A stretch of 64,000 nucleotides of DNA. It comes from Bacteroidaceae bacterium (lineage in GTDB: Bacteria; Bacteroidota; Bacteroidia; Bacteroidales; Bacteroidaceae). Shown here piece by piece: positions 1 to 64,000 of the stretch. The notes beneath the pieces were generated by a model. That model was not told where the DNA came from. It made no database searches and worked only from the letters and a program-made list of their open reading frames with translations. Every line of letters begins with the position of its first letter. The first letter of the stretch is position 1. The position numbers were made by a program, and so were the translations under genes. The stretch lies in the NCBI GenBank assembly GCA_017469925.1, contig JAFUFK010000006.1, forward strand, positions 1-64,000, in the 5' to 3' direction.

Positions 1-1
1 G

Positions 2-373
2 AGCATCCCCTTCGGCGAGTTCTCTCCCCTGTTGATCCTGCTGTTAGGCGGTGCCATCTGCTACCTGCTGTCCAACTTCATTTCCAACTCGGCTACGGCA
101 GCCCTGCTGATGCCTATCCTGGCGATGGTGTGCGGTGCCATGGGCGACAAGCTCGCACCTATCGGTGGCACGCCAACGATACTTATCGGTGTGGCCATCG
201 CAGCGTCCAGCGCTATGATTCTGCCTATCTCCACCCCGCCCAATGCCCTCGCATTTGCTACGGGTTATGTGAAGCAGAACGAGATGGCTAAGATTGGAAT
301 CATCATGGGTATCATCTCCGTGGTATTAGGTTTCGGACTTGTTTACCTGATGGGTACGCTACATCTGATATAA
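2..373 (+). CDS. SLC13/DASS-family anion:sodium symporter, C-terminal fragment
   Basis: Only the last ~123 residues lie in the window; the open frame enters from the left edge at base 2. The fragment is hydrophobic with at least three membrane helices. It carries the family signature as SSAMILPISTPPNALAF, followed by a last helix ending in LVYLMGTLHLI. The divalent anion:sodium symporter family imports dicarboxylates, sulfate or phosphate across the inner membrane; the substrate cannot be read from this fragment. An earlier SNFISNSATAALLMP stretch resembles the first SNT-type substrate/sodium-binding hairpin. The gene converges on upp across a 509-bp gap that holds a periodic repeat array. 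Confidence 0.85.
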   Translation, partial: SIPFGEFSPLLILLLGGAICYLLSNFISNSATAALLMPILAMVCGAMGDKLAPIGGTPTILIGVAIAASSAMILPISTPPNALAFATGYVKQNEMAKIGIIMGIISVVLGFGLVYLMGTLHLI

Positions 374-492
374 AAAGTAAGGCATGGCCGCACAATAAAC
401 TACAACCTGACAACACTCGTGGTATTCGCCGTAGCGCTGTTGAATGCTGTTGCCAGTTTATTGTGCGGCATATTGCTTCTTTGGAAACCATA

Positions 493-681
493 CAATAACC
501 CTTCCTTATTTTCCAATAACCTGCCCTTATTCCGCAATAACCTGCCTTTATTCTCAAATAACCTTGGGTTATTGAACAGCAACCTTGAATACAGTCGGAG
601 AAACAAAGAATTCTTTCGGAGAAATTTATTTTTCTCCGGGAGTAACGAAATTTACTCCAAAAGTAAGCAAACTCTTGGTTA
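493..681. repeat. Nine-unit array of 21-bp imperfect palindromes
   Basis: Nine 21-bp units run without a register break: 493, 514, 535, 556, 577, 598, 619, 640 and 661. Units 1-3 share CAATAACC...TTATT. Unit 4 has the perfect arms AATAACC and GGTTATT. Unit 6 contains AAAGAATTCTTT. Units 7 and 8 have the arms GGAGAAA/TTTCTCC and GGAGTAA/TTACTCC. Because 21 is a multiple of three, an open frame (419-718) reads through as seven-residue repeats, but the palindromy and lack of a start context favour a non-coding array. It sits between the convergent ends of the DASS gene and upp. Confidence 0.75.
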
Positions 682-882
682 TTTTACAAAAATTAACACA
701 GATTTGAAGCTATTTTGAGCGATTTTTGGATGAGAAATCCACCGTTTTTAGCTTAAAATGGCATTTTGCTGCCACCTACCACACATCTGCCACAGCACGG
801 GAACCCCTCTGTACAAAGGCGTTTCCAGCGACGTGTGGCAGTGTGGCAGTATTTTTCCAGAAAAAAAATTTTTAAAGGCGGT
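682..882. other. Non-coding spacer with inverted CTGCCACA / TGTGGCAG repeats
   Basis: No gene is seen here. CTGCCAC occurs at 769-775 and CTGCCACA at 787-794. The reverse complement TGTGGCAG occurs twice in tandem at 834-849. The arms could fold into a long imperfect hairpin about 20-40 bp before the stop of upp, possibly a 3' processing or termination signal for upp; no clear T-run hairpin is present. Confidence 0.35.
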
Positions 883-1539
883 TTACAACTTCTCGCCGTA
901 GCACAGGTCGCCACAGTCGCCGAAGCCGGGGACGATATACTTGTGCTCGTTCATGCCCGGGTCGATGGCGGCACACCAGATGGTGGCATCGTCGGGCAGC
1001 GCCTCCTTCACGACATCGACACCCTCGGGGGTGGCTATCACGCAACAGATATGAATGCGCTTGGGCTTGCCCGTCGACAGCAGGGCCTCGATGCTGGCAG
1101 CCATCGAACCTCCCGTGGCCAGCATCGGGTCGACGATGACCAGTGTCTTACCCTTCACCGATGGCGACGCCATATACTCGGTATGCACTCCCACCTCGGT
1201 ATGCTCGCGGTTGGTGTACATGCGGTAGGCGGAGACGAAGGCGTTCTCGGCCTTGTCGAACACACGCAGGAAGCCCTCATGGAAGGGCAGACCGGCGCGC
1301 AGCACGGTGGCAACGACCAGATCCTCCTTGGGCAGGGAGATGTCGAGAGTGCCGAGGGGTGTGGTGACGGTCTTGGGCTTATACTCCAGGGTTTTCGACA
1401 GCTCGTAAGCCATCATCTCGCCCACGCGCTTGATGTTATGGCGGAATACCAGACGGTTTTTCTGATAGCTCTTGTCGCGCAACTCAGCCATATACTGGTT
1501 GATGACGCTGTTCTGTTCTGCAAAATTGATAACTTTCAT
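883..1539 (-). CDS. upp: Uracil phosphoribosyltransferase
   Basis: Converts uracil plus PRPP to UMP and pyrophosphate in cytoplasmic pyrimidine salvage. The 218-residue product has the PRPP-binding loop VIVDPMLATGGSM and the uracil-binding C-terminal stretch YIVPGFGDCGDLCYG. Length fits the family. The frame stays open upstream to 1596, but the start giving MKVINFAEQ at 1539 is chosen because a reverse-strand -7 box (TAACTTTGC, 1565-1573) with a TTG 20 bp further upstream leaves only a short leader. It appears monocistronic, converging with the DASS gene and diverging from pckA. Confidence 0.95.
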   Translation of the reverse strand: MKVINFAEQNSVINQYMAELRDKSYQKNRLVFRHNIKRVGEMMAYELSKTLEYKPKTVTTPLGTLDISLPKEDLVVATVLRAGLPFHEGFLRVFDKAENAFVSAYRMYTNREHTEVGVHTEYMASPSVKGKTLVIVDPMLATGGSMAASIEALLSTGKPKRIHICCVIATPEGVDVVKEALPDDATIWCAAIDPGMNEHKYIVPGFGDCGDLCYGEKL

Positions 1540-1564
1540 AGTTTGTACTGTTATTGATTTGAGG

Positions 1565-1596
1565 GCAAAGTTACAAAATCCCTCCGACTTTTGCAA
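1565..1596 (-). promoter_or_regulatory. Promoter of upp
   Basis: On the reverse strand, TTG (1594-1596) is followed after exactly 20 bp by TAACTTTGC (1573 down to 1565). This is the Bacteroidota primary-sigma -33/-7 arrangement, about 25 bp before the upp start. Confidence 0.7.
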
Positions 1597-1711
1597 AGTC
1601 AGCGTGACAAAAGTGTTATGCCGACACAGAATTTTGAATACTTTAACCTAAAAAGTGCCTTGCGAACGCTAATATTTCTTAATTCTTAATTCTTAATTCT
1701 CAATTATTTCG

Positions 1712-1720
1712 TACCTTTGC
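1712..1720 (+). promoter_or_regulatory. -7 box upstream of pckA
   Basis: TACCTTTGC lies 56 bp before the pckA start. The DNA just upstream (about 1678-1708) is a run of TTAATTC repeats, a low-complexity AT-rich stretch in the upstream promoter region. Confidence 0.6.
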
Positions 1721-1776
1721 ACTCGGTTTTAAAATAGGTAATAGTAAATTCACAACAAAAATAAACTAATTGAATT

Positions 1777-3390
1777 ATGGCAAATTTAGATTTGACAAAG
1801 TATGGCATCACCGGTTCGAAGGTGATTGCACACAATCCGTCGTATGAGTTCCTGTTTGAGGAGGAAACCAAGGCTGACCTGACTGGCTTCGACAAGGGTC
1901 AGAACACCGAGCTGAACGCTGTCAACGTAATGACCGGTATCTACACTGGCCGTTCGCCTAAGGACAAGTACATCGTTGACGATGCACAGAGCCACGACAA
2001 GGTATGGTGGACCACCGAGGAATACAAGAACGACAACCACCCCATGTCTGAGGAGGTATGGGCCAAGGTAAAGGATATCGCCATCAAGGAGCTGTCTAAC
2101 AAGGAGCTGTATGTCGTTGACGCTTTCTGTGGTGCCAACGTGGCCACCCGTCTGGCTGTCCGCTTCATCGTTGAGGTAGCTTGGCAGGCTCACTTCGTAA
2201 AGAACATGTTCATCCAGCCCACCGCTGAGGAGCTGGAGACTTTCGAGCCCAACTTTGTTATCTATAACGCTTCGAAGGCTAAGGTTGACGCTTACAAGGA
2301 GCTGGGTCTGAACTCAGAGACCTGTGTTGCCTTTAACACCACGAGCCGCGAGCAGGTGATCATAAACACTTGGTACGGTGGTGAGATGAAGAAGGGTATG
2401 TTCTCGATGCAGAACTACTACCTGCCCCTGCAGGGTATCGCCTCGATGCACTGCTCGGCCAACACCGACATGGAGGGTAAGAACACCGCCATCTTCTTCG
2501 GTCTCTCTGGTACGGGTAAGACCACCCTCAGCACCGACCCGAAGCGCCTGCTCATCGGCGACGACGAGCACGGATGGGACGACGAAGGCGTCTTCAACCT
2601 CGAAGGTGGTTGCTACGCCAAGGTCATCAACCTCTCCAAGGAGAACGAGCCCGACATCTACGGCGCCATCCGTCGCGATGCCCTGCTGGAGAACGTTACC
2701 GTAGCCGCCGACGGCAAGATTGACTTCGCCGACAAGAGCGTGACCGAGAACACCCGCGTCTCGTACCCCATCAACCACATCGAGAAGATTGCCCAGAAGG
2801 TGAACGGCAAGTCGGCCGGTCCCGAGGCTAAGAACGTCATCTTCCTCTCGGCCGATGCCTTCGGCGTACTGCCTCCCGTAAGCATCCTGACTCCCGAGCA
2901 GACGAAGTACTACTTCCTCTCTGGTTTCACGGCTAAGTTGGCCGGTACCGAGCGCGGCATCACCGAGCCCACTCCCACCTTCTCGGCTTGCTTCGGCCAG
3001 GCTTTCCTCGAACTGCATCCCACAAAGTATGCCGAGGAACTGGTGAAGAAGATGGAGAAGAGCGGTGCCAAGGCTTATCTGGTGAACACCGGTTGGAACG
3101 GCACGGGCAAGCGCATCAGCATCCCCGACACCCGTGGTATCATCGACGCCATCCTGGACGGCAGCATCCTGAAGGCTGAGACGAAGAAGATTCCTTACTT
3201 CGACTTCGAGGTGCCCACCAGTCTGCCCAACGTGAACCCCGCCATCCTCGACCCCCGCGACACGTACGCCAACGCCAGCGAGTGGGAAGAGAAGGCTAAG
3301 GACCTGGCAGCCCGCTTCATCAAGAATTTCGGCAAGTACACCACTAACGAGGCTGGTAAGGCCCTCGTCGAGGCAGGTCCGAAACTCTAA
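1777..3390 (+). CDS. pckA: Phosphoenolpyruvate carboxykinase (ATP)
   Basis: Interconverts oxaloacetate + ATP and phosphoenolpyruvate + CO2 + ADP. In succinate- and propionate-forming Bacteroidales the enzyme is thought to run mainly in the carboxylating direction. The 537-residue protein has the kinase-1a loop [11 protein letters not shown] (about residues 243-253), the metal/ATP motif [20 protein letters not shown] just after it, and the substrate-binding STGRSPKDK-type motif near residue 57 as [11 protein letters not shown]. Length matches the ATP-dependent family. Codon use is strongly biased, as expected for a highly expressed gene. It is followed by its own terminator. Confidence 0.97.
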
Positions 3391-3414
3391 AATAACGTTA
3401 ATACGTTAATTATT

Positions 3415-3447
3415 CAGCGGTTCCCTTTCGGGGGAGCCGCTTTTTTT
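3415..3447 (+). terminator. Rho-independent terminator of pckA
   Basis: A stem of about 10 bp (AGCGGTTCCC with GGGAGCCGCT, one G-U pair) is followed by seven T. The T-run abuts the next gene's -7 box. Confidence 0.85.
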
Positions 3448-3448
3448 G

Positions 3449-3457
3449 TACCTTTGC
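3449..3457 (+). promoter_or_regulatory. -7 box of dsbD
   Basis: TACCTTTGC begins two bases after the pckA terminator T-run and ends 18 bp before the chosen dsbD ATG, so the transcript would have a very short leader. The -33 region would fall inside the terminator hairpin. Confidence 0.6.
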
Positions 3458-3475
3458 GACGTATTTGCCTATATT

Positions 3476-5524
3476 ATGAAGAAGCTATTGTTCCTATTGT
3501 CGTTGCTGGTGGCGCAGACGGCGTTTGCGCAGTTCCACGAACCGGTGCAGTTCTCGGTCAAGCAGAACAAATTGTCGCCGACGGAAATCGAAGTCGTTTT
3601 TACGGGAAGTGTAGAGCCGGGTTGGCACGTCTATAGTACGGACATTGCCGACGGCGGACCTACGCGGGCCGAGTTGACGCTGGAGAAGAAGCAGGGCGTA
3701 AAGCCCAATGGACCGTTGCGCCCGACGGGCAAGGTGAAGCGCGAGATGGACGAGATGTTCGGAATGGAACTTTCGTTCATGGAGGGCACTGCCTCGTTTA
3801 GCCAGCGCTTTACCCTGACGGAACCCACCTATGAGGTTGCGGGCTACCTGACCTATGGCGCGTGCAACGACGAGAACTGCATGCCACCCACGAACGTTGA
3901 GTTCAGTTTTAGAGGTCAGGGACTTACCTCCAGCGGACCCTCCTCCAGCCCCTCCCTTGTAGGGAAGGGAGTAGATACTATTGCAACTCAAAAGGATAGT
4001 GTAACCACTCCCCTCCCTACAAGGGAGGGGTTGGAGGAGGGTCCGATGGGGGAGAGTCTGCTTTGGACGCCCGTCATCGACGAACTGAAGGCTTTCGGAC
4101 AGGGCGAGGCCACCAGCAGCAGTGATGCCGGTTGGCTGCGCATCTTCCTGCTGGGACTGTTGGGCGGACTGGCCGCCTTGCTGACGCCCTGCGTATGGCC
4201 CATTATCCCGATGACGGTCAGCTTCTTCCTGAAGCGGAATAAGGACGACCGTGCTGCGGGTATTCGCGAAGCCGTTACCTACGGCCTTTCCATCATCGTC
4301 ATCTATATGGCTCTGGGCCTGCTGGTAACCCTGTTGTTTGGGGCAAGTGCCCTGAATGCGCTGAGTACCAACGCCGTGTTCAATATCTTCTTCTTCCTCT
4401 TGCTGCTTCTGTTCGCAGCATCGTTCCTGGGCGGATTCGAAATCACGCTGCCCTCGAGTTGGAGCAATGCCGTCGATTCCAAGGCCACCCGGACCACTGG
4501 CCTGCTCAGCATCTTCCTGATGGCCTTCACGCTCGTCTTGGTCAGCTTCTCGTGTACGGGCCCCATTATCGGTTTCCTCTTGGTAGAGGTAGCCTCGACG
4601 GGCAACATCATCGGCCCGGCCATCGGCATGTTTGGCTTTGCATTGGCCTTGGCGCTGCCCTTCACCCTGTTTGCCCTCTTCCCCTCGTGGCTGAAGGCAG
4701 CCCCGAAGAGCGGCAACTGGATGAACTGCATCAAGGTCTGCCTTGGCTTCCTGGAACTGGCCTTCTCGCTGAAGTTCCTCTCCGTGGCCGACTTGGCCTA
4801 CGGTTGGCACCTGCTTGACCGGGAAACCTTCCTTTCGCTCTGGATTATCATCTTCGCCCTGCTGGGGGCCTACCTCATCGGGTGGCTCCGTTTCCCGCAC
4901 GACGAGGAGGAGTACGACGAAATGGGCGAGGTCGTCGTCCACCAGCGTACCAGCGTGACCCGCTTCTTCCTGGCCCTCATTTCCTTTGCCTTTGCCCTGT
5001 ATATGGTGCCTGGCCTCTGGGGTGCACCCTGCAAGACCGTCAGTGCCTTTGCACCCCCAATGAAGACTCAGGACTTCGTGCTCGGTCAGAAGGAAACACT
5101 CCACTTCGAGGACTATGAGGAGGGTATGGCCTACGCCCGGGCCAACCACAAACCGGCGTTCCTCGACTTTACGGGCTATGGTTGCGTCAACTGTCGGAAG
5201 ATGGAGGCGGCCGTATGGACTCACCCCGAGGTGCAGCAGGTGATGGACGACGACTTCGTGGTCATCTCCCTGTTCGTCGATGAGAAAACCCCGCTGGAGG
5301 AACCGATAATTGTCGATGAAATGGGCGAAAAACGCAAATTGCGCACCATCGGCGACAAGTGGAGTTACCTCCAGCGTTCGAAGTTTGGTGCCAATGCCCA
5401 GCCCTTCTACGTACTGGTCGATGGCGACGGCCACCCCTTAGCACCCTCGTACAGCTATAACGAAGACGTGCCTGCCTACCTGCAGTGGCTAAAGAATGGA
5501 CTTAAGAACTACCGAAAACAATAG
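3476..5524 (+). CDS. dsbD: Thiol:disulfide interchange protein DsbD
   Basis: Carries electrons from cytoplasmic thioredoxin across the inner membrane to periplasmic thiol proteins. The start MKKLLFLLSLLVAQTAFAQ gives a signal peptide. Domains in order: periplasmic N-terminal domain (about 20-150) with the redox pair in GACNDENCMPP; a linker carrying a palindromic insert; an eight-helix membrane domain (about 220-530) with the cysteine motifs LTPCVWPIIPM and SFSCTGPIIG; and a C-terminal thioredoxin domain with FTGYGCVNCRKME. All three cysteine pairs are present. The linker encoded by 3935-4044 is low-complexity Ser/Pro/Gly sequence from the inserted element and does not break the frame. The upstream start at 3446 (TTG) is rejected because it overlaps the promoter. 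Confidence 0.95.
   Translation: MKKLLFLLSLLVAQTAFAQFHEPVQFSVKQNKLSPTEIEVVFTGSVEPGWHVYSTDIADGGPTRAELTLEKKQGVKPNGPLRPTGKVKREMDEMFGMELSFMEGTASFSQRFTLTEPTYEVAGYLTYGACNDENCMPPTNVEFSFRGQGLTSSGPSSSPSLVGKGVDTIATQKDSVTTPLPTREGLEEGPMGESLLWTPVIDELKAFGQGEATSSSDAGWLRIFLLGLLGGLAALLTPCVWPIIPMTVSFFLKRNKDDRAAGIREAVTYGLSIIVIYMALGLLVTLLFGASALNALSTNAVFNIFFFLLLLLFAASFLGGFEITLPSSWSNAVDSKATRTTGLLSIFLMAFTLVLVSFSCTGPIIGFLLVEVASTGNIIGPAIGMFGFALALALPFTLFALFPSWLKAAPKSGNWMNCIKVCLGFLELAFSLKFLSVADLAYGWHLLDRETFLSLWIIIFALLGAYLIGWLRFPHDEEEYDEMGEVVVHQRTSVTRFFLALISFAFALYMVPGLWGAPCKTVSAFAPPMKTQDFVLGQKETLHFEDYEEGMAYARANHKPAFLDFTGYGCVNCRKMEAAVWTHPEVQQVMDDDFVVISLFVDEKTPLEEPIIVDEMGEKRKLRTIGDKWSYLQRSKFGANAQPFYVLVDGDGHPLAPSYSYNEDVPAYLQWLKNGLKNYRKQ
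3935..4044. repeat. 110-bp in-frame palindromic element inside dsbD
   Basis: A composite inverted repeat. The left end begins GGACCCTCCTCCAGCCCCTC and the right end is its near-perfect reverse complement. Each arm has its own small palindrome around CCCTCCCTTGTAGGGA or CCCTCCCTACAAGGGA. The middle contains AGATACT and TGTAACC, shared with the copy at 23214-23323. It reads through in frame as SSSPSLVGKG...VTTPLPTREGLEEG. Confidence 0.85.
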
Positions 5525-5671
5525 CAACCCAACGTCGATAGTGACAAACATAAGCCCTCTCCTAATGGAGTGAAGCGGTTACAATCTCAAATGAACTCTA
5601 AATAGTATTAAGATAAATTGTTGATAAAAAGGTTGAAAGAAATGATGAAATGAAGCATTATGGCATTCTAT
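5525..5671. other. Spacer with a degenerate half-copy of the palindromic element
   Basis: Bases 5552-5583, read on the reverse strand, give TGTAACCGCTTCACTCC... and match the half-element start TGTAACCGCTCCCCTCCC seen at 23279-23298. The match decays after about 20 bp. The spacer separates GC-rich dsbD from the AT-rich island. No clear promoter box is visible. Confidence 0.4.
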
Positions 5672-6289
5672 ATGAAAACTAACATTACGTTGTTCTTTTT
5701 GTTCTTTTGCATAAATTGTATTTATCCACAGAATTTGGATGTGAATGAGCAATGGGAGTCAATGACAGATTATAGGTTTAATAACTTTCCTTATGCATGT
5801 GTGTTAGATGGTATTTTTATAAAAAATGACATCGGTATTAATTTAAACGATGTAATGGACTCAGATACAACAGAATTCGCCATGAAATATCCTTTTTTAA
5901 TTAGAGGTATTGGTGAAAAGAATGATTCTCTCTGGGTTTTATCTAATCCGAACGAGATGGATGATGATGACTATATAGAGGTTAAAGGTATGATATGCGA
6001 GGATCTTGTAAATTTCATCTCAAAAAAAGGAAAGGTGGAATTGATTACACTTGATGAAGTCCGTAGGAGGAGGTATCCAGAAGTTGATACTCCATGCGTA
6101 TACATGATTAATAAGTTCTTTATTATGAAAAATCAGGATTTATATCGTCTGGATAAGGATTTTATCCATCACACCGAGAAAGTGAGGTCTGCCGATATAG
6201 ATGTACTCAAAGATTTCCCTCCTTTTACTATTATTCGAATATTCACAAGAACTTCTCATAATCAATTTTCCTCAAGAATAGGGTATTAG
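5672..6289 (+). CDS. Secreted protein of unknown function
   Basis: A 205-residue product with a signal peptide (MKTNITLFFLFFCINCIYPQ, likely cleaved after Ser/Tyr-Pro-Gln or made a lipoprotein at one of its Cys residues). The mature part is acidic and hydrophilic, with DSDTTEFAMKYPF, NPNEMDDDDYIEVKG and a basic EVRRRRYPEVD stretch. I do not recognise the family. An in-frame ATG at 5660 would add four residues; 5672 is preferred because it gives a normal signal peptide. The gene is strongly AT-rich compared with dsbD and the M16 gene. It is the first of three close same-strand genes (32-bp gap to the next), so it may belong to the same operon as the glycosyltransferase and LanC-like genes. Confidence 0.7.
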   Translation: MKTNITLFFLFFCINCIYPQNLDVNEQWESMTDYRFNNFPYACVLDGIFIKNDIGINLNDVMDSDTTEFAMKYPFLIRGIGEKNDSLWVLSNPNEMDDDDYIEVKGMICEDLVNFISKKGKVELITLDEVRRRRYPEVDTPCVYMINKFFIMKNQDLYRLDKDFIHHTEKVRSADIDVLKDFPPFTIIRIFTRTSHNQFSSRIGY

Positions 6290-6320
6290 GATTTGTCTAA
6301 CCCAATCATATGTTATAAGG

Positions 6321-7061
6321 ATGAAGGACGTTGCCTTTTTATTAGTTTCAAAATTTGACTCAATCATTCGTTTGGAGAATGCTTTGTTCGTATCAAAATA
6401 TTTAATTACAAACTTTCATGCAAAGGTGTATTTTTGGGAGATTTCGGAATATAATAATGGAATTTTTAAAAAGTTAATGCCAGTAGGAGTGAATTATTCT
6501 TTTGTAGAAGACAAAGACCCTATATTGCACAGGACATACTATATTAATAAAATGGTAGAATGTGTGCAGGAGAAATATATATCTATATGGGATGTAGATG
6601 TGGTTATTCCGACAGAACAAATTACAAAGGCTGTTTCATTCTTAGAGCAAGGATACGATTTTGTTTTGCCTTATGAATTTCATTTTTATGATACGACAGA
6701 GGAAATTAGAAAAATTTTTATGGAGGAGATGGATATGGAGATATTGAAGTTATATAAGAAGTTTATGATTGAATTGTATCGGCTCAGGCCTGTTGGTGGT
6801 GTATTCTTTGCTAATAGGAAGTCCTATATTGAGTGTGGTAAGGAAAATGAGAATTTTTATGGGTGGGGTGTTGAAGATGGAGAAAGATATCTTCGATGGC
6901 AATCAAAGAATAAAAAAATCGTGCATGTACAAGGCGACTTGTTTCATCTGACCCATCCACGTGGTATTAATAGTAAGATGCAATCACGGGATGAATCTAT
7001 TATTAAGCAAAGGATTTTTTTATCTTCATATAGAGGGGTGAGATGGAACATAAACTGCTGA
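6321..7061 (+). CDS. Galactosyltransferase-related glycosyltransferase
   Basis: A 246-residue protein resembling the GT2 / Glyco_transf_7C group. A metal-binding DxD is seen as SIWDVDVVIP (about residue 93), an acceptor-side motif as RPVGGVFFANRKSYIE, and the hallmark C-terminal motif as NFYGWGVEDGERYLR. The downstream FHLTHPRG could give the metal-binding His. It has no signal peptide or membrane helix, so it is cytoplasmic. It overlaps the LanC-like gene by 19 bp, implying coupled translation. GTs of this type sit beside LanC-like genes in some Bacteroidota peptide-modification loci; here the acceptor is unknown. AT-rich like its neighbours. Confidence 0.7.
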   Translation: MKDVAFLLVSKFDSIIRLENALFVSKYLITNFHAKVYFWEISEYNNGIFKKLMPVGVNYSFVEDKDPILHRTYYINKMVECVQEKYISIWDVDVVIPTEQITKAVSFLEQGYDFVLPYEFHFYDTTEEIRKIFMEEMDMEILKLYKKFMIELYRLRPVGGVFFANRKSYIECGKENENFYGWGVEDGERYLRWQSKNKKIVHVQGDLFHLTHPRGINSKMQSRDESIIKQRIFLSSYRGVRWNINC

Positions 7062-8092
7062 AGGCAATATTATCTAATTCAAAGATAGAAGAGAAAGGCC
7101 TTTTTTCTGGTGAGGCAGGTGTTTGTTTGGCTTTGTGCATGTTAAAATCAAACTTTCATTTGCCATTGTCCAAAGAGTATATTGATAAGCGAATATCTGA
7201 TATTGTCAAAAGTCTTGATGATGTGGGAGATTTAAGTTTTGACAAGGGACTTACGGGAATTGGTTGGACCATTAGTATGTTATATGATAAAGGATTTATT
7301 TCAGGCGATATAGATAAGATTCTTTTTAATTCAGATGCTGCTTTGTATAGAGAACTGAATGGGAGCGAAGGCTCACATCATAGCTTAAGTTGCTCCAATG
7401 GGTTACTTGGATATTTGATATATATAATGTCACGTTTGAAGGATTCTCAAGGTCGTAAAGATTCATATCAAAATAGTTTAAATGAAAAGAGTTTTAGGCT
7501 ATTAATAGATAATTTATATGTTTTGGTTCCTTCTGCATTCGCTTTATTATCAAAAGATGTCTACATCTCTATTTTATGGGAATATCCCATATTCTTTGTC
7601 CTAATGAGAAAAGCAATGGAGTTAGGCATTTATTCGAGAAAGATTGTAAAGTTGATAGATCTTGTTAAGTTTTATTTAAGGAGTAGTATCCCATACTATA
7701 ATATAAATAAGCTATCCTTATCTGTTTCCATAACATACCTTAATGAGATACTTATGGATGAAGAACTTAATTCTTATAAAAATGGTCTTATGGACTTGAT
7801 AGATTTTCAGCAAATTGAAAATGAAATAGATAATAGGATAATTAATATAAATGAAGGATGGTTCTTATGCTTATTCATTCATTCTTGTGCAATTATGTTA
7901 ATGAAGAAGTCATGCCCACAATATGAAAAAATAGTACTAAATAGAAATTGGCTCCTTGATAATTTTGGAGGACAATTTCAAACTTTCTTGTGCGAGAAAC
8001 CTGCACATGATGTTACATTGATAAATGGCATAAGTGGAATATCACTATTATATAGTATGTATCCCAAGGTTTTTAACGTATCATATAAATAG
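7043..8092 (+). CDS. LanC-like (lanthionine synthetase C family) protein
   Basis: A 349-residue protein with the repeated Gly-rich helix-turn motifs of the LanC alpha/alpha toroid: GEAGVCLAL (about 23), DKGLTGIGWTISML (about 67), SCSNGLLGYLIYIM (about 116) and INGISGISLLYSMY near the C-terminus. In lanthipeptide cyclases zinc is held by Cys in WCYG and Cys-His in CHG; I cannot find either motif, so classical cyclase chemistry is doubtful. No LanB, precursor peptide or transporter gene lies nearby. It may be a divergent cyclase, a binding scaffold, or the remnant of a peptide-modification cluster. Last gene of the AT-rich trio. Confidence 0.65.
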   Translation: MEHKLLKAILSNSKIEEKGLFSGEAGVCLALCMLKSNFHLPLSKEYIDKRISDIVKSLDDVGDLSFDKGLTGIGWTISMLYDKGFISGDIDKILFNSDAALYRELNGSEGSHHSLSCSNGLLGYLIYIMSRLKDSQGRKDSYQNSLNEKSFRLLIDNLYVLVPSAFALLSKDVYISILWEYPIFFVLMRKAMELGIYSRKIVKLIDLVKFYLRSSIPYYNINKLSLSVSITYLNEILMDEELNSYKNGLMDLIDFQQIENEIDNRIININEGWFLCLFIHSCAIMLMKKSCPQYEKIVLNRNWLLDNFGGQFQTFLCEKPAHDVTLINGISGISLLYSMYPKVFNVSYK

Positions 8093-8145
8093 GACTTGTA
8101 ATTCATGTATTATTAATGTAGAGAATAACATTTTTATTTTTAACT

Positions 8146-10977
8146 ATGATGAAACTAAAGCTAATTTTTAGTGCCGCACTGGTAGCCATTGCAACGCTTG
8201 TCAGTGCACAGGGTGTGGAGCAGATGATGCAGCCCCTGCCCCTTGACCCTCAAACCCGCTACGGGAAGTTAGACAACGGACTGACCTACTACATCCGTCA
8301 CAACGAGTACCCCAAAGGTCAGGCCAATTTCTACATCGCCCAGAAGGTAGGCTCCGTCCAGGAGGAAGACGACCAGCGCGGACTGGCCCACTTCCTGGAG
8401 CACATGTGCTTCAACGGCACGGAGAACTTCCCCGAGAACGGTGTCATCCGCTACTTGGAGACCCTCGGCGTGAAGTTCGGCGCCCAGTTGAATGCCTACA
8501 CCAGCATCGACGAGACGGTCTATAACATCAACAACGTGCCCACAGGGCGCGAGGCCACCATCGACTCCGTCCTGCTCATCCTGCACGACTGGAGCCACAA
8601 CCTGACCCTCGACCCGAAGGAGATTGACAAGGAGCGCGGCGTCATCCACGAGGAGTGGCGTATGCGCACCAGTGCCATGCAGCGCATCCTGACTCGTCAG
8701 TTGCCCCGCCTGATGTCGAACAGCCGCCCCGGTAACCGTATGCCTATCGGCCTGATGGAGATTGTCGATAACTTCAAGCCCGAGGCCCTGCGCGCCTACT
8801 ACGAGAAGTGGTATCGTCCCGACCTGCAGGCTATCATCGTCGTCGGCGACCTCGACGTGGACCGCACGGAACAATCGATTAAGCAGATGTTCTCGCCCAT
8901 CACCCTGCCTGAGAACCCCGCCAAGCGCGAGTACTTTACGGTTCCGCAGAACGACGAGGCCATCGTGGTTAGCGACTGCGACAAGGAGCAGACCCTGCCC
9001 ATCGTCCTGATTTCGAACAAGCACGAGGAACTGATGCCGCGCGAGATGCGCAATACCGTCCCCTACCTGTCGCTTTCGTACGTCAAGGGCATGGCCATGC
9101 AGATGCTGAACAAACGCCTCGACGAGATTGCGCTCAACCCCGAGTGCCCCTTCATCCAGGCTGGTGTTGAGGACGACGACTTCCTGTTGGCCAAGAGTCC
9201 TGCATTTGCCACCACCATCGTGCCCAAGGAAGGTCAAATCGACGAAGCCATCCAGACGGTTATGGCCGAAGTCTATCGTGCCGCCGAGCACGGTTTCACG
9301 GCCAGCGAGTACGGCCGCGTCCGCTCCGAGTTCCTGAGCCAGATAGAGGCCCTGTACAACAACCGCGAGAAGACCGAGACCGACAACTACATCCAGGAGT
9401 GCGTACGCAACTTCCTCGACAACGAGCCCATGCCCGGCATCGAGTTCGAGCACATGCTCTACGACGCCATGGCTCCCCAGTTGCCCGTCGAGATGATTAA
9501 CAGCCTGATGCAGGGGCTCGTCAGCCTGAGCGACACGAACCTCGTCGTCCTCAGTGTCAATCCCGATAAGGAAGGCTATCAGCAGCCCACCGAGGAGCAG
9601 TTGCTTCAGGCCATCCATGCCGCTCAGCAGGCCGACCTGGAACCCTACGTCGATAACGTGAAGAACGAGCCCCTCATCCCTCAGCTCCCCAAGAAGGGCA
9701 AGATTAAGAAGGAGGAGCCCGCCCAGTTCGGAACCACCCTGCTGACCCTGAGCAACGGTGCCCGCGTCATACTGAAGAAGACCGACTACCAGGACAACGA
9801 AGTGCTGATGAACGCCTACAGCGACGGCGGTACGGGCCGCTATGGCGTCGAGGACAAGTACAACCTGAACTGGGCCTCCGTGCTCATCGGGGCCTCTGGC
9901 TTGGGCAACTTCACCCAGACCGAACTCGACAAGGCCCTTGCCGGCATTCAGGCTGGTGTGAGCGCCCACATGTCCACCCGCAGTGAGTCGCTGAGCGGTA
10001 ATGCCGTGCCTAAGGACCTGCGCACGATGTTCGAGCTCATCTACCTCCACTTCCAACCCCTCTACCGCGACGACAAGGCCGTGACTTCGGTCCTCAACCA
10101 GACGAAGGAGATGCTGCGCAACCAGGCAGCCAACCCCATGCGCGCCTTCTCCGACTCCCTGCAGACCACCCTCTACGGTCAGGACAATCCCCGTCTGGTG
10201 CTCACGAACGAGGAGAGTGTCGATAAGGTCAGCTACGACCGCGTGCTCGACATCTACAAGGACCGCTTCCAGGGTGCCAACGACTTTACGTTCGTCTTCG
10301 TCGGCAACTTCGACAACGACAGCATCCGCGAGTACATCTGTCAGTACATTGCCTCGCTGCCCAAGGTGAAGCGCAACGACAAGCCCGTCGATAACCACTT
10401 CGGCATCCGCGAAGGCCAGTACACCAACCGCTTCCTGCGCAAGATGGAGGAGCCGCAGACGGCCATGATTCAGTATCTGCAGGCCCCTGTCGAGAACACG
10501 ATGAAGAACCAGATTGTCGCCGACGTACTGGGCCAGGTGCTCACGATGCGCCTGCTCGAAATCGTGCGTGAGGACATGGGCGCCGCCTACAGCGTCAGCG
10601 CCAGTTGCGGCCTCTCGAAGGTCAGCGACGGCTCTACCCGTGCTAACATCCAGGTCTATGCTCCCGTCAAGCCCGAGATGTGCGACTCCGCCCTCTTGGT
10701 CATCGACGAGGAGTTGCAGAAGGTGGCCCGTGAAGGCGCCGAGGACAAGTACGTCTCGAAGGTGAAGGAGTATCTCCTGAAGACCTATACCGAGAACGAG
10801 CGCAAGAACGGCACGTGGCTCGGCTACATCCAGGAGTACGACCGCGACCACCTCGACACCTACACCGGCTACCCACAGGCCGTGCAGGCCGTCACGAGCG
10901 ACGACATCGCCGCCCTGGCTCGCCAGATTCTTGACGCCAAGAACCACATTACCGTCATCATGCTGCCCGAGGAGTAG
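8146..10977 (+). CDS. Periplasmic/outer-membrane M16 family zinc peptidase
   Basis: A 943-residue, two-half pitrilysin/insulinase-type protease. A signal peptide (MMKLKLIFSAALVAIATLVSAQ) is followed by the first M16 domain with the inverted zinc motif HFLEHMCFNG (about residues 84-93) and the downstream glutamate region in DKERGVIHEEW. The C-terminal half (from about 540) is the inactive M16C-type partner, including GGTGRYGVEDKYN and a late REDMGAAYSVSAS motif. Such enzymes degrade peptides after clam-shell closure. Starts at 8146 and 8149 differ by one Met. GC-rich and native in composition, in contrast to the island just upstream. It ends at its own terminator. Confidence 0.92.
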   Translation: MMKLKLIFSAALVAIATLVSAQGVEQMMQPLPLDPQTRYGKLDNGLTYYIRHNEYPKGQANFYIAQKVGSVQEEDDQRGLAHFLEHMCFNGTENFPENGVIRYLETLGVKFGAQLNAYTSIDETVYNINNVPTGREATIDSVLLILHDWSHNLTLDPKEIDKERGVIHEEWRMRTSAMQRILTRQLPRLMSNSRPGNRMPIGLMEIVDNFKPEALRAYYEKWYRPDLQAIIVVGDLDVDRTEQSIKQMFSPITLPENPAKREYFTVPQNDEAIVVSDCDKEQTLPIVLISNKHEELMPREMRNTVPYLSLSYVKGMAMQMLNKRLDEIALNPECPFIQAGVEDDDFLLAKSPAFATTIVPKEGQIDEAIQTVMAEVYRAAEHGFTASEYGRVRSEFLSQIEALYNNREKTETDNYIQECVRNFLDNEPMPGIEFEHMLYDAMAPQLPVEMINSLMQGLVSLSDTNLVVLSVNPDKEGYQQPTEEQLLQAIHAAQQADLEPYVDNVKNEPLIPQLPKKGKIKKEEPAQFGTTLLTLSNGARVILKKTDYQDNEVLMNAYSDGGTGRYGVEDKYNLNWASVLIGASGLGNFTQTELDKALAGIQAGVSAHMSTRSESLSGNAVPKDLRTMFELIYLHFQPLYRDDKAVTSVLNQTKEMLRNQAANPMRAFSDSLQTTLYGQDNPRLVLTNEESVDKVSYDRVLDIYKDRFQGANDFTFVFVGNFDNDSIREYICQYIASLPKVKRNDKPVDNHFGIREGQYTNRFLRKMEEPQTAMIQYLQAPVENTMKNQIVADVLGQVLTMRLLEIVREDMGAAYSVSASCGLSKVSDGSTRANIQVYAPVKPEMCDSALLVIDEELQKVAREGAEDKYVSKVKEYLLKTYTENERKNGTWLGYIQEYDRDHLDTYTGYPQAVQAVTSDDIAALARQILDAKNHITVIMLPEE

Positions 10978-11022
10978 TCGTCCGCCGGCTATGCCTTAAG
11001 GCTTTTCGGAGCAAGCATTAGG

Positions 11023-11061
11023 AAAGAAGACGGGATTGCCCTTGCAGTCCCGTCTTCTTTT
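11023..11061 (+). terminator. Terminator of the M16 peptidase gene
   Basis: AGAAGACGGGA pairs with TCCCGTCTTCT (11 bp, loop TTGCCCTTGCAG) and is followed by TTTTG. Confidence 0.85.
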
Positions 11062-11081
11062 GTATGGAGTCGGTCGCTGAG

Positions 11082-11189
11082 TGTTAACTTAACCTATGGC
11101 CTGAGGTTAACTTAACTTAGCCGCATAGGTTAACATAACCTCGGGCGATAGGTTAATATAACATCGGGGCGCAGGTTAACTTAACTTCC
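11082..11189. repeat. Array of 23-bp units with GTTAAC-type palindromes
   Basis: Units start at 11082, 11105, 11128, 11151 and 11174 (the last partial). Each begins (G/T)GTTAA, followed by CTTAAC, CATAAC or TATAAC, so a small palindrome GTTAAcTTAAC recurs every 23 bp; the remaining ~11 bp vary. The array lies exactly between two oppositely oriented terminators of convergent genes. Confidence 0.8.
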
Positions 11190-11213
11190 AACGCCCCCTC
11201 CGGAGATATCACG

Positions 11214-11246
11214 AAAAAGCCCCGTTTCTCGACTGAGAAACAGGGC
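11214..11246 (-). terminator. Terminator of the SGNH/GH20/EEP operon
   Basis: On the reverse strand GCCCTGTTTCTC, loop AGTC, GAGAAACGGGGC, then TTTTT. It lies about 38 bp after the stop of the SGNH hydrolase gene. Confidence 0.85.
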
Positions 11247-11283
11247 ATTATATGTCCCTTGCCTCCGTGCGGAGGGGGGGCGT

Positions 11284-11970
11284 TTACTTTACCACCTTCT
11301 GTATGGCCTGCTTAATCATGGGCTCCATGATGTCGTAGCCTTCCGCGGTGGGGTGGCAGCCGTCGTCCGAGAGCCCCTCGCGCATGGCACCCTGTTCGTC
11401 GGCCATGGCCGTCCAGTAATCGACGTACTGGAACCGGTGCTTCTTGGCATAGTCGCGGATGCGGGCGTTCAGACTCTTGATTTTCTCGGCGGCGTCGGTC
11501 ACTTCCTTGCGCCATCGGTATTGGCCGCAGGGCGTGACGGACGTCAGGATGACCCGTATGCCGTAGGCCTTGGCCATCTGGGCCATTGTGATGATGTTCT
11601 GCAGGGTACGGTCCTCGACGTAGGGGTGGTTGTTGTAGGCGATGTCGTTCGTGCCACCGTTGATGACCACCACCTTCGGATGCAGGGCGACGACGTCCTC
11701 GTAGAAACGCAGTACCATCTGGTAGGTGGTCTGCCCGCTGATGCCGCGGCCGATGTAGCCGTTGTCCTTAAAGAAACCGGGGCGTCGGCTGGCCCAGTTC
11801 TGGGTGATGCTGTTGCCCATGAAGACTGCCTTGCGCTCGGCCTGCGGCAGGGCCTTTACCTCTTGGTTAGCCTCCTGGTAACGGCCGAAGTTGGCCCAGT
11901 CCTGACCCTGTGCACAGGCGCTGCCTGCGAAGCATACGAGGGCCGTGATTGCAATAATGATTCGTTTCAT
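11284..11970 (-). CDS. Secreted SGNH/GDSL-family esterase
   Basis: A 228-residue hydrolase with a signal peptide ending SACAQ. The SGNH blocks are all present: block I as FMGNSIT (Ser nucleophile; GNS instead of GDS), block II Gly in GRGISGQTT, block III as INGGTNDI, and block V as DDGCHPTAEGY with the catalytic Asp and His. Members with this arrangement commonly remove acetyl or other acyl groups from glycans, or act like platelet-activating-factor acetylhydrolase. It is the last gene of a reverse-strand operon with a GH20 hexosaminidase 27 bp upstream, consistent with deacylating amino-sugar glycans; that role is inferred. Confidence 0.88.
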   Translation of the reverse strand: MKRIIIAITALVCFAGSACAQGQDWANFGRYQEANQEVKALPQAERKAVFMGNSITQNWASRRPGFFKDNGYIGRGISGQTTYQMVLRFYEDVVALHPKVVVINGGTNDIAYNNHPYVEDRTLQNIITMAQMAKAYGIRVILTSVTPCGQYRWRKEVTDAAEKIKSLNARIRDYAKKHRFQYVDYWTAMADEQGAMREGLSDDGCHPTAEGYDIMEPMIKQAIQKVVK

Positions 11971-11997
11971 GCTTTTTATGTTTAACGGTTTGCGGAG

Positions 11998-13608
11998 TTA
12001 CTCTACGGCGTGGCAATAGGGCAGGCCCATGAGGTCGTACACCTTCTCGAGCCGGGGCAGGCGGGCCTTGAAGTCGTCGAAGTCCTTCTGCTCGGGGCGG
12101 CACCATTGCACCTCGCTCATGGCCGCCAGTCGGGGCAGGAGTTGGTAGAAGGCGTGTTCGGGGTAGGCGATGTACTCTGTCCACAGGTTGGCCTGTGGGC
12201 CGAGGATGTGTCGTTGCTCCTCCTGGCTGAGGCTGTCGGGGATGAGGGGCTCGAAGGAGTATATCTTGCTGGCCGAGACGATGTAGCCGCCAATCGTGCG
12301 CGGTTGCTTGGCCACGTCCTTTAGTTGCGGGTGGTCGATGTAGGCAAATACGTTGGGCGACATGATGACGCGGTGGCCCTGTCGGGCGGCCTCGATGCCT
12401 CCCTTCGTGCCGCGCCACGACATGACGATGGAGTTGCCCGATAGCCCGCCGGCCAGTATCTCGTCCCAACCGATGAGGCTACGGCCGCGTTCGCTGAGGA
12501 AGTCCTCCACCTCGCGGTTGATGTAGCTTTGCAACTGGTCCTCGGGCGAGTGCCGGCCGTCGTCCTGGATACCCAGTTCCTGTATCTTGGCCTGGCACTT
12601 CGGACACTTGCGCCAACGGTCCTTGGGACATTCGTCGCCTCCGATGTGGATGTAGGGCGAGGGGAACACGTCGCACACCTCGCCGAGCACCGTACGGAGG
12701 AAGTCGAGAGTCTCGGGATTGCCGCCACAGAGCACCTCGCGACTGACGCCCCACATCGTGCGGACGGGGTAGGGGCCGCCCGTGCAACCGAGGTTCGGAA
12801 ATACGTGAAGGGCGCCCTGCATGTGGCCGGGCAGGTCGATTTCGGGTATGATGTTGATGTGGCGTTCGGCAGCGTAGCGCACCAGGTCGCGACACTCCTC
12901 CTGGGTGTAGTAGCCGCCGTAGCGCTGACCGTCGTAGATGCCCGCGTTGGGGCCGATTACGGTCTGTTCGCGCACGCTGCCATACGGAGCCAGACGGGGC
13001 AGGGCCTTCACCTCGAAGCGCCAGCCCTGATCGTCGGTCAGGTGCCAGTGGAACTGGTTGCAGCCGTGCAGGGCCATGACGTCGAGCATGCGCTTAATCA
13101 TGCTGACGGGGAAGTAGTGGCGGGCACAGTCGAGCAGGACGCCTCGGTAGGCAAAACGCGGTTGGTCGTCGATGTGTGTGTAGGGCAGGTCGATGTGGTC
13201 GGTCGGCCCGCAGGGCAGACTCTTACGCAGTGTCTGTGCGGCGCGGAAGAGTCCTACCCGCTCCGTGGCCTCGAGTTCGACGCCCTTCTTGCCGACGCTT
13301 ATCGAGTAGGCCTCGGCTGGGGTGTCGCCGGTCTTGAGCATAAGGCGGATGGCCGCCCGTGAGTCGTTGGGCGCCAGGCGCAATTGGATGCCCGTAGCCT
13401 GCTTCACCCACTCCTGTAGGAAGCGAGCCTCCCGTTCGCAGCCTTCGCTGTAGGCAATCCCCACCTCGGGGCGCAGGGTGAAGGTGTGGGCAGAGTCGGT
13501 CTCCACGTTCATGGGCAGGGGCACGATGCGATAGTCGGCCCGCTGAGCCTGCATGGGGGACAGGAACAGCAGTTGGGAGAGTGAGAAGATGAGGAATAGA
13601 CGTTTCAT
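11998..13608 (-). CDS. Beta-N-acetylhexosaminidase, GH20
   Basis: Releases terminal GlcNAc/GalNAc from glycans by substrate-assisted catalysis. The 536-residue protein has a signal peptide (ends MQAQ), a GH20b-like N-terminal domain (about 25-145), then the TIM barrel with FHWHLTDDQGWRFEVK, PEIDLPGHMQGAL and the catalytic Asp-Glu in HIGGDECPKDRW (about 320). A late WTEYIAYPEHAFYQLLPRLAAMSE matches the conserved barrel end with the substrate-binding Trp and Glu. It sits between an EEP-family gene (13 bp upstream) and an SGNH esterase, suggesting a periplasmic host- or mucin-glycan salvage unit. Confidence 0.93.
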   Translation of the reverse strand: MKRLFLIFSLSQLLFLSPMQAQRADYRIVPLPMNVETDSAHTFTLRPEVGIAYSEGCEREARFLQEWVKQATGIQLRLAPNDSRAAIRLMLKTGDTPAEAYSISVGKKGVELEATERVGLFRAAQTLRKSLPCGPTDHIDLPYTHIDDQPRFAYRGVLLDCARHYFPVSMIKRMLDVMALHGCNQFHWHLTDDQGWRFEVKALPRLAPYGSVREQTVIGPNAGIYDGQRYGGYYTQEECRDLVRYAAERHINIIPEIDLPGHMQGALHVFPNLGCTGGPYPVRTMWGVSREVLCGGNPETLDFLRTVLGEVCDVFPSPYIHIGGDECPKDRWRKCPKCQAKIQELGIQDDGRHSPEDQLQSYINREVEDFLSERGRSLIGWDEILAGGLSGNSIVMSWRGTKGGIEAARQGHRVIMSPNVFAYIDHPQLKDVAKQPRTIGGYIVSASKIYSFEPLIPDSLSQEEQRHILGPQANLWTEYIAYPEHAFYQLLPRLAAMSEVQWCRPEQKDFDDFKARLPRLEKVYDLMGLPYCHAVE

Positions 13609-13621
13609 GGTGATGAATGTT

Positions 13622-14491
13622 TTAGAAAAGTATGCGCGCGAAGATGGGGTAGTGGTCCGACAGGTTGCGCCGTGCCATCTCCCCGTTCATGTTCTTCTGC
13701 CATCGCCCGTCGGTGCGCACGGCGTAAGCCTCCACCTGGGTGTCTGGCGTGACGAAGATGTGGTCGATGCGCTCGTCGGTGAAGTGGTGATAGTCGAAAC
13801 CGTTGTACGTCCCGTTCTCGGCCCATCGCATCTCGGCTGCCGTGTAGCAGTCCTTCAGTACGCCCGACTCGGTGAAGAGGCGGTAGAGTTCGTCCTTCTG
13901 CGACACGTTGAAGTCGCCCGTCAGCACGGCCAGCCGCCGCCCGCCGTCGGTCATCTTGGTGATGCGCTCCATGACGAGCCGGGCCGCCTTGCTGCGTGCC
14001 TGCCGGCCCACGTGGTCCATGTGGAGGTTCAGGAAGTAGAAGTCCTTACCCGACAGCCGGTCGCGGAAGTGGCCCCAGGTGCAAATGCGCACGCAGGCGG
14101 CATCCCAACCCAGTGCCGGGCGGTCGGGCGTCTCGTTGAGCCAGAAGTGGCCCTCCTCCACCAGTTCCACGCGTTTCGGGTTGTAGAAGATGGCGGCGTA
14201 CTCGCCCTTCTTCTTGCCGTCGTCGCGGCCGACGCCTATCCAGCGGTAGTCGGCGAGTTCGCGCTCCATGTCCATGAGTTGCGGGTGCAAGACCTCCTGT
14301 GCCCCGAAGACGTCGGGGCGCTCCCAGCGGATTTGCTTGCAGATAGAGGGATATCGGCGTTCCCAGCCATTGCCCGAGATGCTGTCGTCGCGGTTGCGGT
14401 AGCGGATGTTATAACTGCCCACGGTCAGTTCCTGGGCGGTAAGTGTCAGGGCCATCAGGCAGCCCATTAGGAGAAAAAAATAGCGCTTCAT
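13622..14491 (-). CDS. Secreted endonuclease/exonuclease/phosphatase-family hydrolase
   Basis: A 289-residue protein with a signal peptide (MKRYFFLLMGCLMALTLTAQ). EEP-fold motifs are seen: SYNIRYRN, FGAQEVLHPQL (metal-binding Glu), LNLHMDHVGRQAR, LTGDFNVSQKDELY (Asp/Asn) and the final SDHYPIFARI (Asp-His). Metal-dependent phosphodiesterase or phosphatase chemistry is expected; relatives act on nucleic acids, sphingomyelin or inositol phosphates, so the substrate is open. The start at 14491 is chosen over 14530 because it begins the signal peptide. It is the first gene of the reverse-strand operon. Confidence 0.88.
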   Translation of the reverse strand: MKRYFFLLMGCLMALTLTAQELTVGSYNIRYRNRDDSISGNGWERRYPSICKQIRWERPDVFGAQEVLHPQLMDMERELADYRWIGVGRDDGKKKGEYAAIFYNPKRVELVEEGHFWLNETPDRPALGWDAACVRICTWGHFRDRLSGKDFYFLNLHMDHVGRQARSKAARLVMERITKMTDGGRRLAVLTGDFNVSQKDELYRLFTESGVLKDCYTAAEMRWAENGTYNGFDYHHFTDERIDHIFVTPDTQVEAYAVRTDGRWQKNMNGEMARRNLSDHYPIFARILF

Positions 14492-14569
14492 AGTGTCCTT
14501 CTTTGTCTTTTCATTTGCAAATCTACGCATTTTCTTGCTATTCCCGCACGTTAAGTGCCATTTTTTTTG

Positions 14570-14578
14570 TACCTTTGC
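14570..14578 (+). promoter_or_regulatory. -7 box of typA
   Basis: TACCTTTGC directly follows a run of eight T and lies 20 bp before the typA ATG. Confidence 0.65.
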
Positions 14579-14598
14579 GCCCGAATTATAGAATAGCG

Positions 14599-16410
14599 AT
14601 GCAAGATATCCGTAATATTGCCATCATTGCACACGTCGACCACGGCAAGACGACCCTGGTTGACAAGATGCTCATGGAAGGGAACCTCTTCCGCGAAAAC
14701 CAGCAGACGGGCGAACTGATGCTCGACAACAACGAGCTGGAGCGCGAGCGCGGCATCACCATCCTCTCGAAGAACGTCAGCATCAACTACCGGGGCACGA
14801 AGATTAACATCATCGACACCCCGGGTCACTCGGACTTCGGCGGCGAGGTGGAGCGCGTCTTGAACATGGCCGACGGCTGCCTGCTCCTGGTCGATGCCTT
14901 CGAGGGCCCCATGCCGCAGACACGCTTCGTCCTGCGCAAGGCCTTGGAAATCGGTCTGAAGCCCATCGTCGTGGTGAACAAGGTCGATAAGCTCAACTGC
15001 CGCCCCGAGGAGGTGTACGAAATGGTCTTCGACCTGATGTTCGACCTCGGCGGTACTGAGGAGCAGCTCGACTTCCCCGTCATCTACGGCTCGGCCAAGC
15101 AGGGCTGGATGGGGCCTGACTATTCGAACCCCACCCAGGACATCAAGTACCTGCTCGACCAGATTCTGGAGCACATCCCCGCCCCCCAGCAACTGGAGGG
15201 CACTCCGCAGATGCTCATCACCTCGCTCGACTACTCGATCTACACCGGGCGCATCGCCGTGGGCCGCGTACACCGCGGTACCATCCGCGAGGGCATGAAC
15301 GTGACCATCGCCCACCGCGACGGCTCGATGGAGAAGACCAAGATAAAGGAACTCCACACCTTCACCGGCATGGGGCAGGCACGTATCCCGGAGGTGTCCA
15401 GCGGCGACATCTGTGCCATCATCGGCCTCGAGCACTTCGAGATTGGCGACACCATTTGCGACTTCGAGACCCCCGAACCGCTGCCCCCCATCAGCATCGA
15501 CGAGCCCACCATGTCCATGCTCTTCACCATCAACGACTCCCCCTTCTTCGGCAAGGAGGGTAAGTACTGCACCAGCCGCCACATCGGCGACCGTCTGGCG
15601 CGCGAACTGGAGAAGAACCTGGCGCTGCGCGTAGAGCAGCCCGAGGGTTACAACGACCGTTGGATAGTCTCTGGCCGAGGCGTGCTGCACCTCAGCGTAC
15701 TCATTGAGACCATGCGCCGCGAGGGCTACGAACTGCAAGTCGGACAGCCGCAGGTTATCTACAAGGAGATTGACGGCGTGAAGTGTGAGCCCATCGAGGA
15801 ACTGACCATCAACGTCCCCGAGGAGTTCTCGTCGAAGATGATAGACATGGTTACGCGTCGCAAGGGCGAGATGACCAGCATGGAGACCCAGGGCTCGCGC
15901 GTCAACATCGAGTTCCTGATTCCCTCGCGCGGCATCATCGGCCTGCGCACCAACGTGCTCACCGCCTCCCAGGGCGAGGCCATCATGGCCCACCGCTACA
16001 AGGAGTACCAACCCTACAAGGGCGACATCCAGCGGCGCGTCAACGGTTCCATGATTGCCCTCGAGGGCGGCACGGCCTACGCTTACGCCATCAATAACCT
16101 TCAGGACCGCGGCTCCTTCTTCATCGACCCGCAGGATCAGGTCTATGCCGGTCAGGTCGTCGGCGAGCACGTCCACGAGAACGACCTCGTCGTCAACGTC
16201 TGCAAGGCAAAGCAATTGACAAACATGCGTGCCTCCGGCTCCGACGAGAAGGTGCGCATCATCCCGCCCATCGTCTTCTCCCTGGAGGAGGCCCTCGAGT
16301 ACATCAAGGAGGACGAGTACGTGGAGGTGACACCCAAGTCGATGCGCCTGCGCAAAATCATCCTCGACCATCTGGAGAGAAAGCGACGCACGAGACAAGA
16401 GCAGAGTTAA
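14599..16410 (+). CDS. typA: Ribosome-associated GTPase TypA/BipA
   Basis: A translational GTPase of the EF-G/LepA group that helps 50S assembly and stress adaptation. The 603-residue product has G1 [14 protein letters not shown], switch [12 protein letters not shown]3 [11 protein letters not shown] and G4 VVNKVDKL, then domain II, domain III/V folds and a C-terminal domain ending [13 protein letters not shown]. Length is typical. The start at 14599 gives the conserved [18 protein letters not shown]; the longer reading from 14503 would cover the promoter. Followed by its own terminator. Confidence 0.97.
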
Positions 16411-16507
16411 GCTCGCTTAAACTATGCCTTGTAAGAAGGAGTTCGACCGAAGGTCAAAGTACCAACCACAAGGAATACTAAGGACTTTCGCTCCTCTCCT
16501 ATATGCC

Positions 16508-16545
16508 GAAGCGCAGCCCCCATCGGGTTTGCGCTTCTTTTTTTT
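16508..16545 (+). terminator. Terminator of typA
   Basis: GAAGCGCA pairs with TGCGCTTC (inner CCCC/GGG), followed by nine T. Confidence 0.85.
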
Positions 16546-16598
16546 ACTAAAAATTAAAAAATATAGTACTATGTATTGCAAGGTATTATTATTTTACC

Positions 16599-16607
16599 TA
16601 ACTTTGC
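16599..16607 (+). promoter_or_regulatory. -7 box of the PspC/PadR operon
   Basis: TAACTTTGC, 55 bp before the small PspC gene and after an AT-rich tract. Confidence 0.55.
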
Positions 16608-16662
16608 AGCGTGAAACCATTAGAATGACACGATATTTTCAAATCTTTTAACCCATAAAACT

Positions 16663-16860
16663 ATGAACAACAAGCGTTTCTATCTTTCCCAGACCGATAA
16701 GAAAATCGGTGGTGTGTGCGGCGGACTTGCCGAGTACTTCGAGGTTGACCCCCTCATCGTGCGCGTACTATTCCTTGTAGCCATCCTCGAGGTGGGCGTA
16801 GGCCTCTTTGCCTACATCATCCTGTGGCTTTTGGCTCCGAAGAATCCTAACCAGTATTAA
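16663..16860 (+). CDS. Small PspC-domain membrane protein
   Basis: A 65-residue protein that is essentially one PspC domain: [24 protein letters not shown] followed by one long hydrophobic segment ([21 protein letters not shown]). PspC-domain proteins sense or respond to inner-membrane stress. It lies 11 bp upstream of a PadR regulator and in operon with a large PspC-domain protein. Confidence 0.9.
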
Positions 16861-16871
16861 TTCCCCTGCTC

Positions 16872-17198
16872 ATGGACATCAACAACGCCAAATCGCAGAT
16901 GCGCAAGGGGATGCTGGAGTACTGCATCCTGCTCCTGCTGGAGCGCGCACCGGCCTACGCCAGCGACATCATCCGTCAGCTGCAAGAGGCCGAACTGCTG
17001 GTGGTGGAGGGTACGCTCTACCCCCTGCTCACCCGGCTGAAGAAGGACGGCCTGCTCTCCTACCAGTGGCAGGAGAGCACCCAGGGCCCGCCCCGCAAGT
17101 ATTATGCCTTGACCTCTGATGGTGAGGAGTTCCTCACCGGACTCGATCAGGCCTGGAACGAACTCGCTACGACTGTGAATTACCTGAAAACCAGATAA
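16872..17198 (+). CDS. PadR-family transcriptional regulator
   Basis: A 108-residue winged-helix protein. The N-terminal helix MRKGMLEYCILLLLE, the recognition region LVVEGTLYPLLTRLKKDGLL and the wing GPPRKYYALTSDGEEFL are all diagnostic of PadR. It lies between two PspC genes (11 bp and 6 bp gaps) and probably represses this operon in response to envelope stress or a small ligand; that role is inferred from context. Confidence 0.92.
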   Translation: MDINNAKSQMRKGMLEYCILLLLERAPAYASDIIRQLQEAELLVVEGTLYPLLTRLKKDGLLSYQWQESTQGPPRKYYALTSDGEEFLTGLDQAWNELATTVNYLKTR

Positions 17199-17204
17199 AA
17201 AACT

Positions 17205-18938
17205 ATGAAAAAGAACATCACCATTAATTTGTTAGGCCGTCTCTACGCCATCGACGAGGACGCCTACGAACTGTTGAAACAATACACCGACTCGCTGCAC
17301 AGTTATTTCGGCCGCCGCGAGGGCGGGGAAGAGATAGCCGACGACATCGAGGCACGCATCGCCGAACTCTTCGAGGACCTGAAGGCCCAGGGCGTGCAGG
17401 CCATCACCATCGAGCACGTCCAGGACATCATCCACCGGGTGGGCCAGCCCGACGAGATAGAAAGCCCCCTCCTGGCCTCCCCCATAGAGGGAGAGGAAAC
17501 CCTAAGCACGGAGGAAAGCCCTTCCCCCTCCATGGGGGAAGCGGGGAAGGGGGTTAAGCGCCTCTATCGCAATATGTCCGACCGTAAGTTCATGGGCGTG
17601 CTCAGCGGTCTGGCTGCCTACTTCGGCGGCGATGTGCTGTGGTGGCGACTGGGCTTCGTGGCCCTGTTCTTCCTTTCTTCGCGCGTGTTGTGGTGGCCGT
17701 TTGGCTGGCAATATAGCTTGAGCATTTCGCTCTTGATTCTCTACATCGCCCTGGGCGTGCTGATGCCTGTGGCTGATACCCCCGAGGACCGACTGCGCAT
17801 GAAGGGCAAGGAAGTGAACCCGCAAAACCTGGCCGACGAGGTCAGTCAGCCGAAGCCCCAACTCAACGAGGGCGGTCACATGGGTTGCCTGGGCGGCTTT
17901 TTCTTCATCCTCGGCACGCTCGTGCGCTGGTTCGTCTATGGCATAGGCATCGCCTTGGCCTTCTCCCTGCTGGCAGGCATCGTGGGCCTGATAGCCTTAC
18001 TGACCATGCCGCACAGCCTGATTCATGAGAGCGACCCCGCCTTCTGGCAGTTCTTCGACGTCAATCAGGCGCATCTCATCACCGCAGCAGCACTCTCGCT
18101 CATCGTCCTGGCCATACCTACGTACTGCATCATCCACAGCCTCTTCTGCGAGATTAAACTCCTGCAGCCGATGGGCTTCCGTCAGCGCCTCATGTTCCTC
18201 ATTACATGGCTTATAGCCTTCATCGCTGCCGCCGTCGTATGCACGGGCTTGGTGGGCAAGGTGAAGGAGGCCGAGGAGAAGAGTTCCGAAATCCGCGATG
18301 AGCAGTACCGCAAGGAGAATACCCACGACGGCATCTTCTACCGGCCCGACGAGTGGGACTTCCTCTCGGAGCGCGGCTGGCGCGTGGTCAGGGCCGACCA
18401 TTGCAACGACCGCTACACCTCGCGCGGACAGTACTACACGGGTCACGACGCCCGTTACATCGACACCTACGACGCGCGCCACCGCCAACTCTTCACCATC
18501 GAACGCACCGACTCGCTGCAGCCCGGCAACTACCAACTTTCGGCCTGCGTGCGTGCCGACGGACAAGGGGCATGCGTCTATGCCTTCGTCGACGGATATG
18601 ACCAGGGACCTTGGTTGAAGGAAATCCCTGCCAACGGCAACACGGGCGGCGACATGTGGCTCGAGGCAAAGAAGTGGCTGTCGGACCAGGCAAAGGAGCA
18701 CGGCGACACCATCAACAACATGGAACTCTACAACCGCATGTGGAACATCGCCCACGCCAACAACGAACAGGGCTTTGGCTGGAACCGCATTACGCTGCCC
18801 GTCATCGTCGTCAAGCAGCCCTCCGTCCTGCACTACGGCGTCTCCACTGTCCCGTCTCTCACGGGTCAGTCCTTCCTCGGCCACTGGTTCTCCGCCTGCG
18901 ACTTCGAGTTGAAGCGGATGGACGATAAAAAGAAATGA
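17205..18938 (+). CDS. Large PspC-domain membrane protein
   Basis: A 577-residue protein. N-terminal cytoplasmic helical region (1-90) with MKKNITINLLGRLYAIDEDAY, found in Bacteroidota PspC fusions; then a linker made by an in-frame palindromic element (17463-17555); a PspC domain (about 120-190: RLYRNMSDRKFMGVLSGLAAYFGGD); further membrane helices (about 225-350); and a soluble C-terminal part (about 370-577) with no motif I recognise. It follows a PadR regulator by 6 bp. A role in envelope-stress control is likely from domain and context; the mechanism is unknown. Confidence 0.85.
   Translation: MKKNITINLLGRLYAIDEDAYELLKQYTDSLHSYFGRREGGEEIADDIEARIAELFEDLKAQGVQAITIEHVQDIIHRVGQPDEIESPLLASPIEGEETLSTEESPSPSMGEAGKGVKRLYRNMSDRKFMGVLSGLAAYFGGDVLWWRLGFVALFFLSSRVLWWPFGWQYSLSISLLILYIALGVLMPVADTPEDRLRMKGKEVNPQNLADEVSQPKPQLNEGGHMGCLGGFFFILGTLVRWFVYGIGIALAFSLLAGIVGLIALLTMPHSLIHESDPAFWQFFDVNQAHLITAAALSLIVLAIPTYCIIHSLFCEIKLLQPMGFRQRLMFLITWLIAFIAAAVVCTGLVGKVKEAEEKSSEIRDEQYRKENTHDGIFYRPDEWDFLSERGWRVVRADHCNDRYTSRGQYYTGHDARYIDTYDARHRQLFTIERTDSLQPGNYQLSACVRADGQGACVYAFVDGYDQGPWLKEIPANGNTGGDMWLEAKKWLSDQAKEHGDTINNMELYNRMWNIAHANNEQGFGWNRITLPVIVVKQPSVLHYGVSTVPSLTGQSFLGHWFSACDFELKRMDDKKK
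17463..17555. repeat. 93-bp in-frame palindromic element inside the PspC gene
   Basis: Outer arms begin AGCCCCCTCC and end GGAAGGGGGTT. Inner small palindromes are centred on CCTCCCCCATAGAGGGAG and CCCCCTCCATGGGGGAAG. It translates without stops as SPLLASPIEGEE...SPSPSMGEAGKG, linking the N-terminal helical region to the PspC domain. Confidence 0.8.
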
Positions 18939-18946
18939 TTTCATTT

Positions 18947-19006
18947 AGGATTTAGTTCTTGCTCCGCGGTGCTACGCAAGCGTCTGCGTTGCAGCCGAGC
19001 GAGTAA
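18947..19006. repeat. 60-bp extragenic repeat, copy 1
   Basis: From AGGATTTAGTTCTTGCTC to GCCGAGCGAGTAA it matches 30683-30742 with three mismatches. It contains partly complementary arms (GCTCCGCGGTGC and GCAGCCGAGC) and can fold. Both copies begin within 25 bp of a stop codon and precede a terminator hairpin. Confidence 0.8.
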
Positions 19007-19020
19007 ATAAGCACGTGCCC

Positions 19021-19110
19021 GCATCCGCCTCCTGTGAAGGCCGCGGATGCTTTTCCCCAAGAAAACATGGTGCTCCCAATTCCCTGTCCAACGGGGAAGC
19101 ACCTTCTTTG
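19021..19110 (+). terminator. Hairpin pair between the PspC operon and the barrel-protein gene
   Basis: The first hairpin pairs GCATCCGC (19021-19028) with GCGGATGC (19043-19050), followed by TTTT. A second, weaker one pairs GGTGCT (19069-19074) with AGCACC (19098-19103), followed by TTCTTT. The first is a plausible terminator; the second may be a leader hairpin of the next gene. Confidence 0.5.
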
Positions 19111-19134
19111 TCCCATATTAAAAACCATACAGCT

Positions 19135-21843
19135 ATGAAAACGAGACTTTTACTGTTGATTGCAATGTTGAGCATCGCCACCGCCGAGGTGCGGGCCGAC
19201 ATCCTGCAAGGGCGCGTCGTGGACGCCGAGACGGGCGAACCGCTGGACGGTGCCCGTGTGGAGGCCACGATGGCCTCGGGCGAGGGCACGTCCAACTGGA
19301 TGTTCCAGACCGACACGCTCGGACGTTTCCAGATGGAGAGCATCGGCACGATGCGGCGCATCACGCTCCGCGCCGAGTTCTTCGGTTACCAGCCTGCGAC
19401 GGTGCGCCTGCTGGCCAGTGCTGGCACCGACACCGTCCGCCTGGCCGACATCCGTCTGCAACCCAGCGAGGTGCTGATGCGCGAACTCGCCGTCGAGGGC
19501 CGTGCCCGGCGCTTCTACATGCGTGGCGACACGGTGGTCTTCAATCCCCAGGCCTTCCCCGTGGAGGACAGCGACCTCCTTCAGGACCTCGTGCTCCGCC
19601 TGCCCGGCGTATCGGTCCGCGACGGCCAACTCTTCTGGAACGGTAAGCCCGTGCGCCTGATGATGAACGGCCACGAGGCCCTGAGCGAGGACATGCTCTT
19701 GCGCCAACTGCCCGTGGAGGCTGTGGAGAACATCAAGGCATACGAGCGCCGCAGCGAACTGGAGGAGCGCACGGGCATAGACGACGGACGGCGCGAACAG
19801 GTGCTGGACGTGACCATCAAGCCGCGCTTCATGGACCGCTGGAGTGGCGAGGTGAAGGCCACGGCCTACTCGCGACCGAACTACGCCGCGACGGCGGACG
19901 CCATGCGACTGAGCGACACTGACCCCGTGATGATGAACCTGCGCCTTGCCGACGACCCGCGCGCCGTCGTGAAGAACACCTTCGACAACCTTTGGGACTA
20001 CGGCACCAGCGAAGCCACCCGCCAGCAGATGGGCAACGTGGGCTACAAACATGCCTGGAAGGGCTTCGAGGGGGCCACGCGCGACAGTTACTGGGCGCTC
20101 GTGGCCGGGGCCAACCACCGCGACACGCCCCACAGCCGATGGGAGCACGCCCAGACGTATTTGCCCGGCACGCAACCCACCGAGACGGACACCGAGGAGC
20201 GCACCGATGAGCATCACCTATCGACGCCCCTCGACTTCGCCTCGCGCATCGACTTCTCGCCCAACACCCGTATGCAGTGGAACGCCACGCTCGCCTACGA
20301 GCAGGATGAACAGACCGCCGACCGACAGCAACGGACGTTCGAGGCGGACTCCCTGCTCAACACCGCCTCCTACCAATCCGCGTCCCACTCCGACGGCCTC
20401 TCCGTCAAGTTGCAGAACAAGTTCCTGCACATGCTTGATAAGGGTATGCTCGGTGCCGGACTCGATGTCGACTACCGCCACCGGAAGGAGCGCGGCTCGT
20501 CGTTGGGTACGTACCACTACCTGCAAGACGGCACCACCACGCTCGACGCTCAGCGCTTCCGTGCGCCCGCCGACAACCTCAGCCTCGACCTCCATCTCGC
20601 CGCCATGCAGACCGTCGGCAAGAAGACGACCCTCGCCGCCCAGTGGACTACGGCCTACGGCTACACCTTCCGCGACGAGCAGCGCTGGCGTGCCGACACG
20701 CTCGACCTCGCCAACAGCCTCCACCGTCGCGACAACCTCTGGCGAAATGAACTGGAACTGATGGCGCAACTCGCGCTCGGCAAGTTCTCCCTCCAGCCCA
20801 ACCTCACGCTCTCGCATCGCCACGAACAGAGCGACTACCGGCGCGGTCGGTTGGACACCCTCGCCCGCCGCAACCTCCTGCTCGCCACGCCCATGTTCGA
20901 ACTGGAGTACCGCATCGCCCAGCAGATGGGACTCAAGGCCCGTGTCTCGTATGTTGCGACATCGTCGCAACTCATCGACTGCATCGCCTACACCGACGAC
21001 ACCAACCCCCTCTACATCACGGAGGGCAACCCCGACCTCCGCACCTCTCACGCTCTCAATGCCAGCCTCACCTATAACCTGATGCGTACGCGGGGCAGTC
21101 AGTCACTGGGCATCGAACTCCGCTACGCCCGCGACTACGACCCCATCGCCACCGTCCTGCACTACAATTCCCAGACGGGCGGCTACCGCTCCTGGAAGAG
21201 CAACATGCGCGGCGGCAGTCGTTGGGAGGGCAGCATCGACTACGACCGCTCGCTCGCCAAGAACCTCCAGATGAAGAACCTGCTCTCCGGCCAGTGGGGC
21301 ACCAGTTACGGCCTGCTGACCCTCGTCGACGAGGCCACCGGCCTGACCTACAACCGTCAGGACCGTTCCAACCTGCGCAACCGCCTTACGCTCACCTACG
21401 ACGTCTCGCCCTGGCGTGCCGAACTGATGCAGGAGTTCATCTGGAACAACTATGCCTACAGCGATGCCGCCCAACCCGTGCAGAACATCTTCCGCTACGA
21501 GGCCGCCCTACGCCTGCGCTATACGCTGAAGAACTGGAAGTTCACGCTCGATCCCCAACTCTATGTCAACCGCGGTTACCTCGCCCCGGCGATGAACGAC
21601 ACCCCCTTCCTCCTCAATGCCGGAGTCGCCTATAAGTTTGCCGGCGGCAAGGGAGCCCTGCTCCGCCACCTCAACAACCGCGCCGAGGTCAGCCTCTATG
21701 CCCGCGACCTTCTGAACCGGAACCGCCAGCACTCGTCCGCCATCACCGCCACCAGCCACACCGAAGGCGGTGAGAGTTCGCTCCACAGTTACGTCACCCT
21801 CACCCTGCGCTACCGCTGGGACCCGCCGAAGAAGGATAAATAA
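19135..21843 (+). CDS. Outer-membrane beta-barrel protein with carboxypeptidase-like regulatory domain
   Basis: A 902-residue secreted protein. The signal peptide is MKTRLLLLIAMLSIATAEVRA. It is followed by a CarboxypepD_reg-like/TonB-box region (DILQGRVVDAETGEPLDGARVE), a plug-like region (about 120-230: VEDSDLLQDLVLRLPGVSVRDG, FWNGKPVRLMMNGHEALSEDM) and a long beta-barrel of alternating aromatic strands to the C-terminus (YVTLTLRYRWDPPKKDK). It resembles the plug-containing barrel family of Bacteroidota (OMP_b-brl_3-like) rather than classic SusC; no SusD gene follows. It is the only one of the three large barrel genes here without its own sigma and anti-sigma genes. A GTTGCGA palindrome is embedded at 20953. 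Confidence 0.8.
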   Translation: MKTRLLLLIAMLSIATAEVRADILQGRVVDAETGEPLDGARVEATMASGEGTSNWMFQTDTLGRFQMESIGTMRRITLRAEFFGYQPATVRLLASAGTDTVRLADIRLQPSEVLMRELAVEGRARRFYMRGDTVVFNPQAFPVEDSDLLQDLVLRLPGVSVRDGQLFWNGKPVRLMMNGHEALSEDMLLRQLPVEAVENIKAYERRSELEERTGIDDGRREQVLDVTIKPRFMDRWSGEVKATAYSRPNYAATADAMRLSDTDPVMMNLRLADDPRAVVKNTFDNLWDYGTSEATRQQMGNVGYKHAWKGFEGATRDSYWALVAGANHRDTPHSRWEHAQTYLPGTQPTETDTEERTDEHHLSTPLDFASRIDFSPNTRMQWNATLAYEQDEQTADRQQRTFEADSLLNTASYQSASHSDGLSVKLQNKFLHMLDKGMLGAGLDVDYRHRKERGSSLGTYHYLQDGTTTLDAQRFRAPADNLSLDLHLAAMQTVGKKTTLAAQWTTAYGYTFRDEQRWRADTLDLANSLHRRDNLWRNELELMAQLALGKFSLQPNLTLSHRHEQSDYRRGRLDTLARRNLLLATPMFELEYRIAQQMGLKARVSYVATSSQLIDCIAYTDDTNPLYITEGNPDLRTSHALNASLTYNLMRTRGSQSLGIELRYARDYDPIATVLHYNSQTGGYRSWKSNMRGGSRWEGSIDYDRSLAKNLQMKNLLSGQWGTSYGLLTLVDEATGLTYNRQDRSNLRNRLTLTYDVSPWRAELMQEFIWNNYAYSDAAQPVQNIFRYEAALRLRYTLKNWKFTLDPQLYVNRGYLAPAMNDTPFLLNAGVAYKFAGGKGALLRHLNNRAEVSLYARDLLNRNRQHSSAITATSHTEGGESSLHSYVTLTLRYRWDPPKKDK
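20953..20971. repeat. GTTGCGA-n5-TCGCAAC palindrome, copy 1
   Basis: Arms GTTGCGA and TCGCAAC around a 5-nt loop, inside the barrel protein gene, read as VATSSQ. Related copies: 26381, 27134, 27288, 27730. Confidence 0.65.
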
Positions 21844-22044
21844 TGTTAAATCTCCTCTGCAAGGTGTAATGTTCGAGCCCGCGAGGGTATATATAATAGT
21901 AGAAAACTCTAGTTTAGTTAGTTAAAAAGGTACCTGGAGGCCCTGCCCGTCGCGATGACGCGCGGGGCTTTTCGTAATTTTTCTGCTCCTTCGTTACGTC
22001 TTTTTCCCGTTTTCTACGTTATATAGATAAAGACGAGACCCCAA
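21844..22044. other. Intergenic region before the first sigma-factor module
   Basis: No gene is seen. A terminator-like hairpin (GCCCTGCCCGTC with GACGCGCGGGGC, then TTTTCG) lies at about 21940-21971. An AT-rich tract with TATATATAATAG lies at about 21889-21900. No standard -7 box precedes the sigma gene, so it may use an alternative sigma, possibly its own product. Confidence 0.55.
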
Positions 22045-22551
22045 ATGAAGTTATTTGGTATTGGATACGGACACAGGCAGGCAGCACGGCTGACGGAGGT
22101 CGAGCGGCCTCGGATGCTGCAATATGCCTTGTACCGGCTGGGTAACTTGGCCGACGCCGAGGATGCCGTGCAGGATGCTTTTGTCCGCATGTACCAGCGC
22201 ATGGCAGGGGAGGGGCTCGAGGACAGAAACCTGACGGGTTACCTCTATCGCACGCTGGCGAATGTCTGCGTCAGTCGGCTGCGCGAGGCGGGACGCTTGC
22301 AGACGGTACCCTTAGACGGACAGACCGACACCGTAGAGCCCGAAACGGAGAATCTGGAAGCGGAGTTCCGACGCATCAGTCAGTTGTTCGATGGCATTCC
22401 CGACGAACAGGCGGAGGTCATTCGTCTGCACTACTACGGCGACAAGACCTTTCGCGAGATAGCCGACATCCTCGGTGTGCCCGTCACCACGGCGAAGTCT
22501 CGCTTCGTCTATGGCTTGGAAAAGATAAGAAGGAAGTATAAGGAGATATAA
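22045..22551 (+). CDS. ECF-type RNA polymerase sigma factor (module 1)
   Basis: A 168-residue sigma-70-like protein. Region 2 includes MLQYALYRLGNLADAEDAVQDAFVRMYQRM (core binding and -10 recognition). Region 4 is RLHYYGDKTFREIADILGVPVTTAKSRFVYGLEKIRRKY (helix-turn-helix). The stop is followed after 2 bp by the anti-sigma gene, then the receptor gene. This order is typical of Bacteroidota cell-surface signalling, where ligand sensed by the outer-membrane protein frees the sigma factor. Confidence 0.93.
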   Translation: MKLFGIGYGHRQAARLTEVERPRMLQYALYRLGNLADAEDAVQDAFVRMYQRMAGEGLEDRNLTGYLYRTLANVCVSRLREAGRLQTVPLDGQTDTVEPETENLEAEFRRISQLFDGIPDEQAEVIRLHYYGDKTFREIADILGVPVTTAKSRFVYGLEKIRRKYKEI

Positions 22552-22553
22552 TT

Positions 22554-23150
22554 ATGAATTGCAACGAATTTAGGAATCGGGTGGCCGACCTCTTCGATAG
22601 GGAGGCAGGCCCACAGATGCGGACCGAGTGCGAGCGGCACATGGCCGAGTGCCCGTCGTGCCGTGCCTATTACGACGGCCTCAGGTCGGTAGATAAACTC
22701 CTGCGTCCCCAGCATTCGCCTGTTGAGGTGCCTCGCAGGGAGGTTCGCCTCGTGCGTCGGTGGATGCGCATTGCTGCCATGTTTGTCAGCATCGCCCTCC
22801 TCGGTGGAGTGGCATGGGCGGTCGTAGGTTACCGCTTGAAATCGTCTCAAACACAGACTCCCCAATCCGCACAAGTAACCACTCCCCTCCCTCTCAGTGA
22901 GGGGCAGGGGGGAGGGTCTTCCATCCAGTTCGACAACGTCCGCCTCGATAGTCTGCTCTCCGTCGTGGCAGGGCACTATGGCAAGGCCGTCCAGTTCCGC
23001 GACGACGAGGCGCGCGAGATGCGACTCATCATGACGTGGAACCCTGCCGACTCGCTGGCGGACTTCGTCAGTCGCCTGAACCGATTCGAGGGACTGACGC
23101 TGACCCTGCGAGAAGATACGCTGGTTGTGGAAGCACTCACCTATGAATAA
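22554..23150 (+). CDS. Anti-sigma factor: zinc-finger, membrane anchor and periplasmic STN-like domain
   Basis: A 198-residue protein. The cytoplasmic ZAS-type anti-sigma domain has the His-Cys-Cys motif in CERHMAECPSCRAYYD, with an upstream Cys in MNCNEFRNRV. One membrane helix (MRIAAMFVSIALLGGVAWAVVGY) is followed by a linker carrying a palindromic half-element (22875-22920) and a C-terminal domain SIQFDNVRLDSLLSVVAGHY... like the DUF4974/STN domain at the end of FecR proteins. The matching domain in the downstream receptor suggests signal transfer across the periplasm. Translationally close to both neighbours. Confidence 0.82.
   Translation: MNCNEFRNRVADLFDREAGPQMRTECERHMAECPSCRAYYDGLRSVDKLLRPQHSPVEVPRREVRLVRRWMRIAAMFVSIALLGGVAWAVVGYRLKSSQTQTPQSAQVTTPLPLSEGQGGGSSIQFDNVRLDSLLSVVAGHYGKAVQFRDDEAREMRLIMTWNPADSLADFVSRLNRFEGLTLTLREDTLVVEALTYE
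22875..22920. repeat. Single-arm palindromic element inside the anti-sigma gene
   Basis: GTAACCACTCCCCTCCCT followed by CTCAGTGAGGGGCAGGGG and a GGGTCTT end. It equals the right half of the 110-bp copies in dsbD and the receptor gene. It reads in frame as VTTPLPLSEGQGGG, extending the linker after the membrane helix. Confidence 0.8.
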
Positions 23151-23159
23151 GCAAGAACG

Positions 23160-26100
23160 ATGAAACGAATCCTATACCTTATTATATTATATATAGTGGG
23201 AGTGACAAACACTAGACCCACCCCCTGCCCCTCCCTTGTAGGGAGGGGGGGAGATACTCCTGCTAATGAGGGCCTTAATGTAACCGCTCCCCTCCCTATA
23301 AGGGAGGGGCAGGGGGTGGGTCTTCTGGAGGGGGGGTCTGGGTCCTTAATTTCAGCCCTGCAAGCGATAGCCCGCGAACATCCCGAATACACCATCGACA
23401 TCCTGACTGACAGCCTCACGAACTTGCAGACCGCCGTGCTACCCAAGGGAAAATCCGTGCCCGACGACGTGCGACGACTCTGCAAGGGACTGCCCGTAAG
23501 AGTGAGCATCGACGGACAGCACATCACCGTACAGGCAAAGGGGAAGAAGCGTTTCGAGGTCGTGACCCTCGGGGGATATGTGGAGGACTGCTTCCTGAAG
23601 ATGCCCCTGCCCGAGGCCCATGTGTCCATTCTTTCAGCGGACAGCACGGTAGTTGTGGACTCGACTTCGATGGTACGTTTCTATGGTCGCAACATGCGTC
23701 TCGTGAGCGCGCACTATGCCGCCGAGGTCAGTGGTCGGGTGCGAGAGTATCTCGTCCGTGCCCAACTGGACGGCTACGAAGACCAGTGGCAGCGCGTCGC
23801 TGTCAACGGCACGCAGCAGGAGGTGGAGGTGCCGACGCTACGGATGCGCAAGATGCAGGGAGCGACGATGAAGGAGGTGGTGGTGACGGCCACGAAGGTG
23901 AAGTTCTTCTGGCGCGGTGACACGCTCATCTACGATGCCACGGCCTTCCAGATGCCGCAGGGTTCCATGCTGGGCGACCTCATCCGCCAAATGCCCGGCG
24001 TGACGCTGAACGACCAGGGCGAGATATTCGTCAATGGCCGTAAGGTGGACGAACTCCTGCTGGGTTCTCACACGTTCTTCGGCGGCAACAAGCGCGTGCT
24101 AATGGAGAACCTGCCGTACTACACCGTGAAGACGCTGAAGGTGTATGAGAAACAGACCGACAAGAACGAGGCCCTGGGTTACGATGTGGAGCCGAAGAAG
24201 TATGTGATGGACGTGAACCTGAAGGACGAATATAGCCGGGGCTACATCGCCAACGTGGAGGCGGCGGGCGGAACGGACAAGCGTTACCTGGGCCGTGGCT
24301 TCCTACTGGGCTTTACCGACCGGGTGCGCACAACCTTGCTGGGCAACATCAACAACGTGAACGAATCGCGACACATCGGACAGCAGGACCATTGGCGACC
24401 AGCCTCCATGCCGCGTTCCGAACTGACTACGCGCAGCGTGGCGGGCGAGGTGGCCTACTACGCCAAGGAGGACAAGGTAAAAGAGATTTTCCGTGCCGAG
24501 TTCACCTCCACGAGCGACGAGCAGACCATGCGCCAGCGTCGGGAGCAGTATCTTGACGGCCTGACGCCGACGTCGCAGACCGAAACCTTCAACCGTCGGG
24601 GCAACAATCGCCTGAACCTGCACAACGACTTCACGCTGAAGAAACCGTGGACATACATCACCGCCGACTTCCGCTACGCCCATCGCGACGGCTCCATGCG
24701 CTCGGCCTTCGAGGAGTGGGCCGACTCGCTCACCATCCTGCAGCGCACCGTCGGCATGAACGAAGGAACAACATGGGGCCTCACCGCCGACGCGCAGGGC
24801 ACCGTCAAGTTCCGCCGTCCCAAGCAGCACATTTCCTATTACGCTGTGGTGAGCCACGATGACGACAAGAAGGAGGAGGCGACGCGCTTCGAGACAAGTT
24901 CCATGTTGACCCTCCGACATAATGCGAACGATGTCCGCAAGCGCACGACGGGGAGCGCGGCGTGGCTCTCCTATCACAAAGAACTGGCTCACGACCTGAC
25001 ACTGTCGGTAGGCGACAATGCAAACGTCACAGTGACAGACAACCACGACTGGCTCTATCATCCCGACACACTTCTGTTGCCCTCGCAATTGGATGTCCTC
25101 ACGGCCATCACCGACCCGTCGAACTCCTACGACCTCCATCGTCGCCGCTGGGAGCACAAGCCTGGCGTGAGTCTGTCCAAGCACGGCACCTACATGCACC
25201 CCCAAATCCACATGACCATCGGCTATCAGCGGTGGAGCATCGGCATGGGCGTGCCCGTCGTCCATGAACGGCTCAGTTATCAGCGTGGCGTGATTGACAC
25301 CATCGCCCGACAGACGACCGTTGTTCTGGACCCCAGCGCCTCATTCCGCCACGTATGGAAGGACGGCAAGCGCGACATCAACCTCCACGCCAGTTACAAG
25401 AACGCCCCTGCCGAACTGCTCGACCGCATCGACTGGCGCGACGACAGCCATCCGCTCATCGTCAAACTGGGAAACAGCCACCTGAAGGGCGCGGCAATGA
25501 CATCGCTCAGTGCCAGTTACTACGACCATACGGCACCGCGCCAAGGCATGTACTACCTGGATGCCAAGTTCGACTACCTCCATCGCGCCGTCTCGCAGTC
25601 GGTCACCTACAACCCCACGACCGGTGTCTATACCTACAAGCCCATGAACATCAGTGGCACCTACACAGCCAAAGCCAACTTCAGCACCGACCGCAGTATC
25701 GGCCAGAAGCGCTACTGGACGTGGCACGTCAATGCCGGTGCCGACTGGAACCACGCGAAGGACCACGCCATGATAGTGGGCGAGACCACCAGCCACGTAA
25801 ACACCGTCAACACCCTCTTCCTGAAAACCGCCGCCCACATCCAGTACGACCACAAGGGCCTGAACCTCCGTGCTCTGGGCGAGATACGCTGGCGACACTC
25901 CGAGGGACAGATGCGCGACTTCGCCGTCCTCAACGCCTATGAATACGAGTACGGTCTGACCGCCCGCTACACCACGCCCGAACTCGGCAAGAAGGTCGGC
26001 GCCCTGACCCTCGCGGCTGATGGCATGATGTACAGTCGCCGCGGCTATGGCAGTCGCCTGCTCAACACCGACGACTTCGTCCTCAACGCCTCCGTCAGCC

Positions 26101-26285
26101 AGCCCCTGCTCCGGGGCAAACTCATCCTGCGCCTCGAAGCCTTCGACCTCCTCGGTCAACTCTCCTGTACGCAGTACGAGGTCAACGCCCTGGGACGCAC
26201 AGAGACGTGGTACCGCTCCCTGCCTCGCTACCTTATGTTCCACGTCGTCTATCATTGGAATCGCAACCCCAAGCGCGACCGATAA
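23160..26285 (+). CDS. TonB-receptor-like outer-membrane protein with STN domain (module 1)
   Basis: A 1041-residue protein. A hydrophobic N-terminal signal (MKRILYLIILYIVGV) is followed at once by a stretch encoded by a 110-bp palindromic element, then an STN-like domain (about 60-125: LISALQAIAREHPEYTIDIL...VRVSIDGQHITVQ), a carboxypeptidase-like regulatory domain (about 135-225), a plug-like domain (about 235-340: MKEVVVTATKVKFFWRGDTLIYDATAF, PGVTLNDQGEIFVNGRKVDEL) and a large barrel ending LPRYLMFHVVYHWNRNPKRDR. No SusD partner follows. It follows its anti-sigma gene by 9 bp and is about the same size and layout as module 2's receptor. Confidence 0.8.
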   Translation: MKRILYLIILYIVGVTNTRPTPCPSLVGRGGDTPANEGLNVTAPLPIREGQGVGLLEGGSGSLISALQAIAREHPEYTIDILTDSLTNLQTAVLPKGKSVPDDVRRLCKGLPVRVSIDGQHITVQAKGKKRFEVVTLGGYVEDCFLKMPLPEAHVSILSADSTVVVDSTSMVRFYGRNMRLVSAHYAAEVSGRVREYLVRAQLDGYEDQWQRVAVNGTQQEVEVPTLRMRKMQGATMKEVVVTATKVKFFWRGDTLIYDATAFQMPQGSMLGDLIRQMPGVTLNDQGEIFVNGRKVDELLLGSHTFFGGNKRVLMENLPYYTVKTLKVYEKQTDKNEALGYDVEPKKYVMDVNLKDEYSRGYIANVEAAGGTDKRYLGRGFLLGFTDRVRTTLLGNINNVNESRHIGQQDHWRPASMPRSELTTRSVAGEVAYYAKEDKVKEIFRAEFTSTSDEQTMRQRREQYLDGLTPTSQTETFNRRGNNRLNLHNDFTLKKPWTYITADFRYAHRDGSMRSAFEEWADSLTILQRTVGMNEGTTWGLTADAQGTVKFRRPKQHISYYAVVSHDDDKKEEATRFETSSMLTLRHNANDVRKRTTGSAAWLSYHKELAHDLTLSVGDNANVTVTDNHDWLYHPDTLLLPSQLDVLTAITDPSNSYDLHRRRWEHKPGVSLSKHGTYMHPQIHMTIGYQRWSIGMGVPVVHERLSYQRGVIDTIARQTTVVLDPSASFRHVWKDGKRDINLHASYKNAPAELLDRIDWRDDSHPLIVKLGNSHLKGAAMTSLSASYYDHTAPRQGMYYLDAKFDYLHRAVSQSVTYNPTTGVYTYKPMNISGTYTAKANFSTDRSIGQKRYWTWHVNAGADWNHAKDHAMIVGETTSHVNTVNTLFLKTAAHIQYDHKGLNLRALGEIRWRHSEGQMRDFAVLNAYEYEYGLTARYTTPELGKKVGALTLAADGMMYSRRGYGSRLLNTDDFVLNASVSQPLLRGKLILRLEAFDLLGQLSCTQYEVNALGRTETWYRSLPRYLMFHVVYHWNRNPKRDR
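23214..23323. repeat. 110-bp in-frame palindromic element after the receptor signal peptide
   Basis: Left arm AGACCCACCCCCTGCCCCTC; right arm its reverse complement ending GGGGGTGGGTCT. Small inner palindromes are CCCTCCCTTGTAGGGAGGG and CCCTCCCTATAAGGGAGGG. The centre keeps AGATACT and TGTAACC. Same length as the dsbD copy and read in the same frame (PSLVGRGGDT...VTAPLPIREGQGVG). Confidence 0.85.
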
Positions 26286-26450
26286 TATCCTGTTTTTCAC
26301 ACACTGTTTTTCATTAACGGATTTAGTTAGTAATGGGCCCAATGTCCCCCGTTGCCTGTGAAGGTAGCGGGGGGATTTCTGTTACGATAAATCGCAACAT
26401 ACGGGGCACTTTGTGTAATGTTTCGTAACTTTGTGGCAATATAATAGTGT
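26286..26450. other. Spacer between sigma modules 1 and 2, with hairpin
   Basis: The first 50 bp (GTTTTTCATTAACGGATTTAG) resemble the region after module 2 (30669-30692), evidence of module duplication. A hairpin CCCCCGTTGCC / GGTAGCGGGGG (26346-26373) could terminate, though its T-run is weak. GTTACGATAAATCGCAAC lies at 26381-26398. TAACTTTG at 26426-26433 is a candidate -7 box for the next sigma gene. Confidence 0.55.
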
Positions 26451-27017
26451 ATGGGAAAGATGTTGCCGATAGACGAGACGATTATCCAGCGTGTGCTTGA
26501 GGGGCGGACGGAGGAGTTCCGCTTCCTGATTCGTAGGCATAGGGCCGAGGTGGTGGCTTTCGTCGGAAGGATGATTCCGCAGGCGGAGGACGTAGAGGAG
26601 GTGGTGCAGGACGCCTTCGTCGCAGTTTATCGGAGCCTGGCTTCATACGACGCACGAAAAGCTGCGTTCTCGACGTGGCTCAGTCGCATAGCCTACTACA
26701 CGGCGGTGCACTGGCTCAGGGATAGGCGCGAGGCGACGGTTTATCTGGAGGACAACGAAGCCTTGCTGGCAAAAATCAGCAACGAGGAGGCCGACCGCCT
26801 GTGGGAGGAAGCCCCGGAGAGCGAGACCGAGCGGCTGGATGCAGCGCTCATGCAACTGAAGGCCGAGGAGCGGATGGTGGTGCATCTGTTTTACTACGAA
26901 GGAAAGTCGCTGGCCGAGATTGGGTACATCTTAGGTGCAGAGCCAGGGACACTGGCGACACGGCTTTGTCGGATAAGGAAGAAACTATACATTATTATAA
27001 AGGAGAATAGAAGATGA
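26451..27017 (+). CDS. ECF-type RNA polymerase sigma factor (module 2)
   Basis: A 188-residue sigma-70-like protein. Region 2 carries MIPQAEDVEEVVQDAFVAVYRSLASYD and FSTWLSRIAYYTAVHWLRDRR. Region 4 is YYEGKSLAEIGYILGAEPGTLATRLCRIRKKL. Its last four bases overlap the start of the anti-sigma-like gene (ATGA), so translation is coupled. Paralogue of the module 1 sigma in gene order, but divergent in sequence. Confidence 0.92.
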   Translation: MGKMLPIDETIIQRVLEGRTEEFRFLIRRHRAEVVAFVGRMIPQAEDVEEVVQDAFVAVYRSLASYDARKAAFSTWLSRIAYYTAVHWLRDRREATVYLEDNEALLAKISNEEADRLWEEAPESETERLDAALMQLKAEERMVVHLFYYEGKSLAEIGYILGAEPGTLATRLCRIRKKLYIIIKENRR

Positions 27018-27577
27018 AAAGCACAGCACAACGACAGATAGGCCCCGGCGCATGGAAGGCCCTGCGGCGGCAACGGGAGCGGGCAGAGGGGCTGTCCGTG
27101 AGTGAGAAACTGGAGGAGCGGGTGATGGAGAGGGTTGCGATAGCCTCGCAACATGCAGAACACGCACGACGGGGGAGGGTGCGGATATGGCGCGTGGCAG
27201 CCTCGACGGGGCTTGTGGCGCTGATTGGTGGGCTGGCGGTGGCGGCTGTGGTGATGAGCAGGGGGCTTGTAGCGGAAAGAGGGGAGGGTTGCGACACTAT
27301 CGCAACATTCCGAACGATGGGGGAAGCGAGAGGAACAGATGGGGGAGTCGTGGCCTTCGAGGGGGCACGCTTGGATAGCATCATGGGTGTGATTGGGGCC
27401 TACTATGGGCGGCGCGTGTGCTTCCGCGAGGAGAGGATGAAGGGCTTGCGCCTGCATACGAAGTGGAACAGGCGGGAGCCGTTGACTGTGTTTATCGAAA
27501 GCATGAACGAACTGGACGGTCTGCGGATTAGCGACGAGCGCGATACGCTGTTCGTCTGGAAAGGAGGTGAGGAATGA
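27014..27577 (+). CDS. Putative anti-sigma factor with STN-like C-terminal domain (module 2)
   Basis: A 187-residue membrane protein. The cytoplasmic part (1-60) is basic and lacks the His-Cys-Cys zinc motif of module 1's anti-sigma. One membrane helix (VAASTGLVALIGGLAVAAVVM) is followed by a C-terminal DUF4974/STN-like domain (VVAFEGARLDSIMGVIGAYYGRRV...GLRISDERDTLFVW), aligned in outline with module 1. Four-base overlaps on both sides couple it to the sigma and receptor genes. Two GTTGCGA palindromes lie within it (27134 and 27288). Function is assigned mainly from position and the shared C-terminal domain. Confidence 0.72.
   Translation: MKSTAQRQIGPGAWKALRRQRERAEGLSVSEKLEERVMERVAIASQHAEHARRGRVRIWRVAASTGLVALIGGLAVAAVVMSRGLVAERGEGCDTIATFRTMGEARGTDGGVVAFEGARLDSIMGVIGAYYGRRVCFREERMKGLRLHTKWNRREPLTVFIESMNELDGLRISDERDTLFVWKGGEE
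27134..27152. repeat. GTTGCGA-n5-TCGCAAC palindrome, copy 2
   Basis: GTTGCGATAGCCTCGCAAC, read as VAIASQ inside the module 2 anti-sigma gene, just before its membrane helix. Confidence 0.65.
27288..27306. repeat. GTTGCGA-n5-TCGCAAC palindrome, copy 3
   Basis: GTTGCGACACTATCGCAAC, read in a different frame (GCDTIAT), in the linker after the membrane helix of the module 2 anti-sigma gene. Confidence 0.65.
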
Positions 27578-30500
27578 GACGGGCGATGATGCTTCTGGCC
27601 CTCGTGTGGGCCTTGGTGGCGAAGGCCGAAGAGATGCCGCTCTCACAAGTGCTGGCGCGATTGAATGCGGGGCAGGAGGAGTGGACGATAACTTTCGTGG
27701 AAGAGGAATTGGAGGGAATGATGTTGGAGGTTGCGGCATCGTCGCAACTTACGGAACACGAGCAGGGCACGCTGATGAAGGAGAATGAGGACGTGCCCGA
27801 GGCTGTGGAGCGGCTTACGAAGGGGCTGCCCGTCAGGGTGAAGGCAAAGGGACGGCAGATATACGTGCAACGCGACAGGAAGAGGGGCAGAGAACTCTTC
27901 ATGCTCTATGGCTATGTCTACGACAACCGCACGCACAACGAAGTGCCGGGGGCCGTGGTGGAGGTGATGGCGAAGGACAGCCTCGTGCTGGCAAGGCGGG
28001 TGGCGAAGTCGTACTGGAAAAGCGGTGAGCGGAGTGGGTTTTCGTCTTATTTCAGTGTCGATGTGCCTCGGGAGGTGAGTCGCTATATCCTGCGCCTCTC
28101 CTGTGCGGGCTATGATACGACGTACGTCGATTATACGCTCAGCAACCTCGGTAAGCGCGAGTTCTCGCGCCAGTTGCCGCCGCTCTACATCTGTCAGCCC
28201 ATCCGGCACACGATGAAGGAGGTGACGGTGATGGCCTCGAAGGTGATGTTCTATCACAGGGGCGACACGGTGGTGTATAACGCCGATGCCTTCCAGTTGG
28301 CTGAGGGCTCGATGCTGGATGCGCTGGTCAGGCAGTTGCCGGGTGTGGAACTGGAGGCGGGTGGCGTCATAAAGGTCAACGGGAAGCAGATAAAGGCGTT
28401 GCTGCTGAATGGAAAGGACTTCTTCCGGGGCGACAATCGTGTGATGCTGGAGAACCTGCCGGCCTACACGGTGAAGCAGATAGAGGTGTACGACAAGTAC
28501 GGCGAGAAGAGTGAGTTCCTGGGACAGAAGCTGGAGGGTGACAAAGAGTATGTGATGGACGTGAAGCTTAAGAAGGAATATAGCATTGGGTGGCTCGTGA
28601 ACGCCGAAACTGGAGGAGGTACAGAAGAACGCTACCTGGCACGGGCCTTTGCTATGCGCTTTACCGACCACTCGCGATTTGCGGTGTTTGGCAATGCCAA
28701 CAACCTGAACGATGGGGAGCGGCCGGGCGAGCGGAATCAGTGGAAAGCCTCGAACGGGCTGACAGGACAGCAAACACAGCAGCAAGGTGGCATGGACTAC
28801 TACGTGGAGGACCGAAGCAAGAAGTGGAAGGTGCAGGGCAATCTTGTCGTCAATCACGAGCAGGAAGACCGCGAGACGGTGACCGACCGCACGAACTTCC
28901 TCCCGGGCGGTGATACACGCGAGCACAGCCGTTCGCTGGCCGACAGCCGAAGGCTCGCCTTCTCGACGTGGGACAACTTCAGTTATAACTTCAAGCGCGT
29001 GCGCCAGACGGTTACGACGCGTATGGGGTACGTCCGCAACGACAACCGCTCCACGTTCGCCTCTTCGGCATGGTGGCTCCCCGTCGACACGACGCTGACG
29101 GCTACCGACTCGCTCATCTATACCAACGGGCAGCAGGGCAAGCAGCAAGGCAACAACCTGTGGATGAACCTCTCGACCAACACCCTCTTTAAGTTCCGGC
29201 ACAGCAGCGACTACGTGACCCTGGAAACCGACAGCCGCTTCGAGACGGGCGACGGCGAACGCTTCAACCGTCAGCGCGTCACGGGTACGTCGCCCCTCTT
29301 CGTCGACCAGTACTTCAAGACGCACCCCGACCGCCACGGCAAGTTCTGGGGACAGGGCACGTATGCCTGGAAGATAAGGACCAACCTGACCCTGGAGTCG
29401 AGTCTCAGTTACGAGCACCGCGAGACACGGAAGGAGCAATCCCTCTATCTGTTCGACCGCCTCGACCGCCTCGATACGCTGGGCTTCGGTGTCTTGCCCT
29501 CCGTCGCCGACTACGAGCGCACTATGGACCGCTCCAATAGTTACGACAGCCGCCTCTCCGAGAACTACTACACGCTGACGCCCCTGCTCTGGTGGTTCCC
29601 GAAGATGGCCGACGGCCAGTGGAGCATCGGTCAGTGGATGCCCGTGCGCCTGCTCGACCGCCGACTGCATTACCACCGAGGCGACACGGACACCACCCTC
29701 GTCCACCGCACCGTGCTCTTTGACACGGGCAATAGTTATGCCGTGTGGAGGAGCAACCATCGCGAAGGGAAGGCCTCCACGCAGGTGTTCCTTGCCTACC
29801 GATTGAGTTCCGAAGCCCCCTCGCTCCTGAACAGGGTGGACATCCGCGACACCAGCAATCCGCTGGCCGTCCACGAGGGCAACGGCGACCTGCGCGGCAC
29901 CTACACCCACTTCGGTAACGTCGGCTGGCAACGGGACAACCCCGACCAATCATGGCACTACCTGTCCCTTGACTTCCGCTACACCCACAACGCCGTAGCC
30001 ATGAGCCAACTCTACGACACCCGGACGGGCGTACAGACGTACCGCCCCTACAGTGTCAGCGGCAACTGGGACGCCGATGCAGAATACTGCTATGGCAACA
30101 TTCCATTGGACAAGAAGAAGCGGCTTCGCCTTACGCTCGCTCCGCACTTCCAGTACATCCACAGCGTCGATCTCACGGGCACCATCCGATTGGAGCGGAG
30201 CACCGTGGCGACAGCTCACCTTTATCCGCGCGTCCGGCTGGATTACCGCATCGGGCAGCACAGCCTCCGCCTAGAGACACGCCCCGAGGTCCGCTGGCTC
30301 CATAGTCCCCGTCCCGACTTCCATGATTTCCACGTCGCAGACTACCAAACAACGCTCGAGGTGGTGTTCGCCCTGCCGTGGAAACTGCAACTTTCCAGCG
30401 ACCTGACGCTCTGGAACCGTCGCGGCTACGCCGACGCGTCGATGAACGACGACCAGTGGATATGGAAGGCTCGGCTCGCGCGCCCGTTCTTTAATGGCAA

Positions 30501-30660
30501 ACTGCTCGCTATGGTAGATGGATTCGACCTGCTCGGACAACTGAAAAGCATTAATCGCACGCTAAATGCCCAAGGACGTACCGAGACGTGGCAGAGCACG
30601 CCGCCACGCTACGTCATGTTCCACGTTGTCTATCACTGCCATCGCAACCCCAAGAAATAG
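27574..30660 (+). CDS. TonB-receptor-like outer-membrane protein with STN domain (module 2)
   Basis: A 1028-residue protein. Signal peptide MRRAMMLLALVWALVAKAEE; STN-like domain (about 22-100: MPLSQVLARLNAGQEEWTI...LPVRVKAKGRQIYVQRDRK); regulatory domain (about 108-205: LYGYVYDNRTHNEVPGAVVEV); plug-like domain (about 210-330: MKEVTVMASKVMFYHRGDTVVYNADAF, PGVELEAGGVIKVNGKQIKALL); and a barrel ending PPRYVMFHVVYHCHRNPKK. Its end is nearly the same as module 1's receptor, so the two arose by duplication. No SusD gene follows. It overlaps the anti-sigma gene by 4 bp. Confidence 0.8.
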   Translation: MRRAMMLLALVWALVAKAEEMPLSQVLARLNAGQEEWTITFVEEELEGMMLEVAASSQLTEHEQGTLMKENEDVPEAVERLTKGLPVRVKAKGRQIYVQRDRKRGRELFMLYGYVYDNRTHNEVPGAVVEVMAKDSLVLARRVAKSYWKSGERSGFSSYFSVDVPREVSRYILRLSCAGYDTTYVDYTLSNLGKREFSRQLPPLYICQPIRHTMKEVTVMASKVMFYHRGDTVVYNADAFQLAEGSMLDALVRQLPGVELEAGGVIKVNGKQIKALLLNGKDFFRGDNRVMLENLPAYTVKQIEVYDKYGEKSEFLGQKLEGDKEYVMDVKLKKEYSIGWLVNAETGGGTEERYLARAFAMRFTDHSRFAVFGNANNLNDGERPGERNQWKASNGLTGQQTQQQGGMDYYVEDRSKKWKVQGNLVVNHEQEDRETVTDRTNFLPGGDTREHSRSLADSRRLAFSTWDNFSYNFKRVRQTVTTRMGYVRNDNRSTFASSAWWLPVDTTLTATDSLIYTNGQQGKQQGNNLWMNLSTNTLFKFRHSSDYVTLETDSRFETGDGERFNRQRVTGTSPLFVDQYFKTHPDRHGKFWGQGTYAWKIRTNLTLESSLSYEHRETRKEQSLYLFDRLDRLDTLGFGVLPSVADYERTMDRSNSYDSRLSENYYTLTPLLWWFPKMADGQWSIGQWMPVRLLDRRLHYHRGDTDTTLVHRTVLFDTGNSYAVWRSNHREGKASTQVFLAYRLSSEAPSLLNRVDIRDTSNPLAVHEGNGDLRGTYTHFGNVGWQRDNPDQSWHYLSLDFRYTHNAVAMSQLYDTRTGVQTYRPYSVSGNWDADAEYCYGNIPLDKKKRLRLTLAPHFQYIHSVDLTGTIRLERSTVATAHLYPRVRLDYRIGQHSLRLETRPEVRWLHSPRPDFHDFHVADYQTTLEVVFALPWKLQLSSDLTLWNRRGYADASMNDDQWIWKARLARPFFNGKLLAMVDGFDLLGQLKSINRTLNAQGRTETWQSTPPRYVMFHVVYHCHRNPKK
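27730..27748. repeat. GTTGCGA-n5-TCGCAAC palindrome, copy 4
   Basis: GTTGCGGCATCGTCGCAAC, one arm mismatch, read as VAASSQ in the STN-like domain of the module 2 receptor. Confidence 0.6.
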
Positions 30661-30682
30661 TAGCACACAGTTTTTCATAAAC

Positions 30683-30742
30683 AGGATTTAGTTCTTGCTC
30701 TGCGATGCTACGCAAGCGTCTGCGGTGCAGCCGAGCGAGTAA
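30683..30742. repeat. 60-bp extragenic repeat, copy 2
   Basis: Matches 18947-19006 with three mismatches, from AGGATTTAGTTCTTGCTC to GCCGAGCGAGTAA. Lies 22 bp after the module 2 receptor stop and 23 bp before a terminator. Confidence 0.8.
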
Positions 30743-30765
30743 TCGGACACCTAGAGGGTAACACT

Positions 30766-30800
30766 GGCCCCATGCGTTGTGAGATGCGTGGGGCTTTTTT
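30766..30800 (+). terminator. Terminator after sigma module 2 (left flank of the AbiE pair)
   Basis: CCCCATGC pairs with GCGTGGGG (loop GTTGTGAGAT), followed by six T. Nearly identical to the hairpin at 32445-32478 on the other side of the AbiE genes. Confidence 0.85.
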
Positions 30801-30895
30801 ATAAAATACCGTACAGAAAACGAAGAAAAACTTTGTTTTCTGTGCAGATTTCGGTATGAATTAGTCTCTTTTACGAGAAATAATTACATAAAATG

Positions 30896-30927
30896 TTGTT
30901 TCCTCTTGAAAAAGTAACTATATTTGC
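30896..30927 (+). promoter_or_regulatory. Promoter of the AbiE-type toxin-antitoxin pair
   Basis: TTG (30896-30898), a 20-bp spacer, then TATATTTGC (30919-30927); 24 bp before the first gene. AbiEi-type antitoxins repress their own promoter, so an operator is likely here. Confidence 0.65.
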
Positions 30928-30951
30928 AAGCTATATTAAGTATAAGGTGTC

Positions 30952-31578
30952 ATGAACGAGTTGGCGCAATTAAAGAATATCCCTGTGCAGACCTCTGCCA
31001 TAGCCTCGCTTTATCCTGGCGTGATGTCGGCAAACAGGAAGGTGGCGAATTTGGAAAAGGCGGGGCGGATTATTCGCTTGAAGCGCGGAATGTATGTTGT
31101 GAGTCCCGAGGAAAGTGGCGTATTGCTTTCTTTGGGATTGATAGGAAATGTGCTATACGGCCCGTCGTATGTGTCCATGCTGACGGCCCTTAGGGAATAT
31201 GGACTGATACCAGAGCGCGTGGAAGTTGTGGAGTCCATGACCACCCATTTGACCGTTTCGTTTGATAATCCTGTCGGCAGATTTGAGTATTACCATTGCC
31301 CCCAGGAATATTACTCCATCGGCATTACTCAGCGGGAAGAGGAGGGCGTAACTTATCTGATAGCCACTCCCGAGAAGGCTTTGTGCGACTATATTGTCCG
31401 TACGCCGAGACTCCCCTTGCGCTTTCTGAAAGATACATACGTTTTTTTGGAGGAAGACTTGCGCCTGGATATGGATGCCTTTATGGATATGAATGTGGAT
31501 GTATTCAGGCGTTGTGCTGCTGTGAGTAAGAAGAGACAGGCAATCAACAATCTTATTAAGATATTGGAAAGGAGATAA
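30952..31578 (+). CDS. AbiEi-type antitoxin/transcriptional regulator
   Basis: A 208-residue protein with an N-terminal winged-helix domain (LKNIPVQTSAIASLYPGVMS...NLEKAGRIIRLKRGMYVVSP) and a C-terminal AbiEi-like domain with YGPSYVSMLTALREYGLIPE, GRFEYYHCP and TPEKALCDYIV, all typical of the AbiEi antitoxin family. The 2-bp gap to the nucleotidyltransferase gene supports a type IV toxin-antitoxin operon. Such antitoxins bind their promoter and neutralise the toxin's action without contacting it. GC content is lower than in the flanking receptor modules. Confidence 0.88.
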   Translation: MNELAQLKNIPVQTSAIASLYPGVMSANRKVANLEKAGRIIRLKRGMYVVSPEESGVLLSLGLIGNVLYGPSYVSMLTALREYGLIPERVEVVESMTTHLTVSFDNPVGRFEYYHCPQEYYSIGITQREEEGVTYLIATPEKALCDYIVRTPRLPLRFLKDTYVFLEEDLRLDMDAFMDMNVDVFRRCAAVSKKRQAINNLIKILERR

Positions 31579-31580
31579 GC

Positions 31581-32405
31581 ATGAATGAATTTTTTGAAAA
31601 GGCCCTGAAACGCTATCCCATTAGCGATGTAAAGGACAAGCAGAACGCCCTGTACGAAATCACTCAGCAAGTGGTGCTTGCCGGGCTGCATCGGGGAGGA
31701 TTCTTCGACCGTGCCGCTTTTTATGGAGGCACTTGTCTGCGCTTGTTCCATCAGTTGCCTCGCTTCTCCGAGGACATGGATTTCTCTTTGCTGGCCCCGG
31801 ACGAACAGTTCTGTTTTGAAAACTATTTCCAGCCGATTATAGACGAGTTTGACAGCGTAGGGCGCAGGGTGGAGATAAAGAAGAAGGACAAGAAGATGTT
31901 TGGTAGGGTAGATTCTGCATTTTTGAAGGACAATACGGATGTCTATAATGTAGCCTTCCAGACAGAGAAGACCATCAAGGTCAAGATAGAAGTGGACACC
32001 CAGCCTCCCTTGAGGTTTCAGACGGAGCAGAGGGCTTTGACCCTTCCTTATACATTCATGGTGCGCTGTTTTGAGTTGTCGGATCTTTATGCTGGCAAGA
32101 TGCATGCTTTGGTCTTTCGTAACTGGAAGACCCGTGTCAAGGGGCGCGACTGGTACGACTTTGAGTGGTATGTACGTTGGCGGGTGCCCCTTGATTTTGC
32201 TCATTTACAGGAGCGCATTCGTGAGTTCAATGGGGTGGAAATGTCGCGTGACGAATTTATGTCAGCTTTGAGGGAACGGTTGGCTGCGACAAATATCGAA
32301 GATGTAAAACTGGATGTCCGTCGTTTTGTTATAAACCCTCACGAACTCGACATTTGGTCGAACGACTATTTCCTGCAACTGGCAGACATGATAGTGTTCA
32401 AGTAG
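31581..32405 (+). CDS. AbiEii-type nucleotidyltransferase toxin
   Basis: A 274-residue protein of the AbiEii/AbiGii toxin family. The nucleotidyltransferase motif is seen as FYGGTCLRLFHQLPRFSEDMDFSLL (Gly-Gly-Thr and the two catalytic Asp, about residues 49-73). Motifs III/IV with Lys-Ile-Glu appear in IKVKIEVDT and SDLYAGKMHALVFRNWKTRVKGRDWYDFEWYV. Family members use nucleotides to block tRNA charging and act in phage abortive infection. It pairs with the AbiEi-like gene 2 bp upstream. The cassette stands between two near-identical terminators and separates sigma modules 2 and 3. Confidence 0.88.
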   Translation: MNEFFEKALKRYPISDVKDKQNALYEITQQVVLAGLHRGGFFDRAAFYGGTCLRLFHQLPRFSEDMDFSLLAPDEQFCFENYFQPIIDEFDSVGRRVEIKKKDKKMFGRVDSAFLKDNTDVYNVAFQTEKTIKVKIEVDTQPPLRFQTEQRALTLPYTFMVRCFELSDLYAGKMHALVFRNWKTRVKGRDWYDFEWYVRWRVPLDFAHLQERIREFNGVEMSRDEFMSALRERLAATNIEDVKLDVRRFVINPHELDIWSNDYFLQLADMIVFK

Positions 32406-32444
32406 GAAAGCGATATCGGTTCCCACAAGTTCTCCTCTCCCTTG

Positions 32445-32478
32445 GCCCCATGCGTCGTGAGATGCATGGGGCTTTTTC
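32445..32478 (+). terminator. Terminator after the AbiE pair
   Basis: CCCCATGC pairs perfectly with GCATGGGG around GTCGTGAGAT, then TTTTT. Differs from 30766-30800 at only a few bases over 35. Confidence 0.85.
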
Positions 32479-32501
32479 GCAAAAAGTCCCACCTTTTTGT
32501 T

Positions 32502-32509
32502 ATATTTGT
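32502..32509 (+). promoter_or_regulatory. Candidate -7 box of sigma module 3
   Basis: TATATTTG, 28 bp before the sigma gene start; no TTG at the usual spacing. Confidence 0.45.
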
Positions 32510-32536
32510 GGCGGCGGAAGGGTATATAAGAATAGA

Positions 32537-33028
32537 ATGAAGCCAACGGAACGATACATAGTGGAGCGATATGCACGGGAACTGCACGAGTTCGTCAGCC
32601 GGACGGTCGTGTGCCGCGAGGATGCCGAGGAGGTGGTGCAGGACACGCTGCTCAGGGCCCTGCGCTCGTTGGGGACGTTCGACGAGCGACGGGCTACGCT
32701 GCGCACGTGGCTATGGAGAATCGCTTGGCACGAGGTTGTGCGCTATCTGGAAAGAAAGAACAGACGGCCCCGGCTGGTGGAGATGGACGAAGGGATGATG
32801 GTGGCCGACGCAGAGGAGGGCGAGGACGAGCGGCTGACGTTGCTGGAGCGGGCCATCCTGCAGCTCGGTGACGAGGAGCAGATGCTCCTGCAGATGCGCT
32901 ACACCGACGGGCTGTCGCTAAAGGAAATCGCCTACGTCACGGACGCAAAGGCTACGACTCTGGCCGTCCGACTTCAGCGCATCCGGGAACGCTTGCGCGA
33001 CGTTATGAATAAGATGAAAGCAGAATGA
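32537..33028 (+). CDS. ECF-type RNA polymerase sigma factor (module 3)
   Basis: A 163-residue sigma-70-like protein. Region 2: TVVCREDAEEVVQDTLLRALRSLGTFDERRATLRTWLWRIAWHEVVRYLERK. Region 4: MRYTDGLSLKEIAYVTDAKATTLAVRLQRIRERL. The start at 32537 (MKPTERYIVERY) is chosen over the far-upstream start at 32354, which lies inside the AbiE toxin gene. It overlaps the next gene by 4 bp (ATGA). No large receptor gene follows; instead a small membrane protein and a secreted protein. Confidence 0.92.
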   Translation: MKPTERYIVERYARELHEFVSRTVVCREDAEEVVQDTLLRALRSLGTFDERRATLRTWLWRIAWHEVVRYLERKNRRPRLVEMDEGMMVADAEEGEDERLTLLERAILQLGDEEQMLLQMRYTDGLSLKEIAYVTDAKATTLAVRLQRIRERLRDVMNKMKAE

Positions 33029-33399
33029 TTATGAATAACAACATTGAAATTACTGACCAAGAACTGCGAGAGGCCCTGCATAGGCTCATCGAGCGCCGGG
33101 CGCCCGAACCCTTGCCCGAGGACTTCGCCGAGCGTGTGCTCAAACGCTTGCATGCCGACGAGCGTCCTGCGACGCTACATGAGACGGGCACGAGACTGGA
33201 GGCTGAGGCTCCGACCGTACCGCCCCCACGTCGTCTATGGCCGTGGGCCGTGGCGGCAAGCATCGCCATTGCCATCGCCGTCGGCGCCACCTTGTGGCCG
33301 CGCGACCACGGCACGATTTATCAAGACACATTTGCCTCCGCCGAGGAAGCCTGTATGGTGCTCGGCAATGGGGCGGACAATAACACAATAATATTATAA
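33025..33399 (+). CDS. Putative small anti-sigma factor (module 3)
   Basis: A 124-residue protein with a cytoplasmic helical N-terminus (ITDQELREALHRLIERRAPEPLPEDFAERVLKRL), one membrane helix (PWAVAASIAIAIAVGATLW) and a short periplasmic tail. No zinc-finger motif is seen and no STN domain. The role is inferred from the 4-bp overlap with the sigma gene and the membrane layout. Start could be 33025 (MIMNNN) or 33031 (MNNN). Confidence 0.6.
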   Translation: MIMNNNIEITDQELREALHRLIERRAPEPLPEDFAERVLKRLHADERPATLHETGTRLEAEAPTVPPPRRLWPWAVAASIAIAIAVGATLWPRDHGTIYQDTFASAEEACMVLGNGADNNTIIL

Positions 33400-33402
33400 C
33401 CT

Positions 33403-34266
33403 ATGAAACGAACACTGATAACCATATTGGCCCTGCTGCTCACCATTGTGGGCACGAAGGCCGAAGAGAGTGGCGACAGCCTGAAGGACGAAAAGAAGGA
33501 CGCCCACATCATATACAAGATAGAAAAGCGGAAGTCGGACGGGAGCACCATTATCGCCAAGGATACTATTTATTATTCCCAGGACAAGAATTTCAGCAAG
33601 AAGAAGTTCGATGAGGCGATGCGTGAGGCCGAGAAGCGAATGAAGCAAGCCGATAAGCAAATAAAGGAGGCCGAGAAACGACTGGAGAAGTATCGCCTCG
33701 ACACCGCCCGATGGAAAGGCATTGCTCCCGACTCCTTCCTGCGTACAAAAGAATACTGGGACAGACGGCTCCGCGACCTGCCCAAAAGGTGGCTGGACGA
33801 ATACGAGGGCATCGACCTGCCGAAAGACCAACGTCCCCTCATCGACCTAAGCAATATCAAGGGCCGTTGGGGCTTCGAGGACTACTACTTCTCGGGCGAT
33901 ATCCTGCACGCCCAGGCTCGTCGCGGTGACTTCTGCATCAACGGCTGGAACATTCGCTCCCTGCTACCGCGCCTCAGTGGCCTGCTTGTATTGAAGTCGA
34001 AGAAGAAGGCGGCAGAGAAAATCATCTTCTCCCGAGAGACACAACTGCGCAACGATAAGCGTTTCCAGCCCATCGTCCGCGACAGAGGCATCACCATCTA
34101 TGGTCATCAAACCAAGGACAACCTGCTCGACGAGGTTGTCATCCTCTTGCCCAAGGACCAATCGCCCCAGAAAGAACACGTCTGCATCATACAGATGATG
34201 GGTCTCCTGCGCTCCGAAGATCTCACCGCCTACCGCCAACTCCGTGCCCCAAGTCCCAAGAAATAG
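33403..34266 (+). CDS. Secreted coiled-coil protein of unknown function (module 3)
   Basis: A 287-residue protein with a signal peptide (MKRTLITILALLLTIVGTKAEE), a strongly charged helical stretch likely to form a coiled coil (KKFDEAMREAEKRMKQADKQIKEAEKRLEKYR, about residues 67-100), and a globular C-terminal half with VCIIQMMGLLRSEDL near the end. That last motif recalls DUF4252 proteins, often encoded after Bacteroidota sigma factors, but I am not sure. Located 3 bp after the putative anti-sigma gene. Confidence 0.6.
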   Translation: MKRTLITILALLLTIVGTKAEESGDSLKDEKKDAHIIYKIEKRKSDGSTIIAKDTIYYSQDKNFSKKKFDEAMREAEKRMKQADKQIKEAEKRLEKYRLDTARWKGIAPDSFLRTKEYWDRRLRDLPKRWLDEYEGIDLPKDQRPLIDLSNIKGRWGFEDYYFSGDILHAQARRGDFCINGWNIRSLLPRLSGLLVLKSKKKAAEKIIFSRETQLRNDKRFQPIVRDRGITIYGHQTKDNLLDEVVILLPKDQSPQKEHVCIIQMMGLLRSEDLTAYRQLRAPSPKK

Positions 34267-34347
34267 CAGAAAATACCTGATAAATTTGGTATTCTGCTCG
34301 CTTATTCGTATCTCTGACCTTCTTCGTAGGTCGAAGTTAGGCTGCAT

Positions 34348-34402
34348 CTCGGAAAAACTCCAATAAATATTTGGTTATTCGCTCGATTTGCACTAACTTT
34401 GC
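34348..34402 (+). promoter_or_regulatory. rpsO promoter, copy 1 of a promoter-bearing repeat
   Basis: CTCGGAAAA (34348-34356), TTG (34371-34373), 20-bp spacer containing TTCGCTCG, TAACTTTGC (34394-34402). The same ordered blocks occur at 43612-43664 and 63945-63997. An upstream GTCGAAGTTA (34331-34340) resembles GCCGAAGTTA before the second copy. Confidence 0.75.
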
Positions 34403-34479
34403 ACCCGCATTTGCGAAACAGTGCCGACGAGTGGTTGCTGTTCGACAAACAAGTTTAACACAAAAAATACTAAAGTACT

Positions 34480-34749
34480 ATGTATTTAGATTCAGCCAAG
34501 AAGACAGAGCTCTTCGAGCAGTTCGGCGGTGGCGCCACCAATACGGGTAGCGCAGAGAGCCAGATTGCACTCTTCACCTATCGCATCAAGCACCTGACGG
34601 AGCACATGAAGCAGAACCGTAAGGACCACAGCACCGAGCGCGCCCTGACGGGTCTCGTTGGTAAGCGTCGTTCCCTGCTCAACTACCTGAAGGCTCGCGA
34701 CATCAACCGCTATCGTGCCATCGTGAAGGCTCTGGGTCTGCGTAAATAA
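34480..34749 (+). CDS. rpsO: Small ribosomal subunit protein S15
   Basis: An 89-residue 30S protein binding 16S rRNA early in assembly. Conserved motifs are present: FGGGATNTGSAESQIALFTYRIKHLTEHMK, the HSTERALTGLVGKRRSLLNYLK rRNA-binding loop, and YRAIVKALGLRK at the end. Length is exact for the family. It has a strong promoter and its own terminator, so it is monocistronic here. Confidence 0.98.
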   Translation: MYLDSAKKTELFEQFGGGATNTGSAESQIALFTYRIKHLTEHMKQNRKDHSTERALTGLVGKRRSLLNYLKARDINRYRAIVKALGLRK

Positions 34750-34778
34750 AAGGCGCAGCCACTTCAATGGAGAAATAA

Positions 34779-34808
34779 AGCTGCAACTTCATCAGTTGCG
34801 GCTTTTTT
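34779..34808 (+). terminator. Terminator of rpsO
   Basis: GCTGCAACT pairs with AGTTGCGGC (loop TCATC), then six T; it ends 20 bp before the next start codon. Confidence 0.85.
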
Positions 34809-34828
34809 CATTATTAAAAGAAAAAGAT

Positions 34829-37342
34829 ATGAGTTATAAGAAACTTCTCCCCGACGTGCTGATGGTGGCCCTTTTTGCCGTCATCAGTTTGGCTTATTTC
34901 TGGAACCCCATCATGGACGGGCTGGTGCTGACGGGCACCGACCACGACGCAGCCGTGGGGTCGAACGTGGAATTGAACGAGTATCGCCGGGCACACGACG
35001 GCGAGCGCACCCGCTGGACGAACTCCCTGTTCTCGGGTATGCCCACCTACCAGATGTCGCCCTCGTACGACAGCACCGACACGCTATCGACCATCGAGCG
35101 AGTCTATCAACTGGGTTTGCCCACGGTGGCCGGCTACGTGTTCATGATGCTGCTGGGCTTCTACATCCTGCTGCGCGCCTTCGACTTCCGTCAGTGGATG
35201 GCCGCTCTGGGTGCCATCCTGTGGGCGTTCTCCAGTTACTACTTCATCATCATTGCCGCCGGCCACATCTGGAAACTGCTGACGCTCTGCTTCATCCCGC
35301 CCACCATAGCGGGCCTTGTGCTCTGCTATCGGGGCAAATACCTCTGGGGCATACTGGTGACAGGCATATTTACCGCCCTGCAGGTCTTCTCGAACCACAT
35401 CCAGATGTCGTACTACTTCCTCTCGGTCATGTTGCTGATGGCGGTGGCCTATCTCCTCAAGCTTCGCTTTCCTGAGTGGCTAAAGGGTTCCCTAGCCGCC
35501 CTGGTGGGTGGATTGCTGGGACTGAGCATCAACGTCTCGAACCTCTATCACACCTACGAATACAGCAAGGAGACCATGCGCGGCAAGAGCGAACTGACGC
35601 AGAAGACGAAGGACGCCGCCGACCAGACTGACAGCGGACTCGAACGCTCGTACATTACAGCCTGGAGTTATGGCATCGGCGAGACGTGGACCCTGCTTGT
35701 GCCCAATACGAAGGGCGGTGCCTCGGTGCCCTTGAGCCAGAGCAAGACAGCCATGGAGAAGGCCAAGAACGACTACCGCCCGCTCTACCAGCAAATGGGC
35801 CAGTACTGGGGCGAGCAGCCCGGGACGAGCGGCCCCGTCTATGTGGGTGCCTTTGTCTTGTTCCTCTTTGTCCTGGGCCTCTTTATCGTAAAGGGCCCGA
35901 TGAAGTGGGCGCTGCTGGTGGCTACCATCCTCAGCATCCTGCTCTCGTGGGGCAAGAACTTCATGCCCCTGACCGACTTCTTCCTCGACTATGTGCCCAT
36001 GTACGACAAGTTCCGTACCGTGGCCTCTATACTCGTCATTGCGGAGTTCACCATTCCCCTCTTGGCCATGATGGCGCTGAAGGAAGTGGTAAATCTCTCC
36101 CAGCCTCCCCTTAAAGGGGAGGAGAACGCCCTCCCTTTAAGGGAGGGGTGGGGTAGGTCTTCATTGTGGGCCTTGGCCCTTACCGCAGGCGTGTGCTTCC
36201 TCTTCTGGCTGATGCCCGACGTGTTCTTCGGCAACTACATCTCGGAGAGCGAGCGACAGGCCATTCAGGGCCTCTCGGAGTATGGTTGGCCTGTGGGCGA
36301 CGTGATGCAGAACCTCTCGGATATGCGCCGTGCCGTCTTCACGGCCGATGCCATGCGCTCCTGCATCATCATCCTGATAGGCTTCGGCATACTGATGCTC
36401 TACCGCTATCGCAAACTGAAGGAAGTGCCCATGGTGGCCTGTCTGGCATTGCTTTGCCTTGTGGATATGTGGGGCGTGAACAAGCGCTACCTGAACGACG
36501 ACATGTTCGTGCGCCCGCGCACCACGGAGCAGGCCTTCCCGCTGACCGACGTCGATGCCGAGATACTGCAAGACTCGGACCAGTACTATCGCGTACTGAA
36601 CCTTGCAGTCAGCACCTTCAACGACAATACGACATCGTATTATCACAAGAGCATTGGCGGTTACCACGCAGCCAAACTGCGCCGTTACCAGGAACTCATC
36701 GAGGCCCACATCCAGCATGAGATTCCGCAGGCCTGGCAGTCGGCCACGAACATCGCGGAGGTGCCGGGCGACAGCCTCTTCCCCGTGCTGAACATGCTGA
36801 ACATGCAGCACATGATATTGCCCTTGAAGGACGGCGGGCGCGTGCAGGTGGAGAATCCTCATGCCAACGGCAATGCCTGGTTCGTCCGCGAGGTGCGCTA
36901 TGTCGATGATGCCGATGCCGAACTGGCAGGACTGAAGCAACTCGACACGAAGCACGTGGCCGTGGCCGACAAGCGGTTCGCTGAGGTTTTGGGCAAAGCC
37001 CAGAACGACTCTACAGCCAAGGCTGTCCTTACCTCTTACGAGGCTAACGAACTGCAGTACGACGTGGAGAGTCAGGACGGCGGCGTGCTGGTGTTCAGCG
37101 AGATATACTACCCTGGTTGGACGTGCATTGTCGATGGTCAGCCCGTGGAGATTGGGCGTGTCAACTATGTCCTGCGTGCCATTCGCATCGATGGTGGTAA
37201 GCACAGGGTCGTGCTCACCTTCAAGCCTCGCTCGGAACGCATCACCGAGACCATCGCCTATTCCGCCCTCGCCCTGCTGGCCCTCCTGTTGGTTGGTCTG
37301 CTTGTGCGCCCGCTCGTCCGCGGCAGTGTTAAAAAGGTTTAA
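34829..37342 (+). CDS. YfhO-family polytopic membrane protein
   Basis: An 837-residue membrane protein of the YfhO family (GT-C-like fold; relatives glycosylate lipid-linked or teichoic polymers). About a dozen membrane helices occupy residues 1-510, with an early acidic motif after helix 1 (NPIMDGLVLTGTDHDAAVG). A soluble domain (about 540-790) follows with FSEIYYPGWTCIVDGQPVEIGRVNYVLRAIRI, a YfhO hallmark, and a last helix before the C-terminus. Bases 36096-36162 encode a palindromic insert (SQPPLKGEENALPLREGWGRSS) in a loop between helices. The start at 34829 (MSYKKLLPDVL) is preferred to 34796, which would overlap the rpsO terminator. Confidence 0.85.
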   Translation: MSYKKLLPDVLMVALFAVISLAYFWNPIMDGLVLTGTDHDAAVGSNVELNEYRRAHDGERTRWTNSLFSGMPTYQMSPSYDSTDTLSTIERVYQLGLPTVAGYVFMMLLGFYILLRAFDFRQWMAALGAILWAFSSYYFIIIAAGHIWKLLTLCFIPPTIAGLVLCYRGKYLWGILVTGIFTALQVFSNHIQMSYYFLSVMLLMAVAYLLKLRFPEWLKGSLAALVGGLLGLSINVSNLYHTYEYSKETMRGKSELTQKTKDAADQTDSGLERSYITAWSYGIGETWTLLVPNTKGGASVPLSQSKTAMEKAKNDYRPLYQQMGQYWGEQPGTSGPVYVGAFVLFLFVLGLFIVKGPMKWALLVATILSILLSWGKNFMPLTDFFLDYVPMYDKFRTVASILVIAEFTIPLLAMMALKEVVNLSQPPLKGEENALPLREGWGRSSLWALALTAGVCFLFWLMPDVFFGNYISESERQAIQGLSEYGWPVGDVMQNLSDMRRAVFTADAMRSCIIILIGFGILMLYRYRKLKEVPMVACLALLCLVDMWGVNKRYLNDDMFVRPRTTEQAFPLTDVDAEILQDSDQYYRVLNLAVSTFNDNTTSYYHKSIGGYHAAKLRRYQELIEAHIQHEIPQAWQSATNIAEVPGDSLFPVLNMLNMQHMILPLKDGGRVQVENPHANGNAWFVREVRYVDDADAELAGLKQLDTKHVAVADKRFAEVLGKAQNDSTAKAVLTSYEANELQYDVESQDGGVLVFSEIYYPGWTCIVDGQPVEIGRVNYVLRAIRIDGGKHRVVLTFKPRSERITETIAYSALALLALLLVGLLVRPLVRGSVKKV
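36096..36162. repeat. In-frame palindromic element inside the YfhO-like gene
   Basis: Two inverted arms: CTCTCCCAGCCTCCCCTTAA and the right arm CCCTCCCTTTAAGGGAGGGG followed by TGGGGTAGGTCTT. Inner palindromes centre on CCCCTTAAAGGGG and CCCTTTAAGGG. Read without stops as QPPLKGEENALPLREGWGRS. Confidence 0.8.
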
Positions 37343-37346
37343 CGGC

Positions 37347-37377
37347 TTGCCCGTTTCCGCAATTTTTAGTACCTTTG
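37347..37377 (+). promoter_or_regulatory. Promoter of the small barrel-protein gene
   Basis: TTG (37347-37349), 20-bp spacer, TACCTTTG (37370-37377); 38 bp before the start codon. Confidence 0.7.
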
Positions 37378-37414
37378 TGTATCTTTTAGTACAAACAATA
37401 ATAGCAACAACAAA

Positions 37415-37882
37415 ATGAAGAAATTAATGATGATTCTTGCGCTCGTGTGTTCGGTGAACGCCTCGGCGCAGTGGTTTGTTGGTGGTGGTACCAACTTCGG
37501 TTACATTAAGGACAACTTCCAGTTCTCCTTCCATCCCCAGGCCGGTTATGAGTTTAACGACCGCTGGGCTGTTGGTTTCGGGCTGGGCTTTACGCTTGTG
37601 AACGACATATATGGCTATGCTGAGCCATACGTTCGCTTCAATTGCTGGAACAACGACAAGCTGTTCGTCGATGTGAAGGCCCGTGCAGAGTTCATTTTCG
37701 GCCATGGTGCCGAGGGTGCTCAGGTAGGCCTTTCCCCCTCGCTTCGCTATAAGATTAACGACCACTGGCAGGTCTATGGCGACGCAGGTCTGTTTGGTGC
37801 CGAGAAGGTAGGCGGTGACTGGGCTCCGGCCTTCGGCGTCGGCTCAATTGGCATAAGCACTGGCGTAATCTACAAGTTCTAA
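37415..37882 (+). CDS. Small outer-membrane beta-barrel protein
   Basis: A 155-residue secreted protein. Signal peptide MKKLMMILALVCSVNASAQ is followed by alternating polar/aromatic strands (WFVGGGTNFGYI, WAVGFGLGFTLV, EPYVRFNCWN, AEFIFG, GLSPSLRYKI, WQVYGDAG) ending in the terminal aromatic strand IGISTGVIYKF used for barrel insertion. About eight strands, like OmpW/OmpX-size barrels common in Bacteroidota. Specific function unknown. Confidence 0.8.
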   Translation: MKKLMMILALVCSVNASAQWFVGGGTNFGYIKDNFQFSFHPQAGYEFNDRWAVGFGLGFTLVNDIYGYAEPYVRFNCWNNDKLFVDVKARAEFIFGHGAEGAQVGLSPSLRYKINDHWQVYGDAGLFGAEKVGGDWAPAFGVGSIGISTGVIYKF

Positions 37883-37904
37883 GCGAATCCCCCAACGTAC
37901 TAAA

Positions 37905-37940
37905 GGAAAGCGGTAGGCACTCGGTGCTTACCGCTTTATT
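37905..37940. terminator. Bidirectional terminator between convergent genes
   Basis: AAAGCGGTAGGCAC pairs with GTGCTTACCGCTTT (loop TCG), flanked by A- and T-rich ends. The stop codon of the reverse-strand glycosyltransferase (37928-37930) lies inside the stem, so one sequence serves both genes. Confidence 0.8.
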
Positions 37941-38716
37941 ATTGCCCGGACGACGAACCAGAGGTGGGCCAGGATGGCGCGAGACCACCCGTAGTGATGG
38001 GCCATAAGGCGGAGGCGTTCGAGGAGCGAACGGCGGTGGTTTCGGGTCGTGAGCCCTTCGCTCAGATAGTCGGTCAGTATGAGATGGGTGTTAAGGAAAC
38101 GCAGGCGACGGCGCTCGGCCCGGCGCATCAGGCGGATGCACCAGTCGTAGTCGGCCGAGTAACGATAGCGGAGGTCGAAGGGTTCGCTGCGGGCCAGGTC
38201 GGTGCGGGCATAGAAGCTTTGGTGGCAGACCAACATGCCCTGGAGGAACGACTTTGAGCTGAGCCGCTCGGGTGCCTCGAGGCGACGGTGGCGGAGAAAG
38301 TGGCCTTCGGCATCGACGAGGTCGGTCTCGCCATAGAGCACCGCATAGTTGGCACGGTCGCGCTGCCAGCCCGTCTGGCTGACAATCTGTTCGATGGTCG
38401 TCGGCTCATGCAGGCGGTCGCCGGCATTCAGGAAGACCAGATAGTCGCCCGCCGCCAGGTTGATGCCCTTGTTCATGGCATCGTAGAGCCCGTTGTCGGG
38501 CTCTCGGACCACGCGAATCGTATGTCGGTTGGGCTCGGCATTACGCTCCACGTAGCGTTGCACATGGCTCATGGTGTGGTCGGTCGAGCAGCCATCGACG
38601 ATGAGATGCTCAATGCGCGGGTAGGTTTGCCGTTCCACGCTCTCGAGCGTCTGCTCGATGGTCGGTTCGGCATTATAGGTGACGGTGATGATGGTTATCA
38701 GCGGCTTGTCATTCAT
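37928..38716 (-). CDS. Glycosyltransferase family 2
   Basis: A 262-residue GT-A enzyme. The N-terminal LITIITVTYNAEPTIEQTLESVERQTY and IEHLIVDGCSTDHTM form the nucleotide-sugar site. A DxD-like region is in NAGDRLHEP, and the C-terminal YSADYDWCIRLMRRAE fits the acceptor/catalytic-base region. It probably adds one sugar to a surface glycan. Its start overlaps the end of the upstream GT4 gene by 8 bp, so the two form an operon. Confidence 0.88.
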   Translation of the reverse strand: MNDKPLITIITVTYNAEPTIEQTLESVERQTYPRIEHLIVDGCSTDHTMSHVQRYVERNAEPNRHTIRVVREPDNGLYDAMNKGINLAAGDYLVFLNAGDRLHEPTTIEQIVSQTGWQRDRANYAVLYGETDLVDAEGHFLRHRRLEAPERLSSKSFLQGMLVCHQSFYARTDLARSEPFDLRYRYSADYDWCIRLMRRAERRRLRFLNTHLILTDYLSEGLTTRNHRRSLLERLRLMAHHYGWSRAILAHLWFVVRAIIKR

Positions 38717-39827
38717 ACTCTTTCATGTAAAGTTGGGCCACGCGGTGTTCGTCGTAGGTCTCGCGGGCGTAGCGGGCCGCTGCCTCGGACAGTTCGGGGT
38801 GGGAGAGGACGTATCGGATGCCCTGGGCCAGGTCGTTGGCGTCGCGGTAACGGGCCACATAGCCGTCCGTCTGGTGGTGAATCATCTCGGGAATACCGCC
38901 GACGCGGAAGCCGACACAGGGCGTTCCGCACGACATGGCCTCGACGATGGTGTTCGGCAAGTTGTCCTGGAGCGACGGGGTTACGAAGACGTCGGCCGCG
39001 GCATATAGGAGTGCCATGCGCTGCTCTTCACGGATTTCGTAGTCGCCCCCTTTGCCCACGCGGATGACGCGCACGTCGGGCAGTTGCTTCATCGCCTCGT
39101 CCAGGTAGCGGACACCCTTGCGCTCGTCGGTCACCTTCTGGCAGATGAAGAGCACGATAGGCCCCTCCTCGGGCAGACCGAACTGGCGGCGGGCCTCCCG
39201 CTTCGGTATAGGCCGGAACACGGTGTGGTCTATTGCATTGGGAATCGCTACGACGCGCTGTCCCTTGGTCAGGGCGCTCCGGCGCGCCTCGTCGGCTATC
39301 CACTGGCTACAGCCCACGAAGGTGATGTTCCCTTGCCCGTAGATGCGACGCTTCGCCTCGAAGACCTTGTGCGACAGGTCCCTGGCGCCGGGGTGGGCGA
39401 GTTGGGGACACCGGTGGCAAGCCGTCTGGAAGCGGTCGCACCCCTCCGCATAGTGGCAGATGCCGGCGTAGGGCCACTGGTCGTGGAGCGTCCAGACGAC
39501 GCGCTTGCCGCTCCTGAGTATCTTCTCGATGGTCCCGAGGGACAGGAAGCCCTGATTCACCCAGTGCAGGTGGACGACGTCGGCTTCCCGGAAGGCACTC
39601 GTCTTGGTGATGTCCTCGCCTCGGTTGGCGATATCCACCAGCCACAGGTTCTTCCGGCTCCGGTTGGCTAAGGCAATGCGCAGGCGTTCCCAGTAGAATG
39701 CCCACCGGCCCTTCCGGGTGGCCGTCGCTACCTCTACGCCCTCCTGCCGAAGGGCCTTGGCAAGGCGGTTAGCCGCAATGGCCGCTCCGCCCGTCCGCTC
39801 CGTGGTGTTGACTATCAGTACGCGCAT
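38709..39827 (-). CDS. Glycosyltransferase family 4 (GT-B)
   Basis: A 372-residue retaining glycosyltransferase. N-terminal acceptor domain begins MRVLIVNTTERTGGAAIAANRLAKAL. The C-terminal nucleotide-sugar domain has NAIDHTVFRPIPK, VLFICQKVTDERKGVRYLDEAM and the EX7E-type region VTPSLQDNLPNTIVEAMSCGTPCVGFRVGGIPEMI. Start at 39827 is used; 39833 adds MF. The promoter just upstream leaves a leader of under 20 bases. First gene of a two-gene glycan operon with the GT2 gene. Confidence 0.9.
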   Translation of the reverse strand: MRVLIVNTTERTGGAAIAANRLAKALRQEGVEVATATRKGRWAFYWERLRIALANRSRKNLWLVDIANRGEDITKTSAFREADVVHLHWVNQGFLSLGTIEKILRSGKRVVWTLHDQWPYAGICHYAEGCDRFQTACHRCPQLAHPGARDLSHKVFEAKRRIYGQGNITFVGCSQWIADEARRSALTKGQRVVAIPNAIDHTVFRPIPKREARRQFGLPEEGPIVLFICQKVTDERKGVRYLDEAMKQLPDVRVIRVGKGGDYEIREEQRMALLYAAADVFVTPSLQDNLPNTIVEAMSCGTPCVGFRVGGIPEMIHHQTDGYVARYRDANDLAQGIRYVLSHPELSEAAARYARETYDEHRVAQLYMKEYE

Positions 39828-39845
39828 AAACATGGCTTTCTCTCT

Positions 39846-39877
39846 GCAAAGGTACGAATAAGCCGACGTAATCGCAA
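39846..39877 (-). promoter_or_regulatory. Promoter of the GT4/GT2 operon
   Basis: On the reverse strand, TTG (39877-39875), a 20-bp spacer and TACCTTTGC (39854-39846). It diverges from the GH43 gene. Confidence 0.7.
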
Positions 39878-39896
39878 ATATTTCAATTCTTTTTAC

Positions 39897-39905
39897 TACC
39901 TTTGC
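39897..39905 (+). promoter_or_regulatory. -7 box of the GH43 gene
   Basis: TACCTTTGC, 29 bp before the GH43 start; no TTG at the usual distance, so it may need an activator. Confidence 0.6.
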
Positions 39906-39934
39906 GAAGCATATCAACCTAAAGCCCGACGACA

Positions 39935-40963
39935 ATGAGACGAACCCTCCTGACCCTAATCGTAGCGACCCTTGCCAGTACAGCCTTGGCACAGGGACCG
40001 CGCCAGCGCTTCCGCCGCGAAGCCTTCGAGACCGACCGCCCCATGGTGCACGACCCCGTAATGGCCAAGGAGGGCGACACGTATTACCTGTTCTCGACGG
40101 GCATGGGCATTCAGCAAATGACCTCGAAGGACCGCAAGACGTGGACCGTACTGCCCCAGCCGGTGATGACCGTCATCCCGGGTTGGACCACCGACTCCGT
40201 AGCGGGCTTCGGCAGCCACGTATGGGCACCCGACGTCATCCGCTGGCGTGGCCGCTGGTGGCTGGCCTACAGTTGTTCCACGTTTGGGCGCAACGGCTCG
40301 GCCATAGGCTTGCTCAGTGCCCGTTCGCTCGGGGCGAACATGTGGAAGGACGAGGGTTGCCTCGTCTGCTCCCGCGAGCATCGCGACAACTGGAACGCCA
40401 TCGACCCGAACCTGGTCATCGACGCCGCGACCGACACGCCTTGGCTCGTCTGGGGTTCCTTCTGGGACGGCATCCAGTTGGCCCGCCTCGACTCGACGAT
40501 GCACCTTGCCCAGGGCGAACGGCCCCGCACGATAGCCCGCCGCCACCGCCCGGGCGATCCGTCGGCGGCTGAGAATCCTACCTCCCGATTTGCCGGGCGC
40601 AATGCCATCGAGGCCCCCTTCATCTACCGCCACGGCGACTTCTATTACCTCTTTGTCTCTTGGGACTACTGCTGCCGCGGCGCGAAGAGCAACTACCGCG
40701 TTGCCGTCGGCCGTAGCCGGACGATTGAGGGTCCCTACCTCGACCGCGAGGGGCGCGACATGCAACAAGGCGGCGGTACCCTCGTCCTCGAAGGGGACAA
40801 ACGGGAGTGGGAGGCGGCAGGCCACTGCGCCGTCTATGACTTTGGCGACGGCGACACGTTTATCTGCCATGGCTACAGTGCGACGCAGAACGGGGCGGCC
40901 TTCCTCATCCAGCGCCCAGTCTCCTGGAGCGCCGACGGATGGCCCTCACTAAGCGCCGACTGA
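39935..40963 (+). CDS. Secreted GH43 arabinanase-like glycoside hydrolase
   Basis: A 342-residue five-bladed beta-propeller enzyme. After the signal peptide (ends ALAQ), the catalytic-base Asp lies in MVHDPVMAKEGDTYYLFSTG, the pKa-modulating Asp in WNAIDPNLVID, and the general-acid Glu in NAIEAPFIYRHGDFYYLFVSWDYCCRG. The overall pattern matches GH43 endo-1,5-alpha-L-arabinanases. It stands alone, converging with the dicarboxylate carrier with a 3-bp gap. A lone GH43 inside a polysaccharide-synthesis region may simply be an unrelated plant-arabinan enzyme. Confidence 0.88.
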   Translation: MRRTLLTLIVATLASTALAQGPRQRFRREAFETDRPMVHDPVMAKEGDTYYLFSTGMGIQQMTSKDRKTWTVLPQPVMTVIPGWTTDSVAGFGSHVWAPDVIRWRGRWWLAYSCSTFGRNGSAIGLLSARSLGANMWKDEGCLVCSREHRDNWNAIDPNLVIDAATDTPWLVWGSFWDGIQLARLDSTMHLAQGERPRTIARRHRPGDPSAAENPTSRFAGRNAIEAPFIYRHGDFYYLFVSWDYCCRGAKSNYRVAVGRSRTIEGPYLDREGRDMQQGGGTLVLEGDKREWEAAGHCAVYDFGDGDTFICHGYSATQNGAAFLIQRPVSWSADGWPSLSAD

Positions 40964-40966
40964 CGC

Positions 40967-42301
40967 TTAGTAGATAAGCTGGGCGAGTAGGTACGATACC
41001 GCCGTGGCCACGAAGACGCTGACCAAGCCCGGCATCATGAACGAGTGATTAAGCAAGTACTTTCCGATGACCGTCGTCCCGGAGCGGTCGAAGTTGACCG
41101 TGGCGATGTCCGACGGATAATTAGGGATGAAGAAGTAGCCATATACCGAAGGCAGCACGCCCAGCAGTATGGGGCCCGGTATGCCCAGCTTGTAGGCCAG
41201 GGGCAACATGGCCACGACGACGGCTCCCTGTGAGTTGATGAGCACCGAGACGAGGAAGAAGACGAGGGCAATCGTCCAGGGGTACTGGGCCACGACGCCT
41301 TCGAGGGCGGCCTGAATCTCAGGGATGTAGTTCGAGAAGTACGTATCGGCCATCCAGGCGATGCCGTAGATGGCGACGACGGCCACCATGCCCGACTGCC
41401 ACACGGGCCCAGCGACGGCGTGCTTCGGCTGGGCTTTGCAGAAGATTATCATCAGGGCGGCTGCCGTTATCATGACGATTTGTATGACGAGGTTCATCTT
41501 CAGCCTCTCCCCCTCCCACGAAGGCAACAGGCCGGGCACGGCTGCGAAGAGCACGATGACGGCCAGGGCGGCGAGGAATATCCACACGGCCCGACGGGCC
41601 TCGGGCGATATTTCCTTGTCGAGCGTCGTGGCCGAGTTGCCGTAGATGTAAGCCCGCTGTTCGGGGTCGGCCAGGCGGGCCTGGAACTGCGGGTCCTTGT
41701 CGAGGTCGAGTCCGCGATGGTAGCTCAGGGCTGCTGCAGCCATGAGTCCGCACAGACACGACGGGATGGAAATCATCAGCACCCCGGGGATGGTGACGTC
41801 GAACCCGTTGGCGTTCGATATGCTCACAAAGGCCACGACGGCGGCGGCAATGGGCGAACAGGTGATGCCCACCTGGGAGGCGATGGAGGCCACTCCGCAG
41901 GGTCGCTCGGGACGTATGCCTTTCTTCAGGGCAATGTCGCAGATGATGGGCATCAGCGTATAGACGACGTGCCCCGTGCCCACCAGGACGGTGAGGAAGA
42001 ACGTCGAGAGCGGAGCCAGAATGGTAATGCGGTCGGGGTGGCGGCGCAGCATGCGTTCGGCTATCTGTATGAGCCAGTCCATGCCGCCCGAGGCCTGCAT
42101 GATGCCGGCGCACGTAACGGCGGCGATGATGATGTATATGACGTCGGTCGGCGGCGTGCCGGGCTTCAGGCCGAAGCCAAAGACCAGTATGGCCAGTCCG
42201 ATACCGGAGATGGCACCCAGCGCCAGCGAACCGTAGCGCGAACCCACCCAGAGCGTGCCCAACACGATAAGGAGTTGCAGAATCATGGATAGTGAGAACA
42301 T
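40967..42301 (-). CDS. Anaerobic C4-dicarboxylate transporter (DcuA/DcuB family)
   Basis: A 444-residue inner-membrane carrier with about 10-12 helices; it exchanges fumarate, malate or aspartate for succinate. Family motifs: FGFGLKPGTPPTDVIYIIIAAVTCAGIMQASGGMDW, GTGHVVYTLMPIICDIALKKGIRPERP, ASQVGITCSPIAAAVVAF, and the C-terminal GYFFIPNYPSDIATVNFDRSGTT. Start at 42301 (MFSLSMILQLL) gives normal length; the longer frame upstream overlaps the next gene. Fits a succinate-exporting fermentation together with pckA. DcuA and DcuB cannot be told apart here. Confidence 0.93.
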   Translation of the reverse strand: MFSLSMILQLLIVLGTLWVGSRYGSLALGAISGIGLAILVFGFGLKPGTPPTDVIYIIIAAVTCAGIMQASGGMDWLIQIAERMLRRHPDRITILAPLSTFFLTVLVGTGHVVYTLMPIICDIALKKGIRPERPCGVASIASQVGITCSPIAAAVVAFVSISNANGFDVTIPGVLMISIPSCLCGLMAAAALSYHRGLDLDKDPQFQARLADPEQRAYIYGNSATTLDKEISPEARRAVWIFLAALAVIVLFAAVPGLLPSWEGERLKMNLVIQIVMITAAALMIIFCKAQPKHAVAGPVWQSGMVAVVAIYGIAWMADTYFSNYIPEIQAALEGVVAQYPWTIALVFFLVSVLINSQGAVVVAMLPLAYKLGIPGPILLGVLPSVYGYFFIPNYPSDIATVNFDRSGTTVIGKYLLNHSFMMPGLVSVFVATAVSYLLAQLIY

Positions 42302-42314
42302 GGTATCAAGGTGT

Positions 42315-43229
42315 TTAAGGTTTAAGCTTCTTATACAGGAATCGCGCGACCTTGCCCAAGGGCGTGTAGCGGATGCCCCAGTCGCGTATGGCCCGGGCGA
42401 ACTGGGCCTCCACGTCGGGGTCCTTCTCGGGCCGCTCCACACGGCTTAGGGGCAGGGGCGCCTGTCGGGGCTCGCGGTCGAACTCGTACCACTGCAACAG
42501 CCGCCACGAGCGGAAGTGCGTCCCGCTCGACAGCCCGATGTTGCGGACCATCGTCTGCCCGGGCGTCAGGCAAAGCCCGTGGGCGCGGTAGATGGCCACC
42601 TCCCAGCAGATGTCCCAGGGAATAGGCCGTCGGTCGAGACTTCCGAGGCAGGGGAATACGCCACCATACTGAAGGGCGTCCTGGTCGTCCGGGGTCAGCC
42701 CCTCGAGCGCCTCCTCGCGGGTCGTGTAGTGCCGGAAGTGTCCCTGCCACCGGTCGCGCCACGTGCCCCATCCCCACCCGCTCATGTGGGGGGTGAAGTA
42801 GAAGGGACGGTCCGCGAGCGCCAGGTTGGTGAAGCCGGCGACATGCATGACGCGCGGCACGTCCTGGTAGAGTTCGAAGGCCTGGTTCATATAGTCGAGG
42901 TAATGGGGCGAGGTGACGATGTCGTCCTCCAGCACGATGATGCGGTCGTGCTCCCGGAGCACCTCGGCGATGCCCTCGGTGATGTTCCGCTCGAGGTAGA
43001 AGTTCTCGGGCCGTTCGACCAGGGTAAGGGCGGCGAACGCCTTGGCGAACTCCCTCACCGTCCTCCTGACCTCGTGCACGAGGTCCCACGACTGCGGGTC
43101 GCGCCCCCCGTCACTGAAGACGAAGACCTCCGTCTCGCGGGCCTGCGTATTACGGGCCAGCGCCTCGAGCGTGCGGCGGGTGTTGTCCGCGCGGTTATAG
43201 ACGAAGAGGGCTACGGGTGCATGTTTCAT
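42315..43229 (-). CDS. Glycosyltransferase with nucleotide-diphospho-sugar transferase fold
   Basis: A 304-residue GT-A protein. N-terminal MKHAPVALFVYNRADNTRRTLEALARN and FVFSDGGRD bind the nucleotide sugar. The metal motif is IIVLEDDIVTSPHYLDYMNQA. The acceptor region includes FTPHMSGWGWGTWRDRW and GLSSGTHF. This subfamily occurs in Bacteroidota surface-glycan loci. Start at 43229 is the first after the non-coding array. It lies 13 bp upstream of the Dcu gene on the same strand, though functional linkage is doubtful. Confidence 0.85.
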   Translation of the reverse strand: MKHAPVALFVYNRADNTRRTLEALARNTQARETEVFVFSDGGRDPQSWDLVHEVRRTVREFAKAFAALTLVERPENFYLERNITEGIAEVLREHDRIIVLEDDIVTSPHYLDYMNQAFELYQDVPRVMHVAGFTNLALADRPFYFTPHMSGWGWGTWRDRWQGHFRHYTTREEALEGLTPDDQDALQYGGVFPCLGSLDRRPIPWDICWEVAIYRAHGLCLTPGQTMVRNIGLSSGTHFRSWRLLQWYEFDREPRQAPLPLSRVERPEKDPDVEAQFARAIRDWGIRYTPLGKVARFLYKKLKP

Positions 43230-43325
43230 GTTGCAAATATAGGTAAAAAATGGGTAACCCCCGTAAGTTTTTCCGGTTTTTTGCCGTCGCAGGCCCAAAA
43301 GCGTCGGGTCGCTGCCTCCGCAGCG

Positions 43326-43589
43326 CTTAGGTGTCGAGGTCCGGTCTCTTGGGTGTCGAGGCCCGGTCTCTTAGGTGATTTGCCTCGGTCGCCTAATAGT
43401 TTGTGATGAAAGACGCGCATCTTACGGCCGAAAGACGCGCATCTTGCAGCCGAAAGACGCGCATCTTACACGTGAAAGACGCGCGTCTTTCACGTCAGTC
43501 TATTAGGCGTTTGGCCTCGGACACTTAGGAGACGGGGCCCAAACGCTTAGGAGACGGGCCTTGAACACTTAGGAGACGGGGGCCGAACG
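43326..43589. repeat. Twelve-unit, 22-bp-periodic array in three sequence blocks
   Basis: A strict 22-bp register runs for 264 bp. Block 1 (from 43326, 43348 and 43370) has CTTAGGTG-type units with GTCGAGG and CGGTCT. Block 2 has GAAAGACGCGCATCTT units from 43408, 43430, 43452 and 43474, offset 16 bp; its last unit forms a perfect 26-bp palindrome (43470-43495). Block 3 returns to the original phase with (A/C)TTAGG units at 43502, 43524, 43546 and 43568, each with GAGACGGG in the last three. 43392 to 43502 is exactly five periods. It lies between the divergent starts of two polysaccharide genes. Confidence 0.85.
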
Positions 43590-43611
43590 CCCACGGCCGA
43601 AGTTACTCACT

Positions 43612-43664
43612 CTCGGAAAACTGCCAATAAATTTGCGTTTTCGCTCGCTTAACCGTAACTTTGC
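43612..43664 (+). promoter_or_regulatory. Promoter of acyltransferase 1, copy 2 of the promoter-bearing repeat
   Basis: CTCGGAAAA (43612-43620), TTG (43633-43635), 20-bp spacer with TTCGCTCG, TAACTTTGC (43656-43664); 7 bp before the start codon. Closely matches the rpsO promoter. Confidence 0.75.
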
Positions 43665-43671
43665 ACTCATT

Positions 43672-44772
43672 ATGACCAGTGCGAGACCACGAAACCACGC
43701 CTTCGACCTCCTGTGCGGACTCTGTATAGTGCGCATGGTCATGCTGCATGTCGTCGGCATGTGCCACCTGAGGGGCGAACTGTGGTTCCAGAAGCTGATG
43801 GCGTGGACCTTCTTTTTCCTCTGCTTCTTTTTCTTCAAGGCCGGGTACTTCAACAGGACGGTGGGGGGCTCCACGCGCGCTTTCGTCTGGGACAAGGCCC
43901 GCCGGCTGCTCCTGCCCTACGTATGCTGGGGGCTGATAGGCAATCTGGTCTATTTCGGCTTCCTCTACGGGTGGCCGCGGCTCTTCGCCTCGACGCTGCG
44001 CCAGGTGCGCTGGAGCCATCTGTGGGAGGCCAGCCAGTTCTACGGCAATCCGCCCGTGTGGTTCCTCTTCTCCTTCTTCATGATGTACGTCATCGTCCAC
44101 CTGTGGCGGCGCTGGACCTCAGGACCCTCTCCCCAGCCCTCCCCCGTAATGGGGAGGGAGCCATCTGGCACGCCACCTCCCCCATTATGGGGCGAGGTCG
44201 GGAAGGGGGCCTGCTCTTTTCTCTGGCTCCTACTGCCCGCCCTCAGTTACTGGCTATGGACGCGGGGCAACCCCCTGTGGATGAGCCTCGGCAACGTGCC
44301 GATGGGCGTCTTCTGCTTCGAGCTCGGTCACTGGTGGCACGAGGCGGAGCGGCGCCTGCCCCGCGGATGGTTCGTCGCCCTCTCGGTGGCGTTGGTCGTT
44401 CTGTTCCTTTACGGCAACCACCATTGGCACGGCGAGTGCGACATGGCCCTTAACAAGTGGGTGCAACGGCCCTGGGGCTCGGTCCTGAACACCACGTGCG
44501 CCGTCTGCGGCCTGTCGGGCCTCCTGCTCTCCCTGCCCCTGAGGCGCGTGCCCTGGCTCGGCTTTGTCGGGGAGCACTCGATGGTATTCTTCGTCATGCA
44601 CTACCCGCTCATCTTCCTCTATCGCATGGGACTGCAGGTGGCCCACGTCAGCGTGTGCGGCCAGTGGGCCCACGGCGTCGGGATGCTCGTGCTTATCTTC
44701 CTGGTGTGCGGTCTCTTGGTGCCCCGCATCGAAAAAGTGCCGTGGTTGAGCGGAAGATTCCCGAAAAAGTAG
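43672..44772 (+). CDS. Acyltransferase-3-type membrane protein, paralogue 1
   Basis: A 366-residue polytopic protein of the acyltransferase-3/OafA-like group, which O-acetylates surface sugars. It begins RPRNHAFDLLCGLCIVRMVMLHVVGMCH, with the membrane-embedded His in the usual first-helix position. Further features: FFFFKAGYFNR, WDKARRLLLPYVCWG, WFLFSFFMMY and a C-terminal GEHSMVFFVMHYPLIF. A loop after helix 5-6 is built by a palindromic element (44121-44212). It has a close paralogue directly downstream. Start at 43672 is 7 bp after the -7 box, so the transcript is nearly leaderless. Confidence 0.85.
   Translation: MTSARPRNHAFDLLCGLCIVRMVMLHVVGMCHLRGELWFQKLMAWTFFFLCFFFFKAGYFNRTVGGSTRAFVWDKARRLLLPYVCWGLIGNLVYFGFLYGWPRLFASTLRQVRWSHLWEASQFYGNPPVWFLFSFFMMYVIVHLWRRWTSGPSPQPSPVMGREPSGTPPPPLWGEVGKGACSFLWLLLPALSYWLWTRGNPLWMSLGNVPMGVFCFELGHWWHEAERRLPRGWFVALSVALVVLFLYGNHHWHGECDMALNKWVQRPWGSVLNTTCAVCGLSGLLLSLPLRRVPWLGFVGEHSMVFFVMHYPLIFLYRMGLQVAHVSVCGQWAHGVGMLVLIFLVCGLLVPRIEKVPWLSGRFPKK
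44121..44212. repeat. 92-bp in-frame palindromic element inside acyltransferase 1
   Basis: Left arm AGGACCCTCTCCCCAGCCCT, inner palindrome CCTCCCCCGTAATGGGGAGG; right arm with CCTCCCCCATTATGGGG and end GGAAGGGGGCCT. Read as GPSPQPSPVMGREPSG...PLWGEVGKG. Occupies the same loop as the shorter copy in acyltransferase 2. Confidence 0.82.
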
Positions 44773-44781
44773 TACCTTTGC
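44773..44781 (+). promoter_or_regulatory. -7 box directly before acyltransferase 2
   Basis: TACCTTTGC ends 3 bp before the ATG at 44785, so a transcript from here would start at or inside the codon (leaderless) or the gene is read from upstream. Confidence 0.5.
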
Positions 44782-44784
44782 ACC

Positions 44785-45861
44785 ATGAAACCACGTAACC
44801 ACGCCTTCGACCTGCTCTGTGGCATCTGTATCATCCGCATGGTGAGCCTGCACGTAATGGCCATGTGCGGCCATGCCGACGACCCGTGGTGGCGCGAGGT
44901 CATGCAGTGGACCTACTATTTCATGTCGTTCTTCTTCTTCAAGGCGGGCTACTTCAACAAGAGCGTCCTGGGCCCCAGTCGCCAGTATTGTCTCGACAAG
45001 ACCAAGCGGCTGCTCGTGCCTTACCTGACGACGGGACTCATCGGCGGGGCTATCTACTTCTCGTTCCTCCCGTTCCTTATCGACCGCTTCCATAAGCCCA
45101 TCGAGCCCCTCGAGTGGTCGCACATCTGGCAGAGCGGCGCTTTCTATGGCAACAACCCTACGTGGTTCCTTATCAGCTTCTACACGGCCTACATTGCCAT
45201 CCACTTCCTGGAGAAGGCAAGGCACAAGTATCTCTCCTCCCCCATTATGGGGGGAGGCCGGGTAGGGGGTCTGCTCTACTTCCTGTTTCCCGCGATTGGC
45301 TACTGGCTCTTTACGCTGAAGAACCCCCTGTGGCTGGGGCTCAGCAACGTCTTCATGGGCATCTTCTTCTTCGAACTCGGGCGCGTCTGGAGCCGACTGC
45401 TCGGGCGCTGGAGCCGAGAGACAGGGGCCTGGGTGTCGTTCCTACTGATTGTTGCCTTCGTCATCAGCAATGCCGTGTTCCACGACTGTTCCTACACGAT
45501 GTCGAACAACAAGTTCTCGGGCGACCCCTTCATTACGACCCTCAACATCACCGCCATTTTGTGCGGCCTGTCGGGCCTGCTCATCTCGCTCGACGTGCCT
45601 CGTGTGCCCTGGATAAACTTCATCGGACAGCACTCGATGGTCTTCTTCGTCAGCCACTATCCGATGTTGTACTACTATAAGTTCATGCACTTGTGCTTCG
45701 GCCGGAGCATATTCGGCCGGTACGACGAGGTACTGGTCCTCCTGCCCATCATCTTTGGCCTCTGTGCCTGGCTCGTACCCTACATCGAGCGCGTGCCCTG
45801 GCTGAGCGGTAGGTGGCCGAAGGAAGTTCAAAGTTCGAAGAAAGTTCAAAGTTCAAAGTGA
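44785..45861 (+). CDS. Acyltransferase-3-type membrane protein, paralogue 2
   Basis: A 358-residue protein clearly paralogous to the one upstream: KPRNHAFDLLCGICIIRMVSLHVMAMCG, FFFFKAGYFNKS, WFLISFYTAYIAIHFLEKA, LWLGLSNVFMGIFFFELGRVW and GQHSMVFFVSHYPMLYYYK. Probably acylates a different position or sugar of the same surface glycan. The palindromic element here is a single arm (45232-45272). The C-terminus KEVQSSKKVQSSK is encoded by an AAAGTTC-type tandem repeat that runs into the start of the LicD gene. Confidence 0.85.
   Translation: MKPRNHAFDLLCGICIIRMVSLHVMAMCGHADDPWWREVMQWTYYFMSFFFFKAGYFNKSVLGPSRQYCLDKTKRLLVPYLTTGLIGGAIYFSFLPFLIDRFHKPIEPLEWSHIWQSGAFYGNNPTWFLISFYTAYIAIHFLEKARHKYLSSPIMGGGRVGGLLYFLFPAIGYWLFTLKNPLWLGLSNVFMGIFFFELGRVWSRLLGRWSRETGAWVSFLLIVAFVISNAVFHDCSYTMSNNKFSGDPFITTLNITAILCGLSGLLISLDVPRVPWINFIGQHSMVFFVSHYPMLYYYKFMHLCFGRSIFGRYDEVLVLLPIIFGLCAWLVPYIERVPWLSGRWPKEVQSSKKVQSSK
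45232..45272. repeat. Single-arm in-frame palindromic element inside acyltransferase 2
   Basis: CTCTCCTCCCCCATTATGGG, then GGGAGGCCGGGTAGGGGGTCT. Reads SSPIMGGGRVGGLL in the loop homologous to the 92-bp copy in paralogue 1. Confidence 0.8.
45826..45857. repeat. AAAGTTC tandem low-complexity repeat
   Basis: GTTCAAAGTTCGAAGAAAGT followed by two more GTTCAAA copies. Encodes the last residues of acyltransferase 2. A related GTTCAAG-type tract lies between ugd and the UpxY gene (52495-52520). Confidence 0.6.
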
Positions 45862-46652
45862 ATAAAGAGGAGTTAAAAGCGAAATACAACCCCGACGGGT
45901 CGCTGCTCCGCAGGATGCAGGAGCGGATGCTCCACGTCTATGAGGCCATCGACCAGATATGTCAGCGCCACGGCATCCCCTACTGGCTCTCGGGAGGCTC
46001 TATGCTCGGCGCCGTCCGCCACCAGGGCTTCATCCCCTGGGACGACGACCTCGACCTGGAGATGCTTAGACCCGACTTCGAGCGCCTGATGGAACTCCTG
46101 CCTCGGGAATTGCCCGACGACATGGTACTGCAGTGGCACACGACCGACCCCAACTACTTCTTCCTCTATGCGAAAGTGCGCGACCGGAACAGTTTCCTTG
46201 CGGAGCGCAACGGCTACGACCGCGTGTGGCAGGAGCACGGCATATACGTCGATATCTTCCCCCTCGAGCGTGCGCCGCGGTGGATTCACAAGACGTCGCT
46301 CCTGACCTTCGGCCATACCTACAAGATGCTCCGCACGGCCAGCGACCCCCTGCGGGCGATGCGCCGCGTGCGCCTGCTGGCCAGGGTGAACCGCGTCCTT
46401 GTCTTCCCCCTCCTGCGCCTGCTGGCCAAGGTGTTCCCGACGCGGTACTACGACTTCGCCCTCGGCATCCCTTACTTCCAGCGCAGCCTGAAGGACGACT
46501 TCCTGCCCGTGCGCCGCGTGAAGTTCGAGGATACGACCGCCCCCATCATGCGCGAGGCCGAGAAGTGCCTCGCCTACAGGTACGGCGACTACATGCGCCT
46601 GCCCGACAACCCGGGGGCGCAGTATCATGCGGAAGACGTCGTGTTGAATTAG
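45858..46652 (+). CDS. LicD-family phosphotransferase
   Basis: A 264-residue cytoplasmic protein. The LicD core is IPYWLSGGSMLGAVRHQGFIPWDDDLDLEMLRPDFERLM (nucleotidyltransferase-fold Gly-Ser and Asp triad), followed by FLYAKVRDRNSF and IYVDIFPLE. LicD proteins transfer phosphocholine, phosphoribitol or similar phospho-alcohols from CDP-activated donors to glycans. A GTG start at 45858 overlaps the upstream TGA in a GTGA, preferred to the GTG at 45813, which lies in the repeat tract. A TagD-like cytidylyltransferase is encoded on the opposite strand about 0.7 kb away and could make its donor. Confidence 0.88.
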   Translation: MNKEELKAKYNPDGSLLRRMQERMLHVYEAIDQICQRHGIPYWLSGGSMLGAVRHQGFIPWDDDLDLEMLRPDFERLMELLPRELPDDMVLQWHTTDPNYFFLYAKVRDRNSFLAERNGYDRVWQEHGIYVDIFPLERAPRWIHKTSLLTFGHTYKMLRTASDPLRAMRRVRLLARVNRVLVFPLLRLLAKVFPTRYYDFALGIPYFQRSLKDDFLPVRRVKFEDTTAPIMREAEKCLAYRYGDYMRLPDNPGAQYHAEDVVLN

Positions 46653-47383
46653 GCCTGCTTCTGGCTTCTTAGCCGCTCCACCTTATAATCGTAGCTGTGA
46701 CGCCCCTCGGCGCGGAAGTCCTGATGATAGCGTTCCAGAACGTGGGCATATACCTCGTCGTACTGGGGGATGAAGAGGTCGTCGCCCGACAACAGGTGGC
46801 CGACGATGTCGCGAGCCAGGGGCATGGTGGCCTCTGTATCGTTGTGCTGGCCGCCGTTAAAGTGCGTCCCCTTGATGGAGCCGGGAGCCACGCAGAGGAT
46901 ACAGTTGGGGCTGCCGGCCCTTTCCAGTTCTACGTTCACGCTTTCGATGAATATCCTGAGGGCGGCCTTCGTGGCGCTATAGACCGAGAGGAAGGGCGAC
47001 GACATGTAGCCTGCTATGCTCGACATCACGCCGCAGCGGAAGCAGTCGGGGGAACTCAGGCGCGAGTAGAAGCGCTTGATGATGCGCATGACGCCAATCG
47101 TGTTGACACGGAAGTACGTATCAATCGTCTCCTCTCCAATCGAGTCGAAGAGTTCGAAGTGGCCGAAGCCGGCGGTAATCATCAGGACATCCGTGTCGAG
47201 ATGGCGGTCGAACAGGCTGTAGTCCTCGCACGTCAGGTCGAACTGCTCGAAACGAAAGCGGTCGGCCCACCGGGCCTCGGGGGCCACCTTGTCGATGACC
47301 GTCACATCGTACTCCTCGCTCAGGCACAGGGCAATGGCCAGTCCGATGCCGTTGCTCCCGCCCACTACCAGTGCTCGCTTCAT
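46649..47383 (-). CDS. Short-chain dehydrogenase/reductase
   Basis: A 244-residue NAD(P)-dependent SDR. Cofactor motif MKRALVVGGSNGIGLAIAL; catalytic Ser in VMSSIAGYM; Tyr-x3-Lys in SVYSATKAAL. Overlaps the cytidylyltransferase gene start-to-stop by 4 bp and meets LicD end to end. In teichoic-acid-like pathways a cytidylyltransferase plus a reductase make CDP-polyols; a similar pairing is plausible here but the substrate is not shown. Confidence 0.88.
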   Translation of the reverse strand: MKRALVVGGSNGIGLAIALCLSEEYDVTVIDKVAPEARWADRFRFEQFDLTCEDYSLFDRHLDTDVLMITAGFGHFELFDSIGEETIDTYFRVNTIGVMRIIKRFYSRLSSPDCFRCGVMSSIAGYMSSPFLSVYSATKAALRIFIESVNVELERAGSPNCILCVAPGSIKGTHFNGGQHNDTEATMPLARDIVGHLLSGDDLFIPQYDEVYAHVLERYHQDFRAEGRHSYDYKVERLRSQKQA

Positions 47384-47832
47384 TTCACGTCAGGATTGGG
47401 CTGGTGGTCAATCTTGCTCTTTATCTCGTCGTAGCGCTCAACGATCTCCTTCTTTATGCTCGTCGAGGTCGTGCCCGCGCCGTAAGGGAAGTAGAACACG
47501 GTGACGCCCAACTCCTTCAGGTAGTCGTACTTGCCCGTCCAGTCGTCGCCGACTACGAAGACGTCGATGTTCAGCTTGCGGACAATCTCGGTGTGGTCGA
47601 GCGAACGCTGAGGGATGACGATGTCGGGGTACTTGAGGGCCTTGATGATGGCTATGCGCTCTTCGAAGGGGATGATTGGAGGGCGCTTGTAGGAACATAC
47701 CAGTTCGTCGGTCGAGACGCCTACAATCAGGGTGTCGCCCAACCCGCGGGCGTACTCAATCATCTTGAGGTGATTCGAGTGGAACATATCGAATGTCCCC
47801 GAGGTGTAAACTACAATCTTGTCGTTGTACAT
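47380..47832 (-). CDS. TagD-like cytidylyltransferase
   Basis: A 150-residue nucleotidyltransferase of the glycerol-3-phosphate cytidylyltransferase type. VVYTSGTFDMFHSNHLKMIEYAR includes the HxxH-like nucleotide-binding motif (here HSNH). VVGDDWTGKYDYLKE and the signature RTTSTSIKKEI-like GTTSTSIKKEI complete the active site. Expected to make a CDP-alcohol from CTP and a phospho-alcohol for surface-polymer decoration. Coupled by 4-bp overlap to the SDR gene. Confidence 0.9.
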   Translation of the reverse strand: MYNDKIVVYTSGTFDMFHSNHLKMIEYARGLGDTLIVGVSTDELVCSYKRPPIIPFEERIAIIKALKYPDIVIPQRSLDHTEIVRKLNIDVFVVGDDWTGKYDYLKELGVTVFYFPYGAGTTSTSIKKEIVERYDEIKSKIDHQPNPDVK

Positions 47833-47843
47833 GGTCGTATGTT

Positions 47844-48749
47844 TTAGTTTCTTTCTTGGTCTATCAGGTCCATCACCTCGTCGCTCACGCCGGTAAGGAA
47901 CTTGCGTGCGAACATCTTTCCGCTTTGTTTCAGGGCAGGCAGGTCGGAGGCGCCCATCACCTTAATAACGGGGTCATAGACGATGTAATGGAGTGGGGTG
48001 AGGGCGGCCAGCCCAGGGTAGTCGCCCTCCGTACGGATGCACTTCGGTGCCCACTTGGGTGAGTTGAAGGCTATCGTCTGGACGACGGTCTCGGCCTGCC
48101 CGAAGCTGTCGCGGAAATAGTCCTCTATCTCCGCCAAGCCTTTATAGCGGAGCAGGACGAACTTCGCCAGTTCCTCGCTGATACACCACCAGGCGGAACC
48201 CTTGTAGAGGTGCCACCTCTCGCCTTGTACCTTGAAGGAGAGTAACTTCCTGTGCCCGATGCCCGTCAGCAGCTTACGGCAGAGGATGCTCGCGCGCTGG
48301 TTCCATCGGTTGTTGAACAGGCGGAAGAGTGGCCGGCTTTGCGTGTAAAGGTCGCGTTGCTGCCCCTCGATGTAAGGCGTGTCCATGCAGATGCCTTGCA
48401 GTATCTCCCGATCGCCCTGCTCCTCGAGCCAGCGGGTGATGTGCTCGTTGCTCCAGAGCGGGTAGTCCATGCCTGAGAGGAAGAAGATGCGGTCGAAATG
48501 GCGTGGGTGGAGCACCGCCTCCTTGATGAGTTCCATTTGATACTCAACCTCGATGAGCGTGCCCCAGCGTACATCGATGCGATTCTCGATGAAATGGACG
48601 TTTTCTGCACTTATCGCCTCCCGAAACGGGCGGATGTCCGACTTCTTGTCGATATGTACGAAGTACTCGGCGTCGGGGTGCAGGGCGCGAACGAGACGGG
48701 CCAACTGCGGAGCATCGGTATGGGCTGAGATGAGATAGGCTATGTTCAT
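47844..48749 (-). CDS. Core-2/I-branching-type beta-1,6-GlcNAc transferase (GT14)
   Basis: A 301-residue GT14-like protein. N-terminal MNIAYLISAHTDAPQLARLVRAL, EYFVHIDKKSD, VRWGTLIEVEYQMELI and FFLSGMDYPLW are the family's donor-site motifs; LYKGSAWWCISEEL and AETVVQTIAFNSP form the acceptor side. Family members add xylose or GlcNAc branches. Start at 48749 overlaps the upstream acyltransferase by 4 bp. The open frame extends to 49526 but that part is antisense-free shadow of the acyltransferase frame. Confidence 0.88.
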   Translation of the reverse strand: MNIAYLISAHTDAPQLARLVRALHPDAEYFVHIDKKSDIRPFREAISAENVHFIENRIDVRWGTLIEVEYQMELIKEAVLHPRHFDRIFFLSGMDYPLWSNEHITRWLEEQGDREILQGICMDTPYIEGQQRDLYTQSRPLFRLFNNRWNQRASILCRKLLTGIGHRKLLSFKVQGERWHLYKGSAWWCISEELAKFVLLRYKGLAEIEDYFRDSFGQAETVVQTIAFNSPKWAPKCIRTEGDYPGLAALTPLHYIVYDPVIKVMGASDLPALKQSGKMFARKFLTGVSDEVMDLIDQERN

Positions 48750-49801
48750 TTCCTTCCGAATAGGTATTGACGAAATAGGGGACTTATGCGCAGCACCTGA
48801 CTCACCAGCAGGCAGAAGCCGATGACCACAAGGGCCAGGGCAAAGGTGCATACGACCTCGAGCACGAAGTTGGGGCGGTTCTGGTTGAACCATACGCCGA
48901 CGGCGGGCAACTTCGGCAGGAGGATGTAGTGGAGCAGATAGATGTCGAGCGTGCGTACGCCGATGTATTGGAGACTGCGCCCTACGGCCTTGTCCCGGGT
49001 AAACCACGACTCGTAGTGGCGGAAAACGACGACCACCATCGTGAGCAGCGAGTACATGGCCACGGTGCGCGGAAGGTTGGTCCACTCGAACTGCAGGGTG
49101 TGCCAGCGGAAGATGTCGGCGCAGGAGACGAAGGCCACAAGGGTAAGCAGGGGGAAAAACCACGATGAATCCGCCAATTTCTGCACGTCGGACCAGTAAC
49201 GCCGGACAAGATTGCCGAAGAGGAAGAACTGTAGGAAGTTCATCGTCTTGATGAGGCTCGAGTAACGGAAGAAGAGGTCCTGGTGGTAGGTGAAGGTCTT
49301 CGGCAGATAGAGCGTGGCATAGACGAAGACGCTTGCCAGCCACAGGAGCCAGATGACGAGGTGGGGATAGCGGCGCACGTGGCGCTGGACCATGCAGGCC
49401 AGGTAGTAGATGACGAACATGTGGAGGAGCACCCACGTGAACCAGTAGCCGCACTTCGTCGGACTCTTCATGGCATACTCGAAGGTGTTGCAGAACTGCG
49501 TCTTGCGCAGCACGATGAAGACGCACAGGAACACCAGCGTCGGCAGGACCTGTATCTTGACCTTCTTCCAGGTGAGGCTAAGCGCGTTCGTCCAGTTCCA
49601 GAGGAAGTCGGCCTTGTAGGCCAGGAAGCCGCTGACGAAGAAAAACAGCGGCATGCGGAACAAGACGAGGAAGGGCAGCGAGGCACTGGCCTTCTCGTTG
49701 ATGCCGAACGACATCTGTGCCACATGGTACGCCACGACGAGTATCATCGTGAACCCGCGCATGGCATCGAGCCACTCAAGTCGTTTCCCGGGGTTATTCA
49801 T
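48746..49801 (-). CDS. Acyltransferase-3-family membrane protein
   Basis: A 351-residue protein with about ten membrane helices. N-terminus RLEWLDAMRGFTMILVVAYHVAQMSF contains the family's Arg-Gly and catalytic His. LPFLVLFRMPLFFFVSGFLAY follows. Likely O-acetylates or acylates a polysaccharide sugar. Start at 49801 (MNNPGKR) is preferred to 49828 since it leaves only an 8-bp overlap with the flippase gene. Confidence 0.9.
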   Translation of the reverse strand: MNNPGKRLEWLDAMRGFTMILVVAYHVAQMSFGINEKASASLPFLVLFRMPLFFFVSGFLAYKADFLWNWTNALSLTWKKVKIQVLPTLVFLCVFIVLRKTQFCNTFEYAMKSPTKCGYWFTWVLLHMFVIYYLACMVQRHVRRYPHLVIWLLWLASVFVYATLYLPKTFTYHQDLFFRYSSLIKTMNFLQFFLFGNLVRRYWSDVQKLADSSWFFPLLTLVAFVSCADIFRWHTLQFEWTNLPRTVAMYSLLTMVVVVFRHYESWFTRDKAVGRSLQYIGVRTLDIYLLHYILLPKLPAVGVWFNQNRPNFVLEVVCTFALALVVIGFCLLVSQVLRISPLFRQYLFGRK

Positions 49802-51233
49802 GGTGACGGTGCAGGATGTATTCGACACTTTCCTTCATGATGCGTGCGCCGCTCAGCCACATCAGGCCTGCGTAGAGCGTGGCGGCTATCACAATCTTCG
49901 AGATGAGCAGTAGCCAGAGGTCCTCGATGCCACGGGTGGCAAACCACGTAAGGCCCATGACCAGCAGGGTGAAGACAAAGAAGGGGGCCACGTCGCGCAC
50001 GGCATCCCACAGGCGCAGGCCTATAAGACGGTGGGCAAACCACTGCCAGACGCCGAGCCAAAGGATGTTGAGCGTGACGAAGAACACCACCATCGTGCGC
50101 AGCCCGTACGGGTGGAGGGCGATGAGACCCGCCCAGATGAGCAGGCACAGGAGCACGGTGGTCCAGAGGTTGATGCCTGAGCGCCCCTGGCTGATGGTCA
50201 TGTTCGAGTAGAGCGTGGTAATGGGGAAGAAGGCTCCATAGACGGAGAGCATGCTCAGGAGCGCGGCGCTCTCGAGCCACTTCTCGCCGCCGACGAGGAG
50301 CAGGAACTCGCGGGCAATGAGTCCCAACCCCAGCATGGCAGGGAAGGAGACAAAGGAGACGAAGCGCAGCATCTTGCGGAAGACGTTGCGATAGCGCCCC
50401 ATGTCGTCGCGGACGCGCGAGAGGACGGGCTGGGCCACGCCGGTGACCATGCCGTTGATGGTATTGATGCCCTTGTCGTCCCACTGGCGGGCACCGGAAT
50501 AGACGCCTGCTGCATGGGCTCCGTAGAAGCGGCCGAGCAACAGCCCGAAGGCATGGGCATTGAGGTTGTTGAAGAGGTTTTGAACCAAGAGCTTGCTGCT
50601 GAAGCCGAACATCTGCCAGGCGGGCCGGAGGTCAATCTTTAGGGTTGGGCGCCAGGGCGAGTAATACCAGTTCATCACGGCCACAATGAGGATGAACAGC
50701 ACGTTTTGGGTGGCCAGTCCCCAGTAGGCGTAGTCGCTATAGACCATCGCCACGCCTACCGTGCCCGAAACCAAGAGGGCGACAATGGCGATGATGGCGG
50801 TCTGCTTGTTCATCAGGTGGATGAAGAGGTAGGCACGCTGGACCGTGCCCCAACTGCTGATAAAGAAACCAAGGAATAGATAGCGCGACAACCACAGGAG
50901 GTCGGGGTCGTGGTAGAACCAGACGATAATGGGGGCGGCCAGGAACAGAATGACGTAGAGCAGGGCACTTACGCCAATGTTGAACCAGAAGACGGCGTTG
51001 TAGTCGCGGTGTGTGGGTGCGCGCAGGTTGCACAGGGCAGCTGTGAAGCCGCTCTCCTGTAGGGTGCTGGCGATGTTGGCAAAGACCATCAGCATGGCAA
51101 TCTTGCCGTAGTCGTCGGGCATCAGGCGGTTGAGGAACAGGATGCCGAAGAGGGCGTTCAACAGCTGCGTGGTGCCGTTGTTCACCATCCCCCAGAGGAG
51201 GCCCTTGGCCGTACGTTCCTTCAGCGTTGCCAT
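49794..51233 (-). CDS. Polysaccharide flippase (Wzx-like, MOP superfamily)
   Basis: A 479-residue inner-membrane protein with 12-14 predicted helices. N-terminus TAKGLLWGMVNNGTTQLLNALFGILFLNRLMPDDYGKIAMLM is typical of the Wzx/RfbX group that moves lipid-linked repeat units to the periplasm. Its stop abuts the acyltransferase start and its start lies immediately after the ugd stop (51234), so these genes are one transcription unit. Confidence 0.92.
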   Translation of the reverse strand: MATLKERTAKGLLWGMVNNGTTQLLNALFGILFLNRLMPDDYGKIAMLMVFANIASTLQESGFTAALCNLRAPTHRDYNAVFWFNIGVSALLYVILFLAAPIIVWFYHDPDLLWLSRYLFLGFFISSWGTVQRAYLFIHLMNKQTAIIAIVALLVSGTVGVAMVYSDYAYWGLATQNVLFILIVAVMNWYYSPWRPTLKIDLRPAWQMFGFSSKLLVQNLFNNLNAHAFGLLLGRFYGAHAAGVYSGARQWDDKGINTINGMVTGVAQPVLSRVRDDMGRYRNVFRKMLRFVSFVSFPAMLGLGLIAREFLLLVGGEKWLESAALLSMLSVYGAFFPITTLYSNMTISQGRSGINLWTTVLLCLLIWAGLIALHPYGLRTMVVFFVTLNILWLGVWQWFAHRLIGLRLWDAVRDVAPFFVFTLLVMGLTWFATRGIEDLWLLLISKIVIAATLYAGLMWLSGARIMKESVEYILHRHHE

Positions 51234-52481
51234 TTAGTCGCGGCGGAAGATGTCCCGGGTATAAACTTTATCCTGCACGTCGTCGAGGCAGGTGTCGTAG
51301 CGGTTGGCAATGATGGCCTGAGCCTGAGCCTTGAAGTCGGCAAGGTTGTTCACGACGCGACTTCCAAAGAAGGTGGTGCCGTCCTTCAGCGTGGGTTCGT
51401 AGATGATGACCTCGGCGCCCTTGGCCTTGACACGTTTCATGACGCCCTGGATGCTTGACTGGCGGAAGTTGTCGGAGTTGGACTTCATGGTCAGGCGATA
51501 GACACCGATGACGCAGTGCCGCTCGTGGCTGGGGTCGTAAGCCCCACGGTCGCAGTAGTCGTAGTAGCCTGCCATGTGCAGGACGCGGTCGGCGATGAAG
51601 TCCTTGCGCGTGCGGTTCGACTCGACGATAGCCGTCATCATGTTCTGCGGCACGTCGGCGTAGTTGGCAAGGAGCTGCTTGGTGTCCTTCGGCAGGCAGT
51701 AGCCTCCATAACCGAACGAGGGGTTGTTGTAGTGCTCGCCTATGCGGGGATCGAGGCTGACACCTCGGATGATGGCCTGGGTGTCCAGGCCTTTCGTCTC
51801 GGCATAGGTGTCGAGTTCGTTGAAATAGCTGACGCGCAGGGCCAGATAGGTATTGGCGAAAAGTTTCACGGCCTCGGCTTCGGTCAGTCCCATGAACAGG
51901 GTGGGGACGTCCTGCTTGAGGGCACCCTCCTGCAAGAGTGCGGCGAACTCGGTGGCAGCCTGTACCAGTTGGTCATTGTCCTCGGGCCGGCCCACGATGA
52001 TGCGTGAGGGATAGAGGTTGTCGTAGAGGGCTTTCGACTCGCGCAGGAACTCGGGGCTGAACAGCAGGCGCAACTGCGTTCCGTAACGACGATACAGACT
52101 CTCCGTATAACCTACGGGGATGGTGGATTTGATAATCATCGTGGCCTCGGGGTTGACCTCCAGCACCAGGTCGATGACCTCCTCGACGTGACTGGTGTCA
52201 AAGTAGTTGCGCACGGGGTCGTAATTGGTGGGGGCGGCGATGACCACAAACTCAGCATCGCGGTATGCCTCACGGCCATCGAGGGTGGCCACGAGATCGA
52301 GTTCCTTCTCGGCTAAGTATTTCTCGATGTATTCGTCTTGGATGGGCGACTTCTTCCGGTTGATGAGGTCCACTTTCTCCGGGATGACATCAACGGCCTT
52401 CACTCGATTCTTCTGGGCCAGCAACGTGGCGATGGATAGGCCGACATAGCCCGTTCCGGCTACTGCTATTCTACGATTCAT
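51234..52481 (-). CDS. ugd: UDP-glucose 6-dehydrogenase
   Basis: Oxidises UDP-glucose to UDP-glucuronate with two NAD+, supplying uronic acid for the polysaccharide. A 415-residue protein with the Rossmann motif [57 protein letters not shown] and the catalytic Cys in [15 protein letters not shown] (about 255-260). The C-terminal UDP-binding domain has [17 protein letters not shown]. Closely follows the UpxY regulator (36-bp gap). Confidence 0.92.
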
Positions 52482-52517
52482 GGGTAGTTATATGGTTCAA
52501 GTTTCAATCTTCAAGGT

Positions 52518-53057
52518 TCAACTCTTGATGACCTCCAGTTGGTTGGGCGAAATCTGTATGGCGATAGCCAGCACGCCCTCAATCTGTATGACAAACTGGC
52601 GGTTGCGTTTCCCCGTTACCCGCTGGAAGGTGCCCGTCATGCCCTCAAAGGGTCCGTTGACGATGCGCACGCGCTGACCCTGTGTCAGGTTCTCGGTCTC
52701 GGGGTCGATGTAAGTGCTTTCCTCGGCCTGCGTGCTCACGCGGATGAAGTCCTCCATCTGTTGGTCGGGCACAATAATGGGGTGGCGTGTCCCGTCGCGA
52801 TGGAAGGAACACAGGTATTGCAGGTAAGGTCTCTTGAGTTTAAACTGCTGGATAAAGGGTTGGGAACAGCGTACGAAGAGCAGGCTGTGCACGGCTGGGG
52901 CCTCGACGCGCTTCATGCGTGTGCCCACCTTCTTCTTTGTCCAGTGCATGGGAATGAACACCTCCGCACCCGCTTCCTTCAACTCGTCGTGGGCCTTCAT
53001 CTCGCGCCGGTAGGTGGCTCTCATAGCAAACCAATGTGGGTTGTCTGTGCGGTCCAT
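52518..53057 (-). CDS. UpxY-family transcription antiterminator
   Basis: A 179-residue NusG-like protein. N-terminal NGN-type domain HWFAMRATYRREMKAHDELKEAGAEVFIPMHW; C-terminal KOW motif LTQGQRVRIVNGPFEGMTGTFQRV. In Bacteroides, UpxY proteins let RNA polymerase read through untranslated leaders of their own capsule operon. It heads the reverse-strand polysaccharide operon running to 46649. The gene starts only 15 bp after tRNA-Pro on the same strand. Confidence 0.92.
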   Translation of the reverse strand: MDRTDNPHWFAMRATYRREMKAHDELKEAGAEVFIPMHWTKKKVGTRMKRVEAPAVHSLLFVRCSQPFIQQFKLKRPYLQYLCSFHRDGTRHPIIVPDQQMEDFIRVSTQAEESTYIDPETENLTQGQRVRIVNGPFEGMTGTFQRVTGKRNRQFVIQIEGVLAIAIQISPNQLEVIKS

Positions 53058-53072
53058 GGTGCTCGTTTAGTG

Positions 53073-53145
53073 TCGGATAGAGGAGACTCGAACTCCCGAC
53101 CCCCACGTCCCGAACGTGGTACGCTACCAACTGCGCTACTATCCG
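53073..53145 (-). tRNA. tRNA-Pro(CGG)
   Basis: The reverse strand folds as a cloverleaf with acceptor arms CGGATAG and CTATCCG, D-loop AGTTGGTAG, anticodon stem-loop CCACG-TTCGGGA-CGTGG (anticodon CGG) and T-loop GGTTCGA-type GAGTTCGAGTC. CCA is not encoded. A -7 box (TATCTTTGC on the reverse strand, 53179-53171) lies upstream. Confidence 0.93.
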
Positions 53146-53170
53146 AATGCCTCAAGGGCGTTAAGCGAGT

Positions 53171-53179
53171 GCAAAGATA
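53171..53179 (-). promoter_or_regulatory. -7 box for tRNA-Pro and probably the polysaccharide operon
   Basis: Reverse strand TATCTTTGC, 26 bp before tRNA-Pro. No other promoter box is visible between the tRNA and the UpxY gene. Confidence 0.55.
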
Positions 53180-53241
53180 ATGAATAATTCCCGATTCTCC
53201 ACCGAGTTTGCACAATTTTTTCACTTTTTCTGTCAAAATAT

Positions 53242-53273
53242 TTGGCCATGTCGAATTTAGTCCTTACCTTTGC
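53242..53273 (+). promoter_or_regulatory. Promoter of tRNA-Phe
   Basis: TTG (53242-53244), 20-bp spacer, TACCTTTGC (53265-53273), 17 bp before the tRNA. Confidence 0.75.
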
Positions 53274-53290
53274 AACCGCAAAACGGCAAT

Positions 53291-53363
53291 GGTGTCATAG
53301 CTCAGTTGGTAGAGCAAAGGACTGAAAATCTTTGTGTCCCCGGTTCGATTCCTGGTGACACCA
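53291..53363 (+). tRNA. tRNA-Phe(GAA)
   Basis: Acceptor arms GGTGTCA and TGACACC, D-loop CAGTTGGTAG, anticodon loop CTGAAAA (anticodon GAA) on stem AAGGA/TCTTT with one G-U pair, T-arm with GGTTCGATTCC. CCA is not encoded. Confidence 0.95.
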
Positions 53364-53370
53364 CAGCAAA

Positions 53371-53405
53371 GAAGAGGCGAGACCCTATGGGTCGCGCCTC
53401 TTTCT
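53371..53405 (+). terminator. Terminator of tRNA-Phe
   Basis: AGAGGCGAGACCC pairs with GGGTCGCGCCTCT (loop TAT, one mismatch), followed by TTCTTT. Confidence 0.8.
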
Positions 53406-53509
53406 TTGTGTCCCACTATACCTTATTTATATACGCGTGCGCGAGAGACAAGTGCCCGGGACCTAAGAGTTTTGCATATAAAGGGTAGAAAATATTCAAA
53501 ATGCTTGCA

Positions 53510-53564
53510 TATATTCACATTTACGCGTAACTTTGTGCCCATTAAATGAATAATTAGTGAATAT
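53510..53564 (+). promoter_or_regulatory. argR promoter region with possible ARG-box halves
   Basis: TAACTTTG (53528-53535) is the -7 box. ATATTCA near 53513 and TGAATAATTAGTGAATA near 53547 resemble half-sites of ArgR operators (TGAAT / ATTCA), suggesting autoregulation. The palindrome is imperfect. Confidence 0.45.
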
Positions 53565-54041
53565 ATGGGTAAAAGGGAAACTCGCTTAGAGGTTATTAAG
53601 ATGATTATATCGAGCCAGGAACTGTCGAAGCAGGAGGAACTGCAAGAGGCACTCCGGAAGGCAGGGTATCCGACGGCACAGGCCACGTTGAGCCGCGACT
53701 TGCGACTGCTGAAGGTCGTGAAGGTGCAAAACGACGATGGGCGCTACGTCTATATGTTGCCAAACACACGCGTCTATCGCAGCGTGAGCGACAACCACAT
53801 GACCGTAATGGCCATGAACCGGCTGGGGGCGCTGGGCGTCCGCTTCTCAGGCAACATAGCCGTAGTGAAGACCCTGCCAGGCCATGCGTCGCACGTGGCA
53901 TACGACATAGACCATGCCGAACTGGAATGTGTGGTGGGCACCATTGCTGGTGATGACACGGTGTTCCTGGTGCTGGAGGAGGGGACGAAGCATGCCGACG
54001 CACTCGATGCGCTGGCTCGGGTCCTGCCCATGACAAAATAG
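53565..54041 (+). CDS. argR: Arginine repressor
   Basis: A 158-residue regulator. N-terminal winged helix KRETRLEVIKMIISSQELSKQEELQEALRKAGYPTAQATLSRDLRLLKVVKV; C-terminal hexamerisation and arginine-binding domain with FSGNIAVVKTLPGHASHVAYDID and VGTIAGDDTVFLVLEEG. Length is typical. First gene of the arginine operon and probably its arginine-responsive repressor. Confidence 0.95.
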   Translation: MGKRETRLEVIKMIISSQELSKQEELQEALRKAGYPTAQATLSRDLRLLKVVKVQNDDGRYVYMLPNTRVYRSVSDNHMTVMAMNRLGALGVRFSGNIAVVKTLPGHASHVAYDIDHAELECVVGTIAGDDTVFLVLEEGTKHADALDALARVLPMTK

Positions 54042-54060
54042 GTAAAAAGACTGAAACAAC

Positions 54061-54693
54061 ATGATAGACTTTATGGATGACATAGATGTGGTGGTGGCTG
54101 ACTCGAGTCACGAGAAGTACGTCGATGTGATTCTGCAAACGATTGCCGACAGCGCAGCCAAGCGAGGCAGTGGTATCGCAAGCCGAACGCATGAGTACCT
54201 GACCACCAAGATGAAGGAGTGCAAGGCCGTCATAGCACTGGCCGGGCCCGAAAAGGAGTTTGCCGGGTTCTGCTACATCGAGACGTGGGGCCACAAGCAG
54301 TATGTGGCCAACTCAGGACTGATAGTAGTCGAGAAGTTCCGCAAGCACCATCTGGCCACGCGTATCAAGCAGATGGCCTTCACGTTGAGCCGTCTCCGCT
54401 GGCCCGAGGCTAAGTTGTTCGGACTGACAAGCCAGACGGCCGTCATGCGCATCAACCATCAGCTGGGCTATCGTCCGGTGGCTTTCTCGGAACTGACCGA
54501 TGATGACGCCTTCTGGCGTGGTTGCGGCACGCACGAACATCCCTGCTGTGTCAACTTCGACGTATTGGAGCGTTCGAACCGCCGATATTGTGTCTGCACG
54601 GGCATGCTCTATGACCCGGCCGAGCACGTGGGCGAACCCTTGCCCGTACAATTACCCGATGAAGTATTAGAAAAGATAAAAAGTTTAGGATAA
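54061..54693 (+). CDS. GNAT-family acyltransferase, probable first enzyme of arginine synthesis
   Basis: A 210-residue GNAT-fold protein with an acetyl/acyl-CoA site around NSGLIVVEKFRKHHLATRIKQMAF (about 85-108) and FGLTSQTAVMRINHQLGYRPVAFSEL. It lies between argR and argG in an operon otherwise complete for late arginine steps. Since this lineage uses an N-succinylornithine transcarbamylase-type enzyme, it is a good candidate for N-succinylglutamate (or N-acetylglutamate) synthase. That function is inferred from position and fold. A C-terminal extension with five Cys (CGTHEHPCCVNF, YCVCTGMLY) is unusual for GNAT enzymes. Confidence 0.75.
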   Translation: MIDFMDDIDVVVADSSHEKYVDVILQTIADSAAKRGSGIASRTHEYLTTKMKECKAVIALAGPEKEFAGFCYIETWGHKQYVANSGLIVVEKFRKHHLATRIKQMAFTLSRLRWPEAKLFGLTSQTAVMRINHQLGYRPVAFSELTDDDAFWRGCGTHEHPCCVNFDVLERSNRRYCVCTGMLYDPAEHVGEPLPVQLPDEVLEKIKSLG

Positions 54694-54694
54694 C

Positions 54695-55900
54695 ATGGAA
54701 GAAAAGAAGAAAGTCGTCGTGGCCTTTAGTGGTGGCCTCGATACCAGCTACACAGTGATGTACCTGGCCAAGGAGAAGGGCTACGAAGTGTATGCCGCCT
54801 GTGCCAATACGGGTGGCTTCAGCCCCGACCAACTGAAGCAGAACGAAGGAAACGCCTACAAACTTGGTGCCAAGGCGTATGTGACGCTCGACGTCACCCA
54901 AGAGTACTACGAAAAGTCGCTGAAGTACATGGTCTTCGGCAATGTGCTTCGCAATAACTGCTACCCCATCTCGGTCAGTTCCGAGCGCATCTTCCAGGCG
55001 CTTGCCATTGCGCGTTATGCCAAGGAGATAGGTGCTTCGGCCATTGCACACGGTTCGACGGGTGCCGGTAACGACCAGATTCGCTTCGACATGACCTTCC
55101 TCGTCATGGCACCTGGCGTGGAGATTATCACCCTGACCCGCGACGGCAACCTGAGCCGTCAGGAAGAGGTGGACTACCTGAACCAGAACGGCTTCCATGC
55201 CGACTTTACGAAACTGAAGTACTCCTATAACGTAGGCATCTGGGGTACCAGCATTTGCGGGGGCGAGATTCTCGACTCCAAGCAGGGACTGCCCGAGTCG
55301 GCCTACCTGAAGCATCCCACGAAGTCGGGTTCGGAACTGCTCCGACTGGGCTTCGAGAAAGGTGAGCTTTGTTCGGTGAACGGGGTGAAGTACGACGACA
55401 AAATCCGGGCCATACAGGCCGTGGAGGAGATTGGTGCACAGTACGCCATCGGTCGCGATTGCCACGTGGGCGACACCATCATCGGCATCAAGGGGCGTGT
55501 GGGCTTCGAGGCCGCAGCGCCTATGCTTATCATCGGTGCACATCGCTTCCTGGAGAAGTACACCCTGTCGAAGTGGCAGCAGTATTGGAAGGAGCAGGTT
55601 GCCAACTGGTATGGCATGTTCCTGCACGAGAGTCAGTATCTGGAGCCTGTGATGCCCGACATCGAGGCCATGCTTACGAGCAGTCAGCGCAACGTGAATG
55701 GCGAGGTCACCTTGGAGTTGCGTCCCTATTCGTTCCAGACCGTGGGTTGCGACACGCCCGACGACCTTGTAAAGAACAAACTTGGCGAGTACGGCGAGGG
55801 CGCAAAGGGTTGGACCAGCGAGGAGGCAAAGGGCTTTATCAAGGTCACCAGCACTCCGTTGCGTGCCTACTATCTTGCTCACCCAGACGAAGAGCGGTAA
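54695..55900 (+). CDS. argG: Argininosuccinate synthase
   Basis: Joins citrulline and aspartate with ATP to argininosuccinate. 401 residues, with the ATP-pyrophosphatase loop VVVAFSGGLDTSYTVMYLAKE, GSTGAGNDQIRFDMTF and YSYNVGIWGTSICGGEI. Divergent from the E. coli type but matching the Bacteroidota form. One base after the GNAT stop and 3 bp before argC: tightly packed operon. Confidence 0.93.
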   Translation: MEEKKKVVVAFSGGLDTSYTVMYLAKEKGYEVYAACANTGGFSPDQLKQNEGNAYKLGAKAYVTLDVTQEYYEKSLKYMVFGNVLRNNCYPISVSSERIFQALAIARYAKEIGASAIAHGSTGAGNDQIRFDMTFLVMAPGVEIITLTRDGNLSRQEEVDYLNQNGFHADFTKLKYSYNVGIWGTSICGGEILDSKQGLPESAYLKHPTKSGSELLRLGFEKGELCSVNGVKYDDKIRAIQAVEEIGAQYAIGRDCHVGDTIIGIKGRVGFEAAAPMLIIGAHRFLEKYTLSKWQQYWKEQVANWYGMFLHESQYLEPVMPDIEAMLTSSQRNVNGEVTLELRPYSFQTVGCDTPDDLVKNKLGEYGEGAKGWTSEEAKGFIKVTSTPLRAYYLAHPDEER

Positions 55901-55903
55901 CTC

Positions 55904-56875
55904 ATGGTACGCGTAGGTATTTTAGGTGCAGCGGGATATACGGGCGGTGAACTCATTCGCCTGCTTGTCAATCATCCCCAGGCAGAGGTGGTCTTTGCCC
56001 ATTCGGAGTCGAATGCCGGCAATCGGGTGGCCGACGTCCACGAAGGACTGTTGGGCGATACCAACCTCGTATTCTCCGATGAGATGCCCTTCGACGGAGT
56101 GGATGTCCTTTTCCTGTGCTTCGGTCATGGCAAGAGCGAGCAGTTCCTGCGGGAACACGATGTGCCCGCCCACGTCCGCATAATCGACTTGGCTCAGGAC
56201 TTCCGCATCCGAGGACGGCACGACTTTGTCTATGGGTTGCCCGAACTGAACCGTCCGGCTATCTGCGAGGCTCGCCATGTGGCCAACCCCGGCTGTTTTG
56301 CCACGGCCATCCAACTTGCCTTGCTGCCTCTGGCTAAGGAGGGGCTGCTGACGCAGGAGGTCAGTGTCAATGCCATCACGGGAAGCACAGGAGCCGGCCA
56401 GAAACCCTCTGCCACCACCCACTTCTCGTGGCGCACGGGCAACCTTAGCGTCTATAAGGTGTTCACCCACCAACATTTGGCCGAGATACACCAGTCGCTT
56501 GCCCAGTTGCAGGGCCATCTGGAGGCCGCCATCGACTTTATTCCCTATCGTGGCGACTTCCCCCGTGGCATCTTCTGCACGTCGGTGGTGCGCCTCCCTC
56601 AGGGCGCTGAGGGACGAGACTATACGGCACTCTACAGGGACTTCTACAAGGCTGCTCCCTTCACGCATTATGTTGACCAGCCACTCGACCTGAAGCAAGT
56701 TGTGAACACCAACAAGTGTCTGCTCCACCTCGACCCGTTCGATGGCAAACTCGTGGTGACCTCCGTCATCGACAACCTACTGAAGGGTGCCGTGGGACAG
56801 GCCGTAGAGAACATGAACCTGATGTTCGGTCTCGACGAGAGCCTCGGGCTTCGGCTAAAGGCCCTGGCCTTCTAA
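55904..56875 (+). CDS. argC: N-acyl-gamma-glutamyl-phosphate reductase
   Basis: NADPH-dependent reduction of N-acyl-glutamyl phosphate to the semialdehyde. 323 residues, short form. Rossmann motif VGILGAAGYTGGELIRLLVNHP; catalytic Cys in ANPGCFATAIQLALLPL; HQHLAEIHQSL and RGIFCTSVVR. In this lineage the acyl group may be succinyl rather than acetyl (see argF'). Confidence 0.95.
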   Translation: MVRVGILGAAGYTGGELIRLLVNHPQAEVVFAHSESNAGNRVADVHEGLLGDTNLVFSDEMPFDGVDVLFLCFGHGKSEQFLREHDVPAHVRIIDLAQDFRIRGRHDFVYGLPELNRPAICEARHVANPGCFATAIQLALLPLAKEGLLTQEVSVNAITGSTGAGQKPSATTHFSWRTGNLSVYKVFTHQHLAEIHQSLAQLQGHLEAAIDFIPYRGDFPRGIFCTSVVRLPQGAEGRDYTALYRDFYKAAPFTHYVDQPLDLKQVVNTNKCLLHLDPFDGKLVVTSVIDNLLKGAVGQAVENMNLMFGLDESLGLRLKALAF

Positions 56876-56922
56876 ACGATCTGATTCGCCATAACGTAAT
56901 TCCGACATAACGAAATAGCACA

Positions 56923-58059
56923 ATGAACCTCTTCGACGTATATCCCCTTTTCAACATAAGCATCACCCGCGGACAAGGCTGCTACGTCTGGGACGAGGGC
57001 GGACAGCAGTACCTCGACCTCTATGGCGGACATGCCGTCATCAGTATCGGCCATGCCCATCCCCACTATGTAGAGTCCATTAGCCAACAGGTAAGCCGAC
57101 TGGGCTTCTATAGCAACTCCGTCATCAACCCCCTGCAACAGCAATTGGCCCACCGACTGGGCCACGCCAGCGGGTACGAAGATTACCAGTTATTCCTCAT
57201 TAACAGCGGGGCCGAGGCCAACGAGAACGCCCTGAAACTGGCGTCGTTCCATACCGGCCGCACGCGTATCCTGACAGCCCAGAAGGCCTTCCACGGGCGT
57301 ACGTCTTTGGCCGTTGAGGCTACGGACAATCCCAAGATCATCGCCCCTGTCAATGCCAACGGCCACGTGACATACCTGCCCCTTAACGACCTCTCGGCCT
57401 GGGAACAGGAACTGGCCAAGGACGATGTGGCCGCCGTCATTCTGGAGTGCATCCAGGGCGTCGGGGGCATACGCATGGCTACGGCCGAGTTTGCTCAGGG
57501 CTTGTCGGCAGCCTGTAAGAAGCATGGCACGGTGCTCGTCTGCGACGAGATTCAGTGTGGCTATGGGCGTAGCGGGCGATTCTTCGCTCATCAGTGGCTC
57601 GACATCCGTCCCGACATCATTACCGTGGCCAAGGGCATTGCCAATGGCTTCCCCATGGGTGGCGTGCTCATCTCGCCGGAGTTTAGGCCCGTCTATGGAC
57701 AGTTGGGTACGACGTTCGGCGGCAACCACCTGGCCTGTGCGGCAGCCCTTGCCGTGCTCGGCGTCGTGGAGGAGGAGGGATTGGTAAAAAATGCCGATGA
57801 AATGGGCAATTATTTGATGTCGCGACTTCGCGGGATGCACTCGCCGCACATTGTCGATGTGCGCGGTCGGGGCCTGATGATTGGCATCGAACTCGACGCC
57901 CCGCAGAAGGCTGTTCGCGAGTCGCTGATATACGATGAGCACGTCTTTACGGGCTGCTCGGGCACGAATCTGCTCCGCTTGCTCCCGCCCTTGTGCCTGA
58001 CCAGGGAGGACGCCGATGAGTTCATCGCACGACTGAATAAGGTATTAACGAAGATATAA
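56923..58059 (+). CDS. argD: N-acylornithine aminotransferase
   Basis: A PLP class-III aminotransferase, 378 residues, converting the N-acyl-glutamate semialdehyde to N-acylornithine. GAEANENALKLASFHTGR, VCDEIQCGYGRSGRFFAHQ (Asp to PLP nitrogen), and Lys in ITVAKGIANGFPMGGVL. A 47-bp gap follows argC; otherwise contiguous with the operon. The preceding ATG-less gap holds no clear promoter. Confidence 0.94.
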   Translation: MNLFDVYPLFNISITRGQGCYVWDEGGQQYLDLYGGHAVISIGHAHPHYVESISQQVSRLGFYSNSVINPLQQQLAHRLGHASGYEDYQLFLINSGAEANENALKLASFHTGRTRILTAQKAFHGRTSLAVEATDNPKIIAPVNANGHVTYLPLNDLSAWEQELAKDDVAAVILECIQGVGGIRMATAEFAQGLSAACKKHGTVLVCDEIQCGYGRSGRFFAHQWLDIRPDIITVAKGIANGFPMGGVLISPEFRPVYGQLGTTFGGNHLACAAALAVLGVVEEEGLVKNADEMGNYLMSRLRGMHSPHIVDVRGRGLMIGIELDAPQKAVRESLIYDEHVFTGCSGTNLLRLLPPLCLTREDADEFIARLNKVLTKI

Positions 58060-58062
58060 ACT

Positions 58063-58620
58063 ATGGACGAACAATTGAAACAGATTGGTGAACGCCTGCG
58101 CGGACTGCGCGACGCCCTTGACCTCTCGGCCCAGGAGGTGGCCGACACCTGCGGCATCACCCTCGAGAAGTACGAACGCATCGAACGGGGCGAGGTCGAT
58201 ATCACCATCTCGAACCTGATGAAGATTGCCAAAAAGTATGGTGTTAGCGCCGACGCACTGATGTTTGCCGAAGAACCCCACATGCGCTCTTACTGGGTCG
58301 TACGTAAGGGACAGGGCTTGAGCGTAGAGCGCACCAAGGCTTACAAGTACCAGAGCCTGGCCAGTGGCTTTGCCCACAGGAAGGCGGAGGTCTTCATCGT
58401 CACCGTGGAGCCCAAGCCCAAGGCCCACACCATCTATAAGAACACCCATCCAGGGCAGGAGTTCAACCTGGTATTCGAGGGCTCGATGGAACTCTATCTC
58501 GGTGGCAAGACCATCGTTCTGGAGGAGGGCGACTCCATCTATTTCGACGCCACGAAGCCCCACGGCATGAAGGCCTTGGGCGAGCAGGCCGTCAAGTTTC
58601 TGGCATTCACGGTAGAATAG
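58063..58620 (+). CDS. XRE-family regulator with cupin domain
   Basis: A 185-residue protein. N-terminal helix-turn-helix (IGERLRGLRDALDLSAQEVADTCGITLEKYERIERGEVDITISNLMKIAKKYGV, about 6-60) and C-terminal cupin (about 105-180) with GQEFNLVFEGSMELYLGGKT and LEEGDSIYFDATKPHGMKA. Such fusions sense small ligands through the cupin. It sits 3 bp after argD and just before an acyl-CoA ligase gene, a pairing I also recall from Bacteroides genomes. Confidence 0.9.
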   Translation: MDEQLKQIGERLRGLRDALDLSAQEVADTCGITLEKYERIERGEVDITISNLMKIAKKYGVSADALMFAEEPHMRSYWVVRKGQGLSVERTKAYKYQSLASGFAHRKAEVFIVTVEPKPKAHTIYKNTHPGQEFNLVFEGSMELYLGGKTIVLEEGDSIYFDATKPHGMKALGEQAVKFLAFTVE

Positions 58621-58632
58621 GAGGTGCACGTT

Positions 58633-60306
58633 ATGGTAGAAAGATTCTTGAAGCAGACGACCTTCTCGTCTGTCGAGGACTACCGGGAGCATCTCGAGTT
58701 CATTGTTCCCGACCACTTCAACTTTGCCTACGACGTGATGGACGCCTGGGCCGAGGAGGCTCCCGGCAAGTTGGCCCTGCTCTGGACCAACGACGAGGGC
58801 GTGGAGCGGCGTACCACTTTTGGCCAACTAAAGGAGGAGACCGACCAGGCTGCCTCTTACCTACAGTCGCTCGGCATCGGCAAGGGCGACCCCGTCATGC
58901 TCATCCTGAAGCGGCGCTATGAGTGGTGGCTGGTGATGCTGGCCCTGCATAAGTTGGGTGCCATCGTCATTCCTGCCACCCACATGCTAACCCGCCACGA
59001 CGTGGTCTATCGCAATACGCGGGCTTCGGTGAAGGGCATCATTTGTGTCGATGACCCATACGTGGTGTCGCAGGTAGAGGCTGCCCTGCCCGAGAGCCCT
59101 ACGGTGGAGGTCTTGGTAAGGGTGGGGGATGCTAATCCCTCTGCCCCCTCCGACAGCCTCTGGCACGTTTGGCAAAGCGAGTGGCGGGGGGCTCCCCGCT
59201 TCCAGCGTCCCGTCAATGTCAATGATAACGACGACACGATGCTCATGTACTTTACCTCGGGGACCTCAGGTGAACCCAAGATGGTGGCCCACGACTTCCT
59301 CTACGCTATGGGGCACCTGACGACGGGCGTCTTCTGGCACAACCTGCATGAGGGTTCGCTCCATCTGACCGTGGCCGACACGGGATGGGGCAAGGCCGTC
59401 TGGGGTAAGTTCTACGGGCAGTGGTTTGCCGGGGCTACGGTATTCGTGTTCGACCACGAGAAGTTCAATGCCGACACCCTTCTGCGCCAAATCGAGCGCT
59501 ATCGGGTGACCTCGTTCTGCGCTCCGCCCACCATCTATCGGTTTATGATTCGCGAGGACCTCTCGCGCTACGACCTTTCCAGCCTCGAGTATTGCACCAC
59601 GGCAGGTGAGGCCCTGAATCCCGCTGTATTCGACAAGTTCTATGAGAAGACGGGCATACGCATGATGGAAGGCTTCGGCCAGACCGAGACCACCATGACC
59701 TTGGGCACGATGCCCTGGATGGAGCCCAAGCCCGGCTCCATGGGGATGCCCAATGCTCAGTACGACATCGACCTCCTCAAGCCCGACGGCACACCCTGCG
59801 AGGACGGTGAGAAGGGCGAAATCGTCGTACGCGTAGGCGACCGCAGGCCCATCGGACTCTTTAAGGAGTATTACCGCGACGAGGCCCTGACCCGCGAGGT
59901 CTGGCACGACGGAGTCTATCACACGGGCGACATGGCTTGGCGCGACGAGGATGGCTACTACTGGTTCGAGGGGCGCAAGGACGACGTCATCAAGTCTTCG
60001 GGCTATCGCATCGGGCCCTTCGAGGTAGAGTCGGCCCTGATGACCCATCCCGCCGTCGTAGAGTGCGCCATAACGGGTGTGCCCGACGACATCCGAGGCA
60101 TGGTCGTCAAGGCCACCGTAGTGCTGGGTCGGGAATGGAAGTCTCGGGCCGACGAGACGCTCGTCCGCGAACTGCAAGAGCACGTCAAGCGCGAGACAGC
60201 CCCCTACAAGTACCCCCGCATCGTGGAGTTCGTAGATGAACTGCCCAAGACCATCAGCGGCAAGATACGCCGAGTAGAAATCAGAAACAGAGACCAAAAG
60301 CAATGA
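58633..60306 (+). CDS. AMP-forming acyl-CoA synthetase
   Basis: A 557-residue ANL-superfamily ligase activating a carboxylic acid as acyl-AMP, then acyl-CoA. Motifs: MYFTSGTSGEPKMVAHDF (ATP loop), MMEGFGQTETTMTLGTMP, YHTGDMAWRDEDGYYWFEGRKDDVIKSSGYRIGPFEVE and the catalytic Lys in LPKTISGKIRRVEIR. Closest in pattern to medium-chain/acetate-type synthetases. The start ATG at 58633 follows an unusually strong Shine-Dalgarno (AGGAGG at 58619-58624), so the GTG at 58624 is rejected. Its end overlaps argF' by 4 bp. Confidence 0.92.
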   Translation: MVERFLKQTTFSSVEDYREHLEFIVPDHFNFAYDVMDAWAEEAPGKLALLWTNDEGVERRTTFGQLKEETDQAASYLQSLGIGKGDPVMLILKRRYEWWLVMLALHKLGAIVIPATHMLTRHDVVYRNTRASVKGIICVDDPYVVSQVEAALPESPTVEVLVRVGDANPSAPSDSLWHVWQSEWRGAPRFQRPVNVNDNDDTMLMYFTSGTSGEPKMVAHDFLYAMGHLTTGVFWHNLHEGSLHLTVADTGWGKAVWGKFYGQWFAGATVFVFDHEKFNADTLLRQIERYRVTSFCAPPTIYRFMIREDLSRYDLSSLEYCTTAGEALNPAVFDKFYEKTGIRMMEGFGQTETTMTLGTMPWMEPKPGSMGMPNAQYDIDLLKPDGTPCEDGEKGEIVVRVGDRRPIGLFKEYYRDEALTREVWHDGVYHTGDMAWRDEDGYYWFEGRKDDVIKSSGYRIGPFEVESALMTHPAVVECAITGVPDDIRGMVVKATVVLGREWKSRADETLVRELQEHVKRETAPYKYPRIVEFVDELPKTISGKIRRVEIRNRDQKQ

Positions 60307-61268
60307 GAACATTCATCAACGTAGAGGACCTTGGCGACCTGCGTCAGGCGCTGGCCGAGGCCCAAGAAATCAAGCAAGACCGTTACCGCTATCAGCACTT
60401 GGGTCGCAACAAGACCCTGCTGATGATATTCTTCAACAACTCCCTGCGCACGCGCCTCTCCACCCAAAAGGCGGCCCAGAACCTGGGCATGAACGTCATC
60501 GTGCTTGACGTCAACGCCGGAGCCTGGAAACTGGAGACCGAGCGCGGTGTCATCATGGATGGCGACAAGTCGGAGCACCTCCTGGAGGCCATACCCGTCA
60601 TGGGCTCCTACTGCGACATCATCGGCGTGCGCTCGTTCGCCGGCCTCAAGGACCGCGACTACGACTATGCCGAGACCGTGCTCCAGCAGTTTATCCGCTA
60701 CAGCGGTCGGCCCGTCTTTGCCATGGAGACGGCCACCGTCCACCCCCTTCAGGCCTTTGCCGACCTCATCACTATCGAAGAGTACAAGCAAAGGGAGCGC
60801 CCGAAGGTGGTCCTGACCTGGGCCCCCCACTGCCGAGCCCTGCCGCAGGCCGTGCCCAACTCGTTTGCCCAGTGGATGCTGGCAGCCCCCGACGTGGACC
60901 TCGTCATCACCCACCCCCGGGGCTACGAACTCGATCCGCAGTTCACCCAGGGAGCTCGCATCGAGTACGACCAGATGCGCGCCCTCGAGGACGCCGACTT
61001 CGTCTATGCCAAGAACTGGTCGTGCCCCGGCGTCACCTGTCCCGAGGACTATGGCAAGATACTTTCTGACGACCGTTCGTGGACCATCGACCAGGCCCAC
61101 ATGGCCGTGACGCGCGACGCCTGCTTCATGCACTGCCTGCCTGTGCGCCGTGGTCTGATTGTGACCGACGACGTCATCGAGTCGCCCCGCTCCATTGTCA
61201 TCCCCGAGGCTGCCAATCGCGAAATCTCCTGCTCCGTAGTTCTCAAGCGGATGTTGGAGGTTCTTTGA
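60303..61268 (+). CDS. argF': N-succinylornithine (or N-acetylornithine) carbamoyltransferase
   Basis: A 321-residue transcarbamylase of the Bacteroides type. Carbamoyl-phosphate motif FFNNSLRTRLSTQKAAQNLGM; MDGDKSEHLLEAIPVMG; HPLQAFADLITIEEY; FMHCLPVRRGLIVTDDVIESP. Established work on B. fragilis and Xanthomonas enzymes shows that the residue equivalent to Pro90 (B. fragilis) / Glu92 (Xanthomonas) decides between succinyl and acetyl substrate. Here position 90 is Ser, neither Pro nor Glu; in Xanthomonas an E92S change gives succinyl specificity, so succinylornithine is predicted. Last gene of the arginine operon. Confidence 0.92.
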   Translation: MRTFINVEDLGDLRQALAEAQEIKQDRYRYQHLGRNKTLLMIFFNNSLRTRLSTQKAAQNLGMNVIVLDVNAGAWKLETERGVIMDGDKSEHLLEAIPVMGSYCDIIGVRSFAGLKDRDYDYAETVLQQFIRYSGRPVFAMETATVHPLQAFADLITIEEYKQRERPKVVLTWAPHCRALPQAVPNSFAQWMLAAPDVDLVITHPRGYELDPQFTQGARIEYDQMRALEDADFVYAKNWSCPGVTCPEDYGKILSDDRSWTIDQAHMAVTRDACFMHCLPVRRGLIVTDDVIESPRSIVIPEAANREISCSVVLKRMLEVL

Positions 61269-61313
61269 AGCATAGCCCCCCATTTGTTTATACGTTTTGT
61301 CCTTATCATCGTT

Positions 61314-61379
61314 CGGCCGCGGTCGAACGATGATTCGTCCGCGGTGGAACGTTCGTTCGTCCGTGGCCGAACGAAAGAA
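61314..61379. repeat. Three-unit 22-bp array of CG-rich palindromes
   Basis: Units at 61314, 61336 and 61358 share CG(G/T)CCGnGG followed by GAACG. Each can pair internally, and the first folds with upstream DNA into a long hairpin. Lies between argF' and the secreted-protein gene. Confidence 0.7.
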
Positions 61380-61536
61380 TCATCCCTGACATGGGGACGG
61401 GATACCTGTCTGGGGAAGGAATAGCTGGTTTACATATTTTCAATATACGCTGTATGTTGACGTTTCTTCGCAGTATAAACGACTGAAATAAAAATACTTA
61501 AAATATGGTATGTTTGAAACTTTTCTTAACAAATCC

Positions 61537-61567
61537 TTGGCGGTTTCGTAATAAGTTGTTAATTTTG
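61537..61567 (+). promoter_or_regulatory. Promoter of the secreted-protein gene
   Basis: TTG, 20-bp spacer, TAATTTTG, about 67 bp before the start; the transcript would have an AT-rich leader. Confidence 0.65.
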
Positions 61568-61634
61568 CAGTCGATTTACTGTCAAAATGTAAGAAAGGGT
61601 AAAAAGAATATGTTAAACTAAAACTACATTAAGG

Positions 61635-63659
61635 ATGAAAAGATTGAATTTGTCACTTCTAATGGTGCTATTTGCCGCCATCGCATTTGCTCAAGGACCT
61701 TTGAAGGTTAATCCTCAGCAGATTACGAAGAGCGATATTTTGAAAGGTAAGTTCTCCTCTCCGCAGATGCTGAGAGAGGGCTTGGCAAATGCCACGCGAG
61801 GCATCCCTCGTTCTGGGGCGCGTATGGCTCCCCGTAAGGCCCCAAGCGACTATTACATCATTTCGGAGCAGCCGGAGGGTGAGTTGAAGTCGTATGAGCG
61901 TTCGGGTAGCTATCTGTATGTTAGCGGCAGTTCTCTTTATGTAGGTACTCAGAGTGGTTACGTGAGCATTGTTTATGACGCCGATGGCGAAACGGTCTAT
62001 ATAAAGGACCCGCTCATGGGGGCCGACTACGGTTCGTGGGTAGAAGGGACGATTATAGGTGATAAGCTTGTGGTGTCTGTTCCTCAGAATCTGCTCTATG
62101 TGGCCGATTACGATGCTTGCATTGCGATGATTCCTATAGATTCTTACCGCACGGCGGACGAAACGGCTGAGGATATTACCTATACGATAACGGACGGTCA
62201 GCTGACGCTCGACGGATTTACGAGTTACAATCGGACGCTGGGAGCGTATTGGACTGACGACCATACGATTCAGGTGTATGGCGAGTTCAACACGGTGTTT
62301 ACGGAGGTTGACGAGGTGCCCGTTCCGGTGGAGGCTCCTGCGGACTTGGCGACGGAGGAATGGTTCATGTTTGCCTATGACCATAATGATGCCGAATACT
62401 ATGCGAGCCTGCAGATAGGCTTCGACGGCAGTGATGTGTATATTCAGGGCCTTTGCTCCTACCTGCCTGATGCTTGGGTCAAGGGCACGCTGTCTGGCAG
62501 TCAGGTACTTGTCCCGACGGGTCAGTACTATGGCAGCTATGGCGGACAATATGATATGTGGTTCGTAGGCTATGGGGGTAGTGGCATTGAAGACGTGGTC
62601 TTTAGTTATGATGCCGTTGCTAACCAACTGACCACCGATCAGCTTGTTATTCTTAATGGCGCAAGGGAATCGCTTAGCTACTACGCATACTATTCTGACG
62701 TCGTGATTACGAAGGTCGTAGAGAAGGCTGCTACGCCCGCTGATCCGGTCATTACATCGCTGACCAATAGCCAGTACGGTTACTATATAGCGTTCACCAT
62801 CCCGATAGTTGACACGAATGGCGATGGACTAGTCTCCTCTAAATTGTCGTACGTGATATACTCAGATGTGGAGGGTGATATCAGTCCCTTGACGTTTACT
62901 CCTGCGACACATATATATCTGGACGAAGACTTGACGGAGATTCCTTATGGATTCACGGAGGATTATGACTTCTACGACGGCCAGATTTACCTCAATGAGT
63001 TATACTCGGAGGATTGGAACCGCATCGGTATCAAGAGCATCTATACGGGTGGCGGCGAGACCAACGAGACTGAGATTCAGTGGTGTGTGATTAAGCCCTA
63101 TGCCGTGACGTTGGAGGGCAAGTCTGTGGACAACGTGGACTTTTATGCCACCTACTACGACAGCGAGAATAGCTACGAGGCCGACGCCAACACGACCGTC
63201 TATACAGCGGTAGTGAACGGGAGCGAACTTGAACTGACGGAAGTGGCTGACGGCATCATCCCCGCAGGCAATGCCGTTGTACTGAAGAGCACGCAGGCGA
63301 AGATTACCCTGGCGGGTAGCACGGCCGCCGCCTCGGTGCTGGCCAACAACGACCTGCAAGGCAGCGACGAGGCTCAGACCCTTGATGCCGACCAGACGTA
63401 TTATGTGCTGAGCGGGACCAATGACGTGGTGGGCTTCTACAAGTTTACGGGCGCCCAGTTGGGGGCTCACAAGGCATACATCACGCTGCCCGCCGATGCC
63501 GCGGTGAAGGCACTGACCTTCGGCGAAGGCGCAACCGGTATTGCCCTCGTAGAGAGAGGTGTGGCCGATGGCGTGTGGTATAGCTTGCAGGGTGTGCGCG
63601 TAGCCCAGCCTACGAAGGGCATCTACCTGCGTAACGGCAAGAAGGTGGTAGTTAAATAA
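61635..63659 (+). CDS. Large secreted protein with C-terminal sorting-like motif
   Basis: A 674-residue protein with a signal peptide (MKRLNLSLLMVLFAAIAFAQ). The mature part is acidic and rich in Tyr, Asp, Gly and Thr. Two similar segments (about 175-245 and 235-345) contain DGQLTLDGFTSYNRTLGAYWTDD and strand-rich YYASLQIGFDGSDVYIQG patterns. The C-terminus GVWYSLQGVRVAQPTKGIYLRNGKKVVVK matches the (Y/N)xLxGxxVxxPxxGIYxxNGxKxVV pattern of Bacteroidales exported proteins, close to type IX secretion cargo ends. Function of the body is unknown. Codon use is more AT-rich in its first half. Confidence 0.7.
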   Translation: MKRLNLSLLMVLFAAIAFAQGPLKVNPQQITKSDILKGKFSSPQMLREGLANATRGIPRSGARMAPRKAPSDYYIISEQPEGELKSYERSGSYLYVSGSSLYVGTQSGYVSIVYDADGETVYIKDPLMGADYGSWVEGTIIGDKLVVSVPQNLLYVADYDACIAMIPIDSYRTADETAEDITYTITDGQLTLDGFTSYNRTLGAYWTDDHTIQVYGEFNTVFTEVDEVPVPVEAPADLATEEWFMFAYDHNDAEYYASLQIGFDGSDVYIQGLCSYLPDAWVKGTLSGSQVLVPTGQYYGSYGGQYDMWFVGYGGSGIEDVVFSYDAVANQLTTDQLVILNGARESLSYYAYYSDVVITKVVEKAATPADPVITSLTNSQYGYYIAFTIPIVDTNGDGLVSSKLSYVIYSDVEGDISPLTFTPATHIYLDEDLTEIPYGFTEDYDFYDGQIYLNELYSEDWNRIGIKSIYTGGGETNETEIQWCVIKPYAVTLEGKSVDNVDFYATYYDSENSYEADANTTVYTAVVNGSELELTEVADGIIPAGNAVVLKSTQAKITLAGSTAAASVLANNDLQGSDEAQTLDADQTYYVLSGTNDVVGFYKFTGAQLGAHKAYITLPADAAVKALTFGEGATGIALVERGVADGVWYSLQGVRVAQPTKGIYLRNGKKVVVK

Positions 63660-63687
63660 TGTTGGATAATTGATAATTCGTATAGTT

Positions 63688-63870
63688 ATGAAAAAGACAT
63701 ATATTGCCCCCGCGGCGGATTGCACCCTGATAATAAGCCAGCGGTCCTTGCTGCTCCCGATCAGTGGCTCAGAGACCGACGAACAATGGGTGAAGGGCGA
63801 GAAGTCCGACTTCGAGGACATCTGGGGCACCGAAAATGCAGCCGATACGTATGATTATGATTTGTTTTAG
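63688..63870 (+). CDS. Small MKKTYIAPA-type peptide of unknown function
   Basis: A 60-residue peptide, 28 bp after the secreted-protein gene. It begins MKKTYIAPAADCTLIISQRSLLLPISGSE, then turns strongly acidic (EKSDFEDIWGTENAADTYDYDLF). Small proteins starting MKKxYxxP with a Leu-rich stretch and Ser/Gly are common and uncharacterised in Prevotella. The upstream in-frame start at 63670 (MIIRIV) seems less likely. No signal peptide or helix is clear. Confidence 0.55.
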   Translation: MKKTYIAPAADCTLIISQRSLLLPISGSETDEQWVKGEKSDFEDIWGTENAADTYDYDLF

Positions 63871-63910
63871 TGTGTTTTATACTGGTTGATTAGGTATTAA
63901 TGTAATCGGA

Positions 63911-63944
63911 GGGGTCTGGCACGTGGTGTGTCGGGCCCCTTTTC
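63911..63944 (+). terminator. Terminator after the small peptide gene
   Basis: GGGGTCTGGCAC pairs imperfectly with GTGTGTCGGGCCCC, followed by TTTTC. Confidence 0.7.
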
Positions 63945-63997
63945 TTCGGAAAATTCTAATTTGATTTGCATTTTCCCTCGGATTACATTAACTTTGC
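63945..63997 (+). promoter_or_regulatory. Promoter at the right edge, copy 3 of the promoter-bearing repeat
   Basis: TTCGGAAAA (63945-63953), TTG (63966-63968), 20-bp spacer with TTCCCTCG, TAACTTTGC (63989-63997). The gene it drives lies beyond the window. Confidence 0.7.
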
Positions 63998-64000
63998 ATC

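Follow-up and report, generated by a model that had tools for sequence, protein, structure and literature searches.

Palindromic elements in the 64-kb window

The window, that is, the whole stretch of 64,000 nucleotides that was analysed, carries palindromic elements within a series of plus-strand genes whose products are presumed functional, given their open frames and conserved domains. A DsbD-like gene (3446-5524, +; Pfam DsbD_N and DsbD_TM) holds the pair at 3935/4001, a PspC gene (17205-18938, +) the palindromes at 17463, a zf-HC2 anti-sigma-like gene (22554-23150, +; Pfam zf-HC2) the arm at 22875, a large outer-membrane-type gene (23160-26285, +; Pfam OMP_b-brl_3 with a score under the cut-off) the pair at 23214/23280 and a YfhO-like gene (34796-37342, +; Pfam YfhO) the composite at 36096. 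Two tandem paralogous acyltransferase genes (43633-44772 and 44785-45861, both + and Pfam Acyl_transf_3) host the pair at 44122 and the palindrome at 45232, respectively. Bit scores below refer to our arm profile model, R1.

3935..3978, + strand: left arm of an inverted pair, in frame, read GPSSSPSLVGKGVDT (R1 57.3 bits)
4001..4044, - strand: right arm of the same pair, read VTTPLPTREGLEEGP (R1 60.9 bits)
17463..17553, no strand assigned: second-class palindromes, read SPLLASPIEGEETLSTEESPSPSMGEAGKG (direct sequence)
22875..22918, - strand: lone right-type arm, in frame, read VTTPLPLSEGQGGGS (R1 55.7 bits)
23214..23257, + strand: left arm, near the host N-terminus, read RPTPCPSLVGRGGDT (R1 64.1 bits)
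23280..23323, - strand: right arm of the 23214 pair, read TAPLPIREGQGVGL (R1 63.8 bits)
36096..36162, no strand assigned: two-palindrome composite, in frame, read SQPPLKGEENALPLREGWGRSS (R1 23.2 bits for 36119-36162; core at 36130)
44122..44213, no strand assigned: second-class pair (left palindrome R1 26.7 bits; right one 82% like 45236 including the flank)
45232..45272, no strand assigned: second-class palindrome (direct sequence and likeness to the 44121 copy)

The C-rich arms, palindromic core and AGACCC/GGGTCT ends described in an earlier, sequence-only reading were recovered by direct sequence. That reading counted seven copies of one element. R1 scores of 55.7-64.1 bits were obtained for the arms at 3935, 4001, 22875, 23214 and 23280 and weak ones for the copies at 36119 (23.2 bits, E 0.11) and 44122 (26.7 bits, E 0.028), and at E<=1 there was no R1 match at 17463 or 45232, which belong to a second, CATTATG-centred palindrome class related to the arm family. 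The copies at 44121 and 45232 are not independent, because their hosts are tandem paralogues and the right-hand palindromes with their flank are 82% alike.

The 3935/4001 pair has a spacer of 22 nt (3979-4000) and forms a 58-nt inverted repeat that is 86% complementary; the spacer of the 23214/23280 pair is also 22 nt. Folded as RNA, the two 110-nt elements give long hairpins of about -90 kcal/mol each (-89.1 kcal/mol for 3935-4044, -92.6 kcal/mol for 23214-23323).

Abundance, pairing and spacers of the arms

When a profile was built and the genome of the window (G000) searched, the family proved larger than the seven copies first noticed, with 53 elements mapped. The arm unit of about 44 nt consists of AGACCCnCCCCCnRC, a 19-21-nt palindrome and GAGTRRnTAC. 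Its core pattern has 57 strand matches genome-wide versus none for the reversed control, and R1, applied to 150 of 1085 candidates, yielded 81 arms at E<=0.1. Such arms are dispersed across Prevotella-like genomes, many of them within genes whose frame stays open. By our own assignment, 27 of the 53 elements lie inside genes in frame, 15 across a gene start and 11 elsewhere, the last group including four without settled placement (L015 3348, two in L031, and L034 151). Thirty-eight elements are +/- pairs, i.e. inverted doublets, and single arms are frequent (15/53). The script that paired the G000 arms sought only + followed by -; by eye, no other arm arrangement was seen in G000 within 250 nt. 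In relatives, the arrangement is +/- for 78 of 83 neighbouring arms with less than 200 nt between them and for only 1 of 10 at 200-400 nt, as counted in the 80 loci listed (L145-L224) of at least 116 stretches, some sharing a species, with 205 of 215 matches kept and partial and odd ones dropped.

The G000 pairs are 91-181 nt long, apart from one of 337 nt, and pairs may bracket up to 186 nt. Comparison with PDB chains showed native protein sequence between the arms in CTP synthase and glutamate synthase (GltB), and comparison with relatives showed it in QueA; the QueA case depends on the relatives, because the PDB chains did not align across the bracketed stretch. The MnmA and CbiE spacers are absent from relatives, and the idea that every spacer is native was therefore dropped. 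Spacers are mostly unlike each other and unique, and each G000 spacer occurs just once in the genome. By eye, pairs with short, similar spacers such as GSDYSQ...STPLPHREG were seen repeatedly in relatives.

An ordinary MITE bounded by terminal inverted repeats of 44 nt and mobilised by a DDE transposase would fit the AGACCC...GGGTCT termini and, the 337-nt case aside, the lengths of the G000 pairs. We consider it quite improbable: single arms are frequent, spacers are dissimilar, an autonomous copy is absent from the loci read and no target-site duplication is evident at MnmA between G000 and G301 (one site, base level). As the sole model, a MITE moving the pair as a unit was dropped in view of the native sequence between some arms and the uniqueness of the spacers in the genome.

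A serious possibility, to which we nonetheless give less than even weight, is that the arms are a genuine REPIN/BIME family whose movement depends in trans on a Bacteroidota-group RAYT (HUH tyrosine transposase), pairs always transposing as a unit and their spacers diverging later; this overlaps with the explanation we favour below and does not exclude it. The genome has two long RAYT-like genes, and such a gene is present in 22 of 37 arm-positive versus 60 of 264 arm-negative genomes, with PF01797 in 21 of 37 versus 79 of 264 (neither comparison corrected for kinship). The recurrent short-spacer pairs also agree with unit transposition, and passages of PMC6006769 describe a subclass of tnpA-REP (RAYT) genes, abundant among Cyanobacteria and Bacteroidetes, that contains REP insertions. 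On the other hand, a long RAYT-like gene was undetected in 15 of the 37 arm-positive genomes, the native sequence that arms enclose in CTP synthase, GltB and QueA cannot stem from unit transposition, and the G000 spacers each lack a second genomic copy. A RAYT gene beside an element was sought and not found: at E<=1, R1 matched nothing in the 14 sources that span 13 Y1/RAYT genes, a weak test because just four of these genes, one of the two RAYT-like genes of G000 among them, come from arm-pattern genomes (G000, G190, G289, G165).

Host genes and orthologous sites

The hosts of the 27 interior in-frame elements include QueA, RadA, MnmG, MnmA, PcnB and CbiE; the proposal that hosts are membrane or secreted proteins fails genome-wide. 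Nor is a single frame used by every copy, as had been suggested from the window: by script, 44 interior palindromes split 24, 12 and 7 over the three frames, with one even-centred and at least two of the seven in the third frame attributable to chance or mis-centring. The one-frame reading was dropped.

Eighteen interior fragments were prepared, of which 13 entered the query set, two overlapping ones being merged as one. Of 17 sites tried in one comparison, 12 aligned; L003 was searched and gave no orthologue, and w22875, L011a, L018 and L036 lay outside the search. These 12 and 5 more from another comparison make up the tally of 17 interior sites used here. At eight of them (QueA, the main RadA site, MnmG, CbiE, CbiG-H, MnmA, an MFS protein and PcnB) the orthologous site is empty in relatives, and the elements there are therefore in-frame insertions. 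Another eight sites (DsbD, YfhO, MATE L009, Lpd L020, M16 L034, PreA-like L011, the N-terminal RadA site and the middle QueA site) correspond in relatives to a variable loop about as long, and at one site a relative has one arm only. Among the window copies, the comparison covered 3935 (DsbD) and 36096 (YfhO), where net insertion is not shown, because the linkers of relatives are similar in length and without arms. In G313, QueA carries an arm-like segment of a different kind (RLSPPRGEMERG) at the right-hand site.

The similar-length loops, together with the arms at RadA and MnmG that are common to G312, would also be expected of ancestral conserved linkers, an explanation named in the sequence-only reading. 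The empty orthologues rule it out at their eight sites, and one DNA unit recurs across unrelated proteins; as a general account we regard it as extremely improbable.

Of the 15 pairs at gene starts, 10 open no more than 2 nt from the stop of a long ORF upstream; in the other five this ORF ends 27-44 nt into the arm. Such positions, and the fold of about -90 kcal/mol per 110 nt, would suit regulatory RNA hairpins (terminator or mRNA-stability elements) under selection, with coding copies as by-products. This seems unlikely to us, since about half of the copies lie within coding sequence and presence varies among close relatives, also for the gene-start elements (11 of 15 searched genes compared). 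RNase H (L013) is ambiguous as to whether its spacer is native, with a junction of 1 nt in G301 versus a longer leader in G302 and G303.

Likeness within pairs and a proposed mechanism

Likeness between the two arms of a pair exceeds that of shuffled partners (0.527 versus 0.443; 0 of 10,000 shuffles reach this value). This test used 37 of the 38 pairs, L020 2629-2965, script-paired at 248 nt, being excluded. The likeness holds for gaps of at least 40 nt (21 pairs; reached by 4 of 5,000 shuffles) as well as for gaps of up to 36 nt (16 pairs; 2 of 5,000). In CTP synthase, both arms carry ACCCACCCCC with the loop TGTGA at L207 and ACCCTCCCCC with the loop TATAA at L164, with 138 nt of coding DNA separating the arms. 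Likewise, in RadA TTGTA stands in both arms of G000 and of G312, and CCCCGAGGGG in both arms of G301. Against such likeness, the arms disagree in several pairs (L009 2985, L018, L033, L034 2956, L035), and the left arm of L209 is from another class.

We think it probable that the arms constitute a dispersed, non-autonomous hairpin family of REPIN/RPE-like type and that template switching homogenises the two arms of a pair. The basic unit is the arm of about 44 nt. Most arms stand in inverted pairs that face inward, and some pairs with short spacers behave like a single insertion. Copies would be mobilised in trans and land widely; purging of disruptive ones would leave survivors in frame in tolerant loops, right after a stop codon, or between a start codon and the gene body. 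Facing arms may template one another in replication by switching between inverted repeats, and because of this mutual templating the arms of a pair would tend to remain alike and change together, even across native coding DNA. Homogenisation across the whole genome could contribute to the paired change, since a second element in L207 has the same loop class.

Some observations sit uneasily with this mechanism. Switching from one arm alone does not explain the near-absence of outward-facing pairs. Spacers are native in QueA and CTP synthase versus extra in MnmA and CbiE, so that the pairs may have formed by more than one route, and eight of the 17 interior sites have a similar-length variable segment, not an empty site, in relatives. 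More tentatively, and with rather low confidence, an arm might make its own pairs: replication would copy an inverted arm nearby, perhaps primed at the near-palindromic inner end of the arm (GTAAC/GTTAC), native coding DNA would be bracketed and the arms would then correct each other. If true, this would mean local spread and concerted evolution without a dedicated transposase.

Core enzymes of a common gut and rumen lineage (CTP synthase, RadA, tRNA-modifying enzymes) have gained repeat-derived segments of about 14-44 residues. For annotation this carries a warning: in Prevotella proteins, a segment of the PLPxREGxGVG type can be repeat DNA and not a domain. Because some relatives have an empty site, others one arm and others a pair, the course of insertion, pairing and correction between arms can be traced site by site.

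Comparison with known repeat families

In-frame REPs are already known elsewhere. The sequence-only reading knew of no Bacteroidota counterpart, which is partly wrong: passages of PMC3733652 report CGTC repeats from Bacteroidetes as well as REPs within genes of several species, and PMC6006769 reports the REP insertions noted above. Within the open-licence papers searched, no description of the arm family or of in-frame copies in Prevotella was found. According to passages of PMC3733652, GTAG- and CGTC-tagged REPs resemble the arm family in having intragenic copies in several species and common dimers. The arm family differs in having no fixed GTAG tag on the 5' side of the palindrome, as the arm starts with AGACCC (GTAG falls within the last 10 nt, at the 3' end, in 22 of 74 arms), and CGTC is absent from the arm consensus.

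The parallel with the Rickettsia palindromic elements (RPE) stands as far as dispersed palindromes in frame in unrelated, presumably functional genes and the empty orthologues at 8 of 17 sites are concerned, and falls for membrane hosts and a single frame. The likeness is one of description and concerns a different phylum; the passages of PMC3733652 on RPE describe neither paired arms around native sequence nor paired change.

REPINs, as portrayed in passages of PMC3116915, are likewise multi-copy, hairpin-forming inverted doublets of short palindromic repeats with a spacer less conserved than the ends. They are described as extragenic and near their own RAYT, whereas 27 of the 53 elements here lie inside genes, with no cognate RAYT identified; the arm family also has another sequence, and its pairs bracket up to 186 nt, some of it native coding DNA. 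Finally, PMC8604942 describes template switching that homogenises inverted-repeat arms in yeast, in coding DNA too, which supports the proposed mechanism. That work concerns inverted repeats in general and the arm family is one of dispersed repeats, whose facing arms would be made alike in a similar way.

Repeat unit and host genes

The repeat unit, or arm, is about 44 nt long and comprises AGACCCnCCCCCnRC, a 19-21-nt palindrome CCCTCCCTnnnAGGGAGGG and the inner end GAGTRRnTAC, a formula that we read off the consensus of an alignment of 38 arms. The seven copies described in the sequence-only reading as one palindromic element in frame in coding sequences are the following.

Copies of the repeat in the window
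3935-4044: complete inverted pair, 22-nt spacer
23214-23323: complete inverted pair, 22-nt spacer
22875: single arm
36096: composite
17463, 44121 and 45232: related class with a CATTATG-type centre, the last two in tandem paralogues

The window also holds a 22-nt repeat array (TTAGG..., GAAAGACGCGCATCTT...) at 43327-43590, with a 56-nt inverted repeat inside, upstream of the acyltransferase genes, and a GTTAACTTAACCT-type sequence occurring four times, spaced 23 nt, at 11083-11187.

Throughout the 2.87-Mb genome (G000), the core pattern gave 57 matches by strand and the reversed control none, and a covariance model of the arm identified at least 81 arms, with 150 of 1085 candidates scored. Grouping of arms from the stretches fetched around matches yielded 53 elements, namely 38 inward-facing (+/-) pairs and 15 single arms. 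By our own assignment 27 lie in frame within genes, 15 across a gene start and 11 elsewhere or without clear placement; because an open frame was the criterion for the interior class, the openness of interior copies is no test in itself. Interior hosts include QueA, RadA, MnmG, MnmA, a PcnB-type polymerase, CbiE/T, CbiG-H, a dihydrolipoamide dehydrogenase type, GH92, M16 peptidase, MATE, MFS and MMPL proteins; the host at L015 had no Pfam match. The 44 palindromes in interior hosts are read in frame f0 (24, PLPxREG), f1 (12, PSLxGRG) or f2 (7), with one even-centred, and the 13 at gene starts are divided 5, 6, 1 and 1, respectively. The open frames suggest that the arms are translated into protein. 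In another genome (G246), an Obg GTPase gene carries several tandem arms in frame (FLSSQGGAGGGS repeated, L040:3975-4162), a local expansion.

Occupied and empty sites in relatives

Orthologues were taken from relatives and 17 interior sites were aligned, with empty orthologues at 8. The main QueA site is empty in 8 of 9 relatives and holds another arm-like segment in G313. Among 14 relatives, the main RadA site carries the element in G312, a different hairpin class in G301 and short or variable loops in 12, and the MnmG site has the arm segment in G312 and lacks it in 13, with a long unlike loop in G302. Sites are likewise empty in MnmA (G301 and G302), CbiE and CbiG-H (G303 and G302), an MFS protein (G302) and PcnB (G302, with a degenerate arm-like segment in G301). 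At 8 further sites (DsbD, YfhO, MATE L009, Lpd L020, M16 L034, PreA-like L011, N-terminal RadA and middle QueA), the corresponding segment in relatives is variable and similar in length. The CbiT site holds a pair in G000 versus one right-type arm in G303 (L098); this arm shares its unusual outer part with both G000 arms.

At gene starts, the element was absent from the relatives shown at 9 of 11 compared sites, and at L028 and L035 G301 has an element of another class and G312 none. The start codon of gene-start pairs lies in the spacer; reading continues in frame through the right arm, which often directly precedes a signal-peptide core (e.g. MNKIARVTAPLPHREGLGVSLLLALVLFVAC). The left arm coincides with the end of a long upstream ORF in all 15 cases: the ORF stops at most 2 nt from the arm edge in 10 of them, and in the other 5 it runs 27-44 nt into the arm.

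Pairing and joint change of arms

Among the matches listed (80 named-genome loci, partly non-independent; 205 of 215 matches used), adjacent arms less than 200 nt apart were +/- in 78 of 83 cases, and those 200-400 nt apart in 1 of 10. Native sequence can lie between the arms: 138 nt separate them in CTP synthase (L207, L164), where the L207 stretch aligns with the enzyme of known structure, closely in its second half; glutamate synthase (L198) has two arm brackets of 81 and 186 nt whose enclosed sequence aligns with the solved enzyme, and QueA, compared with relatives, is a third case.

Arms within a G000 pair are more alike than in shuffled pairs (0 of 10,000 shuffles, confined to this one genome, reach the observed value), also at gaps of at least 40 nt (4 of 5,000); some pairs are clearly discordant, and at L209 the arms are not alike, the left one being of another class. 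Paired arms can also differ jointly between species, in CTP synthase (L207 versus L164) and RadA (G000/G312 versus G301). This likeness and paired change point to template switching, in which the arms of a pair would template each other; in a bolder version, template switching would be the source of the pairs. The other element of L207 belongs to the same loop class, so homogenisation across the genome may contribute besides local templating.

Distribution and candidate enzyme

Within the family, 37 of 301 genomes, spread over 8 of 30 genera, carry the outer motif; across the phylum it was found in 5 of 296, G000 among them. In three of the four genomes outside the family it accompanies a longer inner segment (L262, L264, L265), and the fourth locus (L263) has the outer motif only. 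In G533, from another Bacteroidota family, eight units were read (L267-L273), seven near-identical and one variant, in which the outer motif is unchanged and the inner segment is longer and different. Among the matches listed, 78 of 80 named loci belong to Prevotella, Prevotellaceae, Bacteroidaceae or Bacteroidales MAGs, and many come from ruminants. The other two are single intergenic arms matching all specified arm-pattern bases, in MAGs labelled Planctomycetota and Phycisphaerales (L193:6984-7027, L197:107-150), which could be misbinned.

A candidate enzyme is the RAYT, the HUH tyrosine transposase of REP/REPIN systems, of which G000 has two long RAYT-like genes. By our counts from listings, a long RAYT-like gene occurs in 22 of 37 arm-positive versus 60 of 264 arm-negative genomes, and PF01797 in 21 of 37 versus 79 of 264, a positive and loose association uncorrected for kinship. 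No arm was found in 14 sources spanning 13 Y1/RAYT genes, only four of which (G000, G190, G289, G165) come from arm-positive genomes. One RAYT-like gene (L001:817-1860, minus strand; HUH motif PDHIH) has its own in-frame palindromic segment with 37-nt arms, 76% complementary, which parallels a feature that PMC6006769 describes in a Bacteroidetes subclass of RAYTs. The arm family works like REPINs, the inverted REP doublets, and like the Rickettsia palindromic elements invoked in the sequence-only reading, a likeness in the way of working rather than proof of membership.
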